Shown one piece after another: positions 1 to 64,000 of a DNA stretch of 64,000 bases. The position numbers and the translations under genes were made by a program. The notes beneath the pieces were generated by a model that saw nothing but the letters and a program-made list of their open reading frames with translations, made no database searches and had not been told where the DNA came from. The stretch is from Paramacrobiotus metropolitanus (lineage: Eukaryota > Tardigrada > Eutardigrada > Parachela > Macrobiotidae), in the NCBI RefSeq assembly GCF_019649055.1, contig NW_026570237.1, positions 1,302,001 to 1,366,000 on the forward strand, in the 5' to 3' direction. Position 1 is the first letter of the stretch, and each line of letters opens with the position of its first letter.

Positions 1-95
1 GGATGTTCGTTCTTGCAACGACCGACGGAACTATAAAAGACACATCAATGGAAGTGACTCGGTCCATGATACCACATTCTTGCACAGCCGGAATC
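1..95 (-). CDS. Possible start of a PR/SET exon, cut by window edge
   Basis: Read on the minus strand, one frame gives VSFIVPSVVARTNI. This aligns without gaps to the start of the PR domain in the other copies (KAVFTKEVIARNTL), keeping V-x-A-R. It sits downstream of a clear zinc-knuckle exon (511–649), which is where a PR exon is expected. The splice acceptor is not obvious and the exon runs off the window, so this is a tentative call. Confidence 0.3.
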
Positions 96-510
96 CTTCG
101 CTTTCGCGCAGTCCCAAACATTGTTGCACTGTTTTTTGACATTCTGTAGCCAAATGATTCGTAATAATCCTGTATACATATTGGCGTGAAACCTGTTTGT
201 CCGCTCAACTTCCCGGCTATGGGTGGACTTACTGACTCACTTACATATACCAAAAATCTATTTAGATTTACCCGTAAACGCACATGAGTAAGAAGATAAT
301 TTTTACACCCAAACAAAAGATTCGAGCATTTTTTCAAATTTCGAAATGAATCTGAAAAATCGTTAATTCCATTTTAAAAATATTTGAAAAAACACTGTAA
401 TCGAATGCTGATCAGTAAAAATTACCTGGTCCCTGTTTAACAAATTCATAAGTTTTGTTAAGCTATGCATACTTGTGGCTTGTGTTCTGCTCTCCAAAGA
501 GTGCCCGACG

Positions 511-649
511 TTGTGCAGTGCGTTTTCGTTGTGGAACGACAAGACATCTGGCAAACTGGCGATGGCCAACGGACGACTGAATGCGTCCTCAACAACGACT
601 GCGTGCTGCCAGCACGGATACCGTAGGAAACACTGACAGTTCTCGCAGT
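511..649 (-). CDS. Zinc-knuckle (pre-PR) exon of a sixth, divergent gene copy
   Basis: The minus strand encodes CENCQCFLRYPCWQH, keeping the C-x2-C-x7-C-x2-H spacing of the knuckle exon in copies A–D, followed by RPLAIASLPDVL, which matches PLAVGSLPKML of copy A. The acceptor (gcag before ACTGC) is at the same place as in the other copies. The donor near 505–510 is a guess. Many residues differ from A–D, so this copy is older or evolving separately. No THAP exon is seen between it and the end of copy A. Confidence 0.6.
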
Positions 650-884
650 CTGCAAGTTCAACACATCGGAAATGGCATCAGTGGAAAGCGACACACGCAA
701 GCATGCACCATGCAAGTTCGAGCATGCTGTATGTAAAGTCTTGTTCCATCGGATCAAATCTACTAGATGCATCGCATACTGAACAACGAACGATAATCTG
801 CTGGAAGGTACGCCAACCACTGATTTAAGCCAGTAGTCCCAGTACCAAACACTGTTGCAATATGGCTACCAAAAAAGCATCATA

Positions 885-985
885 CACTCACACAGACTGT
901 CGTGAAAGCTGTCCCCGTCGGGCAGGAATGGCACTGCTTGTGAACTGACTTCCATTATTCCATGGGTATACGTAGTCATCTGGAG
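885..985 (-). CDS. Possible linker exon of the sixth copy
   Basis: The minus strand reads THGIMEVSSQAVPFLPDGD, which resembles the linker exon e3 of the other copies (for example VHGMPSVIPFTTDEA in B). It begins after an AG and ends near a GTGAGT donor. It lies upstream of the knuckle exon at 511–649, as expected. The similarity is short and could be chance. Confidence 0.25.
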
Positions 986-1166
986 ATTCAGTGGAGCGCT
1001 AAACGGATATGGAACTGCTAATGAAAAAATAATCAAAACTTATTACACCATTAACTGCGCGGGAACTTTTATTTTTCTCATACGAGAAACTCGAAATTAC
1101 AATGAACCTGAAATTCTTAAAAATATGTTTTGCAGAGTTGCAGACAAATGCAGTTGTTGTTTTCGC

Positions 1167-1199
1167 TATGCAACTTCCTTTTCGGGGAGGTGGCGTGCT
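1167..1199. other. Conserved intergenic element, copy 1 (downstream of gene A)
   Basis: TATGCAACTTCC followed by CGGGGAGGTGGCGTG is shared with elements near 13,321, 26,207, 35,549 and 42,811, each downstream of a gene of the array. This copy is the most divergent and keeps only the core of about 33 bp. The function is unknown. Confidence 0.5.
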
Positions 1200-1515
1200 A
1201 GATCGAATTTTCATGTGACAGTAAACAGTTTTCAAAACAGGAATAGGTGCATTGACATTCGCATTTCGCCGGGCACTATTTGCAAGTTGCAAAGTTATGC
1301 AAACGATTCAAATTTAAATGTCACAAAAAATAGACAAAACTCGTAATAAATGAAATGAACACTGTGGTGGCGTTGTTAAAAAACGTGAAAATAAATTGCT
1401 GCGTTTTTACTGGAAAATTATTCAACGAAGCGAAATAAATACAACATTGCCAGAGAGAAGAACTAAACAAGCAGGATAACGACAAAAACATCCAGTACTT
1501 CATATTCGAAAGACT

Positions 1516-1521
1516 TTTATT
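1516..1521 (-). terminator. Putative polyadenylation signal of gene A
   Basis: AATAAA on the minus strand about 400 nt past the stop of gene A. The flanking bases resemble the AATAAA sites that follow genes C and D (26,332–26,337 and 35,684–35,689). Confidence 0.4.
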
Positions 1522-1922
1522 TGGCCAACGACGTTAAGCCACAGCCACTAACAATAAGTACATACATTTGTAAACAGAGATCAACGGAAGGAGTGAGCAA
1601 ACCACCAGAAAAGCACCCATCATAAACTAGCGCATAACCACAAAAGATAAATGAAATCATATACAGCAACTACAAAAAAGAATTCACAGATCACGTTATA
1701 ATAAGAGAAGTATTGCAACCACGCAACAGTCCAATTTCTACGGCAGGATTCCATTTCCTGATTTCCAGCTAGAAAACATGGAACAGATTCGATTCTCAAT
1801 TGCTTCCAGCAGAAGTGTGGCGACTTTTGCATGCGTTAAAAAAGGGTAGCAGCCAACGTTTCCGTTGTCTTTAAATGGCAAGCATAATACACTACACGGT
1901 ACGTTATTAAAAGATCACGTGA

Positions 1923-2675
1923 TTATAATGCATCCTCATTCGGCAATTCAGACATAATTTCTCGCCAACATTTCCGGTTCATCTCCTCATCCGAACCGTT
2001 CACAATGGATGCTTCATGCGCGAGAGCAGTGTGAGTGTAAAGGTCAGCCACGTCCGTGAAGTGTTCGCCACACTGGTGACATTTAACGGTTAATTCCGCA
2101 TCGTGTGTGAACACATGCAGCTGCAAATCCTCGTCAGTGGAAAACGTTGCACGGCAGATCCCGCACGTAAAATCCTTCCGTTCCGGCAGGTGCTGATGGG
2201 TGGTTACATGCTGCGACAGCAAACGATAAAACGGAAACGTAGCTGTACAACCAGGACACTCGAATCCACGACTGCCGTTGTGCGTTTTAACATGCTGCTG
2301 TAGTTCACTGGAGTCGGCGCAGCGCTGCCGGCAAATGACGCATTCGCTGGACGATGGCGCGTCTTGTGCAGACTCGCGATTTTCGTGTTCTTTGGCGTGC
2401 TGCGCTAACAGGCAATCCGACGGGAAGCGCTGTTGGCAGATCTTGCATTTGGAAATTTTATTAATGTGGGCCGTCTTCACGCCGTGCGTGCCAACATGCT
2501 CCACCAATTTCTCCCACTGTTCAAAAACTTCTCCACATTCTGGACAAATTTTCACAATGTCCATATCCGCCGATATCCCGTGTGTCACTTTATGCAAATC
2601 GCAGAGGATTTGGCTAGCAAACTGCAAACTGCACGTGTCGCAAGTTAAATTATCCGCTGCGCTGGAGACATTCAC
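1923..2675 (-). CDS. Gene A exon 9: last C2H2 finger exon
   Basis: Seven C2H2 fingers, including CDTC, CPEC, CKIC, CVIC, CPGC, CGIC and CHQC starts, then an acidic tail ending NEDAL and a TAA stop. The acceptor is tttttag at 2676. At 753 nt the exon is a multiple of three. It combines the two types of terminal exon that copies B and C carry separately. Confidence 0.8.
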   Translation of the reverse strand: MNVSSAADNLTCDTCSLQFASQILCDLHKVTHGISADMDIVKICPECGEVFEQWEKLVEHVGTHGVKTAHINKISKCKICQQRFPSDCLLAQHAKEHENRESAQDAPSSSECVICRQRCADSSELQQHVKTHNGSRGFECPGCTATFPFYRLLSQHVTTHQHLPERKDFTCGICRATFSTDEDLQLHVFTHDAELTVKCHQCGEHFTDVADLYTHTALAHEASIVNGSDEEMNRKCWREIMSELPNEDAL

Positions 2676-5600
2676 CTAAAAACCGGAAGAATTCTTGCCG
2701 TACAGACAACAGCGAATTTAACTTCCTACTCTGCAGACACTGGAAATAACGTCCTACCTTCATGTGAGACTGAAAATGAACAATACTTGCAAAACTCTTC
2801 GGACATTTTGTGCAAGAGTAACGTTTCGGCAGCTGCTTTCGCCGGGATTCATTGACTAACGTCTTATCCGGGTCCTTTGCGCTGGAATGCCTCCGTCGAC
2901 GAACAAAGTAATCTCTAAAGGAATCAGGATGTTCGTGCTGCACGTGCATCCGGAGCTGGCTGAACCAACAACTGCACACAGGGCACTTGCTAGTCGCTTT
3001 CCCGTGCGCGGCAACATGATCGGCCAGCAATTCTACTTCTTCAAATTCTTCTTGACATTCGGGACAGGATTTGGTGTTTCTCAATTCCATATTGCTGCAT
3101 CCGTCGTTGTCATGCCGCAACTTGTGCAGTTGACATAATACTTCACTTATAAATCGCAGTCCGCACTCGTTGCAAGTCACGGAACTGAACCGCGCTTCCT
3201 TTATCCGATGAGCCTGAAAGTTAATACCAAGAAAAGGGTAAAGGTAGAACCGCATTAACAGCACAAGAAAACAACACACCTTCAAATGCAAATCGTAGCT
3301 CCGACGCGAAGGAAGCATTTTTCCACATTTATAACACCGATACCCATCAGGTTCTTTCGTCCCCGGTGGGTCACTTCCTGGGTTTTCTTGAGCGGTAGAT
3401 TCGGCGTAATTATCAGGATGATCCCGGCGAATGTGCTGCTTCACCGCAGCATACCAGCGACCGCACACCGGACACATATCCGTGCGTCTTCCGTGCGAAT
3501 CCACATGCGCCATCAACGCGGCGAATTCTTGGAACGATTCACCGCACTGCGGGCACTCGTCCCCATCCACTCGATAATCGTTCATAGCGCCCTTATCCGC
3601 ATGCTGCCTCCGATGCAGATCGCATACGGCTTCGCTGTCAAACCGCAGACCGCAATGATTGCAGGTCACATTCCTGTATTTCACTTCCTTCACCCGCTGA
3701 TCACTGTCATTGTCAGGTTGCACTTCAGGACGTCCGATCAATTTATACTGGTAACCGGGATGATCATGCCGGATGTGGTTGTCCAGATAAGAAAAACGTC
3801 GCTTACAAACCGGGCATTCTTCCGTTTGTCTACCGTGAATTTTGACATGCTTCACCAGGGCGTCGAAGCTGTCAAATCCCTCTGCACATTCACAACATGC
3901 CGTTCTGCTTCGTAGATCGTCGGCTAATTCTTTGCCTCCATGTTCGCATTCGTGGATGCGGCGCAATAAGTCAGTGCTGAAACGCAAACCACACTGCAGA
4001 CATGTGACTGTATGGTAGCGAAGCTGGTGTCCAAGAAGCGGTGTTCCAGGATGCTGTCGCTTCAGATGCATACGCAGGGAGCCCACCCAGTGGCCGCATT
4101 CGGGGCATTTCTTCGCGGCTACAGCATGCGTAATAATATGCTGAAACAACTCAGCCGTCTCCTCAAAAGTTTCATCGCATTCGGGACATTTTTGAGTGCC
4201 GAAAACAGCGTGATAGGATGTCGTACCATGGCTGGTCTTGTGTAAGACAAATAAACTGTCTTTTCCAAACTGCAGACCACAATCCTGACACGTCGAGCTA
4301 TCCAGAGATGCCTTCTTCCGATGGGCCTACAACGATCATCATGTAAAACATTGATTGACTGTAAACGAAAGCTAATAACGAACCCGCATATGTTTAATTA
4401 AGGCAGCCGCCTTCCCAAATTCTTTCCCACATTCCGAACACCTTGTCCTGGCTAGATACTTCGGATGGCAACGTGCGATATGTTTCTTCAACCCTGGATA
4501 ATAGCCGTTGCACACTGGGCACTTCTTCGTTAGCTTCCCGTGCGCATAAACGTGCTCCGTTAATTTTTCCAGGCTTTCGCACATCTCACCGCATTCGGGA
4601 CATTTTCGTGTGATTTTTATACTGTCGATACACTCCCTGTCCTGATGGCCCAGCTGATGTATACGGTAGAGGAAGTTACTGGCAAATCGCAACCCGCACT
4701 TATCACAGTTCAAACGCTCCCAATACAGCTTTCTTCTTTCGATTCCGGGATGATATCGTTGTAGATGAAGCAGGACAACGCTCGAACTGCAGGTTTCATT
4801 GCAAACCGGGCACTGTACCAGCGGTGTTCCATGCTCGTCAACATGCTTCAATAAAGCAGGAAAGTCGCCAAAATGTTTCGAGCATTCAGGACACTCTCGT
4901 TCAGGCGGATCGTCGTAGCCTGTGTGGCCCAATTGGTGCAAACGTAGCATATCCTCCCTCCGAAATCTCACATTGCATTCCGAACAGATATTACTAGTGA
5001 AAAACTTCCGCTTTTTGTTGGTTCGCTTGCTTTTCGAGCGCACACGAGAGTTTTCGCCAGTCTGTCGGTAATCAGACTCTACTGTTACTGGCAACGATGA
5101 CTCGCTTTCCATCGGCAAATGGGACACAGAAACGGTTCCCACTGTGGTACTTTCGATCAGATTCTTGTCCCTGGGGGTGGCTTCCGATGCTTGGCCATTA
5201 TCATCATCCAATGGTACACAAGCTTCATCACCTGCTGAAAATTAGTTGCACCAAATTCCATGATACTCAGCTTCATTAAAACGTTTACTGGACTAAAAAA
5301 TATCCACCTTCATCCTTTGTTTCCAGTTTTACATCTTCAACAGCACCGTGTCCCGGCGTTTCCAGCATTTCCAAATACTGCTTCGAGTACCAGACCTTTA
5401 GTTCTTCGTGCGGCGCGACAGTTTTGATGGTGACGAAGACCACCTGCGATGCGCGCGAGAACACCAGCAGATTGCTGTTTTGCAGGCTGTCCGCAAAACG
5501 GACATGCTTCATCCAGTTGCAGGCGTAATCCGACTCCAGTTCGTAATGTTTGCGGGGCTTGTCCGTAATGCAAAAATACAACGCCTTTTCACTATCTCCC

Positions 5601-8600
5601 ATTGCCACTGGAGCAATTAATGGTCCGAACACCGTGTGACGGGCAATGACTTCCTTGGTGAACACAGCTTTCCCTAAAAAGAAAAAGTACATATGTAGGT
5701 GACGGCATAAATACAGAGTACAAATAAGCGCAAAAAGGTTGGCTATTTTACCGGTTAACGAATCGTCGCAGACATCCAAATAGAGCATCTTGGGCAAACT
5801 GCCGACGGCCAACGGAACAACTGGTTCATCGCAGACGCTGGCTGCATGCAGCCAACAAGGAGTAGGGAGGAATTTGTGGCAACAGTCACAGTCTGCAACC
5901 ATTCGTTATATATTAGGACAACAAGAAAAAAATCAGCTAGTTATTCTCACATATTAAAGCGTCATCCAGGGCACATCGCGGAGACGAAAGAGGAGGCGCC
6001 TCCTTCACTGGCTCCTCCGCCGTAAAAGGCAGTGCCAAAGCCATATCCTGAACGCCAGCATCTGAAACTATAAAACCAAAGAGTACAAAGTGTCCATTTT
6101 TTTATACAACACAACACTATCGGAATAAAATACTATTAGCAAATAACGCATCCTACCGTTACTGAAATCCTCATCCTCCGGAAGACCATTTTCAACGGCT
6201 CTCGTTATTCTCAAGGGAGCACACAGCGGTTCTGTGATGTGTAGAACGGGTGCGTCCGGGTAGTCGACTTCCATGAGCGAATCATCATCATCCAAAGCAT
6301 CGAAATCCCATGCACTCTCATCCGCCGGCATTATGTCCCTTTCTTCATAATCACCAGCGTCACTGTCGGCTCCACTTTCTCCGTCATCAACCGCCCGATC
6401 ACACGAAGACAATTCGCCGAAACCATCAACCGGCACTCCTGTCATTCCATCCGTCACGTCATCTGACGAGTGCGGATCGCTCACAGCGCTCAGCAGACGA
6501 AGACATCTTTCCGACGGAATGGCGTCGTTTCTTAATTTCAGTTCCCTGTTAAACCTATTCACAGGCACCCACGTCAAATCGTCCAACTGAAAATGATTTT
6601 CGCACACCAGCAACCCCTCCGAGAAGACAAAATCGGGCTTCCATTCACGGCAAACATCAACCCACTTTGTGCGCTGCTCGTCATCCGCAGGGAACGGGAA
6701 AAACGTCAGCAGTTCCGATCGGACATACCTTTCACTAACTACACGCCACCAACCACACACACAACACATGCGAACTTCATTCAAATCAGCCGGTTCACTC
6801 AAATCCATCGGGCATCGAAACTTCTCGACGCACTGCAGCAGAGACGGCATCACATCTTTCTTCAACAGACTAGTGCGCGGTTGTCTGCCTTTCGCCGTTT
6901 CCTCCACAAAATCCTTAGGGCTAAAATGCTTACTACATACTCGATTGAGCGGGTGAGGTCTCCACGAAATCGAGCAACGAATCCGGTTCATCCATTCGCA
7001 GAAGCGGGATGAAGTGCCGAGGCGGGGAAAAACATGAAATGTTATCTTCTCCAGTCTGCCCTCAACATGCGCACGATTCCCACATCCCGGCACGCAGCAT
7101 TTGTAACCGGGGGCGCGATCCGTAATCCTGCAGCTCCCAACCTCCACACTGATTTTCTTTAATCTAATAGGAGCAGGCAGCTTCGCGAAAGTCTTTTCCG
7201 TCGGAATCACATCGCTCTTTGACAGCAATCCGCCAGCCAACAGCCGTGCCAAATTATCCAATGAGAAATGATTTTCACACACAAGTGACTCTTTCGATAC
7301 GGTCAAATGGGTATTCCATTGACGACAAGCGGTTAACCATGAATGGCGTAAGCGATCGTCATCCGGAAAGGGAAAGAAGTTCAGTCGCTCGGATGGAATA
7401 AGTTCCGTCTCGTCCAGTGGCCGCCAACATCCGCACACACAGCACGTCCGGACACCACTTCCCGCTGCTAAATGTGTATTCCTTGGAGAGCGGTACTCTT
7501 CTACACAATCCAACTGAGTCGGCACGACGTTCGCTCTTAAGCATCTGGCTTTCGCCGGCTGGTCGTGGGTTGTTCTGCGGAAATCTTCCGGAGAAAAATG
7601 TCGACTGCACACTACATCGCGTGCTTTAGGTGTCCATTAATGTGTTGCTACTCATGTATCTTTTACCATGGCGGGAGAGCGAAGTGGGCATGTGGAAGTT
7701 CTCGGCTGGGAATCGGTGAAGCTCCGGCTGCGCACCTGGTGTGTACGCGCTTGCGCACCTGGTATGTGCGCGCCTGCGCACCTGCCGGTGTGCGCGCTTG
7801 CCGGTTTCCTTTCCCTGCACCTCAAACCCCCTTTATTTGGCTTTAGACAAATAACAGAACACAAAACAAGTCGGGTGTGGCGGGTGGTAAAGAAAAGTTT
7901 GCAACTGCACGCTAGCTTGGCAAAACTGAAATGAGCTGCGGTGCAAGCAGCGATGAACTCTAACACCGATCGGTGCCATGCTGGCGCTGGGAAAACAGGA
8001 TGTGGGCGTAAAATGAAAAAAAAAGAACAGACAGCACAACACTCGTACGCCACATTAATAACAATTAAAACATTTTTAATTGGACATAAAACGGAACAAC
8101 GAATTCGATTGATCCATTCGCTCCGATTCACCTTTGCTATATAACCATTGTGGAAATGGTAAAAGCTTATCGGGGGCGATGGAATTTCGTTCCACGCATA
8201 TTTCCGACATCCCGGCACGCAACAGACAGGCGCACACTTTTTTCTTTTTCTTTCATGCATTTTAGCTAATTCTCCTTGCGCGGTTGCAGCAGATTCCAAA
8301 TCTCTCGGTTTAATGTATATGGAAAACGGAACGGAAGGAACTGCTTTCTGTGCTTCAAAATGATTCTCACAGAGAAACCACGGTGTTTTCTCCGAAATCG
8401 ATGTCCAGTCAATATCGTTCCTCTGTGATTTGCAAAATTCAATCCATTTCTCCCTCATTTCGCCCGAAGGTGCTCGGTAGAACTCCAGCTTCTCCGAGGT
8501 TTTCAGCCGCCGGTGGGATGCAAACGGCCGCAGACCGCAAACAGCACAACCTTCTTTCCCCGCCATCAAGTCTGCCGGTGTGAACGAGCACAAAGATTCC

Positions 8601-11600
8601 ATGCAAGAAAGCTGAGTGGGAAAAGCTGAATCCAGTAGGCACGCTGACTTTTGAGACCCTTTCTTACGACATTTCAGCTTAATTGCCGATGCAGGGAAGT
8701 GTTCCAGACAGATTCTGGCTCGTCGTTCTGGAACCCAAGAAACATTGTATCGCACCATGCGCAACCAGTCACAATACCGTTCATCAGTCGGTGGAATAAA
8801 CTCAAAAAATTTTCCTGCGACCGAATCCTTTTTCTTCAAGATAGTTTCACATCCCGGAACGCAACAGAAAACTCCTTTCCGAAGCAGGAAATGGCCATAC
8901 AAGTACGAGGTAGATGTCGCCAGTTTCGGGTCGGTGTAGTTAACGTCCAGCGAATAGGTCCATGACGGGACTGCCTCACTGTTGCTAACGATGGAGCCAA
9001 GTCCTTCCGCCGCTTCTATGTACTGTCCTTCGAAATGATTTTCGCAAAGGTACCACGGCGTATCCGCCCCGATTAATGTCCAGTCGATGTCATTCCGCCG
9101 TTGATTGCAAAAATCCACCCATTTTTTCCATAATGCATCCAACGCGGACGGAGGCGCGCGAAAAAACATCAGCTTTTCTGATGCTTTCGGCTGTCTGTCA
9201 ACTGGTGGACGCAAGCCGCACGCAGCACAACCAATTGCTCCGGTAGCCATATCTGCTGCGGTAAACCCGCATAATGAAGCCATGCACGACAGCTGACTGG
9301 GCAGAGCTTTTCTCACGAGAGAAGCATCGCTCTTACTGGATTCGATCTCGGACTGGTTAAAGTGATCGCTGCAAATTCTCTCGCTAGAATCTGGAATCCA
9401 AGATGAGTTGTACCGCAATCGCTGTGTCCACGTTCTGTAACGCGGATCACCGACCCCAACGAACGGGAAAAATATCGGTTTCCCTGGTAAATATATATGC
9501 TGCCTTTTTGACTGGCACACATTCTGGCATCCCGGCACACAACACACTATATTCGCTTCTTCCACCGGATGCGGTGGCGGTTTAGCAGACGCAGCAGCAT
9601 CTTCTAACTGAGCATTTCTGGAGGATCCAGGTTTTACTTGATCAGTCGGTGGAGGCACAATCGGAGAAGCAACAACCGGAAGTGCCGTCTGATTAGGACT
9701 CGGCATGAAGGTAGCACCGCCCACGCTGACAGAATTAGCTGCAGACCGTATCAGTACAGAGGACGGAGTCGCCGGAACGGTTCCGGAAGGTGGACTTTGT
9801 AGAACCGCCTCAATAAATACATTTGCCACTGACCTCACCTGGCTATTGTTGGTGGTATTCAGAGGGAAAAGCCGTGGACTAACGTTGATCTGTAAGTTAA
9901 CCGGTGGCGGTCGAACTTGATTTTCCACAGGTAGCGAGCATAACAGCTGGCTGGGGCATGGCAGGATGTCATTCCGCCTCCGTAGCACGAACTTCATTTC
10001 TCCCAGTTGCTCAAACCGGGTCACGATGTCAGCCGGGACAAAGTGCCGTTCGCAGGCATACAGTGCATTCTCCCCCGGAGCTTCAGAGCAGGCAGCCAAC
10101 CACTTCTGTCGCTGGTTCGGCTCTTGGGGAAACGGAATAAATGCCAATCGCGACGCAGATTTATAGTGATAGATTGTCTGCTTGATCGCTCGCCAGCATC
10201 CGCAGATGGCACACACCCTACTGAACGGACACGGTCCATTCAACTTCCGCATCAGTCCATTCCGGCATCCCGTATGCACGGGAATCGCTGTCGGTTTCAG
10301 ACACAATACCGTGCCAATATAATCGTAGTCCGAGGGGAGAAAATGCAGACTGCACACGACAGAATACGGAGCCGGCTGCCAGAAGCCGGAAAACGCCACC
10401 CACTTGACCCATTCGGCCCGCAAGCGCAGATCCGTGGGAAACGCTTCAAAGCGAATTCTCCCCTGTAGATTATTATTGCGGTCAATACGACAACCGGGAA
10501 CACAGCAGTTTCGCGCTTCGTCGGCGTTCGTGAAGGCAGGAAAATCCGGAGGAATGTGCTGTGCGCAGTGCTGCATAACCATGAGTCGTCCGTCGACAAT
10601 CTTCTGAGCTAGCGCACAAACGGAAGGCATTGGGATGGGGTTTGAACTGCTAATAACCGGAGGAAAAAGTCCGGCTGTGCTTGGAATTGCGACTGGCGAA
10701 CTAACAGAACCAGTAGCATTCGTATTTTGAGGGTTATTCAACAGTTCTTTCAGATTCGGATGCGAAAAATTTGGTAACACGTCTGTGACGACAGGAGAAG
10801 GATCCTGTCTAGCTATTTTAGCGCTTGGAATTGCGGCCGACAAACTGAGAGGCTCAGTCGCACGCGCACTTGTAGAGTCACTCAACAGTGCCTTCAGATT
10901 TTCATGCGAAAAATTCGATTTCACGTTCGTGGATATCTCGGCAACTGCATCCGAAGCAATGACAGAATCATCCGTTTCTCTCTTAACCTCATCAGACGTT
11001 ACTTCGTGCATGACGTCCTTTTTAGGTTTTTTAGCGCTTGGAATCACGACCGACGAATTGACAGGCTCAGTCGGACGCGCACTTGTAGAGTCACTCCACA
11101 GTGCCTTAAGGTCTCCTTGCAAAAAATTCGATTTCACATCCGTAGATACCTCGGCAGCTGCATCTGAAGCACTGACAAAATCCTCCGTTTCTTTCTTAAC
11201 CTCATCACACGTTATTTCGTGCAAGCTATCGGCAGAGCGCTTCTTCGAACCTGAAAGGACCAACAATATAATAAACAGCGTTCCTTAATTTCCACTGTCC
11301 ACGATATAAGCACCAACTGTACAGTACTTCACCATATTTAAATGAATAATTTACGAGTAATGACGCTATTTGTAGAACGCTATGTCCACACCGAGTTCAC
11401 AAGTAATTCACCCTAGCAGTCTAGCACAAGTATGAAATATATAATGAAGATTCAAGTTTCAACCCATACATCTACGTACTCGTACATCAGCAACTCAAAT
11501 AAAATACCGTGACGATTCAAACAAAAACTTAAGAGAGCATCAACGAAAATTAGATCGTTTGTAAATCAATACCAGATTGCGTTGTTTTAATTTGTATATC

Positions 11601-12429
11601 CAAATTTGCTAATTATATTTTATTTCTCATTAATTGTAGCCCTTTGAAAGCTGAAATGCAATACAAACATACAGAACACAAATGTAAGTTCTACTTATCT
11701 TACAGCCAAAAATTGTATGAAAGCCAAAAATCGTACGGCTGAAAATTTTTTATAAATAAGCAAATGCTGACTCTTACTAAAAGAAATAATTTTTTAACAT
11801 TATGAATGCGTCCTATGGTTGAAACACACAATAATGATTTTCCAAAACAAGTTATCATGTGCTTATCGCAAATAATTACAAGTGTAAGCACCTCGATTTC
11901 TGCGTTGTCTGATGCACAGTTTTCTTCCTTCTCAGTGAAATTTTGTTATCTTCTGACGAGCGTAGAACCATCAAAACAGGATTTGACTGCCATGTAATTC
12001 TGAGAGCTGGGATGATAGTATAAATAAAAACAATTTTGTATAAGCATTAAGCACTTACAGGTACTTACTGGTCGGAATATCTATAATTTCGGGGCTGTCT
12101 GCGCGTGGCACAACGTCAGTTTGAGGACGCATGGACTGAGGGAGGTCTTCGAAAACGCATGGCAACGCATCGTATTTCAATCGCTTCTCCGTTCGTCCAG
12201 ACCCATCAGCGAGCGGCAACGCGAGGATATCTGAAGGGCGGAAGTGTCTGCTGCAGATCTTGCTGGTTGGAGAAGGAGTCCAGTCTTTGGCACGCAAAGA
12301 GCGCTCGATCCAGATCGGATAACGCGGATCGTTCGGATGCGGGAAATCGAAAAAGCACACGCTGCGCAAGGAACGCGACTGCTCCGAAGAAGGACACAAC
12401 AACACGCAGCATGCTGCAGGATCGGACAT
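1923..12429 (-). CDS. Gene A: THAP–PR/SET–C2H2 protein, interrupted by an insertion
   Basis: Nine exons can be placed: 12429–12069, 11250–6157, 6061–5951, 5892–5752, 5673–5308, 5234–4384, 4326–3280, 3213–2758 and 2675–1923. All joins have GT–AG ends and agree in phase. Domain order is one THAP, then ten THAP-like C2CH domains, a zinc knuckle, a PR/SET domain and about 28 C2H2 fingers. The PR and finger parts are open throughout. Exon 2 holds a 450-bp insertion (7637–8086) with in-frame stops, so the unspliced reading frame ends at about residue 1,320, before the PR domain. Without the insertion the protein would be about 2,900 residues. The family role is probably nuclear, as DNA-binding chromatin regulators; the target is unknown. 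It could be a recent pseudogene, or a THAP-only protein. Confidence 0.75.
2758..3213 (-). CDS. Gene A exon 8: four-finger C2H2 module
   Basis: The exon starts AHR after a tttcag acceptor and ends HMK before GTAGGA. It is 456 nt and phase 0 at both ends. It shows the recurring module order: CGLRF finger, CPEC finger, CPVC finger (short C-to-H spacing), then a final finger ending in a histidine just before the splice site. Confidence 0.8.
3280..4326 (-). CDS. Gene A exon 7: fused C2H2 module exon (ten fingers)
   Basis: 1,047 nt, phase 0 at both ends, from AHRKK to DLHLK. It contains ten fingers. Two modules that are separate exons in copy B (B exons 7 and 10) are joined here without an intron at about LIGRPEVQPDN, which suggests an intron-spanning deletion or recombination. 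Zinc ligands look intact. Confidence 0.8.
4384..5234 (-). CDS. Gene A exon 6: linker and first C2H2 block
   Basis: A low-complexity linker of about 80 residues rich in acidic, Ser and basic stretches (SKRTNKKRK may act as a nuclear localisation signal) is followed by seven C2H2 fingers. The acceptor is ttttcag. The donor reads GTTCGT, where B and E have GTTAGT. At 851 nt the exon moves the frame from phase 1 to phase 0, as in B, C and D. Confidence 0.8.
5308..5673 (-). CDS. Gene A exon 5: PR/SET domain
   Basis: The exon encodes a PR-type SET domain. Visible hallmarks are NWMKHVRFA, NLLVFSR and EELKVWYSKQYLE, which match the C-terminal core of PRDM proteins. The canonical SET NHS motif is absent, as in PRDM proteins generally. 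The two tyrosines of VWY and QYLE are kept. PR domains of this type can methylate histone H3 or act as protein-binding folds; activity here is not shown. The exon is 366 nt, phase 1 at both ends. Confidence 0.85.
5752..5892 (-). CDS. Gene A exon 4: zinc knuckle before the PR domain
   Basis: 141 nt. Splicing to exon 3 gives ALIYCDCCHKFLPTPCWLH, with C-x2-C-x7-C-x2-H spacing, then SLPKMLYLDVCDD. PRDM7, PRDM9 and PRDM11 carry a zinc knuckle just before the PR domain, and this has the same place and ligand pattern. The length of exactly 141 nt is the same in A, B, C and D. Confidence 0.8.
5951..6061 (-). CDS. Gene A exon 3: short acidic/proline linker
   Basis: 111 nt, phase 1 at both ends, between a tttcag acceptor and a GTGAGA donor. 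It encodes LALPFTAEEPVKE and PRCALDDALI. Homologous exons exist in B, C, D and (fused to the finger exon) E. The exon is symmetric, so skipping it would not change the frame. Confidence 0.7.
6157..11250 (-). CDS. Gene A exon 2: array of ten THAP-like domains
   Basis: The N-terminus carries SKKRSADSL (basic) and a degenerate repeat of about 71 residues. Five pairs of C2CH domains follow: type a (CCVPGC … W … C-x2-HF) and type b (C-x2-C-G … CENHF or CERHF). The first pair begins near residue 255 of the exon-2 frame. THAP domains are zinc-dependent DNA-binding folds related to P-element transposase. After the array comes an acidic tail ending ENGLPEDED. The fourth type-a domain is split by the insertion at 7637–8086. 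The total is 5,094 nt, and the 450-nt insertion keeps the frame but adds stops. Confidence 0.8.
7637..8086. mobile_element. 450-bp insertion inside a THAP domain
   Basis: Copies B, C and E have contiguous coding sequence here, while A has 450 extra bases. Removing them restores RCSVLWTPKARDVVCSRHF, the normal THAP sequence. The edges share CAT on both sides, a possible short duplication. ATTAATGTG at 7636–7644 and its reverse complement at 8051–8059 form a 9-bp inverted repeat. No transposase is encoded. It may be a short non-autonomous element; a good splice pair to remove it was not found. Confidence 0.6.
7730..7799. repeat. Three tandem GCGCACCTG repeats of 23–24 bp
   Basis: Units start at 7730, 7753 and 7776, each opening with GCGCACCTG and ending in an alternating GTGTACGCGC-type stretch. 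They lie inside the insertion in gene A. The alternating purine–pyrimidine runs could adopt unusual DNA structure. Confidence 0.75.
10796..11221 (-). repeat. Tandem duplication of about 71 codons at the start of exon 2 in gene A
   Basis: Two successive 213-nt units encode HEITCDEVKKETEDF and HEVTSDEVKRETDDS, each followed by SNF…LKAL…IPSAK. A third partial unit (VLPNFSHPNLKELLNN) follows. The other copies have one unit, so this is an internal expansion private to A in this array. Confidence 0.7.
11251..12068. other. Intron 1 of gene A
   Basis: AT-rich sequence of 818 bp between the first THAP exon and exon 2. No coding signal or clear repeat was seen. Confidence 0.6.
12069..12429 (-). CDS. 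Gene A exon 1: N-terminal THAP domain
   Basis: The exon starts MSDPAACCVLLCPSSEQ. The C2CH ligands are in CCVLLC and ICSRHF, with W between, and ALPCVFE resembles the AVPTIF box that closes THAP domains. The donor is GTAAGT. It is 361 nt, the same length as exon 1 in B, C, D and E. The start is the ATG conserved among A–D. A ttttag acceptor-like site lies 10 nt upstream. Confidence 0.85.
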
Positions 12430-13800
12430 CGCTCCGGTCCTAAAAATATGAAAATTAAAATCGACGAAAATTCAATCAGTTTATTAACATCAAATCAATT
12501 AAAACTATTAAAATCAATAATGGCAAGATAGGGACATCTCACTTGCAAGCATACATGAGAAGCATCTGAATTTTATCGACACACAGCATTTGCACCATGA
12601 GTTACAGTCTTATGCAGCCCCGACTTCTACCCTAGTACCTGACTATTGCGCAAGCCACAATTCTACAGAAATTCCACTTTTCTGAATTTGTACGCAGACA
12701 CTTACTTGAACTAGTCGTGCTACGACATACCACAACCAAACAGATCACAGTATACGTATTAACTGGTTCTCTACACGACAAAACTGTCAAGGTGCAAAAT
12801 TAATCCTTCAGCCAAAAACTGGAATTCGAACTCTGAGGATCCTGCTCAACCTGCGAAGGCTCCTCGCTTCTCAGCTCAACCGGAGCAGCAATCTCCACTC
12901 TGCGAGCAGTGCTGACAGCTTCCCAAAAAACACTGGAACCATCTGCACGGATAGAAAAACACGTTGCTCAGCTGTGATCGCTGGATAATAATCAGTAAAA
13001 ATGAGGGAGATGAAGATACCATAAGCACCAGTCCAGCTCTCACATTGCTGGTAGCAGCGGTACTGGAGATAAAACTCGTAGTGAAATAAATGCAATTTTA
13101 AAAAATCATAACGATATCATAAAACGCTCGAATCTTTCAAAAATCTATACAGAAACAATCCGAACCAATAATAAGTGCAAAATTAGCAAAAATAATAAAC
13201 CGAAAAATATTCAATGAAAGCAGAAATCAGCAGCTGCGTATGTATGTACACTCAGTACAGTACTTACTACTTAAGTAACTTAACCATTATAACACGCATC
13301 CGTGCAGCCAAAACTTTCGCTATGCAACTTCCTCCCCGGGGAGGGTGGCGTGGTTAACGTGGCGTGAAAATCAGCGGTAATACTTTGTTTTCTACGAAAT
13401 ACCTTTTGAATTTTTCTATCGAGGAATTCTTTACAAAATCGACAGCGTCTTTACATAAACACTGTCCCCTAGCATGTAGAAAACAAAGGCAACAACAGAC
13501 TAAAAGAATCCCTGAAATGCGTACTCACACCGATACCACCAAATGGACCCGTTAATGATTGCACAAACTAAATCAGTCTAAATGAAACAGCCAGTTGACA
13601 ACAGATTCCCATCAATAACCCACTAATATTTTGCTTGGAAAGTATTCACTTATATCCCCATGGTATCACAGAAGGTATTTAATACAAAAATATCAAAACA
13701 CAAGCCGATACCGAAGTGTAATATCAGCGAACAGCTTTCAAACCACAGTCGTTAACATGCCGCTATTCCAGCAGATGCGGATCAGAAAGTCCTGCAACGA
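12430..13800. other. Intergenic region between genes A and B
   Basis: The upstream region of A (12,430 onward) and the 3' region of B. It has an acceptor-like ttttag just before the A start codon (12,440–12,441) and the conserved element at 13,321–13,393. No other gene was recognised; ORFs here are short and without domains. Confidence 0.6.
13321..13393. other. Conserved intergenic element, copy 2 (downstream of gene B)
   Basis: About 73 bp shared with the copies near 26,207, 35,549 and 42,811. It contains CCTCCCCGGGGAGG, here a perfect 14-bp palindrome, then GTGGCGTGGTTAACGTGGCG and AGCGGTAATACTTTGTTTTCT-like sequence. It starts about 410 bp past the stop of gene B. It could be a promoter or boundary element, or a small RNA gene. 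Confidence 0.6.
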
Positions 13801-14457
13801 TCAGTATTCGTTGCTGTCGTCGGTCAATCCCGCCATCAATTCCCGATAACATTCCCGGCCAACCTCCTCATCCATCTCCATTTCGAAATCATCCACATTT
13901 GCCATTGCGTGCGCGGCAGCAATGTGCACGTCGAGATCGCCGTTGCACGTGAAACGTTCCGCGCACAGATAACACTTGACCGTCAACTCCGCATCATGGT
14001 GCGTAAATAAATGCAACTGCAAGGCGTTTTCATCCGGCAACTCCTCGTCGCAGACGCTGCATGGAAAGCCGGTTTTCGGACGCCAATGCTGTTCCTCCAT
14101 CACATGGCGCGATAATAAATGATAGAAGGGAAACGCTTCATTACACATCGCGCAGTCAAATCCACCGTTAACATTGTGCTTTTTCACGTGCTGATTCAGC
14201 TGAAGAAAATCCGCAAATGACTTCCGGCACACTACGCATTCATTAGGCACAAGCTCTTCTGCAACAGGTTCAGATAATTTCCCGTTTTCATGCTCTCTGA
14301 CGTGCGCCGCAAAGATACGCGATGACTGGAACGTTTTCTTGCAGATTTCACATTTCAGCTGATTTTTGTTGCTGTGAGCGAGCATATGCTGCTGCAGATC
14401 ATCATCACTCCCGAACACTTCGTCAGAAACCATACATTTCAGTGCCGGGTGATCAGT
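13801..14457 (-). CDS. Gene B exon 12+1: last C2H2 exon
   Basis: 657 nt ending in TGA. It encodes about six fingers (CEIC, CVVC, CAMC, CSVC, CYLC and a first finger whose second cysteine is Ser: CMVS), then an acidic tail GRECYRELMAGL. Acceptor tttgcag. Homologous last exons close C and D. Confidence 0.8.
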   Translation of the reverse strand, partial: TDHPALKCMVSDEVFGSDDDLQQHMLAHSNKNQLKCEICKKTFQSSRIFAAHVREHENGKLSEPVAEELVPNECVVCRKSFADFLQLNQHVKKHNVNGGFDCAMCNEAFPFYHLLSRHVMEEQHWRPKTGFPCSVCDEELPDENALQLHLFTHHDAELTVKCYLCAERFTCNGDLDVHIAAAHAMANVDDFEMEMDEEVGRECYRELMAGLTDDSNEY

Positions 14458-17400
14458 CTGCAAAGCAGCGAACAAATTATGGATAACTGAATCTATCCGA
14501 TTATCCGAAAGAAAGTGGTCTGACAAGAACAAACCTTCATGTGCGCCTGCAAAAGGGCACGCGAACGAAACTCCTTCACGCATTCAACACACTGAAAGTG
14601 TTTCTTTGAAGATTCAACCTTCCCAGCTTTTCGAGACGTCAGCGCTTCTTCACTGGAATCATCAGAAGACTCGGAGCTGTCATGGTAATCGGCGTGGTTA
14701 CCACATCGTGGAGTATGATGTCGCAGTGAAGCGAACCACTTGTTGCACATCGAACACTGCTCCGTCTGCAACCCGTGCGTGCTAACATGCTCTGCCAGCC
14801 AGCAAAATTCCTGGACAAGATTCAAACAATCCGTGTAGTTCCTTTCTGCGGACCGCCATGTCTTTCGGATGGATCGTTTCGATCTATCGGATACAACTTT
14901 AGCCGGGACATTCGCGCCAGGACGCTGCAGCTGGGCAACAAATTTCTTAAAAGACTCCGGGTGTTCGCGCCGCACGTGGTGTCGCAGATCACTGAGCCAA
15001 CGACTGCACACCGGGCATTTGCTGGTCGCTTTGCCGTGTGCGGTAACGTGATCGACCAACAATCTAAATTCTTCGAATTCTTCCTCACATTCGGGACACG
15101 ATTTGGTGTTGCTCAACTCCTCATCGCTGCATCCTTCGCTGCCATGCTGCAACTTGTGCAGCTGACACAGCAGCGCACGTCCAAATCGCAGTCCGCACTC
15201 GATGCATGTCACAGAGTCGTACATTAGTTCGTTTGAACGATGGGCCTGAAAAATCAAATTAATCTCCTGTAGCACAAAATAAACACCGCAAAAACAAAAA
15301 CACCCACTCTTATGTGCAAATCGTAGCTGCTGCGCGTGAAAAGCTGTTTTCCACATTTCTCGCACGGATATCCACCCCGTTCCCTCGCCTTGGGCGTGTC
15401 GTTCGTTGATTTTTCTTGTGCGACAAAATCCGCGAAATGTTCGTTATGGTCACGGCGGATATGGTCCCTCAGCGCGGCATACCACTGACCGCACACCGGG
15501 CATTTATCCGTGCGTCTTCCGTGCACAGCCACATGTTCTACCAGTTGCGTCACGTCTTGGAAAGATTCCCCGCACTGCGGGCAGTCATCCACATCCACCA
15601 CATGATCGCTCGAATCGTCCTTATCCGCATGCTGCATCCGATGCAGGTCGCATACAGCTTCGCTTCCAAACCGTAATCCGCAGTCGTTGCAAGTCAGATT
15701 CCCGTATTTCACTTCTTTCGCCCGATGACTCTACAAGTGCAACACTAATAACTATAAACTTCCAAGAAATCAGACTGAATAAACCAGAAATGGAAAGACA
15801 AACCGAAATGTGTGCAGATAAGCTGAAACGTGATGTGAATTCTTTGCTGCATTTCGGACATTTATGGAGATGCTCTGGGCTGCCTTCCTCACGCGATGAA
15901 CCATTTTCTATCCCGGATGTCGGCCGTTCGAACAGTTTAAAGTGGTGATCCGGATGATCACGCCTGGTATGCTTTTTCAGCTGACTATACCATTCTCCGC
16001 ATATCGGGCACTTTTCCGTTGGTCTCCCATGTTGGGCAACATGTTCCACCAGCTGACTCCATTCTGCGAAGATATCATCGCATTCCGGACATTCTCGGGT
16101 GTCACGAAGTGTTTGCAATGCTTCGGCATTTCCGTGCTGAATCTCGTGCAATCGGCACAGCATCTCACTGTTGAATCGTAGACCGCAATCGCTGCACGTC
16201 AAACTGCTATACATCTTGCTTGCCCGGTGAGACTGCAACATGAAACCAGCGAATTTTAAACTGTCTACAATTTCATGCCCCAGTACATACCACAACATGT
16301 CGGACAAAACTGATGCGCGAGTCAAACTGTTTGCCGCAATTTGAACACTTGTAGGAACTGTCCACGGCATCTCCGGCATCCAAGCCATCGCTTGTGGATT
16401 TTCGTGGCGTAAAAGGATTTTTATTGAGGTAATCCGGATGATCACGCCTGACGTGGACCGCCAAAGCCGAGTACCATTCGCCACACACTGGACACTTTTC
16501 CGTTGCTCTCCCGTGCTCGCTCACATGTTCAGCCAGTTCCTCTAGTCTTTCAAAGTTCTGATGACATTCGGGACATTCTGGTGTACCCTGAATGGTCTCC
16601 GCTGATTTTTCTTTTCCGTGATGTATCTCGTGCAATTGGCATACATCGTCGCTCTTAAATCGCAGACCACAATCGCTACACGTACGAGCAGCCAGTGCGG
16701 CGGAAGTGCGGTGACCCTAGAATGATAATAACCATTAATTCGGAAACTGCGAGCACCGTTTTTCGCCGATCTCTTACAAACAAACAAGCTGAAATAAAAC
16801 GAACTGTTATACTATACTACTTATACAATTGATCAAATTTCAACGAAGCGTTGTGAAATACTAGCTGACATACATTGACATGTCGGGCAAAAACGGCAGC
16901 TGATGCGAATTCCTTCCCGCATTCTCTACACTGATGAGGACCGTCTCCACATTTCTCTTTTGACCGGTACGGGCAATCAGGATGTTCCCGTCGAATATGT
17001 CCGTTCAATCCATAAAACCGTCGCTTACAAACCGGACACTCCTCCGTTTCCCTGCCGTGAATTTTGACGTGCTTCACCAGTGCCTCAAAGTCTTCAAATT
17101 CTTCTGCACATTCAGCACAGGCGGTTCTGCTTCGCATGTCTTCAGCTAATTCTTTGCTCCCATGTTCATATTCGTGGATGCTGCGCAAGAAGCCGGTGCT
17201 GAATCGCAATCCACACTGAACACATGTGACTTTGCGGAAGCGAACCAGGTGTCCAAGACGCGGTGTTTCAGGATGTTGTCGCTTCAGATGCATACGCAGA
17301 GAGCCCACCCAAAGGCTGCATTCGGGGCACTTCTGCGCGGCTACAGCATGCGTAACAATATGCTGAAACAGCCCAGCCATATCATCAAAAGTTTCATCGC

Positions 17401-20400
17401 ATTCGGGACATTTTTGCGTGCCGGAAATAGCGCGATAGGCTGTTGTATCATGGCTGGTCTTGTGCAAGACATACAAACTGTCTTTTGCAAACTGTAGCCC
17501 ACATTGCTGACACGTTGACCTATTCAAAGCGGCTCTTTTCCCATGACACTAAAATAATCACCGCGTAAAGATCATACTGTTTACGAGTGGAAAAAAAGTC
17601 AGATAACTAACCCTCATATGCACTATTAAGGAAAACGGTTGCGCGAATTCTTTCCCACATTCCGGACAACTTGTCTCGGCTAAATACTCCGGATGATGGC
17701 GTTCGATATGTTTTTTCATGCCAGGGTAATAGCCCTTGCAGACTGGACATTTCTTTGTTAGCTTTCCGTGCACATCCACGTGTTCCGCCAGTTTATCAAG
17801 GCTGTCGAATATCTCGCCGCATTCTGGACATTTTCGCGTAATTTTTATGCTATCGACACACTCCTTGTCTTGATGACCCAACTGATGTAACCGATAGAGG
17901 AAACTGCTGGCAAATCGCAAACCGCATTTATCGCAGTTCAAACCCCTCTGCCACAACTTTCTTCTTTGATATCCGGGATGGTAGCGGTGGAGATGCACGA
18001 GGACAGCGCCCGAACTGCAGGTCTCATTGCAGACCGGGCACTGCACAAGCGGAGTTCCATGCTCGTCGACATGTTTTAACAGAGCAGGAAATTCGTCAAA
18101 GTGTTTCGCACACTCAGGGCAATCTCGTTCAGACCCATCATCGCAACCCGTGTGATTGAACTGGTGCAAACGCAGCATATCTTCCCTCCGAAATCTCACG
18201 TTGCATTCTGAGCAAATATTGCGGGTGAAAAAATTCCGCGTTTTGTTGGTTCGTTTTGTTTTTGAAAGTAACGGTTTCGAGCGTGTGCGAGATCGATCGT
18301 CCGTCTGCCGGTAATCACCATCTACTGTCACTGGCAACGACGACCCGTTTTCTATCGGCAAATGGGACACACAAACAGCTTCCACGGGGGAACTCCCGTT
18401 CGCTTCATCGTTCCAAGGTACGGCTTCTGCCATATCGACATCGACATGATCATCGCACGGTAAAAATGTCCCATCAACTGCAAAAGAAATACTGCTCAGC
18501 AAAATCCCACAATCCTTTTCTTAATTACAGCGTTTCCGGACTAAATTTGCACCTCCATCCTCCGGTTCCAGTTTTATATCCTCAACTTCAGTTTTTCCGG
18601 GCCTGTCCATCACTTCTAAGTATTGCTTAGAATACCAGACCTTCAGTTCTTCGTGCGGCGCCACGGTCTTGATGGTGACAAAGACCACTTGCGATCCGCG
18701 CGAGAACACCAGCAAATTGCTATTTTGCAGGCTGTCCGCAAAGCGGACATGCTTCATCCAATTACACGCGTAATCCGACTCCAGCTCGTAATACCTGCGC
18801 TGCTCTTCCGTAACAGAAAAGTATAACGCCTTCTCGCTGTGACCCGGAGCCAGCGGTGCAATTAACGGTCCAAACACCGTGTGACGCGCAATCACTTCCT
18901 TCGTGAAGACGGCTTTTCCTAAACGAGTTAATAATTACACAAGTGACGACAACTGAACTCGCGCGTGAAAGATGAGATAGTTTACCAGTTAGCGAATCGT
19001 CGCAAACATCCAAGTAAAGCATCTTGGGCAAGCTCCCGACGGACAACGGAACAACTGGTTCATCGCAGACACTGGCTGCATGCAGCCAACACGGAGTAGG
19101 CAGGAATTTATGACAGCAGTCACAGTCTGCAACCACGCGTTGTGTACTATTACGAGTATCATACCAGCAACAAAAGGGCCGGCTATTTGTTCTTACACAT
19201 TAAAGCATCATCCGGGGCGCATCGCGGGGGCGAAGGAGGTTTCATCTCAACTGCCTCGTCTGTTGTAAACGGTATCACTGACGGCATGCCATGAACGGCG
19301 CCAACTGAAGCCATAAAACAGCATGTAACCTCCAATTATTTGCATTAGTTGTATATAAGTTCACATCACTGTATATTATTCATCGCAGGTACATTACACT
19401 ACTAGTACTTTCGTTTGATTTTGTGAATAATACCTAAAATACCTGTAATGATTACAGGTACTGCAGGTATTATTCACAAAATCAAACGAAAGTGACTCGA
19501 AAAGATATTAAAAGTCGACCACAACTCATAAAATTATAAAACAATTTTTTGAAAACAGATCAATTAAATCTACTCTATAGCTTATCGTAGACTCATCAAT
19601 AAATACATATTATCTCCAGCAATTTGGCAAAACAGAAGACCGCGCACCCCGCTTACCGCTCGTACAATGCTCATCTTCCGGAAGACCATTTTCGGCGATT
19701 CTCGACATTCTCAAGGGAACACAAACTGAATTTGTGACGTCTAGGAAAGCTGTGTCTGTGTCGTCAGCTTCCATGATCGAATCATCGTCTTCCGCTGCTT
19801 CGAATTCCCATGCGCTCTCACCGGCCGACATCGCACTTCTTTCTGCGTATACGCCATATTCGCTGCCAGTTTCGCTTTCATCGTCATCATCCGCTGTATC
19901 GACCTCCGGATCAAACGAAGAAAATTCGCCGGAACCATCAAATGATACTGGTGCCACCGCGTCAACAGAATCACCCTGCATGATCAGATCGTCCGCAACG
20001 CCCAGCAGACGAAGACATCTTTCCGACGGAACAGCATCGCTTCGCAACGTCAACTGCTGATTCCATTTACTCGCACGCACCAAAGTCAATTCACCCAACT
20101 GAAAATGATTTTCACACACCAATAACCCCGCCGAGAAGACGAAATCATGATTCCATTCGCGGCAAATCTCCACCCATTTCGTGCGCTGATCTTCATCCGA
20201 GGGGAACGAGAAAAATGTCAATATTTCCGATCGGACGCACTTCTCTTTGGCTGCACGCCACCAGCCACACACACAGCACCTGCGTACTGCACTAACCTCA
20301 ACCGGTTCACTCAAATCCAGCGGGCTGCGAAACTTTTCAACACACTGCAAAATAGACGGCACCGCATCTCTCTTCAACCAATGAGTGCGCGGTTGTTTCC

Positions 20401-23400
20401 CTTTTGATGTCTCCTCCATAAAATCCTCAGGGCAAAAATGCTTACTACACACTCGACTGTGCGGATCAGGCTTCCAGGAAATCGCGCAGCGAATCCGGTT
20501 CATCCATTCACGGAAGCGGGACGAAATGCCCAGGCCGGGAAAAACATGAAAGGTTATTTTCTCTTTTTTGCCCTCAACTTTGGCACGATTCCCACATCCC
20601 GGTACGCAGCATTTGTAGCCGCTGCCGCCCTCAGTAATTGTGCTGCTACTGTTTCGCACAACAGTGTCAGGCTTATTTAACCTGACAGGCAGCTTTGCAA
20701 ATGTTTTTTCCGTTGAAATCGCGTCGCTCTTCGGTACCAACTTGGTTTCTTTGCCGTCCTCTAACAGTCGTGTCAAATTATCCAACAAGAAATGGTTTTC
20801 ACACACAAGTGACTCTTTCGATACGGTCAAATGGGGATTCCACTGACGACAAGCGGTTAACCATGAATGGCGCAAGCGATCGTCATCCGGAAAGGGAAAG
20901 AAGTTCAGTCGCTCGGATGGAATAAGGTCTGTCTCGTCCAATGGCCGCCAACATCCACACACGCAGCATGTCCGAACGTTGTCCCTTTCCACTAACGCAT
21001 CTGTATTGACTGGAGTATGGTACTCTTCCAGACAATCCAGCACAGAGGGTGCGACGTTCAATCTCAACCTTCCAGCCTTCAGCGGTTCGTCCGGGGTTGT
21101 TTCGCAAAAATCTTCCGGGCGGAAATGTCTGCTGCATACGAAACTGTGCGTTATAGGTCTCCAAGAAAGGGAACACCGGATACGATTTGTCCATTCATTC
21201 CGATTCACCTTTGACCACTTAAAATATCTTAACCGTGCCGGAGGCGTTTTGTCCCATGTGAATTTCCGGCATCCTGGTACACAGCAAACAGGCTGACGTC
21301 GCATAATTTTGGTCTTCTTTTTTGGAGTTACAGTTGGTTCCAAATCTTTTGATTTGATGTATATGGAGAAGGAAAGGGAAGGAATTGCTGTCTGCGCCGC
21401 ATATTCCGCTTTGTTCTGCGCGTCAAAATGATTTTCACAGAGAAACCACGGTGTTTCCTCCGCAATCGCCGACCAATCAACATCCGTTCTTTGTGATTTG
21501 CAGAATTCAATCCATTTCTCCCTAATTTCGCCCAACGGTGCCCGGTAGAACTCCAGCTTCTCCGAGGCTTTCAGTCTTCGCTTTGATGGGAACGGACGCA
21601 GACCACACACCGCACAGCCTACTTTTCCCGCAATCATGTCGGCTGGTGTAAAAGTGCACAAAGATTCCATGCAGGAAAGCTGCGTGGGGAAAGCAGATTG
21701 GCGTAGACGCACAGTTGGTTGCGAATACATCATGCGATGCTTGATTGCCGATGCAGGAAAGTGTTCCGGACAAATTCTGGCACGGCCCTCGGGAACCCAG
21801 GAAGCATTGTATCGCACCATCCGCAACCATTCCTCATACCGTGCATTTGCTGGAGTGAGAAAATCAAAAAATTTTCCTACCCTAGGATCCCCCTTTTTTA
21901 AAACAGTTTCACATCCCGGCACACAACAGAAAACGCCTTTGCGCAGCAGCGAATTTCCATAGTCCGTTTTAGACGTCATCAGTTTCTGATCGGTGTAGTT
22001 GACGTCCAGGGAAAAGGGCAAGGACGGGATTGCTTTACTTTCACTAACCACAGAGCCTAACTCTTCTTCCGCTTTTCTGTACTTTTCTTCGAAATGATTT
22101 TCACACACAAACCACGGCGTATCCGCCCCAATGGATGTCCAATCGATGTCATCTCGCTGCTGACTGCAAAAATCCACCCATTTATTCCTTAATCCATCCG
22201 CTGCGGCACCAGGCGCGCGAAAAAACTTCAGCTTTTCTGATGCTTTCGGTGATATATCACCTGGCGGACGCAAGCCGCACACAGCACAACCGATTGCTCC
22301 GGCAGCCATATCTGCTGCGGTAAAGCCGCACAATGAAGTCGTGCACGACAGCTGACTGGGCAGAGCTGTTCTCGCGAGACGAGAGCCGTTCTTGTGGGAT
22401 TCGATCTCGGACTCGCGAAAATGATCACTGCAGATTCTCTCGCTGGAATCCGGAACCCACGACGAGTTGTAGCGCAATCGCCGTGTCCAAGTTTTATACC
22501 GCGGATCATTTGCTCCAACGAACTGGAAAAACAATACTTTTGCTGTTTTTGACGACTCCTGGCGGACATTCCGGCATCCCGGTACGCAACATGCTGCATT
22601 CACTGGCGACGGATGATCACGTCGCATATGAATGGACAAATAAATATACCAGTCTCCGCACACTGGACATTTTTCGGCTGCTTTCCCATGCTCACTCACA
22701 TGTTCAACCAATTCCTCCAAAGCTGCGAAGCGTTGATGACACTCAGGACACTCTCGTGTGTCCCGAAAACGATTCATTAATTCTGCGTTCCCGTGATGAA
22801 TTCTGTGCAGCCGGCAAACTGACTCAGAGTCAAACCGTAAATTGCAGTCGCTGCAGGTACGATTGGCCCAAAAGTTCTTAACTTTGTGGCTCTGGAACAC
22901 AGCAACCGCGAACTGTTCAGATATTTGCTGAAGAATTTCACAAATAACTCACTTAAAATTCCGTTCCAAGGAAGTAAAAAAAAAATAAAAACAGATCGAC
23001 TGCAGAAAAAATTAATTGAGTACCAACGAAGTAGTGCAAAGTAACTGACTTACCATCAAATGCGAGTGATAATGCGCCCGCGACTGGAATTCCTTCCCAC
23101 ATTGTGCACACCGATGAGGAGAGTGGCAATCCGGATGACAACGCCGAATGTGGTAGTTCAATGCGTGGAAACGTCGCTTACAAACAGGACACTCCTCCGT
23201 TGGTTTCCCGTGAATCTTCGTGTGTTTCACCAATGCGTCCAAGCTTTCAAATGGTTCTCCACACGCAGCACAAGCGGTTGTTCTTCGTAGATCTTCGGCA
23301 ATTTCTTTGCCTCCATGTTCATATTCGTGGATGCGGCACAATACATCGGTGCTGAAACGCAAACCGCATTGACTGCATGTAGGCAGCTCGTTTTCCGGCA

Positions 23401-25453
23401 TAGCAACTTTTGGTTGCGCTTTCCTTGAAGGACCACGTGTAAACCGGCCAGTCGGTGGAGTCGCAATCGGAGAAGGAACAACCGGAATTGCAGTCTGATT
23501 AGGCACCACCAAGAACGTAAAACCTCCCGGGCTGGCTGAAGGCGTTGCTGTTTGTATCAATAAAGCGGATGGAGTAGCTGTGATCGTTCGACTTTGTAGA
23601 ACGACCTCATTCGAAGGACTCTGGCTGCTGTTGGAGCTATTCATAGGTAAAGAAAGTGGACCGATGACAGCCGGTGTGCTACCGGACATCGGCGGAGCTC
23701 GGTTTTCTAGAGGGAACGGAATAAAAACAGGGAAGCTGGGATGTGGGAGGATACCATCACGCCGCTGCAATTCTAATTTCATTTCTCTATCCTGCTCAAA
23801 GCGTGCCAGAATGTCAGCCAGAACAAAGTGCCGCTCGCAGGCATACAGTTCATTCCCACCCGAAACTTCAGGGCAGGCAGCCAACCATTTCTGTCGCTCG
23901 TGCGGTGCCTCAGGAAACGGGGTAAAGGCCAACCGGGACGCGGATTTATAAAAAGGGGTCTGCTTGATCACTCGCCAACACCCGCAGATGGCACACACCC
24001 GACTGAACAGACACGGTCCATTCAGCTTTCGCATTAATCCGTTCCGGCAACCCAACTGCGACGGGATCGCTGTCGGTTTCAGGCCCCAAATTTTGCCGTT
24101 ATATCCGTAGTCCGAGCTCAGAAAATGGAAGCTACAAACGACGGAATATGGGGCCGGCTGCCAGAAACTGGAACACGCCACCCGCTTAATCCATTCGGTC
24201 TGAAACTGCTTGTCCGAGGGAAATGCGTGGAAAAGTATTCTCCCCCGCGGATTATTATCGCGCGCGTTAAAACATCCCGGGACACAGCACTTGCGAGCTT
24301 CGTCGGCGTCGGTGAGTGCAGGATAATCAACGGGAACGTGCCGGGCGCAGTGATCCAGCACTGTGAGTCGTCCATCGACAATCTTCTGAGCTAACGAACA
24401 ATCTGGGCGACTTGGGATTGGTTTCGGTGCAATGACGACAGGAGGAGGAAGATTCCTGGCCCTTTTAGCAACTGGAATTGCGACTTTCGGAGTTGTACAG
24501 TTATTCAACAAGACTGTCAGATTTGCGTGCGGAAAGTTCGACGGCACATTCGCGGATGCCTGGGCAACTTCAGCTGAAGCACTGAGAGAGTCACTGGACT
24601 CTTTCTGGGTTTCGTCACTGTTGTTTTCGTCCAAGCAATCGATAGAGCGCTTCTTTGTACCTAAAACAAACGAAAACGTGTCTTGGCATACATAATCCTT
24701 TTACAACGCCAATGCAATATTTTACAGATCAACGTGTCAGTAATGTAAAAGAAAAGCCATGAAAAAGCCAAAACCCGCCAAACTTTCACAATGTTTACAG
24801 AACACGAAAATATATCGCTTGCAGTGAAGTGAATTTTCTCGCTGCTACGAATTTCGCATATTATTGTCATAATTTATAAACAATAACAGCGTGCAGTATC
24901 AAACTCTCACGATTTTGTCGTCCTAGTCATCATATTACTCCAATTCTTCTTAGCTTTGTAGATAATTTGTTTCCCTACTGATATTTTATTTTGAATTCTT
25001 TTTTTTCGGGAATCATCAGAATAGAATTTGGATATCCTGTCATTCTGTCAGATGGATTATGCCAACAAAAACGTTTGGGGATCGGCATTTACCCTGACTA
25101 GCCAGAATAATTTCGGGGCTGTCAGCGCGCGGCACCACATCGGCTGGCGGTCGCATGGAATCGGGAATGGCTTCGAAAACGCTCGGCAGCGCATCGTATT
25201 TCACCCTTTTCTCCGTTCGCCCGGAGCCATCTGCGTGGCGCAATGTGAGGATATCCTCTGGACGAAAGTGTCTGCTGCAAATCTTGCTGGTTGGAGAAGG
25301 AGTCCAGTCTTTGGCACGCAAAGAGCGCTCGATCCAGACGGGGTAGCGCGGATCGTTCGGATGCGGGAAATCGAAGAAACACACGCTGCGCAAGGAACGC
25401 GACTGCTCCGACGAAGGACACAACAACACGCAGCATGCTACAGGATCGGGCAT
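13801..25453 (-). CDS. Gene B: full-length THAP–PR/SET–C2H2 protein (best intact copy)
   Basis: Thirteen exons: 25453–25093, 24660–23054, 22891–19657, 19304–19197, 19126–18986, 18918–18553, 18477–17612, 17548–16874, 16716–16291, 16232–15804, 15730–15308, 15245–14535 and 14457–13801. They sum to 10,005 nt with no stop, giving 3,334 residues. Order: THAP, THAP pair 1, a seven-finger C2H2 block, four more THAP pairs, linker, zinc knuckle, PR/SET and about 35 C2H2 fingers. This is the strongest evidence that the architecture is real and under coding constraint. The function is inferred as sequence-specific chromatin regulation in the nucleus. The unusual point is the C2H2 block within the THAP array. 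Confidence 0.85.
14535..15245 (-). CDS. Gene B C2H2 exon 14535–15245
   Basis: 711 nt, phase 0 at both ends. Four fingers of the standard module are followed by a junction (KRSIRKTWRSAERNY) and two fingers (CSMC, CVEC) of the type that forms a separate exon in C (27,403–27,804). An exon fusion with loss of the first fingers of the second module is likely. Confidence 0.75.
15308..15730 (-). CDS. Gene B C2H2 exon 15308–15730
   Basis: 423 nt module with four fingers (CNDC, CPQC, CPVC, CEKC), from SHRAKEVKYGN to YDLHIR, phase 0 at both ends. It corresponds to part of A exon 7 and to the broken exon 28,380–28,770 in C. Confidence 0.8.
15804..16232 (-). CDS. Gene B C2H2 exon 15804–16232
   Basis: 429 nt, phase 0. 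Four fingers (CSDC, CPEC, CPIC, CPKC) from SHRASKMYSS to SAHIS. The counterparts in C (28,842–29,272) and E (43,531–43,961) are both 431 nt and frameshifted. Confidence 0.8.
16291..16716 (-). CDS. Gene B C2H2 exon 16291–16716
   Basis: 426 nt, phase 0. Four fingers (CSDC, CPEC, CPVC, CSNC) from GHRTSAALAART to FVRHVV. The same length and layout are found in C (29,334–29,759). Confidence 0.8.
16874..17548 (-). CDS. Gene B C2H2 exon 16874–17548
   Basis: 675 nt, phase 0. Seven fingers beginning CQQCGLQF and ending CRECGKEF; donor GTATGT. The two halves (three fingers, then four) are separated by an intron in gene E (44,746–45,159 and 44,108–44,494). Confidence 0.8.
17612..18477 (-). CDS. Gene B exon 6+1: linker and first C2H2 block
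   Basis: 866 nt. A Ser/acidic linker with VDGTFLPCDDHVDVD and a basic stretch SKTKRTNKTR precedes seven fingers (CSEC, CPEC, CPVC, CDKC, CPEC, CPVC, CPEC). Donor GTTAGT. It takes the frame from phase 1 to 0. Confidence 0.8.
18553..18918 (-). CDS. Gene B PR/SET exon
   Basis: 366 nt. The PR-domain core is visible as NWMKHVRFADSLQNSNLLVF and EELKVWYSKQYLE. It differs from A and C at scattered positions (for example TEEQRRYYELES). No stop or ligand loss is seen. Activity as a methyltransferase is possible but unproven, because the SET NHS motif is not present. Confidence 0.85.
18986..19126 (-). CDS. Gene B zinc-knuckle exon
   Basis: 141 nt encoding the C-x2-C-x7-C-x2-H knuckle (CDCCHKFLPTPCWLH) and SLPKMLYLDVCDDSLTG. 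Joins to the linker exon at phase 1 to give DDALMY. Confidence 0.8.
19197..19304 (-). CDS. Gene B linker exon
   Basis: 108 nt, phase 1 at both ends, encoding GAVHGMPSVIPFTTDEAVE and PRCAPDDALM. Acceptor cttcag, donor GTAAGA. Confidence 0.7.
19407..19493. repeat. Nested perfect hairpin in an intron of gene B
   Basis: Arms 19407–19435 and 19465–19493 are perfect 29-bp reverse complements (ACTTTCGTTTGATTTTGTGA … on the left). The loop holds a second inverted repeat, ACCTGTAATGATTACAGGT at 19441–19459. The structure lies in the 352-bp intron between the THAP array and the linker exon. Confidence 0.85.
19657..22891 (-). CDS. Gene B exon 3: three C2H2 fingers followed by eight THAP-like domains
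   Basis: The exon starts SHKVKNFWANRTCSDC, a normal module start, gives three fingers (CSDC, CPEC, CPVC), then runs from MRRDHPSPVNAACCVPGC straight into THAP type a. Four a/b THAP pairs follow, then the acidic tail ending ENGLPEDEH. It is 3,235 nt and fully open. The finger part is absent from this place in A, D and E. Confidence 0.85.
23054..24660 (-). CDS. Gene B exon 2: THAP pair 1 and four C2H2 fingers
   Basis: A basic N-terminus is followed by THAP type a (CCVPGCFNARD … CSFHF) and type b (CAICGCWR … CERHF), and a Pro/Ser/Thr linker. Then four C2H2 fingers start abruptly at CSQCGLRFSTDVLCRIH and end HSHLM at a GTAAGT donor. The fingers resemble those of the 44,108–44,494 exon of E (shared GGKEIAED). 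Confidence 0.85.
25093..25453 (-). CDS. Gene B exon 1: N-terminal THAP domain
   Basis: 361 nt from MPDPVACCVLLCPSSEQ. C2CH ligands CCVLLC and CSRHF, with the ALPSVFE box. An in-frame ATG exists at 25,501 but the conserved start is at 25,453, and a tttttttag acceptor-like site lies between them. Donor GTAAAT. Confidence 0.85.
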
Positions 25454-26206
25454 CGCTCCAGAGTCCAGCCTAAAAAAATTAAAACTGACGAAATCAATCA
25501 CATTGTCACACTAATTTGGTAGCAAACCGTAGCTTGTAAAGGCTAAAGCAGATGAAAAAAAAATAATTTTCAGTTGACAGACTGCAAATTTCTGCTTAGA
25601 TTAAAAGTACTTTCTTATGAGTCTAGAGCCTGGCTGCTGTGCAAGACAGAATTTCTTCCAAAATTCCACAATTTTGTAAATTGGTGCGCAGAGCCTTACG
25701 GTAGTTTATCAAGCCCGTGTCCAGAAAGATCGAAATTATTGCGATGGCACTTTTTTTGTCACGCGGCAGAGCGGTAAAGGTGCAGATTCTTAATTACAAA
25801 CACAGTGCTAAAATTTCTTAACCTGTGAGATTCCTGTTCAAATTGTGAAGGTTCCTCAGCTCAGTCGCATCAGAAATCTGCCCGCTGCGAGAAGCGAGGT
25901 TTGGTGAGTCGCTGATAGCTTCCGAAATAACCCTGCCACCATCTGCAGGAAAACATGCTGTTGACAGCTAAGATCACTGAATGATGTCTGAATCAAAGAA
26001 AATTTGGGAAGCGGAGATAACGAGCACTCGTCCAGCGGTAGCAACTGGAGATAAGCTGCCCGCCGTAAGATAACGCAAATAACTACAACTTAAGTAACAA
26101 GAAAAAATCGTCAAATGCGCGAGAAAGTCTATTTAAAAGTGTCCTCGCAAATAAAAAATCAAAAGTGGCTTTGAAAGTGGCATTTGCTCATGAGTATAAT
26201 TTTTGC

Positions 26207-26280
26207 TGTGCAGCTTCCTCACCGGGGAGGTGGCACGGTGGACGTAGCGTGGTAATAAGCGGTATTAACCTTTGTTCTTT
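26207..26280. other. Conserved intergenic element, copy 3 (downstream of gene C)
   Basis: GTGCAGCTTCCTCACCGGGG then AGGTGGCACGG, ACGTAGCGTGG and AGCGGTATTAACCTTTGTT. The same order of blocks occurs in copies 2, 4 and 5. It starts about 390 bp past the stop of gene C. Confidence 0.6.
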
Positions 26281-26331
26281 ATGAGACCTTAACGCAATTT
26301 CTGATGAAAAATCCTCATAAATTTACAAATC

Positions 26332-26337
26332 TTTATT
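26332..26337 (-). terminator. Putative polyadenylation signal of gene C
   Basis: AATAAA on the minus strand, 337 nt past the stop, in TTGTAATAAAGA context. The same position in D carries AATAAA at 35,684–35,689. Confidence 0.5.
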
Positions 26338-26673
26338 ACAAAAACAAAAGAGGTCATACAGATAAAACAGTAACAACAGATTAAAAACAAGAATCCTTAA
26401 TTCGCGCCCAAACCTATCCCAAACGAGCCGCTAACTGATTAAAAACACATGCAGCTCCAACTGGAGAAAGGTTCTCATCAATAACCCGTTTATGCAATCA
26501 TGGCAATGGTCAATCATGTACCCGCCTCATAAAGAAAATAAACAACAATACCAAACCACAAGCCGATAACAATGAAATATCAATACTTATCAGATTTCAA
26601 ACGAAAGCCGTTAACAGGTCCCAATCACCGTCCCATCAACAACAACTGAGGACGTGACAGTTCTGCTGCCTAT

Positions 26674-27327
26674 TCAGTCAGCGCTGCCGTCTGTCAATTC
26701 TCCCATCATTTCCCGCCAACATTTCCGACCCATCTCCTCATCTACTTCCATCACGGAGCCCTCCACAACCGCTGAAGCATGCGTGGCTGCAATATGCACG
26801 TCGAGATCGTCGTTGCAAGGGAAACGTTCCGTGCACTGACCACACTTGACAACCAACTCTGCATCGCGATGAGTAATTAAATGCAGCTGTAAAGCGTTTT
26901 CGTCGGGGAGCTTTTCATGGCATACGCTGCAAGGGATGCCGGTTTTCGGACGCAAATGCTGCTCCTCCATCACATGACGGGATAATAAACGATAGAAGGG
27001 AAACTTCGCGTCACACATTGCGCATTCAAAGCCACCGTTAACGTTGTGCTTCTTCACGTGCTGATTCAGCTCCAGGGAATCTGCAAACGACTTCCAGCAT
27101 AGCAAGCACTCATTAGGCGCGGGTTCTTCCGCAACGGACTGAGATAATTTTCCACTTTCATGCTCTCTGACATGCGAAGCAAAGATGCGCGGCGACTGGA
27201 ATGTTTTCTGGCAGATTTCACATTTAAGTTCTTTTTTGGGGCTGTGATCGAGGAGATGCTGCAGCAGATCACCATCATTCCCAAACACTTCGTCACAAAT
27301 CACGCATTTCAGTGCCGCGTGATCAGT
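26674..27327 (-). CDS. Gene C last C2H2 exon
   Basis: 654 nt with seven finger-like units (CVIC, CEIC, CLLC, CAMC, CSVC, CGQC and variants) and an acidic tail EMGRKCWREMMGEL, ending TGA. Unlike B, its first finger keeps both cysteines. Confidence 0.8.
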   Translation of the reverse strand, partial: TDHAALKCVICDEVFGNDGDLLQHLLDHSPKKELKCEICQKTFQSPRIFASHVREHESGKLSQSVAEEPAPNECLLCWKSFADSLELNQHVKKHNVNGGFECAMCDAKFPFYRLLSRHVMEEQHLRPKTGIPCSVCHEKLPDENALQLHLITHRDAELVVKCGQCTERFPCNDDLDVHIAATHASAVVEGSVMEVDEEMGRKCWREMMGELTDGSAD

Positions 27328-30300
27328 CTGCAAAGTAACGCACAAACTATGGTTAACCGAGCGCTCAACCCGATGACCGAAAAAAAACCGACAAGAACGA
27401 ACCTTCATGTGCGCCTGCAAACCGGCACGCGAACGAAAATCCTTCCCGCATTGCACACATACAGCGGTTTTCTTCTGAGATGCGGACGCATGATCAGAAG
27501 ATTCGGGGCGGTCATTGTGATCGGCATGATGAAAACATTGTCGCGCATGACGACGCAGTGAAGCGAACCACTTGTTGCATATTGGACATTTCTCCGTCTG
27601 CACTCCGTGCGTGCCAACATGTTCCGCCAGCGCCTGCAGCTGCTGAAAAGTCTCACCACACTCCGGGCATTTTCCCGTGCTTTGCAGATTTTTGCTAAAT
27701 AATCCGTGACTGATTTCATGCAGCTCACACAGCTGTTCATTCATAAACCGTAAACCGCACATGTCGCAAGTGGCACTGCCGGATGAGGCTTTCGTGCAAT
27801 GAACCTGCAAACACCAATCAATTTTTAAAATCGTTAAAAAATCCTAAACAAAATTTGTTACACAAAAACGCTAACCTGCACATGCTGCTTGAAAGCACCG
27901 CATTTCTCAAAACCTCTCCCACATTTCGGACAACGGTAGCTCTTCTTCGAATGCTCTTTTCGATTGGATTCATCGGATACGACTTTTGTGCTGGAACAGT
28001 TTAATTGCGCCACATCTTTTTCCAGAAAATACTCCGGATGTTCGTGCGACATGTGTACTCGGAGACAACTGAACCATCGACTGCACACCGAGCATTTGCT
28101 GGTCGCTTTGCCATGCGCGCTAACGTGACTGACCAGCAGCTCTAATTCAGGGAATTCTTCTTCACATTCGGGACACGATTTGATGTTGTTCAACTCTCCA
28201 TCGCTGTATCCATCGCTGCTGTGCTGCAGTGTATGCAGCCGACACAGCAACACATTTCCAAATCGCAGTCCGCACTCACTACATGTCACGGAGTTGTACA
28301 GATACAACGCGTCGCTATACCGTTGTGCCTAGAAAATAACAAGAATTAACAAGTAAACACTGCACCAGTAGAAAAAAACTTTCACATGCAAGCTGTGATG
28401 CATGGGAACTATTTTTTCACATTTCTGCTGCCATGCTGAGCGTGCCGCTCTTTACCTTTGTTTGGGCGACAAACTCCGCGAAACGCTCCTGATGATCACG
28501 GCGGATGTGATCCTTTAGCGCGGCATACCATCGGCCGCATACCGGGCACTTGTCCGTGCGTTTTCCATGCGACGCCACATGCTCCAACAATTTCGTGACT
28601 TGTTGGAAGGATTCACCGCAATGCGGACAGTCATTAACATCTATTCGATGATCGCTCAATTCTTCCGTATGCTGCATCCGATGTAGATTACACAGAGCTT
28701 CGCTGTCAAATCGCAGACCGCAATCGCTGCATGTCAGATTCTCGTATAGTCTTTCGCTAGCTCGATGCCTCTACAACAGCGAAACAATACAAATACCTGG
28801 CAAAGTGAATAAACTAGCGATCGGAAGTTCAGAACACATACCGCAATATGCATCATCGAATCACTTCGTGAGGTGAACTCTTTGCCGCATTTTGGACATT
28901 TATATGGTTCGTTCAAGACGTCTCCAGCATCCGGGCGATCATTTCCATTGTCAGCTTCCTCTTGGCCAAGCACTTTATAATAATAATCCGGATGAACCTG
29001 TCTAGTGTGATATTTCAACGCACCGAACCATCCTCCGCATACCGGACACTTTTCGGTCGGTTTACCATGTCCGGCAACATGTGCCACCAATTCATCCAGT
29101 TCTTCGAAAATTCCATCACCTTCCGGACATTCTCGGGTGTCACGAATGACCTCTGACACTTCGGCATTCCCGTGATGCCCTCATGCAGTCGGCATAGCAG
29201 CTCGCTGTTGAATCTCAGACCGCACTCGCTGCAAGTTAAACTGCTGTATCTCCCTTCGTGAGCTCGGTGATACTAAAAAACACCAACCCGTTGTTAATTT
29301 TAAACAACACGTGTTAGCCATCAAAACACAAACCGGAATATGCCCCGCCAAAGTACGCTTCGAAGGGAACACTTTGCTGCATTTGGGACATCTGTACGCC
29401 CCATTTACATAGTTTTCATCTGGGCCACCGTTATCGTTGTTATGTTCCGTTATTCCCAGCATCTGATGGCGATCATCCTGATGATCATGTCGGATGTGGG
29501 CAGCCAAAGCAGCATACCAGTCCCCGCACTTGGGGCATTTTTTCGTTGCTTTCCCGTGCTGGTTGATATGTGCAGTCCAATCCTCCACATTTTCCAGGTT
29601 CAGATGACATTCAGGACATTCTCGGGTGCCACCCATCGGCTCCGTTGATTCTGCATTTCCGTGCTGCAGCTTATGCAATCGGCACACGATATCGGTTTTG
29701 AATCGCAGACCGCACTCGTCACATGTACGAGCGATCAGTGCGGCTTTAAAGAGGTGACTCTGCATTGAAAAGGAAACAAACAACTATCAACTCAGAATCT
29801 CCGAGCACAAGTTTTGGTAAATTGTTTTCAAACAAATAAAGAGACAGAGAATAAATTATTACAGTAAAGCTTAATCGAATTTTAACGCAGCTTTGTGAAA
29901 AAGCTGACATACATTGACATGAGAAGCCAAAGAGGCAGCTGACGCGAATTCCTTCCCGCATTCTCCACACCGATACGGATTGTCCCCGCACTTCTTTCCC
30001 GGATCGACCCTTTGATGACGCCAAATATGGCCGATTAATCGATGATAACGTCGCTTACAAACCGGGCATTCCTCCGTCTGCCGGCCGTGAATCCTGACGT
30101 GCTTCACCAGTGCGTCGAAATCTTCAAATTCTTCCGCGCATTCAGCGCAAGCAGTTGTGCTTCGTAGGTCTTCCGCTAATTCTTTGCTTCCATGCTCATA
30201 CTCGTGGATGCGGTACAAGAAATCAGTGCTGAAACGCAAACCACACTGAGCACATGTGGTGTTCCTGAAACGCACCCGGAATGCACCGTCAGCAACTGTG

Positions 30301-33300
30301 TCGTCATTCGACTCTTCCTCTTGCAGAACAGGATCAGGCGCTCGCGCAGAATGTTGACGCTTAATGTGGGTGCGCAAACGGTGACGGGGGAACCAGTGGA
30401 TGCACTGGGGGCATTTCTCCGCTGCTACTGCATGCGTGACAATATGTTCATGCAATCTATCCATTCCGTCACACTCTTTATCGCATTCGGGACATCTTTG
30501 CGCGCCGGCGAGAGCGTGACACGATGCAGCCTCATGGCTGCTCTTGTGCAGGACATATAAACTATCTTTCGGAAATTGTAAACCGCACTCCTCACACGTC
30601 GAACTATCAGAGGATGCCATGGGCTGATGGCCCTAAACGATAACATACAGATGAAAGCGTATCTGAACGTGATACTACAGATGACCAATCTGTTCACAAA
30701 CTGACAACGAAGTTAGGGCCTGTTAGGCACATACCCGCAGGTGAGATTTTTGCGAGGATTTCTTCCCACATTCCGGGTAACCCATTTCGCCCAAATACTG
30801 TGGATGATGGTGTGCGATATGTTCCTTCAACCACGAGTAACAACCGTTGCAGACCGGACACTTTTGCGTGCGTGATCCGTGCGTGCTCACATGCTCTGCT
30901 AATTTATCCAGGCTTTCGAACATCTCACCACATTCCGGACATCTTCGTGTGATAATTATGCTGTCGATACACTCCTGGTCCTGGTGACCCCGCTGGTGTA
31001 GACGACAGAGGAAATTATTGGTAAATCGCAAACCACACTTATCGCAATTCACAGGCCTCAGATCTATCTTTTTTATACTGACTCCGCGATGGTAGCGGTG
31101 GAGATGGTTAAGAACGGAGGTTAAACTGCAGGTCTCATTGCAGACCGGGCATTGCACCAGCGCTGTTCCGTGTTCGTCAACATGCTTCAGTAAAGCGGGA
31201 AAATCGTCAAAATGTTTCGAACATTCAGGACACTCTTGTTCAGACAGATCATCGTAGCCCGTGTGACTGAACTGGTGCAAACGCAACATATTCTCACTGC
31301 GAAACCTAACTTTGCACTCCGAGCAGATATGGCTCGTGGAAACGTTTCGCGTTTTCCTGGTGCGCGGTGTATTCGACCGACATTCGTCCGTCTGCCGATA
31401 ATCACCATCTACAGATACAGCCGCTGGCGACAATGTTCCGCTTTCTATCGGCAAATGTGACATGCAAATAGCTTCAACTGATGAGCCACTCAGTGTCGCT
31501 TGTGCACTTCCTAGTGCGGGTTCCCTTTCGGTATAATCATCGCATGGCGAAGAGATTCCACCAACTACAAAGAAATATCCAGCTAAGCAAACCGCATAGG
31601 ATTTTCCTCCATTTAAAAAGTTTTCCAGATGCTACGTAGCACGTACCTTCATCCATTTCCAGTTTTACATCTTCAACATCAGCTTTTCCATGCGGTTCTA
31701 CCATTTCCAAGTACTGCTTGGAATACCACACCTTCAGTTCTTCGCGGGGAGCGACTGTTTTGATGGTGACGAAGACCACTTCCGATCCGCGCGAGAACAC
31801 CAGCAAATTGCTGTTTTGCAGGCTGTCGGCAAACCGGACATGCTTCATCCAGTTGCACGCGTAATCCGACTCCATTTCGTAATATTTGCGGTGCTCGTCC
31901 GTCACGCAAAAATACCGCGCCTTCTCACTATCGCCCGGCGTAAGCGGTGCAATTAACGGTCCAAACAAGGTATTAGGGCCAATCACTTCCTTGGTGAACA
32001 CAGCTTTTCCTAAACGCATTAAGTAGTTATGTATATATTTCTAGAACATGAGCGAAAATGAGGCATTATACCTGTTATCGAATCGTCGCAGACATCCAAG
32101 TAGAGCATTTTGGGCAAACTGCCGACGGAAAACGGAACAACTAGTTCATCGCAGACGCTGACTGCGTGAAGCCAGCACGGAGTGGGAAGAAGCTTGTGGC
32201 AGCAGTCACAGTCTGCAACCATTCGCTGTACATTATAAGACAAGGAAAGAACCAGCTATTTGCTCTTACAAATTAGAGCGTCATCCGGGCCACAACGCGG
32301 GGGCGTAAAAGTATCTTCCATTGGATCCTCTGTAGTAAACGGCAGTGCTGATGAAATGTCATGAACAGCGCCCACTGAAACCATCCAACCAAAGATTAAA
32401 TGTGAAAGTTTACCGTACAATGTTCACAGAACGTTATTTATTTACTGTAACGTTATCCACAAAATTATACGAAAAAAACAGTAACTGGTAGTTCAAAACG
32501 GTATCAAACTGTACATATATCATCCATCACCGTTTTTAGATGTGTTGAGTACTTTATTCAGTATACAAAACATTGTGCTTTCACATCATTTAAATGGAAA
32601 ATCCGTTCCAGTTAATACGAGACGGAATAGTTCCCAAAGCATTTGCAGCAATGATTCAGAAAAGTGTAATGACCTTTTGAAATACTATTGGGGAAATTAA
32701 ATAGCACAACTGCACGTACCGTTAGGACGATCCTCATCCCCCGGAAGGCCGTTTTCGGCGACTCTCGGCATTCTCAAAGCAACATGTATTGAGTTTGTGA
32801 CTTCCAGTACGGGTGCATCTGTTTTGTCAACTTCCATGCGCGAATCGTCGTCTTCCGTTGCATCGAAATCGCATGTACTATCATCCGGCGACACAACATC
32901 TCTTTCTTCATATATGCCAATGTCAACGCCAACTTCACTTTCATAATCATCCGCCGTATCAACAAACGGCTCAAATAACGAAAACCCACCAAAACCACCA
33001 TCCGGTACTCCCGTCACATCAACAGCGCCATCTTGCGCGCCTGGAACGCCAACAGTGCTCTTAACGCCAGAGTCGGCTTTCTTTAACTTAACAGGTACAG
33101 GGAGCTCTGCGAATCTTGGGATAGCTCTCCTTTTCAGCACTACTCTGGATTCTTTACCGTCCTCTCGCAGAAATGTCAAATCCTCTCCCACGAAGTGATT
33201 TTCACAAATAACGGATTCACTCGACACGATCAAACTGGGATTCCACTGGCGGCAAGCGATCACCCATGAATCACGTAAAATATCGTCATCCGGAAAAGGA

Positions 33301-35174
33301 AAGAAGCTCAGTCGCTCAGATGGAATAAGGTCCGTCTCGTCCGATGGCCGCCAACACCCACATACACAGCACGTCTGAATACCATCCCTTTCCATCAGCG
33401 CATTTGTATTCCTTGGGGCGCGGTACTTCTCAACACAATCCAGCTGAGAGGGTATTACATTTGATCTCAACCTTTTGGATTTTTCCGGTTGGTCGGCAGT
33501 TATCTTCAGGAAATCATCCGGACAGAAATGTCGACTGCATACTGTATCGAGTGATTTAGGTTTCCATGAAATGGCACAACGGATATGATTTACCCATTCA
33601 TTCCGTTTCATTCCATTGCCATAAAAACGATAATGCGCTACTTGCTCCGGTGGCGCTTCGTTCCATTCATAATCATGACATCCCGGTACACAGCAAACAA
33701 GCTGCTGAAGTGGAGCGGTTCTCGTCTTTTTATGGATTTGCTTTCCGGATTGCTCTCTTGTTGGAGCGGCAGTAGATTTAAAATATCTTGGACTGGCGTA
33801 CATGAAAAACGGAAGGGAAGGAATCGCTGTCTGCGCCGCATATTCCGCTTTGTTCTGCGCATCAAAATGATTTTCACAGAGGAACCACGGTGTTTCCTCC
33901 GAGATGGACGTCCAGTCAATATCATTCCTTTGCGTTTTGCAGAAATCAATCCATTTCTCCCTAATTTCGCCCGAAGGGGCCCGGTAAAATTCCAGCTTCT
34001 CCGAGGCTTTCAGACTGCGGTTGGCAGCAAGGGGACGCAGACCACACACAGCACAGCCTTCTTTTCCCGCCATCATGTCGGCCGGTGTGAATGTGCACAA
34101 GGACTCCATGCAGGAAAGCTGCGTGGGGAAAGCTGTACTATGTAAACGCGACTTCGTAATGAAATGCTTGATTGCCGATGCAGGAAAGTGTTCGGTACAA
34201 ATTCGGGTATGGTCCTCGGGAATCCAGGAAGCGTTGTACCTCACCATGCGCAACCATGCACCGTACCGTTTGTCTCCTGGCGAGAGAAACTCAAAAAATG
34301 TTCCGCCCACTGAATCCCCTTTTTTCGAGGTAGTTTCACATCCCGGGACACAGCAGAAATCTCCTTCGCGGAGTCGTCCGTCGACAATCTTCGGGGCTAA
34401 CAAACAAGCGGGGCGAATTGCGATTGGTTTTGAAATGCTGATAACAGGAGGCGGAAGATGTCTGGCCTTTTTAGCACTCGGAATCGTGGATGACGAACTA
34501 ACAGGGTCCGCGGCATTTGCAGTTTGAAAGTTATTCGGCAGCGTTTTTAGATTCGCATGAGAAACATTCGACTGTGCATCAGATGGTGCCTCGGCATCTT
34601 CAACCGAAGCATTCGCGTGTTCAGTTGGATCTTTCGGAGTATCACTACCGATTTCGTCCAAACTATCGACAGAACGCTTCTTGGAATCTGAAGCACAAAA
34701 ATAACACACAATTCCATTATCCACATCCCATTCCAATATCGCAACATTACAACCAAATCCACAGGCACTTCTTCATTCATGCAACAAAAAAACTTTACAT
34801 AAGCTGCACTAACACTGACTAGGCAGAATAATTTCGGGGCTGTCAGCGCGCGGCACAACAACTGTTCGTGGACGCATGGAATCGGGAATGCCTTCGAAAA
34901 CACTCGGCAGCGCATCGTATTTCAGTCGCTTCTCCGTTCGTCCAGATCCATCAGCGAGCGGCAGTGTTAGGATATCTGCTGGGCGAAAGTGTCTGCTGCA
35001 GATCTTGCTGGATGGAGAAGGAGTCCAGTCTTTTGGACGGAGTGTGCGCTCAATCCAGACGGGGTAGCGCGGATCGTTCGGATGCGGGAAATCGAAGAAA
35101 CACACGCTGCGCAAGGAACGTGACTGCTCCGACGAAGGACACAACAACACGCAGCATTCTACAGGATCGGACAT
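26674..35174 (-). CDS. Gene C: short-THAP PR/SET–C2H2 copy with two broken finger exons
   Basis: Exons: 35174–34814, 34687–32720, 32374–32270, 32212–32072, 32009–31647, 31564–30735, 30632–29913, 29759–29334, 29272–28842, 28770–28380, 28328–27876, 27804–27403 and 27327–26674. Order: THAP, four THAP-like domains only, linker, knuckle, PR/SET and fingers. All exons agree in phase except 29272–28842 (431 nt, frameshift) and 28770–28380 (391 nt, frameshift and stop). Read through, the protein would end soon after residue 1,638 with the PR domain and 18 fingers. Both broken exons have phase-0 ends, so skipping them would restore the downstream frame. It may be a decaying or an alternatively spliced gene. 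Confidence 0.75.
27403..27804 (-). CDS. Gene C C2H2 exon 27403–27804
   Basis: 402 nt, phase 0. Four fingers (CDMC, CPEC, CPIC, CVQC) from VHCTKASSGS to LQAHMK. Donor GTTCGT. The equivalent in D is 36,685–37,119. Confidence 0.8.
27876..28328 (-). CDS. Gene C C2H2 exon 27876–28328
   Basis: 453 nt, phase 0. Four fingers (CSEC, CPEC, CSVC, CPKC) from AQRYSDALYLYN to FKQHVQ, matching A exon 8. Confidence 0.8.
28380..28770 (-). pseudogene. Gene C broken C2H2 exon 28380–28770
   Basis: Three good fingers (CSDC, CPHC, CPVC), then a frame change and a TGA at 28,417. In another frame the end of the module is still readable (QKCEKIVPMHHSLHVK), but the CGK part of its fourth finger is missing. Exon length 391 nt is not a multiple of three, unlike its homologue in B (423 nt). 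Confidence 0.65.
28842..29272 (-). pseudogene. Gene C broken C2H2 exon 28842–29272
   Basis: The first finger begins correctly (CSECGLRFNSELLCRLHE) and then loses the frame at about 29,183; the normal sequence HGNAEVSEVIRDTRECPE continues in another frame. The second finger has lost a zinc ligand (CPEG instead of CPEC). 431 nt against 429 nt in B. Confidence 0.7.
29334..29759 (-). CDS. Gene C C2H2 exon 29334–29759
   Basis: 426 nt, phase 0, four fingers (CDEC, CPEC, CPKC, CPKC) from SHLFKAALIART to LAGHIP. Donor GTTTGT. Confidence 0.8.
29913..30632 (-). CDS. Gene C C2H2 exon 29913–30632
   Basis: 720 nt, phase 0. Seven fingers (CEEC, CPEC, CPQC, CAQC, CAEC, CPVC, CGEC), donor GTATGT. Homologous to B 16874–17548, with an added acidic linker (LQEEESNDDTVADG). 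Confidence 0.8.
30735..31564 (-). CDS. Gene C linker and first C2H2 block
   Basis: 830 nt, phase 1 to 0. The linker (VGGISSPCDDYTE) precedes seven finger units. The last has CGKK but its first cysteine pair is altered (GYPEC), so it may be weak. Confidence 0.75.
31647..32009 (-). CDS. Gene C PR/SET exon
   Basis: 363 nt PR domain with NWMKHVRFADSLQNSNLLVF and EELKVWYSKQYLEM. A stretch of 164 bp (31,711–31,874) is identical to the PR exon of gene D (38,971–39,134), more alike than the flanking introns. Confidence 0.85.
32072..32212 (-). CDS. Gene C zinc-knuckle exon
   Basis: 141 nt, CDCCHKLLPTPCWLH with C-x2-C-x7-C-x2-H spacing, then SLPKMLYLDVCDDSITG. Donor GTATAA is weaker than in the other copies. 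Confidence 0.75.
32270..32374 (-). CDS. Gene C linker exon
   Basis: 105 nt, phase 1 at both ends, encoding GAVHDISSALPFTTEDPME and PRCGPDDALI. Acceptor tttcag, donor GTAAGA. Confidence 0.7.
32720..34687 (-). CDS. Gene C exon 2: four THAP-like domains
   Basis: 1,968 nt, open. The N-terminal SKKRSVDSL and IPSAKKAR regions are followed by LAPKIVDGRLREGDFCCVPGC, where the segment before pair 1 is joined directly to pair 3. Pairs 3 and 4 (a and b types) are present. Pairs 1, 2 and 5 are missing. The acidic tail ends ENGLPGDED. Confidence 0.8.
34814..35174 (-). CDS. Gene C exon 1: N-terminal THAP domain
   Basis: 361 nt from MSDPVECCVLLCPSSEQ, ligands CCVLLC and CSRHF, box ALPSVFE. Donor GTTAGT. 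A ttttag acceptor-like site lies 9 nt upstream of the ATG. Confidence 0.85.
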
Positions 35175-35548
35175 CGCTCCAGCCTAAAACAATCAAATTA
35201 TAATCAGGGAATGTACTGGTTTATTGGGCAAAGGCCATCAGTCACTCTAAATCATAGTAAATTAGGGAACGATACAACGAGCACTCGTCCAGCAGCAGAT
35301 GCAGCAATACAGCAACCTGAACGCCAATCACGCTGGTAGTAACCGGAAATGAAACTATTCGTAAATTAGTGCAATCAGATAATTATGACTTTAAAAAATG
35401 AAAAAAAATCGTCGAATGCGCGAGAAAGTCTTTTTAAAACTGTATCCTCACAAATAATGTCCTTACAAACCAATATTATTGCAGTTTGTACCAAATCAAA
35501 ACAGCTGCTGGCATTCACTCATAAGAGCTCGTATACTGTAATTTTCGC

Positions 35549-35620
35549 GACGCAACTTCCTCTCCGGGGAGGTTGCACGGCAGACGTAGCGTGGTAATGA
35601 GCGGTAATCCTTTTATCTTT
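35549..35620. other. Conserved intergenic element, copy 4 (downstream of gene D)
   Basis: GACGCAACTTCCTCTCCGGG then GAGGTTGCACGG, ACGTAGCGTGG and GAGCGGTAATCCTTTTATC. It starts about 400 bp past the stop of gene D. Confidence 0.6.
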
Positions 35621-35683
35621 ATGAAATACGCATTTTCTCATGAAAATACGTCAATAGCGTGAGGTTAGCTATATTTTAGCGTC

Positions 35684-35689
35684 TTTATT
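35684..35689 (-). terminator. Putative polyadenylation signal of gene D
   Basis: AATAAA on the minus strand, 333 nt past the stop, at the same relative place as in C. Confidence 0.5.
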
Positions 35690-36021
35690 TTGAAAACAAA
35701 AGGCTGTCATTAGTGTCATAGCAAAGAAATACGCACCAACAGACTAAACAACAACGCTGAAATCTGCGCCCAAATCTGCCCCAAATGAACCACTAAATTG
35801 CTTACAAACACATACAGCCCAAGCTGAAAACAGGTTCTCATCAATAACCCGCTTGGGCAATGGTCACTCACTGCACCCCCGTCTTCGTAGAAAAATGTCT
35901 AATACAAAAATATCAAATCACAAACCGAAAACAAAATGCGATATCACTACTTGTCAGATTTAAAACGAAAGTCGTTGACACAGCGCTATCACAACATTTG
36001 CGGATGCGACAGCCTTGCTGT

Positions 36022-36603
36022 CTATTCAGCACTTCCGTCTGTCAACCCTGCCATCGTTTCCCGCCAACATTCCCGACCCATCTCCTCTTCCATTTCCATT
36101 AGGGAGTCCTCCACAGGCGCTGAAGCATGCGCGATCAATTCCGCATCGTGGCGGGTAAACAAATGCAGCTGCAGTGTGTTTTCGTCGGGCAACTCTTCAT
36201 CGCATTTGCTGCACGGAATGCCGGTTTTCGGACGCAAATGCTGTTCCTCTATCACATGACGGGACAATAAATGATAGAAAGAGAACGTCGCGTTACACAT
36301 AGGGCATTCAAATCCACCGTTAATATTGTGCTTCTTCACGTGCTGATTCAGTTCGGGAAAATCCGCGAATGACTTCCGGCACAACACGCATTCATTAGGC
36401 TCCGGTTTTTCAACAACGTAGAATTCCCTGCTTTCGTGCTCTTTCACATGTGCTGAAAAGATACGCGATGACTGGAATATTTTCCGGCAGATTCCGCATT
36501 TCAGTTGGTTTTTGTTGGTGTGAGCGAGCACATGCAGCTGCAGATCAGCATCACTCCCGAACACTTCGTCACAAACCAAACATTTCAGTGCCTCGTGATA
36601 TAT
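36022..36603 (-). CDS. Gene D last C2H2 exon
   Basis: 582 nt ending TGA. Five fingers (CLVC, CGIC, CVLC, CPMC, CSKC) and the acidic tail GRECWRETMAGL. The penultimate finger of the other copies (starting CYLC or CGQC) is deleted in frame. Confidence 0.8.
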   Translation of the reverse strand: MYHEALKCLVCDEVFGSDADLQLHVLAHTNKNQLKCGICRKIFQSSRIFSAHVKEHESREFYVVEKPEPNECVLCRKSFADFPELNQHVKKHNINGGFECPMCNATFSFYHLLSRHVIEEQHLRPKTGIPCSKCDEELPDENTLQLHLFTRHDAELIAHASAPVEDSLMEMEEEMGRECWRETMAGLTDGSAE

Positions 36604-39600
36604 CTGAGAAGCAGCGAAAATTCATGTTAACTCACTTAACTAAGTCCTCAATCTACCGAAAGACAAAGTCCGACAAGAACGAACCTTCATGTGTGCTTGC
36701 AAACCGGCACGATGAAATTCCTTCCGGGATTCCCGACATTCAAGATTTTTAGTCGAAGGTACATATTCTCCAGTTTTTCGAGATGTCGGCGTTTCTGTGC
36801 CGGCATCATCAGAAGATTCTAAGCGGTGATGGTGATCGGTGTGGTTTTGACATCGCGGAGTATGTTGATGCAGTGCACCGAACCACTTGCTGCACAGCGA
36901 GCACTTCTTCGTCTGCTCTCCGTGCGTACCAACATGTTCTGCCAACTCCTGCAGCTGCTGAAACATCCCTCCACACTCCGGACATTTTTCGGTGTTTTTC
37001 AAATTTTTACTATATAATCCATGGTTCACTTTGTGCAGTTCGGACAGTTCATCGTTCGTAAAGCGTAAACCGCACATGTCGCAAGTCACAATGTCGGACT
37101 GCACTTGCACGCCGTGACTCTACGAAAGAACATCATTAAAACTAATAAAACCCAACAAATTACACAATAACAAACACAGCCCTTTGGACATTTGTACGTC
37201 CGATTTACATTATCATCATATGGGCCATTGTTTTCCTTGTCAGGTTCCGCTATCCCATCAATCTGACAGCGATAATCCGGGTGATCATGATGGATGTGGC
37301 CAGATAAAGCAGCATACCGGTCTCCGCATACCGGGCATTTTTCCGTTGCTCTCACGTGCTCGCTAATGTGTGCAACCAACTGCTCCAAATTTTCCAACTT
37401 TTGATGGCATTCAGGACATTCGCGTGTATCACGAAGCAGATCCGTTGATTCTTCGTTTCCGTGCTGTATTCTGTGCAATCGACATACGATATCGGTCTTG
37501 AATCCCAGACCGCAGTCACTACACGTGCAAGCGACCAGTGCGGCTTTCGCGCGGTGAGCCTGGAAGGAAACAACTATCAACTCGAAATCTCCGGGAACCT
37601 TTTTGCGTAGATTCGTTTCGAGCAGTCAGCAAGATAAGTACAAAAGAAAGTCGGAAAAATGTTAGTGTGCACTTCGAGGCGTGAGACATCTTTGTGCTAT
37701 TCAGGAAAACTGTTTTCTTTTGGTAACTTCCGGTTTTTGCTGCTTTTCGTGAGGTGAAGTAGGAAAAACTCATGCAGTGCATTCGCTGCACATCATCTCG
37801 CTGCACTCAATGCACAATTTTCTAATACAGTACAAAATTCAAACTTACCGAATTTCGTGGATGCGGTACGGTAAATAGGGTATGAGTTGAATCGCAAAGC
37901 ACACTGACCCCAAGTGGTTTTCACACACACCGGGTGTCCGTGTCCTTGCAGTCACAATGCAACCATGCGAATGAGTACTCTACTATCCACATTGTGGATA
38001 ATACAGTACTCACTCGCACGTTTCCGTCTGGTTAGTGTTATTTCTGTCCAAGCTCTGCAATAGTTTCTTAGATGCGACACGCGACTACTTTCAGTAAATA
38101 GTCGCGTATAAAATACCAGTCATGTTGCCTCTACAAAAATAATTTTTCAATAAATTTCTGGACGTAAAATTTTGAAATTTGACTTTCACCGCGATAATTT
38201 CAGAACATTTCATCATTTTTTCATGCTCGTAAATTTGGTACGAAAAACGCACTGCATAACTTTTTTCAACTTTACCTCATGGAAAAACGCGAAAAGCGGC
38301 TAAAAAGGGAAGTTACCAAACGAAAACAGTGCGCGCAAAAACTATCGCACCGAGTTTAAGGCAGCGCTGTGCCTGTGCGTAAGGCCTGTGCGAACCGAAA
38401 GAAAAAGTAGCCAAATGCTGTGAGTACTTACGCGCATTTATACATCACACTTTATGAACGAGCTGGACGCTAATCGGAAACACTACTTTGAGCGTCTAAT
38501 GAAGCCAGGCACATACCCTCAGGTGGTATCGCACGGACGATACTTCTTTTCCACATTCAGGATGACTTGTCTCGCCTAGATTCTGCGGATGATTGCGTGC
38601 GAGATGTCTCTTCATGTCAGGGTGACAGCCGCTGTAGATCAGACATTTCTTCATATGCTTGCCGTGCACATCCACGTGCTCAGCTAGCTTTTCCGCGTTG
38701 TCAGATACCCCGCCGCTTTCCATACAAACAGCTGCCCCTGGTGACGGACTTCGTGTCGCACGTGCGCTTGCAGGTGCGAGTTCTTCCATTTCGGTATAAT
38801 CATCGCATGGCAAAGAGGTTCCACCAACTGTAGACAACATCCAGCTAAGCAAAATCCCCATAACATTTTGCTTCGTTAAACGCTTTCTGGACTAAACATT
38901 TACCTTCCTCCCCAGCTTCCAGTTCTTTATCTTCAACAAGAGCGTTTCCGTGCGGTTCTACCATTTTCAGGTACTGCTTGGAATACCACACCTTCAGTTC
39001 TTCGCGGGGAGCGACTGTTTTGATGGTGACGAAGACCACTTCCGATCCGCGCGAGAACACCAGCAAATTGCTGTTTTGCAGGCTGTCGGCAAACCGGACA
39101 TGCTTCATCCAGTTGCACGCGTAATCCGACTCCAGTTCGTAATATTTGCGGTGCTTGTCCGTCACGCAAAAATATCGCGCCTTCTCACTATCGCCCGGCG
39201 TAAGCGGTGCAATTAACGGTCCAAACAAAGTATTACGGGCAATCACTTCCTTGGTGAACACAGCTTTCCCTACAAACATTAATCGAATAATCTAGGTGAC
39301 GGGGAATGGATTAGATTTCGGGATTGACATTTTTACCAGTCAGCGAATCGTCGCAAAGATCTAAGTAGAGCATCTTGGGCAAACTGCCGACGGACAACGG
39401 AACAACTGGCTCATCACAAATGCTGGCTGCGTGCAGCCAGCATGGAGTAGGGAGGAATTGGTGACAGCAGTCGCAATCTACAACCACCCGGTGTGTATTA
39501 TGAGAACAAGAAAATCAGCTATTCGCACTTACACACGAAAGCACCATCCGGGGCACATCTCGGGGGCGAAAGAGGACGCGAAGTCTCAACCGGCTCTTCT

Positions 39601-42018
39601 GTAATGATCGGCAGTGCCAATGGCATTTCATGAACGACGCAGAATGAAATTCAAATAATTGCAAAATACAAAGTCATCCAACATCATACTTTATCATCTG
39701 GTGACATTGTTCATCAAGTAATAAGGCCGCTCAAAAGAGTTCAGGGAAAGATCGTTTAGAATACTATTACCACCACCAGATCGTATGAAGTTACATGTAC
39801 CGTATTCACAAAAATGTATTTATGTCCGCAAAACCTATATATTGTATCACTAATAAAAAAATACCACACATGGACGTACCGTTAGCAGAATTCTCATCCT
39901 CCGGAAGACCATTTTCGGTGGTTCTCAACATTCTCAAGGGAGCACAAAGTGTTTTCGTGCTGCCCAGTTTGGACGCGTCTAAGTCGTCAACTTCCACGAG
40001 CGAATCATCGTCTCCGGTTGCATCGAAATCCCAGGCGTTATTCAATGCCGACCCAATAGTATCTATACACAAGCCAGTGAGACTGCCAGCTACACTTTGA
40101 CTGTCATCTTCCGCTGTATCAACGCCCGTATCAAACGCAGAAAATTCACCGAAACCGTCAACTGGCAATCCAGGATTTAAATTAGATGTCGCCAGTTTAG
40201 GGTCAGTGTAGTTTATGTCCAGGAAATAGGGCAATGACGGAACTGCTTCGCTGTCACCAACAACAGAGCCAAGTCCTTCAACCGCATTTCTGTACCTCTC
40301 TAAGAAATGATTTTCACAAACAAACCACGGCATATCCGCCCCGATTAATGCCCAGTCAATGTCTTTCCGCTGTGCATTGCAAAAGTCCACCCATTTCCTT
40401 CGTATGGCATGCAACGCGGCAGTAGGCGCTCGAAAAAACGTCAGCTTTTCTGATGCTTTCGGTTGTCTGCCAGCTGGTGAGCGCAAGCCGCACACAGCGC
40501 AACCAATTACTCCGGACGCCATATCTGCTGTGTTAAACCCGCATAATGAAGCCATACAGGATAGCTGAATGGGCAGAGCTGTTCTCACAAGACAAGCCCT
40601 GCCAGGTTCGATCTCGGACTCGTGAAAATGATCACTGCAAATTCTCTCGCTGGGATCCGGAATCCAAGATGAGTTGTACCGTAATCGCTGCGTCCACGTT
40701 CTATAACGCGGATCATCAATCGCAACGAACCGGAAAAATTTCGGATTCCCTGGAAGGGCATGCTGCCTTTTCGACTGACACACATTCTGACATCCCGGCA
40801 CACAACATACTGCTCTCGTTGCCTCACGATTTCTGGAGGATCCAGGTTGTATGTGGTCAGCCAGTGGAGGCGCAATCGGAGAAGCAGCAGCCGGAAGTGT
40901 AGTCGGATTAGGCATTACCAAGAACGTAACTCCCGGGCTGATTGAATTACCTGCTGTCCGTATCAAATAAGGTATAACGGTCCCGGCAGATGGGCTTTGC
41001 AGGACTGCCCCGTTAAATGCATTTGTTAAGGACACACTTTTCGTATTCCGATTCGGCGGACGAATTTGGATTGGTTTCGATGTGCTGAAAACAGGAGGAA
41101 GATGTCTGGCCCTTTTAGCAGCTGGAATAGTGCTTGGCGAGATGGCATTTGTATTTCGAGAGTTATTCAGCAGTATATTGAGATTCGCAGGCGGAGAATT
41201 CAACTGTGCATCTTGTCGAGATTTGGTATTTTCAACCGAAGCGTTCCCGCCTTCATTTGGATCTGTCGAAGTATCACTGCCGATAATTTCGTCTAAACTA
41301 TCGGCAGAACGCTTCTTTGAACCTGAAAGACAAACATCACTACAATACAACATTCGATAACATGGAAAAGTACAGTTCCATAAAGATTCGCGTAAAACGC
41401 AAGAAATACCATTTAAATCGTCGAAAATCAATAACTACTGTTACTATTTAAAAGCAGTGTACGTTGATTTCAAAGTGATTTTATGCCAGTTTGCCTCTTC
41501 GAATTCAGCCACGTAATTTTAACCACTGCTACAATGTAGCAGTGGTTAAAATTACGCGGCTGATTTCGAAGAGGCAAATTTTAGCTTGCATCACTGAAGA
41601 TGTAGCAGCTACATCTTCAGTGATGCAAGCTAAAATTTTACATAATCCACTACTCACACTGGCTGGGCAGAATAATTTCGGGGCTGTCGGCGCGCGGCAC
41701 AGCATGTGTTGGTGGACGCATGGAATCGGGAACGCCTTCGAAAACGCACGGCAGAGCATCGTATTTCAATCGTTTCTCCGTTCGTTTGGAATTATCTGCT
41801 TGCGGCAACGCGAGGATATCGGTCGGACGAAAATGTTTGCTGCAGATCTTGCTGGATGGAGAAGGAGTCCAGTCTTTTGGACGGAGTGTCCGCTCAATCC
41901 AGACGGGATACCGCGGATCGTTCGGATGCGGGAAATCGAAGAAACACACGCTGCGCAAGGAACGCGACTGCTCCGACGAAGGACACAACAACACGCAGCA
42001 CGCTGCAGGATCGGACAT
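36022..42018 (-). CDS. Gene D: compact THAP–PR/SET–C2H2 copy
   Basis: Exons: 42018–41658, 41322–39880, about 39643–39533, 39477–39337, 39269–38904, 38827–38517, 37559–37176, 37119–36685 and 36603–36022. Phases agree, giving about 1,377 residues. Order: THAP, one THAP pair (pair 2 type), linker, knuckle, PR/SET, and about a dozen fingers. The first finger block is reduced to two or three degenerate units, the seven-finger exon is gone apart from a relic, and the linker exon has lost its AG acceptor. The PR exon is intact. It may be a functional short form or an early pseudogene. Confidence 0.7.
36685..37119 (-). CDS. Gene D C2H2 exon 36685–37119
   Basis: 435 nt, phase 0. CDMC, CPEC and CSLC fingers are intact; the fourth has lost its second cysteine (CRES). 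Donor GTTCGT. Confidence 0.75.
37176..37559 (-). CDS. Gene D C2H2 exon 37176–37559
   Basis: 384 nt, phase 0. Three fingers (CSDC, CPEC, CPVC) followed by a stump of the fourth (YKCPKGC) just before a GTTTGT donor. The rest of the fourth finger is deleted, yet the donor and frame survive. Confidence 0.65.
37704..38335. mobile_element. Fold-back structure with long inverted arms in gene D
   Basis: The arms at about 37,704–37,790 and 38,255–38,335 are imperfect reverse complements of about 80 bp (both read CTGTTTTC, TTTGGTAACTTCC and ATGCAGTGC on the matching strand). Between them are a relic of a finger exon (about 37,850–37,930), a 30-bp imperfect palindrome (37,966–38,020) and a CGCGACTA/TAGTCGCG hairpin near 38,090. 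It replaces the seven-finger exon present in the other copies. It may be a short transposable element or a pair of them in inverted orientation. Confidence 0.6.
37850..37930 (-). pseudogene. Relic of the missing seven-finger exon of gene D
   Basis: The plus-strand sequence CGTGGATGCGGTAC with GAATCGCAAAGCACACTGA matches the finger start CxQCGLRFST…RIHE of C and B in the same place, but with a frame change and lost residues. Confidence 0.6.
38517..38827 (-). CDS. Gene D linker and reduced first C2H2 block
   Basis: 311 nt, against 830–866 nt in B and C, but still phase 1 to 0. The linker VGGTSLPCDDYTE runs into the end of the fifth finger (AEKLAEHVDVHG). The next finger reads CLIY instead of CPVC, losing a ligand. 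Confidence 0.7.
38904..39269 (-). CDS. Gene D PR/SET exon
   Basis: 366 nt PR domain, open, with NWMKHVRFADSLQNSNLLVF and EELKVWYSKQYLKM. Nearly identical to gene C over most of the exon, with a 164-bp perfect block. Confidence 0.85.
39337..39477 (-). CDS. Gene D zinc-knuckle exon
   Basis: 141 nt encoding CDCCHQFLPTPCWLH and SLPKMLYLDLCDDSLTG. The acceptor is gtag where the other copies have gcag. Confidence 0.75.
39533..39643 (-). CDS. Gene D linker exon with lost acceptor
   Basis: Encodes VVHEMPLALPIITEEPVE and PRCAPDGAFV, with a good GTAAGT donor. Where the other copies read tttcag before the exon, D reads tttcat, so normal splicing into it is doubtful. The exon is symmetric (phase 1), so skipping would keep the frame. 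Confidence 0.5.
39880..41322 (-). CDS. Gene D exon 2: two THAP-like domains
   Basis: 1,443 nt, open. After SKKRSADSLDEI and a Pro/Ser linker only THAP pair 2 remains (CCVPGCQNVC … CSDHF and CAVCGLRSPAG … CENHF). It then joins the acidic tail at SNLNPGLPVDGFGEFSAF. Pairs 1, 3, 4 and 5 are deleted in frame. Confidence 0.8.
41490..41578. repeat. Near-perfect 44-bp-arm palindrome in intron 1 of gene D
   Basis: The left arm 41490–41533 and the right arm 41535–41578 are reverse complements at about 42 of 44 positions, with a single central base. Such a structure can form a cruciform or, if transcribed, a long hairpin RNA. Confidence 0.85.
41576..41639. repeat. Second perfect palindrome next to the first
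   Basis: The left arm (TTTTAGCTTGCATCACTGAA … ending GATGTAGC at 41606) and the right arm starting at 41608 are perfect reverse complements over about 31 bp with a one-base centre. It abuts the palindrome at 41490–41578. Confidence 0.85.
41658..42018 (-). CDS. Gene D exon 1: N-terminal THAP domain
   Basis: 361 nt from MSDPAACCVLLCPSSEQ; ligands CCVLLC and CSKHF, box ALPCVFE; donor GTGAGT. Unlike A–C there is no ttttag acceptor just before the ATG (the place reads tttacg). Confidence 0.85.
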
Positions 42019-43334
42019 CGCTCACGTCGTAAAGCAATGCAAATTACAATCGACGAAATCTATCACAATGTGACCATGATAAAATTACCCGTACTCAAAT
42101 GGGTGGCAGGCTGGCAGCCCTCAGATTCTTATTATACCACTTGAAAGAACACGAGAGATCGCTATTTGCCAGTAGGACAGACTGTAATTTCTGCATGAAT
42201 TACACTCTCGTGACTCGGCTTCCAGGGCCTGACTTAGGCGGGCTACTCAGTAGTCAGTACTGTGCATAAATTGTAAAATTTCGGTAATTCGTCCACTAAG
42301 CCTTACTTGGATTAGCCGTGCGTGACCAGACGCCCAGAATCAACGAGATTGGAGTTCTTCACACGGCAAAAGCTCCAAGAAAGCAAATTCTTGAATCAAT
42401 ACTCCGAATTCGAAACATGGGATTCCTATTTAAACTGCCCACTGCGCGCAGTACTGACAGCTTCCCAAAAAACCAATGAACCGATTATAGAACACATGAT
42501 GTTCACAGACTCACGACTGATACCAAAGAATGGCGGGAAACCAAGAAATAACGATAACGAGCAATGGTCGTGCAGCACTACTTCAGTCTAAATGGCGCTC
42601 CCCGGCTCACACTGGCAGCAACTGGAAACGAAGCTGCTAGTAGTAACTAGTGACTCATAACTGCAATAATATTATTAACAGCAACTTTAAGAAATAAAAT
42701 GAAATCGTCAAGTGCTCGAGATCTTCAGAAACTCATAAGAACAGTCCGAACAAAGACAAAAATAAATGAGCAATGAAAACGCATATGCATACAGGAAGCA
42801 ATATTTTTCGCAATGCAACTTCCTCACCGGGGAGGTGGCGCGGTTACCGTAGCGTGGAAATACGCGGTAATACTTTGTTTTCTCCTTGAAATCTGCATTT
42901 TCTAACGAGAAATTTTATGTAAAATCGACATTCGACAGCGTCTTAATTACAAAAACAATATGATAACCTAGTAAAGAAAAAATAGCAACAACAAAAGGAT
43001 ATAAACAGAATAATCCTTGAAATTCACATCCAAAACGATAATCCCATTATCCCAGCAGAGCCGTTCTACGTGATAACTCACACTTAGAAAAAACAGAAAA
43101 CAGATTCCCATCAATTTAAACCCACTTGCTTCTCGCTTGGGCACCAGTCATGTAAGTGCTTACGTCATCACAGAAAAGTATTCAATATGTACAAAAATAT
43201 CAAAGCACAAGCGGATATCAAAAGTGTAATACCAATTCTTGTCCGATTAGAACAAAAGTTGCCAAAACGTCGCCATTACAACTCTTGCGGCGAATCCAAC
43301 TAGACTGTTTTGGATTTATAGTGTTTCCGCTTGA
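42019..43334. other. Intergenic region between genes D and E
   Basis: Contains the conserved element at 42,811–42,883. The rest is AT-rich with no recognised gene. The ORF at 42,322–42,591 has no recognisable domain. Confidence 0.55.
42811..42883. other. Conserved intergenic element, copy 5 (downstream of gene E)
   Basis: AATGCAACTTCCTCACCGGG then GAGGTGGCGCGG, ACCGTAGCGTGG and CGCGGTAATACTTTGTTTTCT. It is nearly the same as copy 2. It starts about 450 bp past the present stop of gene E. Confidence 0.6.
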
Positions 43335-43460
43335 TTAATTACTCTTGCTCAAAGCGTCCTTATCAGCATGCTGCATCCGCTGCAGGTCGCACAGGGCCTT
43401 ACGTCAAACCGCAGATCGCAGTCGTGACATGTCAGGTTCCCGTATTTCATTTCGGCGACT
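43335..43460 (-). pseudogene. Gene E truncated last exon
   Basis: Begins like the SHRAKEVKYGNLTC module of B but with bases missing near its start. KYGNLTCHDCDLRF is followed by a frame change, then DLQRMQHADKDALSKSN and TAA in the restored frame. All later fingers are gone. Confidence 0.6.
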
Positions 43461-43530
43461 CTGAAAAAAGCGAAATTAATAACTGCAAGCAGGATGAAGA
43501 TAATGATGTAACAGCAAAAGAACTTCGAAC

Positions 43531-43961
43531 CGAAAATATGCGAAGGCAAGCTAGTCTTCGAAGCGAATTCTTCGCTGCATCCTGGGCATTTGTATTTTTG
43601 GTTTCAAATCAACATCTTCATCTGAGCGATCATTTTCACTCCCGGATTTATTCAGCCCAAGTAGTTTACGGTGGTAATCCGGATGATCACGGCGGATGTG
43701 GGCTGTCACAACCGCATACCAGTCTCCACACTCTGGGCATTTTGTCGTAGCTCTCCCGTGCTCGCTCACATGCTCAACCAATTCATCCAGTCTGTCAAAG
43801 TTTTGCTGACATTCAGGACACTCTCGTGTGTCGCGAAGGAGCGCTGTTGGTTCACCGTTTCCGTGCTGCATTTTGTGCAACCGACATGCGATATCGGTCT
43901 TGAAGCGCAGACCGCAGTCGCTGCACGTGCGAGCGACCAGTGCAGATTTTGCGCGGTGAGC
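43531..43961 (-). pseudogene. Gene E C2H2 exon 43531–43961 with frameshift
   Basis: Three good fingers (CSDC, CPEC, CPEC), then the fourth is out of frame: YKCPGCSEEFASKTSLPSH continues in another frame from about 43,605. 431 nt, not a multiple of three. Confidence 0.65.
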
Positions 43962-44107
43962 CTGCGAAGAGACAACCATCAACTCCGAATCTTCAAGTAT
44001 AGTTTCGTTCAAATCGATACAAAAAAATAAAACAAAGGATGACAGCATAAATTAATCAAATTTTAACGAAGTATCACGAAACAGGTGACAATAACACACA
44101 TACTTAC

Positions 44108-44494
44108 AACGACATGTCCAGTAAAAGCGTCAAGTGCTTCGAATTCCTTTCCACATTCGCCACACCGATACGGAACGTGTCCACAGTCTTTTCCCGACCG
44201 ATACTGACATTCGGGATGATGACGCTGAATGTGGCTGTTCAACGCATGAAAACGTCCCTTACAAACGGGACATTCCTCCGTTCGCCGACCGTGAACGCTG
44301 ACGTGCTTGACCAGTGCGCCGAAGTCTTCAAATTCTTCGACACATTCTTCACACGTGGTCCTGTTGCGTATATCTTCGGCGATTTCTTTGCCACCATGCT
44401 CATATTTGTGGATGCGGCACAACAAGTGCGTGCGGAAATGCAAACCACACTGAACACATATGGTTTTCTGGAAAGGAACCCGGTGTCGATGACC
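44108..44494 (-). CDS. Gene E C2H2 exon 44108–44494
   Basis: 387 nt, phase 0. Four fingers (CVQC, CEEC, CPVC, CGEC) from GHRHRVPFQKT to FTGHVV, donor GTAAGT. This is the closest match in the window to the finger block placed in the THAP array of gene B. Confidence 0.75.
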
Positions 44495-44745
44495 CTGCAG
44501 TCAAAATGCAATCATGAGAACAAGAATGTGTGAAAACAAGTATGTACCCATAAAACCATTTCCGCCTGATCCCGGCCTCTACAAGATCGATAAACGGCAC
44601 TATATTTTTGCATAACCACGTGTCTTCCAACAACTGTTGTGCCCTCTATAACATTTCATCGTTTGACTGTACCATGATCACTATCATCAGATGATAGTAT
44701 ATTTTGAGCGACTTATCGTGTTGTACGAACTGAATGAACACGCAC

Positions 44746-45159
44746 CAGCATATGCTGTTCCAAGTGACGGCGTAACCGGAAACGTTGACCGCATTTTAGA
44801 CACTTATAATTTTCCTTGTATCCGGGATGCGTTCGGTACCCTTTCTCTTGCAAAATAGACAGATGCGCTCGCGCAGGATGGTGCCACTTCATGTGTTTAC
44901 GTAGACGATGACAGGGAAACCAGTGGCCGCATTCGGGACATTTCTGCGCGGCTACAGCATGCGTGAGAACATGCTGATGCAGTGGATCCATCGCGTCGAA
45001 CTCTTCATCGCATTCGGGACATCTTTGCGCGCCAGAAATAGCGTTACAGGCTGCAGTGCTATGGCTGTTCTTGTGTAAGACAAATAAACTATCTTTCGGA
45101 AATTGTAGTCGACATTTGTGGCACGTCCAGCTGTCCAGAGATGCTCTGATCTGATGGCC
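44746..45159 (-). CDS. Gene E C2H2 exon 44746–45159
   Basis: 414 nt, phase 0. Fingers CHKC, CPEC, CPEC and an extra CLKC finger before the donor GTGCGT. In A, B and C this half and the next exon are one exon; E either keeps the older split form or has gained a finger and an intron. Confidence 0.75.
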
Positions 45160-45235
45160 CTAAAATTACAACCAAGTTAGGAGTATGTCTATGTGGCAAT
45201 GTAGTAAACGACCATCAACGAATGCACACACTAAC

Positions 45236-46140
45236 CCGCAGGTGGAGCCGTAAGGACGACTCATTCGTGTATTCCTTCCCACATTCCGAGCAACTTGTTT
45301 CGGCCAAATAGTGCGGATGATAACGTGCAATATGTTTTCTCATCCCAGGATAATAGCCGTTGCAAACCGGACATTTTTTCGTTGGCTTTCCGTGTACATC
45401 CACGTGCACGGCTAATTTCTCCAGGCTCTCGAACATCTCACCGCATTCGGGACATTTCCGTGTGATTTTTATATTGTCGACACACTCCTTGTCCTGATGA
45501 CCCAGCTGATGTAAACGATAGAGAAAGTTACGGGCAAACCGCAAACCGCACGTATCACAGTTCAAACGCTTCTGGTGTAGTTTTCTTCTTTTGATTTCGA
45601 ATCCGGGATGGTAACGGTGAAGATGAACGAGGATAACGCCCGAACTGCAGGTTTCATTGCAGACAGGGCACTGCACAAGCAGCGTTCCATGCTCGTCCAC
45701 GTGTTTTAACAGAGCGGGAAAATCGTCGAAATGTTTCAAACATTCAGGGCACTTTCGTTCAGGCGGATCAGCGTACCCGGTGTGACCCAGAAGATGCAAA
45801 CGCAACATACCTTCCTTCCGAAATCTCGTATTGCATTCTGAGCAGATGTTGCTGGTAAAAAAATTTCCCGTTTTGTTGGTTCGCTTCTTCTTCGAACGTA
45901 CACGAGAGTTTTCGTCAGTCCGCCGGTAGCCATCAGCTGCAGTCGCTGGTAACGATGACCCACTTTCTCCCGGCAAACGGGACACACAAGCCGCTTCCGA
46001 TGAGGAAGTTCCATTCTTACACATCAGAGCATCATCAGTGGAACATCGCGCGGGCGAGGCAAAACGTGCTGAAATCTCCATTGCATCTTTTGAGGCGAAC
46101 GTCAGCGCTGAAGGCATGCCATGAATGGAGCCAACGGACA
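45236..46140 (-). CDS. Gene E fused linker and first C2H2 block
   Basis: 905 nt. GSIHGMPSALTF and CSTDDALMCKN (the linker exon with its former donor now coding) continue directly as GTSSSEAACVSRLPG (the finger-exon linker), then seven fingers follow. The length keeps the phase change (remainder 2) expected for the separate exons, so the deletion of the knuckle and PR exons was in frame. Confidence 0.8.
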
Positions 46141-46298
46141 CTGACACATAAAACCACACCAACCTCAATTTGTGCACCACTTGACGACTGTTATTGCATG
46201 CACTGCTTTTCACATCATTATACTATTCACAGAACAAAAAAGGCATACCTATAATCCTTTTGTAATTCGACAAAATAAAATGCCGCATAAACACTTAC

Positions 46299-49200
46299 CG
46301 TTAGTACAATCTTCGTCGGCCGGAAGGCCATTTTCGACGTTTCTCCTCCGCTTCAAAGGAGGACAAATGGAATTTATGATGTCCGTTACGGGTAGGTCTG
46401 TGTTGTCGACCTCCATCAGTGAATTATCGTCGTCCGTCATATAGGTACCCCAGGCATTCTCATACGCCGACACATCACCCCTTCCTTCGCAGACGCCAGT
46501 ATCACTGCCAGCTTCGCTTGCATCCTCCGCCGCCGTGTCAGCGTCCCGAATCAACGAAGACAATCCAAAAAGTCCATCAAACGACGCTCCTGCTTCCCCT
46601 TCAACAGCGTCATCTCGCGCGCTTGTATCGTCTGAAGGGGTCAGAAAACGCAGACATCTTTCCGAAGGAACTGCGTCGCTTCTTAATTTAAGCTGCTTGT
46701 TCACTTGATCCACACATATCCAGGTCAATTCGTCTAACTGAAAATGATTTTCACACACCAACAACTCCTCAGAGAAGACGAAATCTGGATTCCATTCCTG
46801 ACAAATGTTCACCCACTGTTCGCGCTGATCATCATCGGAAGGAAATGGAAAAAATGTTAGCACTTCCGAACGGACATATTTTTCGCGGGTACTGCGCCAC
46901 CAGCCACACACACAGCACCTGTGTACTGCACTGATCTCAACCGGTTCACTCAAATCCGCTGGGCTGCGAAACTTTTCAACGCACTGCAGTCTAGAAGGCA
47001 CCACCAATTTTTTCAAATAATTAGTGCGCGGCTGTTTTCCTTTTGACGTTTCCTCCACAAAATCCTCCGGGCAAAAATGCTTACTACACACTCGAGAGTG
47101 CCGATCGGGTTTCCACGAAATCGCACAGCGAATTCGGTTCATCCACTCGCAGAAGCGGGACGACGTTCCGAGGCCGGGAATAATATGAAAGGTAATTTTC
47201 TCCAACTTGCCCTCAACTTGCGAACGATTCCCACATCCCGGCACGCAGCACTTGTAGCCGGTGCACCAACCACTAGTATTAGTGCTGCGGGTTCTAATTC
47301 CTCTGTTGTTTTTCTTTAACTTCACAGGCACAGGCAGCTCTGCAAACGTTGGAACCGCTTCGCTTTTAGGCACCCACCTGGCTTCTTTGTCGTCTTCCAG
47401 CAATTGCGTCAAATCATCCAACGAGAAATGATTTTCGCAAATAACGGATTCTTTCGAAACGGTCAAATTGGGATTCCATTGGCGGCAAGCAGTTAGCCAT
47501 GAATCACGTAAGATATTGTCATCCGGAAAAGGAAAGAAGCTCAGTCTCTCGGATGGAATAAGGTCATTCTCGTCCAACGGCCGCCGGCATTCACACACAC
47601 AGCATGTCTGGACAGCTTCCCTTCCCACTAATTCACCGGAATTCCTTAGAGCGCGGTATTCAGCAACGCAATCTATTTGAGAAGGCAGTGCGTTCCGTCT
47701 CATCCTTCTGGGTTTAACGGAAGTTGCTTCGAAGAAATTTTTCGGAGAGAAATGTCGACTGCATATTACGTCGCGTGCATTAGGTCTCCATGAAACGGCA
47801 CATCGGATATGATTTACCCATTTATTCCTATATCTCCCCTTCGAATAAAAACGATAAAACTTTAGTGGTACCTGTGGCGTTTCATTCCAAGCAAATTTCC
47901 GACATCCCGGTACAGAGCAAACAGGCAGCTGACGTTTAGTTGTTTTCTTCTCTTCATTTTCCTTAGTCTGCTTGCCTGTTGGATCGGAAGTAGATCCAGA
48001 AAATCCTGAATATACGGAAAATGAAATGGAAGGAACCGCTTCTTCCTCCGCATATTTCGCTTTGTTGTGTGTGTCAAAGTGATTTTCACAAAGGTACCAC
48101 GGTGTTTCTTCCGGAACTGAAGTCCAATCAATATCGCTTCTTTGTAATTTGCAAAAATCAATCCATTTCTCCCTAATTTTACCCGATGGTGCTCGGAAGA
48201 ACTCCAGCTTCTCCGAGGCTTTCAGTCGGCGGTTCGGTGTGAATGGATGAAGACCGCAGACAGCACAGCCTTCCTTCCCCGCCATCATGTCTGCCGGTGT
48301 GAACGTGCACAAAGATTCCATGCATGACAGCTGAGTGGGAAAAGCTGAATTACGTAGACGCAGAGCGGGTTTAGAATACCTCGTGAGATGCCGGATTTCC
48401 GATGCAGGAAAATGTTCCGTACAAATTCGGGTACGGCCCTCGGGAACCCAGGAAGAATTGTACCGCACCATGCGCAACCATTCACCGTACCGTTTGCCTC
48501 CGGGCGGAAGAAAATCAAAAAATTTTTCTTTCCCCCAATCTCCCAAGTTCATGATAGTTCCACATCCCGGGACGCAACAGAAAACGCCTTTTGGCAACCG
48601 CGAATTTCCAGAGTGCGAGGTAGACGTCGTCAATTTCGGGTCGGTGTAGTTGACGTCCAGGGAATAGGGCAAGGAGGGGATTGCTTCACTTACACTAACA
48701 ACAGAGCCTAACCCTTCCGCCGCTTTTCTGTAATTCTCTCCGAAGTGGTTTTCGCACACAAACCATGGCGTGTCCGCCCCGATGCAAGCCCAATCGATAC
48801 CGAACCGCTGCTGGTTGCAGAAGTCCACCCATTTCCGTCTTAGCGCAGCAAAGGCGGGACTAGGCGCGCGAAAAAACATCAGCTTTTCTGATGCTTTCGG
48901 TTGTCTGCCAGCTGGCGGGCGTTGACCGCACACAGCACAACCAATCGCTCCGGAAGCCATATCTGCAGCGGTAAACCCGCATAATGAGGTCATGCAGGAC
49001 AGTTGACTGGGCAGAGCTTTTCTCACGAGATACGCCTCGCCCTTCCTGAATTCGATCTCGGACTCGTCAAAATGATCACTGCAAATTCTATCGCTGGAAT
49101 CCGGAATCCAAGATGGGCTGTACCGCAGCCGCTGCGTCCAAGTTCTATAACGCGGATCACCAAAGGCAACAAATCGGAAAAACATCGGTTTCTCTGTTAG

Positions 49201-50602
49201 TTCATTCTGCCCTTCTGACTGGCACACATTTTGGCATCCCGGTACACAACATGCTATATTCGTTGGTTTTATTGAATTAGCATCTGAATGAGCTGGCGGC
49301 GGTGTTTTCGCAGGAGCAGCAAGGACTTCACAGTGAGGATATACAGAATGGCCAAGTTGCATCTGTTTAGTCAGTGGAGGAACAATCGAAGGAAAAGTCG
49401 GATGTGCAGTCTGATTAGGAATCACCAGGAATGTAACACCACCAGGGCTGGTAGAGTTAGTTGCAGAACGTATTACGAAAGAGGAAGATGTCGCCATAGC
49501 GGTTCCCGCATCAGGGCTTTGTAGGGCTGCCGCACTGAAGACGTTTGAAATCGACGCATTTCTGGTATCGTTGACAGGGAAAGACAATGGACTAACGTCC
49601 ATCTGTATGTTAACCGGTGTCGGTCGAGGTCGGTATTCCCTGGGTAACGGAGCGAATACCTTGCTGGGATGTGGCAGGATACCGTCACTCCGCTGCAATT
49701 CGAATTTAATTTCTCCATCCTGCTCAAACCGGGCCAGTATGTCAGCCAGAACAAAGTGCCGTTCACAGGAGTACAGTTCATCCTCGGACGAAACTCCAGT
49801 GCAGACATCCAACCACTGCTCTCGTTCGCTCGGGTTCTGAGGAAACGGAACAAATGCCAATCGTGCTGCGGACTTGTAGTAGGTGGTCTGCTTGATCGCT
49901 CTCCAACACCCGCAGATGGCACACACCCGACTGAACGGGCACGGTCCATTCAACTTCCGCATCAATTTATTTCGGCATCCCAACTGTGACGGAATCGCTA
50001 TCGGTTTCAGGCTAGGAGTGGTTCCCATAAGGCCGTAGTCCGAGGAAAGAAAATGAAGACTGCACACAACTAATGCAAAGCTGGCTGCCAGAAGCGGGAA
50101 CACGCCACCCGCTTGATCCATTCGGTTCGGAGGTGTTTGTCCATGGGGAAAGCGTGGAAATAAATTCTCCCCTGTAAATAATTATTATCGCGCCCGCTTG
50201 GACAGCCGGGAACACAGCACCTGCGGGCTTCGTCGGCATCCGTAGCAGCAGGGTAATTCACAGGAATGTGCTGGGCGCAGTGCTCCGCCACTATCAGTCG
50301 TCCATCGACAACCTTCTGTGCTAACGAACAAGCGGGGCGAATTCGGATCTGTTCTGAACTGTTGGCGTCAGGAGGAGGAACGTATCTGGCTTTTTTAGCG
50401 TTTGGAATCGCGGCTGACAAACTAAGAGGCTCAGTCGCATACGTATTTTGAGGGTTATTCAGATTCGCATGCTTAAAATTCGACAGTGCATCTGGTGGAA
50501 CTTCGGCATCTACAGTCGAAGCTTGCACGTATTCATTTGAATCTTTCGAAGTATTGCTGCAGATAATTTCGTCCAAGCTATCAGCAGGACGCTTCGTTAA
50601 GC
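46299..50602 (-). CDS. Gene E exon 2: ten THAP-like domains with one frameshift
   Basis: The acceptor is ttctag and the N-terminus reads LTKRPADSLDEI. The first type-a THAP begins normally (CCVPGCPSGRD … RFWQPA) and breaks near 50,070, where a missing base creates a stop. VVCSLHFLSSDYG resumes in the next frame, which is then open for the remaining nine domains and the acidic tail (ENGLPADED). Donor GTAAGT. Confidence 0.75.
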
Positions 50603-51248
50603 CTAGAACAAACAGCAGACACAGCTTTCGGTAACCCATAACACAATAACATCGCAGACAAATCTACCGTTTTATAATTTCATTGAACCATCATCAATTT
50701 TTACAAGTGATGAAGTAATACTTAAAAACTCTTTTTGTAATGTTCACTGGAAATAAATAAACAAAAAATAACAGCAATACAACTAAGAAAACATTTTCTC
50801 AAAAGATAGAAAAATAAAGGTGGCAGTACTGTAATGAAATTTTTATACAGAAAATCCCATTATGTAATGTGAAAAACCGATCACGCCGCGCGTGTTAAAA
50901 ATTGATTTTTTTTTTCATATTTAATGCGCTCCAAATCAACCTGATCATGGTTTGATCGTCTAAATTTATTGTTATTTTTTTGCTAACATAAGACAGCAGA
51001 AGGTAACACAGCAGAAGAAACAGCAGCGGACATATTCTACGTAAATCCACTTATCGTTAATTCACATGTGAACTTTAAAAGCCTACTGCTTTCATTTCAA
51101 AATCATTTTCGTATTTGTCTTGCATATTTCTTATTCTCACTGATTGTTGCGCTTGGAAGTCTGCTTCATAATTTTAACATACTTCTACTATACCTGCATT
51201 CCGAAACACAATAATACAACAAAAAATTTTAAATAATCATGTACTCAC
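50603..51248. other. Intron 1 of gene E
   Basis: 646 bp of AT-rich sequence with no recognised feature. Confidence 0.6.
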
Positions 51249-51609
51249 ATTGAGTGGGGGGATTAATTTCGGGGCTGTCTGCGCGCGGCACAATATCTGT
51301 TCGTGGACGCATGGAATCGGGAATGCCTTCGAAAACACTCGGCAGCGCATCGTATTTCAGTCGCTTCTCCGTTCGTCCGGATCCATCTGCGTGTCGCAAA
51401 GTAAGGATATCCGAAGGACGGAAGTGTCTGCTGCAAATCTTGCTGGTTGGAGAAGGAGTCCAGTCTTTTGGACGCAGCGTGCGCTCGGTCCAGATCGGAT
51501 AGCGCGCATCATTCGGATGCGGGAAATCGAAGAAACACACGCTCCGCAGAGAACGCGAGTGTTCCGCTGATGGACAGCACAGAACTGAGCACGTACTGGC
51601 TTCCGACAT
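51249..51609 (-). CDS. Gene E exon 1: N-terminal THAP domain
   Basis: 361 nt counted from the second of two adjacent ATG codons (51,609 and 51,612). MSEASTCSVLCCPSAEHSRS, ligands CSVLC and CSRHF, box ALPSVFE. Donor GTGAGT. No acceptor-like site just upstream. Confidence 0.85.
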
Positions 51610-52083
51610 CATGACATCGTGTGTAAAAATGCGAGAATCTACGATACAAAACCACTTGCTCAGATTTCTGATGAGCCCGTCCTTTCTGCAAATGATGTAC
51701 CTAAATAGTAAATACGTACCTCCGTCATCAAACCATCAACAGGCCAATTAACGTTTTAATAAGTAAATAGAACGGGAATTCTGTCATACCTTACTTGTGA
51801 ATTAAGTAGTAACTGTGGGAAGAAAAACCAACTGAATTAGCCATCGAAATTCGAAAACAAAGAAACTGTTTCAGTTTGCAGCTGTTTGTTGTAAAATGTT
51901 GTCTGCAAAGAGAAATAAACCTTTCCAGAAGTGGCCAGTGAATAATGATAAGTTGATAACACGTCGATTGAGACACCAGCGCACCATCCTGTAGAGTGCA
52001 GCTACGTGCAGTTAAAGTGCGATTACGTCACAGCGGACAGTGGAAGCGGTGAGGCGTAGGCGCCGTAGGCTTTAGGATAAAAT

Positions 52084-52138
52084 TAATATCAATTCTGAAA
52101 ACCAGTGAACGTTCACCTGTTTTCAAAATTAATTATTT
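52084..52138. repeat. Imperfect palindrome upstream of Groucho
   Basis: The centre is GTGAACGTTCAC, flanked by GAAAACC/TGTTTTC and AATT-rich arms of about 27 bp with a few mismatches. Confidence 0.65.
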
Positions 52139-52592
52139 TTCCTAAAATAATTATGTTGTGTTTATAATTTTTCGGCCTTCCGCAATGAATGAGCCGAAAT
52201 TTCAATTGGAACAATATTATGAGCATTTCACTTCCGGATAATTACAGGATTTACCGTTAATGTGAACTTGAACTGTTTAATTTGGCCGGAAGTTTATGCC
52301 AAAATGTTTTTAAATGCGATGTTGAAATCCCCGCCTGATAACAAAAATCTAGTTGAATATAGTGCCTAAACTTTATAAAAATAAGAGGGTATGATACCGT
52401 GTCACCGACCTTAAATTAATGAGCTGATTGCAAATCATGATTTTTGGCAGGGCATTTTTATGTACTTAATACAAAGTCGTGCAAATTCGCAAATTAACAT
52501 CCAAGTCTCTTACTTACGAATTTATAACTGAAAGGTCAGCAAAATAAAAAGATAGCAGTCTGGTTCCGAGAGATTGCAGATATTCGTTTGAT

Positions 52593-52616
52593 TTTTTGAT
52601 TTACGTAAATCAAAAA
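52593..52616. repeat. Perfect 24-bp palindrome
   Basis: TTTTTGATTTAC followed by its exact reverse complement GTAAATCAAAAA. Confidence 0.85.
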
Positions 52617-54585
52617 CGCTTCACGTTTTGCTGCACCCCTGGAGTTGTACATCGGCCCGCTATGAGATCAACCATACGATTTGTTTACAGCTGCGCTTCT
52701 ACTCCATTCCCCGTAATAGCTCTACGTGCAGACCCAAAGCAGTACTGAGCACTGAACGATGCGCCGCAAAGGTGTAAATGCTCGTTCATATTGCGGCCCA
52801 TACGTGTGGGCTCATTTTGTCTGGTTTATCCTTCTGTGGCCCAGTCCACGGTGTGGTTAAGATGGTTGGCTGAAGAAGTGCGAAGATTTCTCGCGTTGGC
52901 TAAAAATGCATTTTGCAAATCCCCTGCAGGCTGATTTGGTGGGTTCCTTGACATGGAAAATGGAGTTGTAGAATTTTCTTGTCATCTTTTTTCCCCACAT
53001 CTGCCACACATAATCGACTAGCCAAACATGCCAACGGTTATATGGCATTTTTCTTTTGCTGTTTTTAAAATGATACAGATATAAAATTTTATTGTTTATC
53101 GATTATGATGTGATTAATTTGGCCGTTTTACGTGTTGTGTAGAGGCCTGGGCATTGTTGGAAGAGCAGAGAGTTGTGGCTGGCTGCTGTCTGTCAGCAGC
53201 ATTTATTCAGACTCTCTCCGCTGCGTTTGCCTTGTCTCTGCACTCTGTGTGTATGTGTATTTTGATCTTGACGCAAACAGGACAGAGTGCCGCTGTTTAC
53301 TCAATGCCAGTAATCTGCACAGATACAGGTTTAAATTATCATTCAGCATAATATTTGCCCAATATATCACACGGACACTTTTCCATCGTTTATATTCTCC
53401 GTTTCCCCCATTTTGAATATCGTGATCAACCGTTTTCGTCACACGATAATACCACCCCTTCATTCTGCACCGTCGCGTGCATGTTTTTTCCTCCTTTGTC
53501 ATCGTGACTGTGGGGTGTAATCGTTGGAGTGGATTTGAGAATTCTTCGGTTGTACAGTGCCATATCCCCGATATGTGACATACTTTTGGCTGGGTCTCGG
53601 TGAGTTTTCCCTGTGTGCAACGCTTTTGCATGGGAGATTACTGATTACACTGGCGATAAGGCCCGTCTGCAACGGACTGAATGGAACGTTTTCTGGCCAG
53701 ATCGCACCAGTTCATTGACATTCCATTGTGAATGAATGAATGAATGGATGATCTTGTGGAATGAATGATCACAGTTTCCGATTCTTTTAGATCTGTCGCA
53801 TTGCCGTTATCTGGGATTTGATCATGATAATATAGTTTTCCTTCTGGTAAGTTTGTGGGTGTTTGGTTTTCTGTAAAACTGACACATTTGATTGACAAGG
53901 AGCTTCTCTGCATTGAAGCCAATAACGATGATTTTGAAGATTTCGTTTGCTCTTTCTTGGCTTCTCGATTCCGCGCAGCTGTGGCTTTTTCTGTCTTCTT
54001 CAGTTTCATTGATCTACTCCAAGTTAATTTTCAGTAATTTTCTCTGAACAAATTCTTGTTTCAAATAAGATGTTGCAACATTCGACCATATTTTTTTGAA
54101 AAGTCTGGGGAAATTATGTTTCTGGACAGTATGCAGCTCGTATTAGACTTGTGAGCCATAAAACTGATTGAATAAAATAGTTTTCGCGCAGATACTTGCT
54201 TAATCTTCATAAGGTTTTAAGGTTTGTTATTTGTAGTAAATTCAGTTTATTAAGTGGAACCAAACGGCTTTACGTGCCGGAAATGATACAGTGAAATTAC
54301 TTGGTGTTTTGTTTCCGGTCCTTTGTATTTCTTCCTAATTGATTGACTTTATTCATTTTAAATGGTAAATTCTTGGTAAATTAAAAAATGATTTTTAAAA
54401 CAATAAATTTGAATTTTCAGACAGACAAAATTGTTGTTTTTTGCAGTCGATTTAAATATTTTATGCCATTCATAATTTCATATTATGATATTTAGGGAAT
54501 CCAGTTACCTAAACGGTAGTTCTGAGCGTTTTCTCTTGTTTTAACCAGGTTTGATTGGAATTTACCGGAATCTCCTCTCGCCACG

Positions 54586-54760
54586 ATGAATCCCAGCATG
54601 ATGGACTACTACAGCCGCATGATGCAGCACGAGCACAACATGCGCAGCGGCCCCCCAGGGATGCACGGCGGCCCACCTGGCTCCAATCCCGAAGAGCGCG
54701 CCATGGCCGCGGCCGCCGCCGCCCAGATGGCGGCCGCCGGCGGTCCCAACGCCCCCAACA
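54586..54760 (+). CDS. Probable N-terminal extension of Groucho, one frame off
   Basis: An ATG at 54,586 opens a Met/Pro/Gly/Ala-rich frame ending …PEERAMAAAAAAQM … NAPNSQ. The Groucho frame just downstream reads REERAAMAAMF, echoing the same wording one base out of frame. A single missing base near 54,761–54,768 would join them. Alternatively this is an upstream ORF and translation starts at 54,782. Confidence 0.5.
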
Positions 54761-54781
54761 GCCAGGGAAGAGCGGGCCGCC

Positions 54782-59369
<4,588 letters not shown>

Positions 59370-59913
59370 TCTGCGACACATGAACGCGGAACGATGGAAA
59401 CGGACTGATTATACAGTTTCTCATGCACCAAAGACAGTTTTCCCCGCATGGTTTCTCTCTTTCTCCATATTTTTGAATATTTTGAACATTATGCTGGCGG
59501 TTGTCGGCCTGTCGCTCGCTTTATCTCTTCGCTTTCTCTCGTGCACTGTAGATCTGCTGTAGAAGCTCGTTTATGCTGACCGCGTTTTTTGGGGCAGCTG
59601 CTTCCGTTTGTTGAATCGAGTTACAACCCGGAGTTCGCTTTTAGCTGTTTTTATCTTTTTAATTCAACGTTTGTTTTTCAGTTTTTCAGCATGGTATGTT
59701 TGGTGTATTGAATAGTCGTTCTCATCTGTTGGCCAGCGACTGTGTGCCGCACAGCTGTTTGTGGCTCGGCTGCGGTTGCTGGATTTTGTCGGTAGCTACT
59801 TTTGACTTTTCCCGTTACAGTTCCTGTTCTTAGCAATTTTTGTTTTTACACATTTTATCTGGTTTTAACGTTTACCGTTTTATCTCTTGTTCAGTTATTC
59901 AACTTATCATGGA

Positions 59914-59919
59914 AATAAA
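59914..59919 (+). terminator. Putative polyadenylation signal of Groucho
   Basis: AATAAA about 545 nt past the Groucho stop, the first good hexamer in the 3' region. Confidence 0.5.
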
Positions 59920-60761
59920 GAAATCTCTCTGATTCGCGGAATCTTATTCGCATACAAAATATTGGTTTGATGTACATGGGATACGATGAATCGATAAGAT
60001 AGGTCACCGATAAAGTTTCCAGAACGGTGAAGAAAAATAAAACAAGGGTCAAAATATAGGAAGCTTTATGGCATATATAAACACGATTTCCGTCAGTTCC
60101 GTAGTATCCGGTCATTCCGGTGCATCCACTGCCGTATCGGCAGTATCACAAATGATAAATGTACTTGTCCAAATTCTGATAAACAGTGAAAAACGCAATC
60201 TTCGATTTTCGGCACTCTTCCGGCCTTCCAAGCGAAACAAAATTAGCAGAAACAAAAATGCTGACGCTTTCTCGCTTGATCTTAGCGCACGGAGTACACT
60301 TGATAAAACGTATGTACGGATTCTACTCCGTGGAACACAGAGATCAAAGCAAATGATCTGGTAGATCGGCACCAGATCCTTTGGTAGAGATATCGACAAT
60401 TCAGACACCTTTATGGATACGCTCTGCGGTGAGATGTTTGGTTACCGACTGTTTTTTCCCATTAAGATTTGCTGAATTGAGACATTCGGTATCTTCCACG
60501 CCCATATAGAATTTTTGCGCATAATGTGCAGTACATGCATAAATAAAGCCTGATTGTTGTTGAACACAAACAATAAACTAAATGACCAACGAAGGAAGGA
60601 ACAGATGATATGTCATCAGATAACTGAAAGCACGACAATGCTAATCACAACCGTAGCACGGAATACACCTATCACTCGGAGTCGGAGATGGCATTTTTAT
60701 GCATATCCTGCACATGCCGCCTCAGCAATCCCATCTTGAGAAATCCCACCTGAAACTCATC
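59920..60761. other. Region between two convergent genes
   Basis: Groucho ends on the left and the small zinc-finger gene ends on the right. The ORFs here show no domain. Confidence 0.5.
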
Positions 60762-61542
60762 TCAACGATGTGGGAAATCTTCCAGCGCCAATTCATTCTT
60801 AGCCAGCTTCTTAAGCGGTATTCCTTTCTCCTTTTTCTCCTGATTTTTCCGGTTGATTTTGGCCTTAAGTTTCTCCCCGTGGACATAGTGCCGGTGTTGC
60901 CGCAGACTGACCGCGGTGTTGTAGCGTTTACCGCACTGATCGCAAAGGAAGTCCATGCTCGGATCGTGGGTTTTCATGTGAATGGTGAGACGGTGCGACG
61001 ATTTGACTACCAGTTGGCAGATCTCGCACACCCGCACTGCGCTACATTATGGCTCCGTTTTATATGCCGCGTAACATTTTCGTAGGCGACTGCCAGCAGA
61101 TCACAACTCGGACAGGGATACTTTCCGTTAATTACATGAGATTCTATGTATTCCATCATTTCCGCTCGGGTCATGGATTGCTTCGCACACTTGTAGCACT
61201 GGTTGAGCTTTCTTTTCTGCAAAAAATAATATCCGTAAACCATCACAAACTACGTTGTAATTTTCAAGCAAAACTCCACCAACCAACATACGCAGAATTC
61301 CCGGTGTTTCTCCAGTGTGTAATGCGTCACGAACCGGCTACTGCATTGATCACAGCCGAGAGGAAAATCCCGCGACACCTTATGCACAAACTCAGGGTGT
61401 TTCCTCTGTACATGGTAAAATATGCAGTGAATTATGATTTATGAATTGTTTAGATAACAAGAATTCACATAAATCGTCCGAAAATTTTGGCCGCATTAGC
61501 GAGATTTTTTCGCACCTTTCGCGATCCGGGGCGGTTGGCCAT
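60762..61542 (-). CDS. Small C2H2 zinc-finger protein with an apparent frame break
   Basis: Three exons: 61542–61516 (MANRPGSRK), 61405–61292 (38 codons with finger CDQCSSRF) and 61216–60762. The last exon holds CYKC, CPSC, CEIC and CDQC fingers and a lysine-rich tail ending EDFPHR. The frame changes by one base between RHIKRSHNVAQ and VRVCEICQLV near 61,030, with no room for an intron. This is either an assembly error or a real lesion. The fingers differ in style from the array genes, so this is not a member of that family. Probably a nuclear DNA-binding protein of unknown target. Confidence 0.65.
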
Positions 61543-61581
61543 ACTGAAAAGGAATTGTGGAAAACCGGAAGTCATGTGTGG

Positions 61582-61964
61582 TGACGGAGAGACGAGTACG
61601 ATAGGGATAATACCGTAATATCAATCCTACCGACCTGACTCAACGACAGAGAATGAGCTGATAATCTCAATGTGACATAACTAAATAATATGCATACGCT
61701 ACGACCTACGCGAAGCGAGAATCTGACTGCATTCCGACGATAGATTTTAATAGAAAAACTCCGACACTGCCAAACTCCGAATGAGGACCAACTGATGCCA
61801 AAAGACTGCAACTCTCGGACTTATATAGGCGCGAAGCGCGTCCGTGTAGAAACAACCAAAAGTATATCCGAAGACAAAAGGAAAATGCTAGAAAGTACAA
61901 ACATGTACGAGTACTGATGGAAAACGTACTGTACTTAGCCGCTACCGTACACCATATTCCGTCA
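61582..61964 (-). mobile_element. LTR of a retroelement (383 bp), minus orientation
   Basis: Read on the minus strand the unit starts TGACGGA and ends TCCGTCA, a perfect 7-bp inverted terminus with TG…CA ends. A G-rich tract (GCGGGGG) sits just before it, as expected for a polypurine tract. Inside are TATATAAG (61,820–61,827) and an initiator TCAGTT (61,790–61,795) 25–30 bp later. It should be the 3' LTR of the element lying to its right. Confidence 0.7.
61820..61827 (-). promoter_or_regulatory. TATA box of the LTR
   Basis: TATATAAG, with an initiator-like TCAGTT at 61,790–61,795. Transcription from here would run toward the zinc-finger gene starting at 61,542. Confidence 0.65.
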
Positions 61965-62461
61965 CCCCCGCAAACGGCTCTTGGGGAACCCAACACAAAA
62001 AAGAAACGAAAAGAACAGAAAAAACAGGAATAAAAACTAAATAAAAATGAGTTCTCACGCTCGACTGGGCAAGGCGGGCAAAATCCATCCTCCGTCCCAG
62101 AATGACATGATCCTCCTCCACTACTGACGAGGGGTGGAAGGTGAGAGTTGGCAGGAAAAAAGTGAGTTGGTAGGAAACACGGCAGTCGGAGAAAACACAA
62201 ACAGGAAAATCGTCGGAAAATAAATCGGAATTTCAGTGGCAAAATCCAAATAAAATTAACGTAAAATCGCCGATGAAAATTTAGGCAAAAACATCCGCGA
62301 TAAACACAAAAATAAAAATAAAACGCCACTTTCGCACTGAGGAATTCTGTCAGCAAGTTGTAGAAAAATCACAAGGGAGAAATGAGCAAAATCCCATAGC
62401 GGAGATCAACAGGGAATTAGTAATCAGATTCGCAATAAATCAGCAGGAATCATCAGCGCGA

Positions 62462-62983
62462 TCAGAATGAGAAACGAGTCTGCTCAGTACCTGTTGACGG
62501 CGGAGCCTTCTTACTGGCATCCAAAGCCATCTGCTGACGAATCTGCTGTTGTCGCTCACGCTCCTTGTCCGCATCGCTCGTAACTGCTGAGCCACCTTGC
62601 TGGCCAGAGGGAATAGTAGACGAATTCTGTGCAGGTACTGAACCATTTCCTCCACCAGCAGTCATATCCACATCGCCATCACGCACAACATTACCAACAC
62701 TACCACTCTGTCCATTCTGGGGATCTGCTGCAAGATCTCGCCCTGCTCGACGCCAGTTGTCCGTGGGAACAGAGGCATTACTTTCAGTGTTAGCGCCACC
62801 ACGTCCTCGAGCTTCACCACCGCGGTTTCTACCACCAAATCGTCCACGACGACGGCCATATCTTCCTCGTTGCGTTTGAAAACCTGCAGCCATTAGCGTA
62901 GTGCTATAAAGGCCTTGTAGCAGCTGATTCCGATAGTGTTGATGGGCACGGCCGCCTCGTCCACGGTTAAAATACGGAGGCAT
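62462..62983 (-). CDS. Arg/Gly-rich ORF between the retroelement tail and LTR
   Basis: 173 residues from MPPYFNRGRGG. RGG and RGR motifs in the first 65 residues (RGRYGRRRGRFGG) suggest RNA or nucleic-acid binding. A Ser/Gly/Gln-rich middle follows, then a charged helix (DADKERERQQQIRQQMAL). No homologue recognised. It may be a retroelement accessory or gag-like protein, or an unrelated gene. Confidence 0.45.
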   Translation of the reverse strand: MPPYFNRGRGGRAHQHYRNQLLQGLYSTTLMAAGFQTQRGRYGRRRGRFGGRNRGGEARGRGGANTESNASVPTDNWRRAGRDLAADPQNGQSGSVGNVVRDGDVDMTAGGGNGSVPAQNSSTIPSGQQGGSAVTSDADKERERQQQIRQQMALDASKKAPPSTGTEQTRFSF

Positions 62984-63207
62984 TATAACGCAAAATTCAA
63001 ACCTTACACAATGGTAAATAAGATTCACAAAGGAAAAGAGATCAATCCGCAAAGAGCAAACCGAAGAACCCAAAATAAATTCAAATGTGTACAGCTGCAA
63101 ATTGTAATGCGCTGTTTTCAACCACAAGGCTGCAGCATACAGCATACAGATACTGCATCAACCTGCCGTCTCGCGGCGGTTGCGACAGTTCCCGGGGATT
63201 TCGGGGA

Positions 63208-63450
63208 TTACTGTTTGTTAATCAGCCTGTCCGGCTGTTTCACATTTCTGCCATAACGAGTTCTAACTGGAACGGCGGGAACGTCTTGGACTTCCGGTTC
63301 AGGTAATTCTGGCCTGACGGGAAACTCCTCGATCTCGTCCTCGAAGGTCACGTTGCAGTTTACCACTGTTGACCATTGAATCATGGCACTGCTTTTCGAG
63401 ATTTTTATTCGTGTTTCGTACACGGTCCACTTCATCTTTGTTTTTGTCAT
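63208..63450 (-). CDS. Retroelement polyprotein tail fragment
   Basis: Ends EVQDVPAVPVRTRYGRNVK, then QPDRLINKQ and stop. A basic R-x-R-x-G-R-x-x-K-x-P-x-R-L tail is common at the C-terminus of LTR-element polyproteins. Only this piece is present. Confidence 0.4.
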   Translation of the reverse strand: MTKTKMKWTVYETRIKISKSSAMIQWSTVVNCNVTFEDEIEEFPVRPELPEPEVQDVPAVPVRTRYGRNVKQPDRLINKQ

Positions 63451-63580
63451 TATAAACGCGCAAATCGAAAATCTCAGTATTCAATTTTTTGACATTTTCT
63501 TTGCACTCTTCGTCGTGCTTCTTCATCTTTTCTTCCAAATCATTTATTTTTTCATCTCGTTTCTTCACATCTTCTTTCAA
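63299..63580 (-). CDS. Coiled-coil ORF within the retroelement
   Basis: A Lys/Glu-rich heptad-like helix (KRDEKINDLEEKMKKHDEE … DEVDRVRNTNKNLEKQ) of about 75 residues. It overlaps the polyprotein-tail fragment in another frame, so a frameshift between them is possible. Confidence 0.4.
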   Translation of the reverse strand: MKEDVKKRDEKINDLEEKMKKHDEECKENVKKLNTEIFDLRVYNDKNKDEVDRVRNTNKNLEKQCHDSMVNSGKLQRDLRGRDRGVSRQARIT

Positions 63581-63676
63581 GGCGTCACATCACTTAGTGT
63601 ATGACACCACGTGTTAGCCTTACAAACTTCATGTGCATTTCTTCCGTTGCATTTAAACCGGCTTTGGCCATTTCTT

Positions 63677-63997
63677 TCATTTCGCCGAAATCTTTTCATT
63701 TTCTATTCTGCTTTCCCATGCCTGAACAGTATTATCAAACTGTTCCTGATCTAAAGCAAATTGCCTCACTGCGGCATGTAACGGATGGATCACGTCCATC
63801 GTTTTATTCTGTTCGTCGCTCTGACCGGGAGCCACTGTACTACGCTGAAAGAACGGCTGTGCAGATAGTGGTTCAACCCCACCAGTTGGCACATCTTCAT
63901 CAATGATACTCACATTCATATCTTTTTCGATATTGGTAGCAGCTGTGTTATCAACTTCCTGCTCCTTATTATGCCACCAAAAGCAAAGGGGAAACAA
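63677..63997 (-). CDS. Acidic ORF at the right edge, possible retroelement gag start
   Basis: About 106 residues with INEK/ENEK-like charged segments and AVRQFALDQEQFDNTVQAW. It probably extends beyond or begins near the window edge. No domain recognised. Confidence 0.3.
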   Translation of the reverse strand: MFPLCFWWHNKEQEVDNTAATNIEKDMNVSIIDEDVPTGGVEPLSAQPFFQRSTVAPGQSDEQNKTMDVIHPLHAAVRQFALDQEQFDNTVQAWESRIENEKISAK

Positions 63998-64000
63998 CCT

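Follow-up and report, generated by a model that had tools for sequence, protein, structure and literature searches.

The window analysed here, a 64,000-nt stretch of contig NW_026570237.1 from the tardigrade Paramacrobiotus metropolitanus, holds five tandem units, all on the minus strand, in which the order THAP exons, knuckle, PR domain and C2H2 modules is repeated (Table 1). In our gene models, the stop of unit A falls at position 1923 and the ATG of unit E at position 51609, the two ends given in the initial annotation. That annotation described five copies with a shared layout. The order does repeat on one strand, but a PR domain is present in only four of the five units, unit E having neither this domain nor the knuckle.

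Table 1. Units and selected exons of the THAP-PR-C2H2 cluster in the window (a slash marks a splice junction)
Feature	Position (nt)	Strand	Description
Unit A	1923..12429	-	rough gene model, 12 exons, 2,830 aa
Unit A ATG exon with THAP	12069-12429	-	
Unit A linking exon	5951-6061	-	
Unit A PR exon	5308-5673	-	
Unit B	13801..25453	-	13 exons including the linking exon, 3,322 aa
Unit B THAP-array exon	19657..22912	-	C2H2 module, then THAPs; ends NGLPEDE.../GTAAGC, phase 1
Unit B linking exon	19197..19304	-	108 nt, phase 1 to phase 1, junction of THAP array and knuckle; from alignment, missed by the gene finder
Unit B knuckle exon	18986..19126	-	141 nt; CDCCHKFLPTPCWLH
Unit B PR-domain exon	18553..18918	-	366 nt
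Unit B C2H2 exons	13801..18477	-	several internal modules are 423-429-nt phase-0 exons
Unit C	26674..35174	-	short THAP array, linking exon of 105 nt, knuckle, PR, C2H2 modules
Unit C PR exon	31647-32009	-	
Unit D	36022..42018	-	few THAPs, knuckle, PR, short C2H2 array
Unit D PR exon	38904-39269	-	
Unit E	43551..51609	-	long THAP array; ATG at 51609; without knuckle, without PR

Unit B runs from THAPs with a C2H2 module among them (10 THAPs when counted with the strict pattern and 11 with the profile) through the knuckle and the PR domain to the C2H2 modules. The clean frame ascribed to this gene was confirmed with respect to its 13 exons and the lack of an internal stop, but it encodes 3,322 aa (9,969 nt with the stop) and not the 3,334 codons reported. 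The gene model of unit A covers the knuckle exon in part only. Units C and D are shortened, with 5 and 2 THAPs by strict pattern (5 and 3 by profile), and D, in which the acceptor AG of the linking exon is lost, is possibly degenerate. Alignment of the junctions found no AG at the corresponding place in unit E, where the linking region continues in frame into a C2H2 exon (45215-46222). The N-terminal part of the family had been taken for a THAP array; it does contain THAP exons, but C2H2 modules lie inside the array in unit B and in units F, G and H outside the window.

Domain identities were supported by the HMM searches that had been proposed as a check. Three array ORFs matched Pfam THAP at 3.8e-77 (8 stretches), 2.9e-83 (9) and 5e-50 (6), the PR ORF of unit A matched PRDM2_PR at 2.5e-20, and C2H2 models matched the finger exons; these E-values, together with the repetition of the domain order, exclude chance. 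The curated cut-off for THAP (PF05485; 23.9 bits) was passed, and THAP1 structures were matched by cluster THAPs at 4.6e-07. The PR domain is followed 3' on the same strand by C2H2 fingers, which places the genes in the PRDM family, and it matched 13 PDB sequences, all of them PRDM proteins or a PRDM14 fusion. When the structure of the PR exon was predicted for four sequences of the window, the mean pLDDT was 39.6.

The cluster extends beyond both sides of the window, and the family that was first counted as five comprises 14 modelled units in C17:1.20-1.42 Mb. A full PR match was obtained in 12 of these, with none in E and a fragment in b4; the PR counts are from separate searches, and the PR pattern of the gene-finder tallies also matches THAPs (E shows 'PR1'). 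In the 221-kb stretch, 15 of 19 PR matches are immediately preceded, on the 5' side, by a THAP of the same strand. Genome-wide, 85 exon-level PR matches were found in P. metropolitanus. The positions of DM domains in the genome point to this species; a lipocalin search gave three matches, and a search for TTR-52, which considered a nematode origin, gave none, its controls also being silent. Neighbouring THAPs were surveyed for 58 of the 67 PR matches that lie beyond the stretch, the other nine lying on C17 beyond 1.416 Mb, where no THAP was listed. The survey used 68 THAPs, one of which (C17:1202474) is inside the stretch. A listed THAP lay 5' within 6 kb of only six of the 58, which counts against fusion. 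All six same-strand THAP-PR pairs within 6 kb outside the cluster have the THAP 5', and the NGLP motif of the cluster junction recurs at two outside loci, L021 and L025.

As a whole, these observations are probably best explained by a tandem family, specific to this lineage, of THAP-PRDM fusion genes whose PR domain is not an enzyme. In the sequence, the exon series, with splice phases shared by the paralogs, runs 5' to 3' from an N-terminal THAP exon through a THAP array (in some units with C2H2 modules), an NGLP linker, the knuckle and the PR domain to a long C2H2 array built partly from ~420-nt phase-0 exons, and its PR domain is PRDM10-like, with most PRDM9 catalytic residues missing. Judging from the domain families, such a protein could bind DNA at two ends, through the THAP array and the C2H2 array, and this could produce multivalent, site-specific occupancy of chromatin. 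The PR domain would then act as a protein-docking surface for co-repressors or other chromatin enzymes and not as a methyltransferase. We model this role on PRDM14, whose pre-SET/SET region is reported to dock Mtgr1 (PMC4749557). A THAP-PRDM ancestor, duplicated both in tandem and in inverted orientation, may have given rise to the family; the numbers of THAPs and modules would then have changed, with losses in C, D and E.

Median dN/dS, with saturated pairs left out, was 0.17 for the PR exon (21 pairs), 0.18 for THAP exon 1 (28 pairs), 0.31 for the THAP array (10 pairs) and 0.25 for the last zinc-finger exon (16 of 21 pairs finite), and by this measure the THAP, PR and finger exons are under purifying selection. 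Within the fingers, dN/dS was 0.33 at contact residues, 0.23 at other helix positions, 0.28 at other finger positions and 0.40 in linkers. PRDM9 is characterized by a finger array that is homogenised within the gene and by fast-evolving contact residues. Neither trait was found here: among 47 of the 60 finger-bearing exons (those of 250-760 nt, a range that excludes, for example, the 1,569-nt exon of unit A), 46 modules were nearest to a module of another gene.

Modules have been gained and lost, and copy number has changed, across the large tandem and inverted cluster. This would suit a tandem family of repressors that evolves in an arms race against mobile elements, as in the vertebrate KRAB zinc-finger clusters, and PMC10027918 counts THAP genes among transposon-derived factors. 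However, the contact residues evolve barely faster than the helix and finger positions, more slowly than the linkers and well under neutrality; we consider an arms race unlikely. A wider proposal would make the THAP-PRDM fusion old in tardigrades and the founder of a superfamily of dozens of PR zinc-finger genes, a counterpart in this lineage of the KRAB-ZFPs in which THAPs and fingers guide silencing and the PR domain is a recruiting platform. We regard it as doubtful, since for most PR matches elsewhere no THAP was listed close by.

Returning to the fused THAP-PRDM family, fusion into one THAP-PR-C2H2 gene is the best reading and is well supported, based on matching splice phases, a linking exon and unsplit gene models. 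Twelve of the 14 units have a phase-1 donor after the terminal NGLP of the THAP exon, the exceptions being H, without an NGLP donor, and b6, with its donor in phase 0. At homologous positions in the 14 units, 12 have a linking exon between the THAP array and the knuckle, with AG, an open frame, GT and phase-1 splice sites; its length is 105-117 nt and in every case divisible by 3. Two further spans were left out of this comparison; a0 has no NGLP donor and b7 has NGLP with GTTAGT. The knuckle acceptor AG/AYTG, in phase 1, was found in all 15 knuckle-bearing spans (16 tested). When allowed to split, a rough gene finder returned one gene in each of the 14 units under both start penalties, with one stop each in the models of b1, b2 and b5. 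Against fusion, the exact linking exon was taken only in A and G when one gene was forced per unit, and the knuckle pattern appeared only in the models of B, C, G, H, b3 and b4 when splitting was allowed.

Selection on the linking exon was estimated from A, B, F, G, b1, b2, b3, b5 and b6, and dN/dS was 0.42 for 6 right-hand pairs (range 0.28-0.88) and 0.84 for left-hand pairs (8 of 10 finite, range 0.57-1.28). The linking exon is thus weakly constrained, and for the left-hand copies it is the frame and the splice sites that argue for a coding exon. The weak constraint on the left is compatible with an alternation of THAP-array genes and PRDM genes, duplicated as a pair and perhaps forming an operon, in which case the fused frame would be a modelling artefact. 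So are an in-frame ATG in 7 of the 12 linking exons, and also in the linking region of D and E, and the PR domains without a nearby THAP (4 of 19 in the stretch, most of those outside). This arrangement is nevertheless quite unlikely, since the donor and the acceptor agree in phase and keep that phase even between divergent units, five units (b2-b6) have no in-frame ATG in the linking exon, the knuckle exon begins two bases ahead of the knuckle, and among A-E NGLP is kept before the donor whereas the reading after it is poorly conserved.

The core of the fused proteins had been called PRDM9-like, a description that the PR domain does not support. This domain matched PRDM10 at 2.2e-17, whereas its best match to PRDM9 was at 1e-05; PRDM10, 11, 1, 4 and 12 all outrank PRDM9, and by score ranking the domain is closest to PRDM10. 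Catalytic residues were assigned with PMC9861158, PMC4749557 and PMC12122940, in an alignment of 59 PR segments from the stretch and from the loci of 42 of the 67 outside matches; a PR tree was built from 55 of the 59, genomic copies only. Two catalytic tyrosines and the AdoMet-binding Asn are replaced: among copies with a letter at the site, Tyr occurs in 0 of 57 at the Y276 equivalent and 0 of 56 at the Y341 equivalent, and Asn (N320 equivalent) in 1 of 58, while 49 of 57 retain the Y357 equivalent. By eye, two copies that the profile missed, outside the 59 segments, have Tyr (L029, IYYQTT) and Phe (L051) at the Y341 place. The Cys/His spacing of the knuckle is the same in PRDM11 (weak alignment, -1.9 bit), so that a real knuckle does not single out PRDM9. 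A search of the genome for SSXRD gave no match, with the controls also silent. A PRDM9-like recombination or chromatin-marking factor, with fingers that choose sites and a PR domain that methylates H3, would share the gross layout (N-terminal module, knuckle, PR, finger array) and the retained Y357 equivalent, and in C. elegans a THAP protein, HIM-17, has an effect, probably an indirect one, on the formation of meiotic breaks (PMC9097270). Such a factor is very unlikely in view of the replaced residues, the proximity to PRDM10, the finger modules nearest to those of other genes, the dN/dS at contact sites, and the occurrence of a large tandem family and not one gene.

Decaying, non-functional relics, to which the missing PR domain of E, the lost splice acceptor of D, the lost donor of H, the out-of-phase donor of b6 and the PR fragment of b4 could point, are highly improbable given models of A, B, F, G and H that are open over 2,830-3,565 codons (the gene finder avoids stops) and the low dN/dS of the main domains (0.17-0.31).

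The preferred reading, a family of fused THAP-PRDM genes, resembles several known systems in part. PRDM9 and PRDM7 have KRAB and SSXRD at the N-terminus. The cluster shares with them the order of N-terminal module, knuckle, PR and fingers, and differs in its replaced residues, its unhomogenised fingers and the THAP array in N-terminal position. KRAB zinc-finger clusters are tandem and encode long C2H2 proteins with an N-terminal part, as does the cluster described here, in which THAP replaces KRAB, a PR domain is present and contact residues are under purifying selection. HIM-17, LIN-36 and LIN-15B of C. elegans are likewise THAP-based chromatin proteins, and HIM-17 has several THAP repeats; to our knowledge, none of the three has a PR domain or C2H2 array. 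Both THAP proteins and PRDM proteins regulate chromatin. In agreement with the initial annotation, we found no description of a THAP array joined to a PR domain in the literature searched.

The PR domain is nearest in sequence to PRDM10 (3ihx), and the PRDM10/PRDM15 group differs from the cluster in the N-terminal THAP array, the finger modules in separate exons and the tandem family, all found in the latter. PRDM15 keeps only one of the three catalytic tyrosines of PRDM9, as stated in PMC9861158, and the cluster PR domain does likewise. A 2007 survey (PMC2082429) lists 2 PRDM genes for nematodes and 3 for arthropods, and the number of PR matches in P. metropolitanus, with most of those in one stretch behind a THAP, represents a large separate expansion of PRDM genes. 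The cluster offers a clear case in which to ask what purpose a PR domain serves when most of its catalytic residues are missing. PRDM10 itself has Tyr at the Y341 place, unlike the 59 aligned copies.

The domains of the THAP-PR-C2H2 family are known ones; their combination appears to be new and the PR family is unusually large. The window spans C17:1302001-1366000, and five tandem units lie on its minus strand. A Pfam search bore out the domain identities of the initial annotation: array ORFs matched THAP domains at very high significance, the PR domain matched PRDM2_PR (E 2.5e-20), and C2H2 fingers were also matched. Mapping over 221 kb (the window plus 157 kb of flanks), with profiles made from the cluster sequence itself, gave 112 THAP and 19 PR matches. 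THAPs lie directly 5' on the same strand for 15 of the 19 PR matches; the other four are without them. Units run on the minus strand left of ~1.354 Mb of this contig (C17) and on the plus strand at 1.37-1.414 Mb, and a putative Groucho/TLE-type gene separates the two halves.

Coordinates of individual features in the cluster and at PR loci elsewhere in the genome (L025, L029)
Feature	Position	Strand	Remark
Unit b6	C17:1276550-1277760		THAP-exon donor in phase 0 instead of 1
THAP-less PR gene crossing left window edge	window 1-52 (C17:1301714-1302052)	minus	Profile mapping
Further THAP-less PRs	C17:1287613, 1368356, 1415782		Profile mapping
Groucho/TLE-type-like ORFs, WD40 repeats	window 54600-59400	+	By-eye reading only
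L025 (C26 locus), ORF between THAP and PR	L025:1006-2133		Region duplicated by eye, then NGLP motif
L029, PR gene of different PRDM type	C5:1460279-1461242		Tyr at Y341 place, Gln at N320, by eye; outside 59-segment set

Fourteen units (A-H and b1-b6) were modelled. In 12 of them the THAP-array exon closes on an NGLP motif with a phase-1 donor; this is absent in H and in phase 0 in b6, a copy that may be frame-shifted or differently spliced. Twelve of the 14 units then have a linking exon, in which an AG acceptor and a GT donor enclose an open frame of 105-117 nt, in every case a multiple of three. Unit D has lost the AG, and in unit E the linking region continues in frame into the C2H2 exon. 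The linking exons of b2-b6 contain no in-frame ATG. Of 16 spans tested, 15 bear a knuckle (C-x2-C-x7-C-x2-H, 5' of the PR domain), and in all 15 its exon opens two bases ahead of the knuckle codon. A rough gene finder that was allowed to split returned one gene in 14/14 units under both start penalties, taking the exact linking exon in A and G only and the knuckle pattern in B, C, G, H, b3 and b4 only; models b1, b2 and b5 each carry one stop. With the linking exon added, unit B has 13 exons, the number first described, and encodes 3,322 aa rather than 3,334 codons. The gene-finder models are imperfect. The genomic sequence strongly indicates, without proving, the proposed fusion of THAP and PR parts into one gene.

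Median dN/dS was 0.18 for the first THAP exon (28 pairs), 0.31 for the THAP-array exon (10 pairs), 0.17 for the PR exon (21 pairs, range 0.12-0.65) and 0.25 for the last finger exon (16 finite of 21 pairs). For the linking exon the 6 right-hand pairs gave 0.42 and the left-hand pairs 0.84 (8 finite of 10). By these ratios the THAP, PR and finger domains are constrained, and the linker weakly so. Across 89 mutual-best pairs of finger modules, contact positions had a dN/dS of 0.33, the remaining helix positions 0.23, all further finger positions 0.28 and linkers 0.40, which does not support a fast-evolving finger role. For 46 of the 47 finger modules compared the nearest relative sits in another gene, the opposite of a homogenising array.

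The PRDM9-like core proposed for the family was not upheld: the units resemble PRDM9 in layout, and depart from it on three tested features. PR-domain sequence ranked PRDM10 first, followed by PRDM11, PRDM1, PRDM4, PRDM12 and PRDM9. The PRDM9 pocket is reported to use Tyr276, Tyr341 and Tyr357, with AdoMet bound by Asn320 (PMC9861158, PMC4749557, PMC12122940). At the equivalent columns of 59 aligned PR segments we counted L 38, F 8, M 8, V 3 and gaps 2 for Y276; F 50, L 6 and gaps 3 for Y341; Y 49, L 6, F 2 and gaps 2 for Y357; and R 53, H 2, Q 2, N 1 and gap 1 for N320. The sole Asn belongs to L027, a PR locus elsewhere in the genome that looks PRDM1-like by eye; L051, a further PR locus that is not in the 59-segment set, has Phe at the Y341 place by eye. 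PRDM15 is likewise reported to keep Y357 alone (PMC9861158). An enzymatic PR role is not supported by these residues.

Across the genome (169.8 Mb, 533 contigs), a PF21549 search with 96 candidates scored gave 85 exon-level PR matches, some genes giving two, as against the 2-3 PRDM genes reported in nematodes and arthropods (PMC2082429). Matches cluster on C17, C73, C12, C104 and C448, the last a short contig whose copies may be allelic. Two of the genome's five DM-domain matches lie at C5:2,135,071 and C5:2,163,474, in positional agreement with the paired DMRT genes reported on scaffold 5 of, very probably, the same species, Paramacrobiotus metropolitanus, in a region drawn at 1.96-2.37 Mb (PMC11191345). 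Outside the 221-kb stretch, 58 of 67 PR matches were compared with the remaining THAP matches, whose number is a minimum (of 180 candidates, 150 were scored). Nine THAP/PR pairs were no more than 6 kb apart, three of them with the partners on opposite strands. In the other six the partners share a strand and the THAP is always 5' of the PR, with gaps of 0.7-2.0 kb; the NGLP motif precedes the PR part in two of these six (L021 and L025), and the intervening L025 ORF had no Pfam match. For the other 52 PRs compared, that minimum list shows no THAP in the 5' same-strand position. In a FastTree phylogeny of 55 PR segments, THAP-bearing copies occupy several places; the tree is compatible both with an old fusion that was later lost in some copies and with gains that happened repeatedly, and does not decide between them.

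The combination of a THAP array with a PR domain had been noted as not known from any described protein. Among the matches listed in open PMC literature, a scope that leaves subscription papers and preprints outside, no title or abstract start concerned a THAP-PR protein. A survey of factors derived from transposons, which mentions THAP 29 times (PMC10027918), is silent in its main text on PRDM, SET domain and tardigrades.

The THAP and C2H2 arrays would probably provide two DNA-binding ends, and the PR domain would act as a docking surface, after the model in which PRDM14 is reported to dock Mtgr1 (PMC4749557). In C. elegans, LIN-36 and LIN-15B are described as repressing with DREAM, LIN-15B via H3K9me2 (PMC8552245), and HIM-17 as influencing meiotic break formation (PMC9097270). 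A repeat-silencing role is possible, and the contact residues give no sign of it in the form of fast evolution.

Four of the eight gene models carry a PxDLS motif between their last THAPs, in comparable positions (A and H, PMDLS; B, PLDLS; E, PADLS). It resembles the CtBP-binding motif; being short, it may be a chance occurrence. At window 46249-50181 and 19610-22948 most THAPs follow an alternating order of two types, CCVPGC and CxxCG(C/L/W), as if the array had grown by duplication of a pair.
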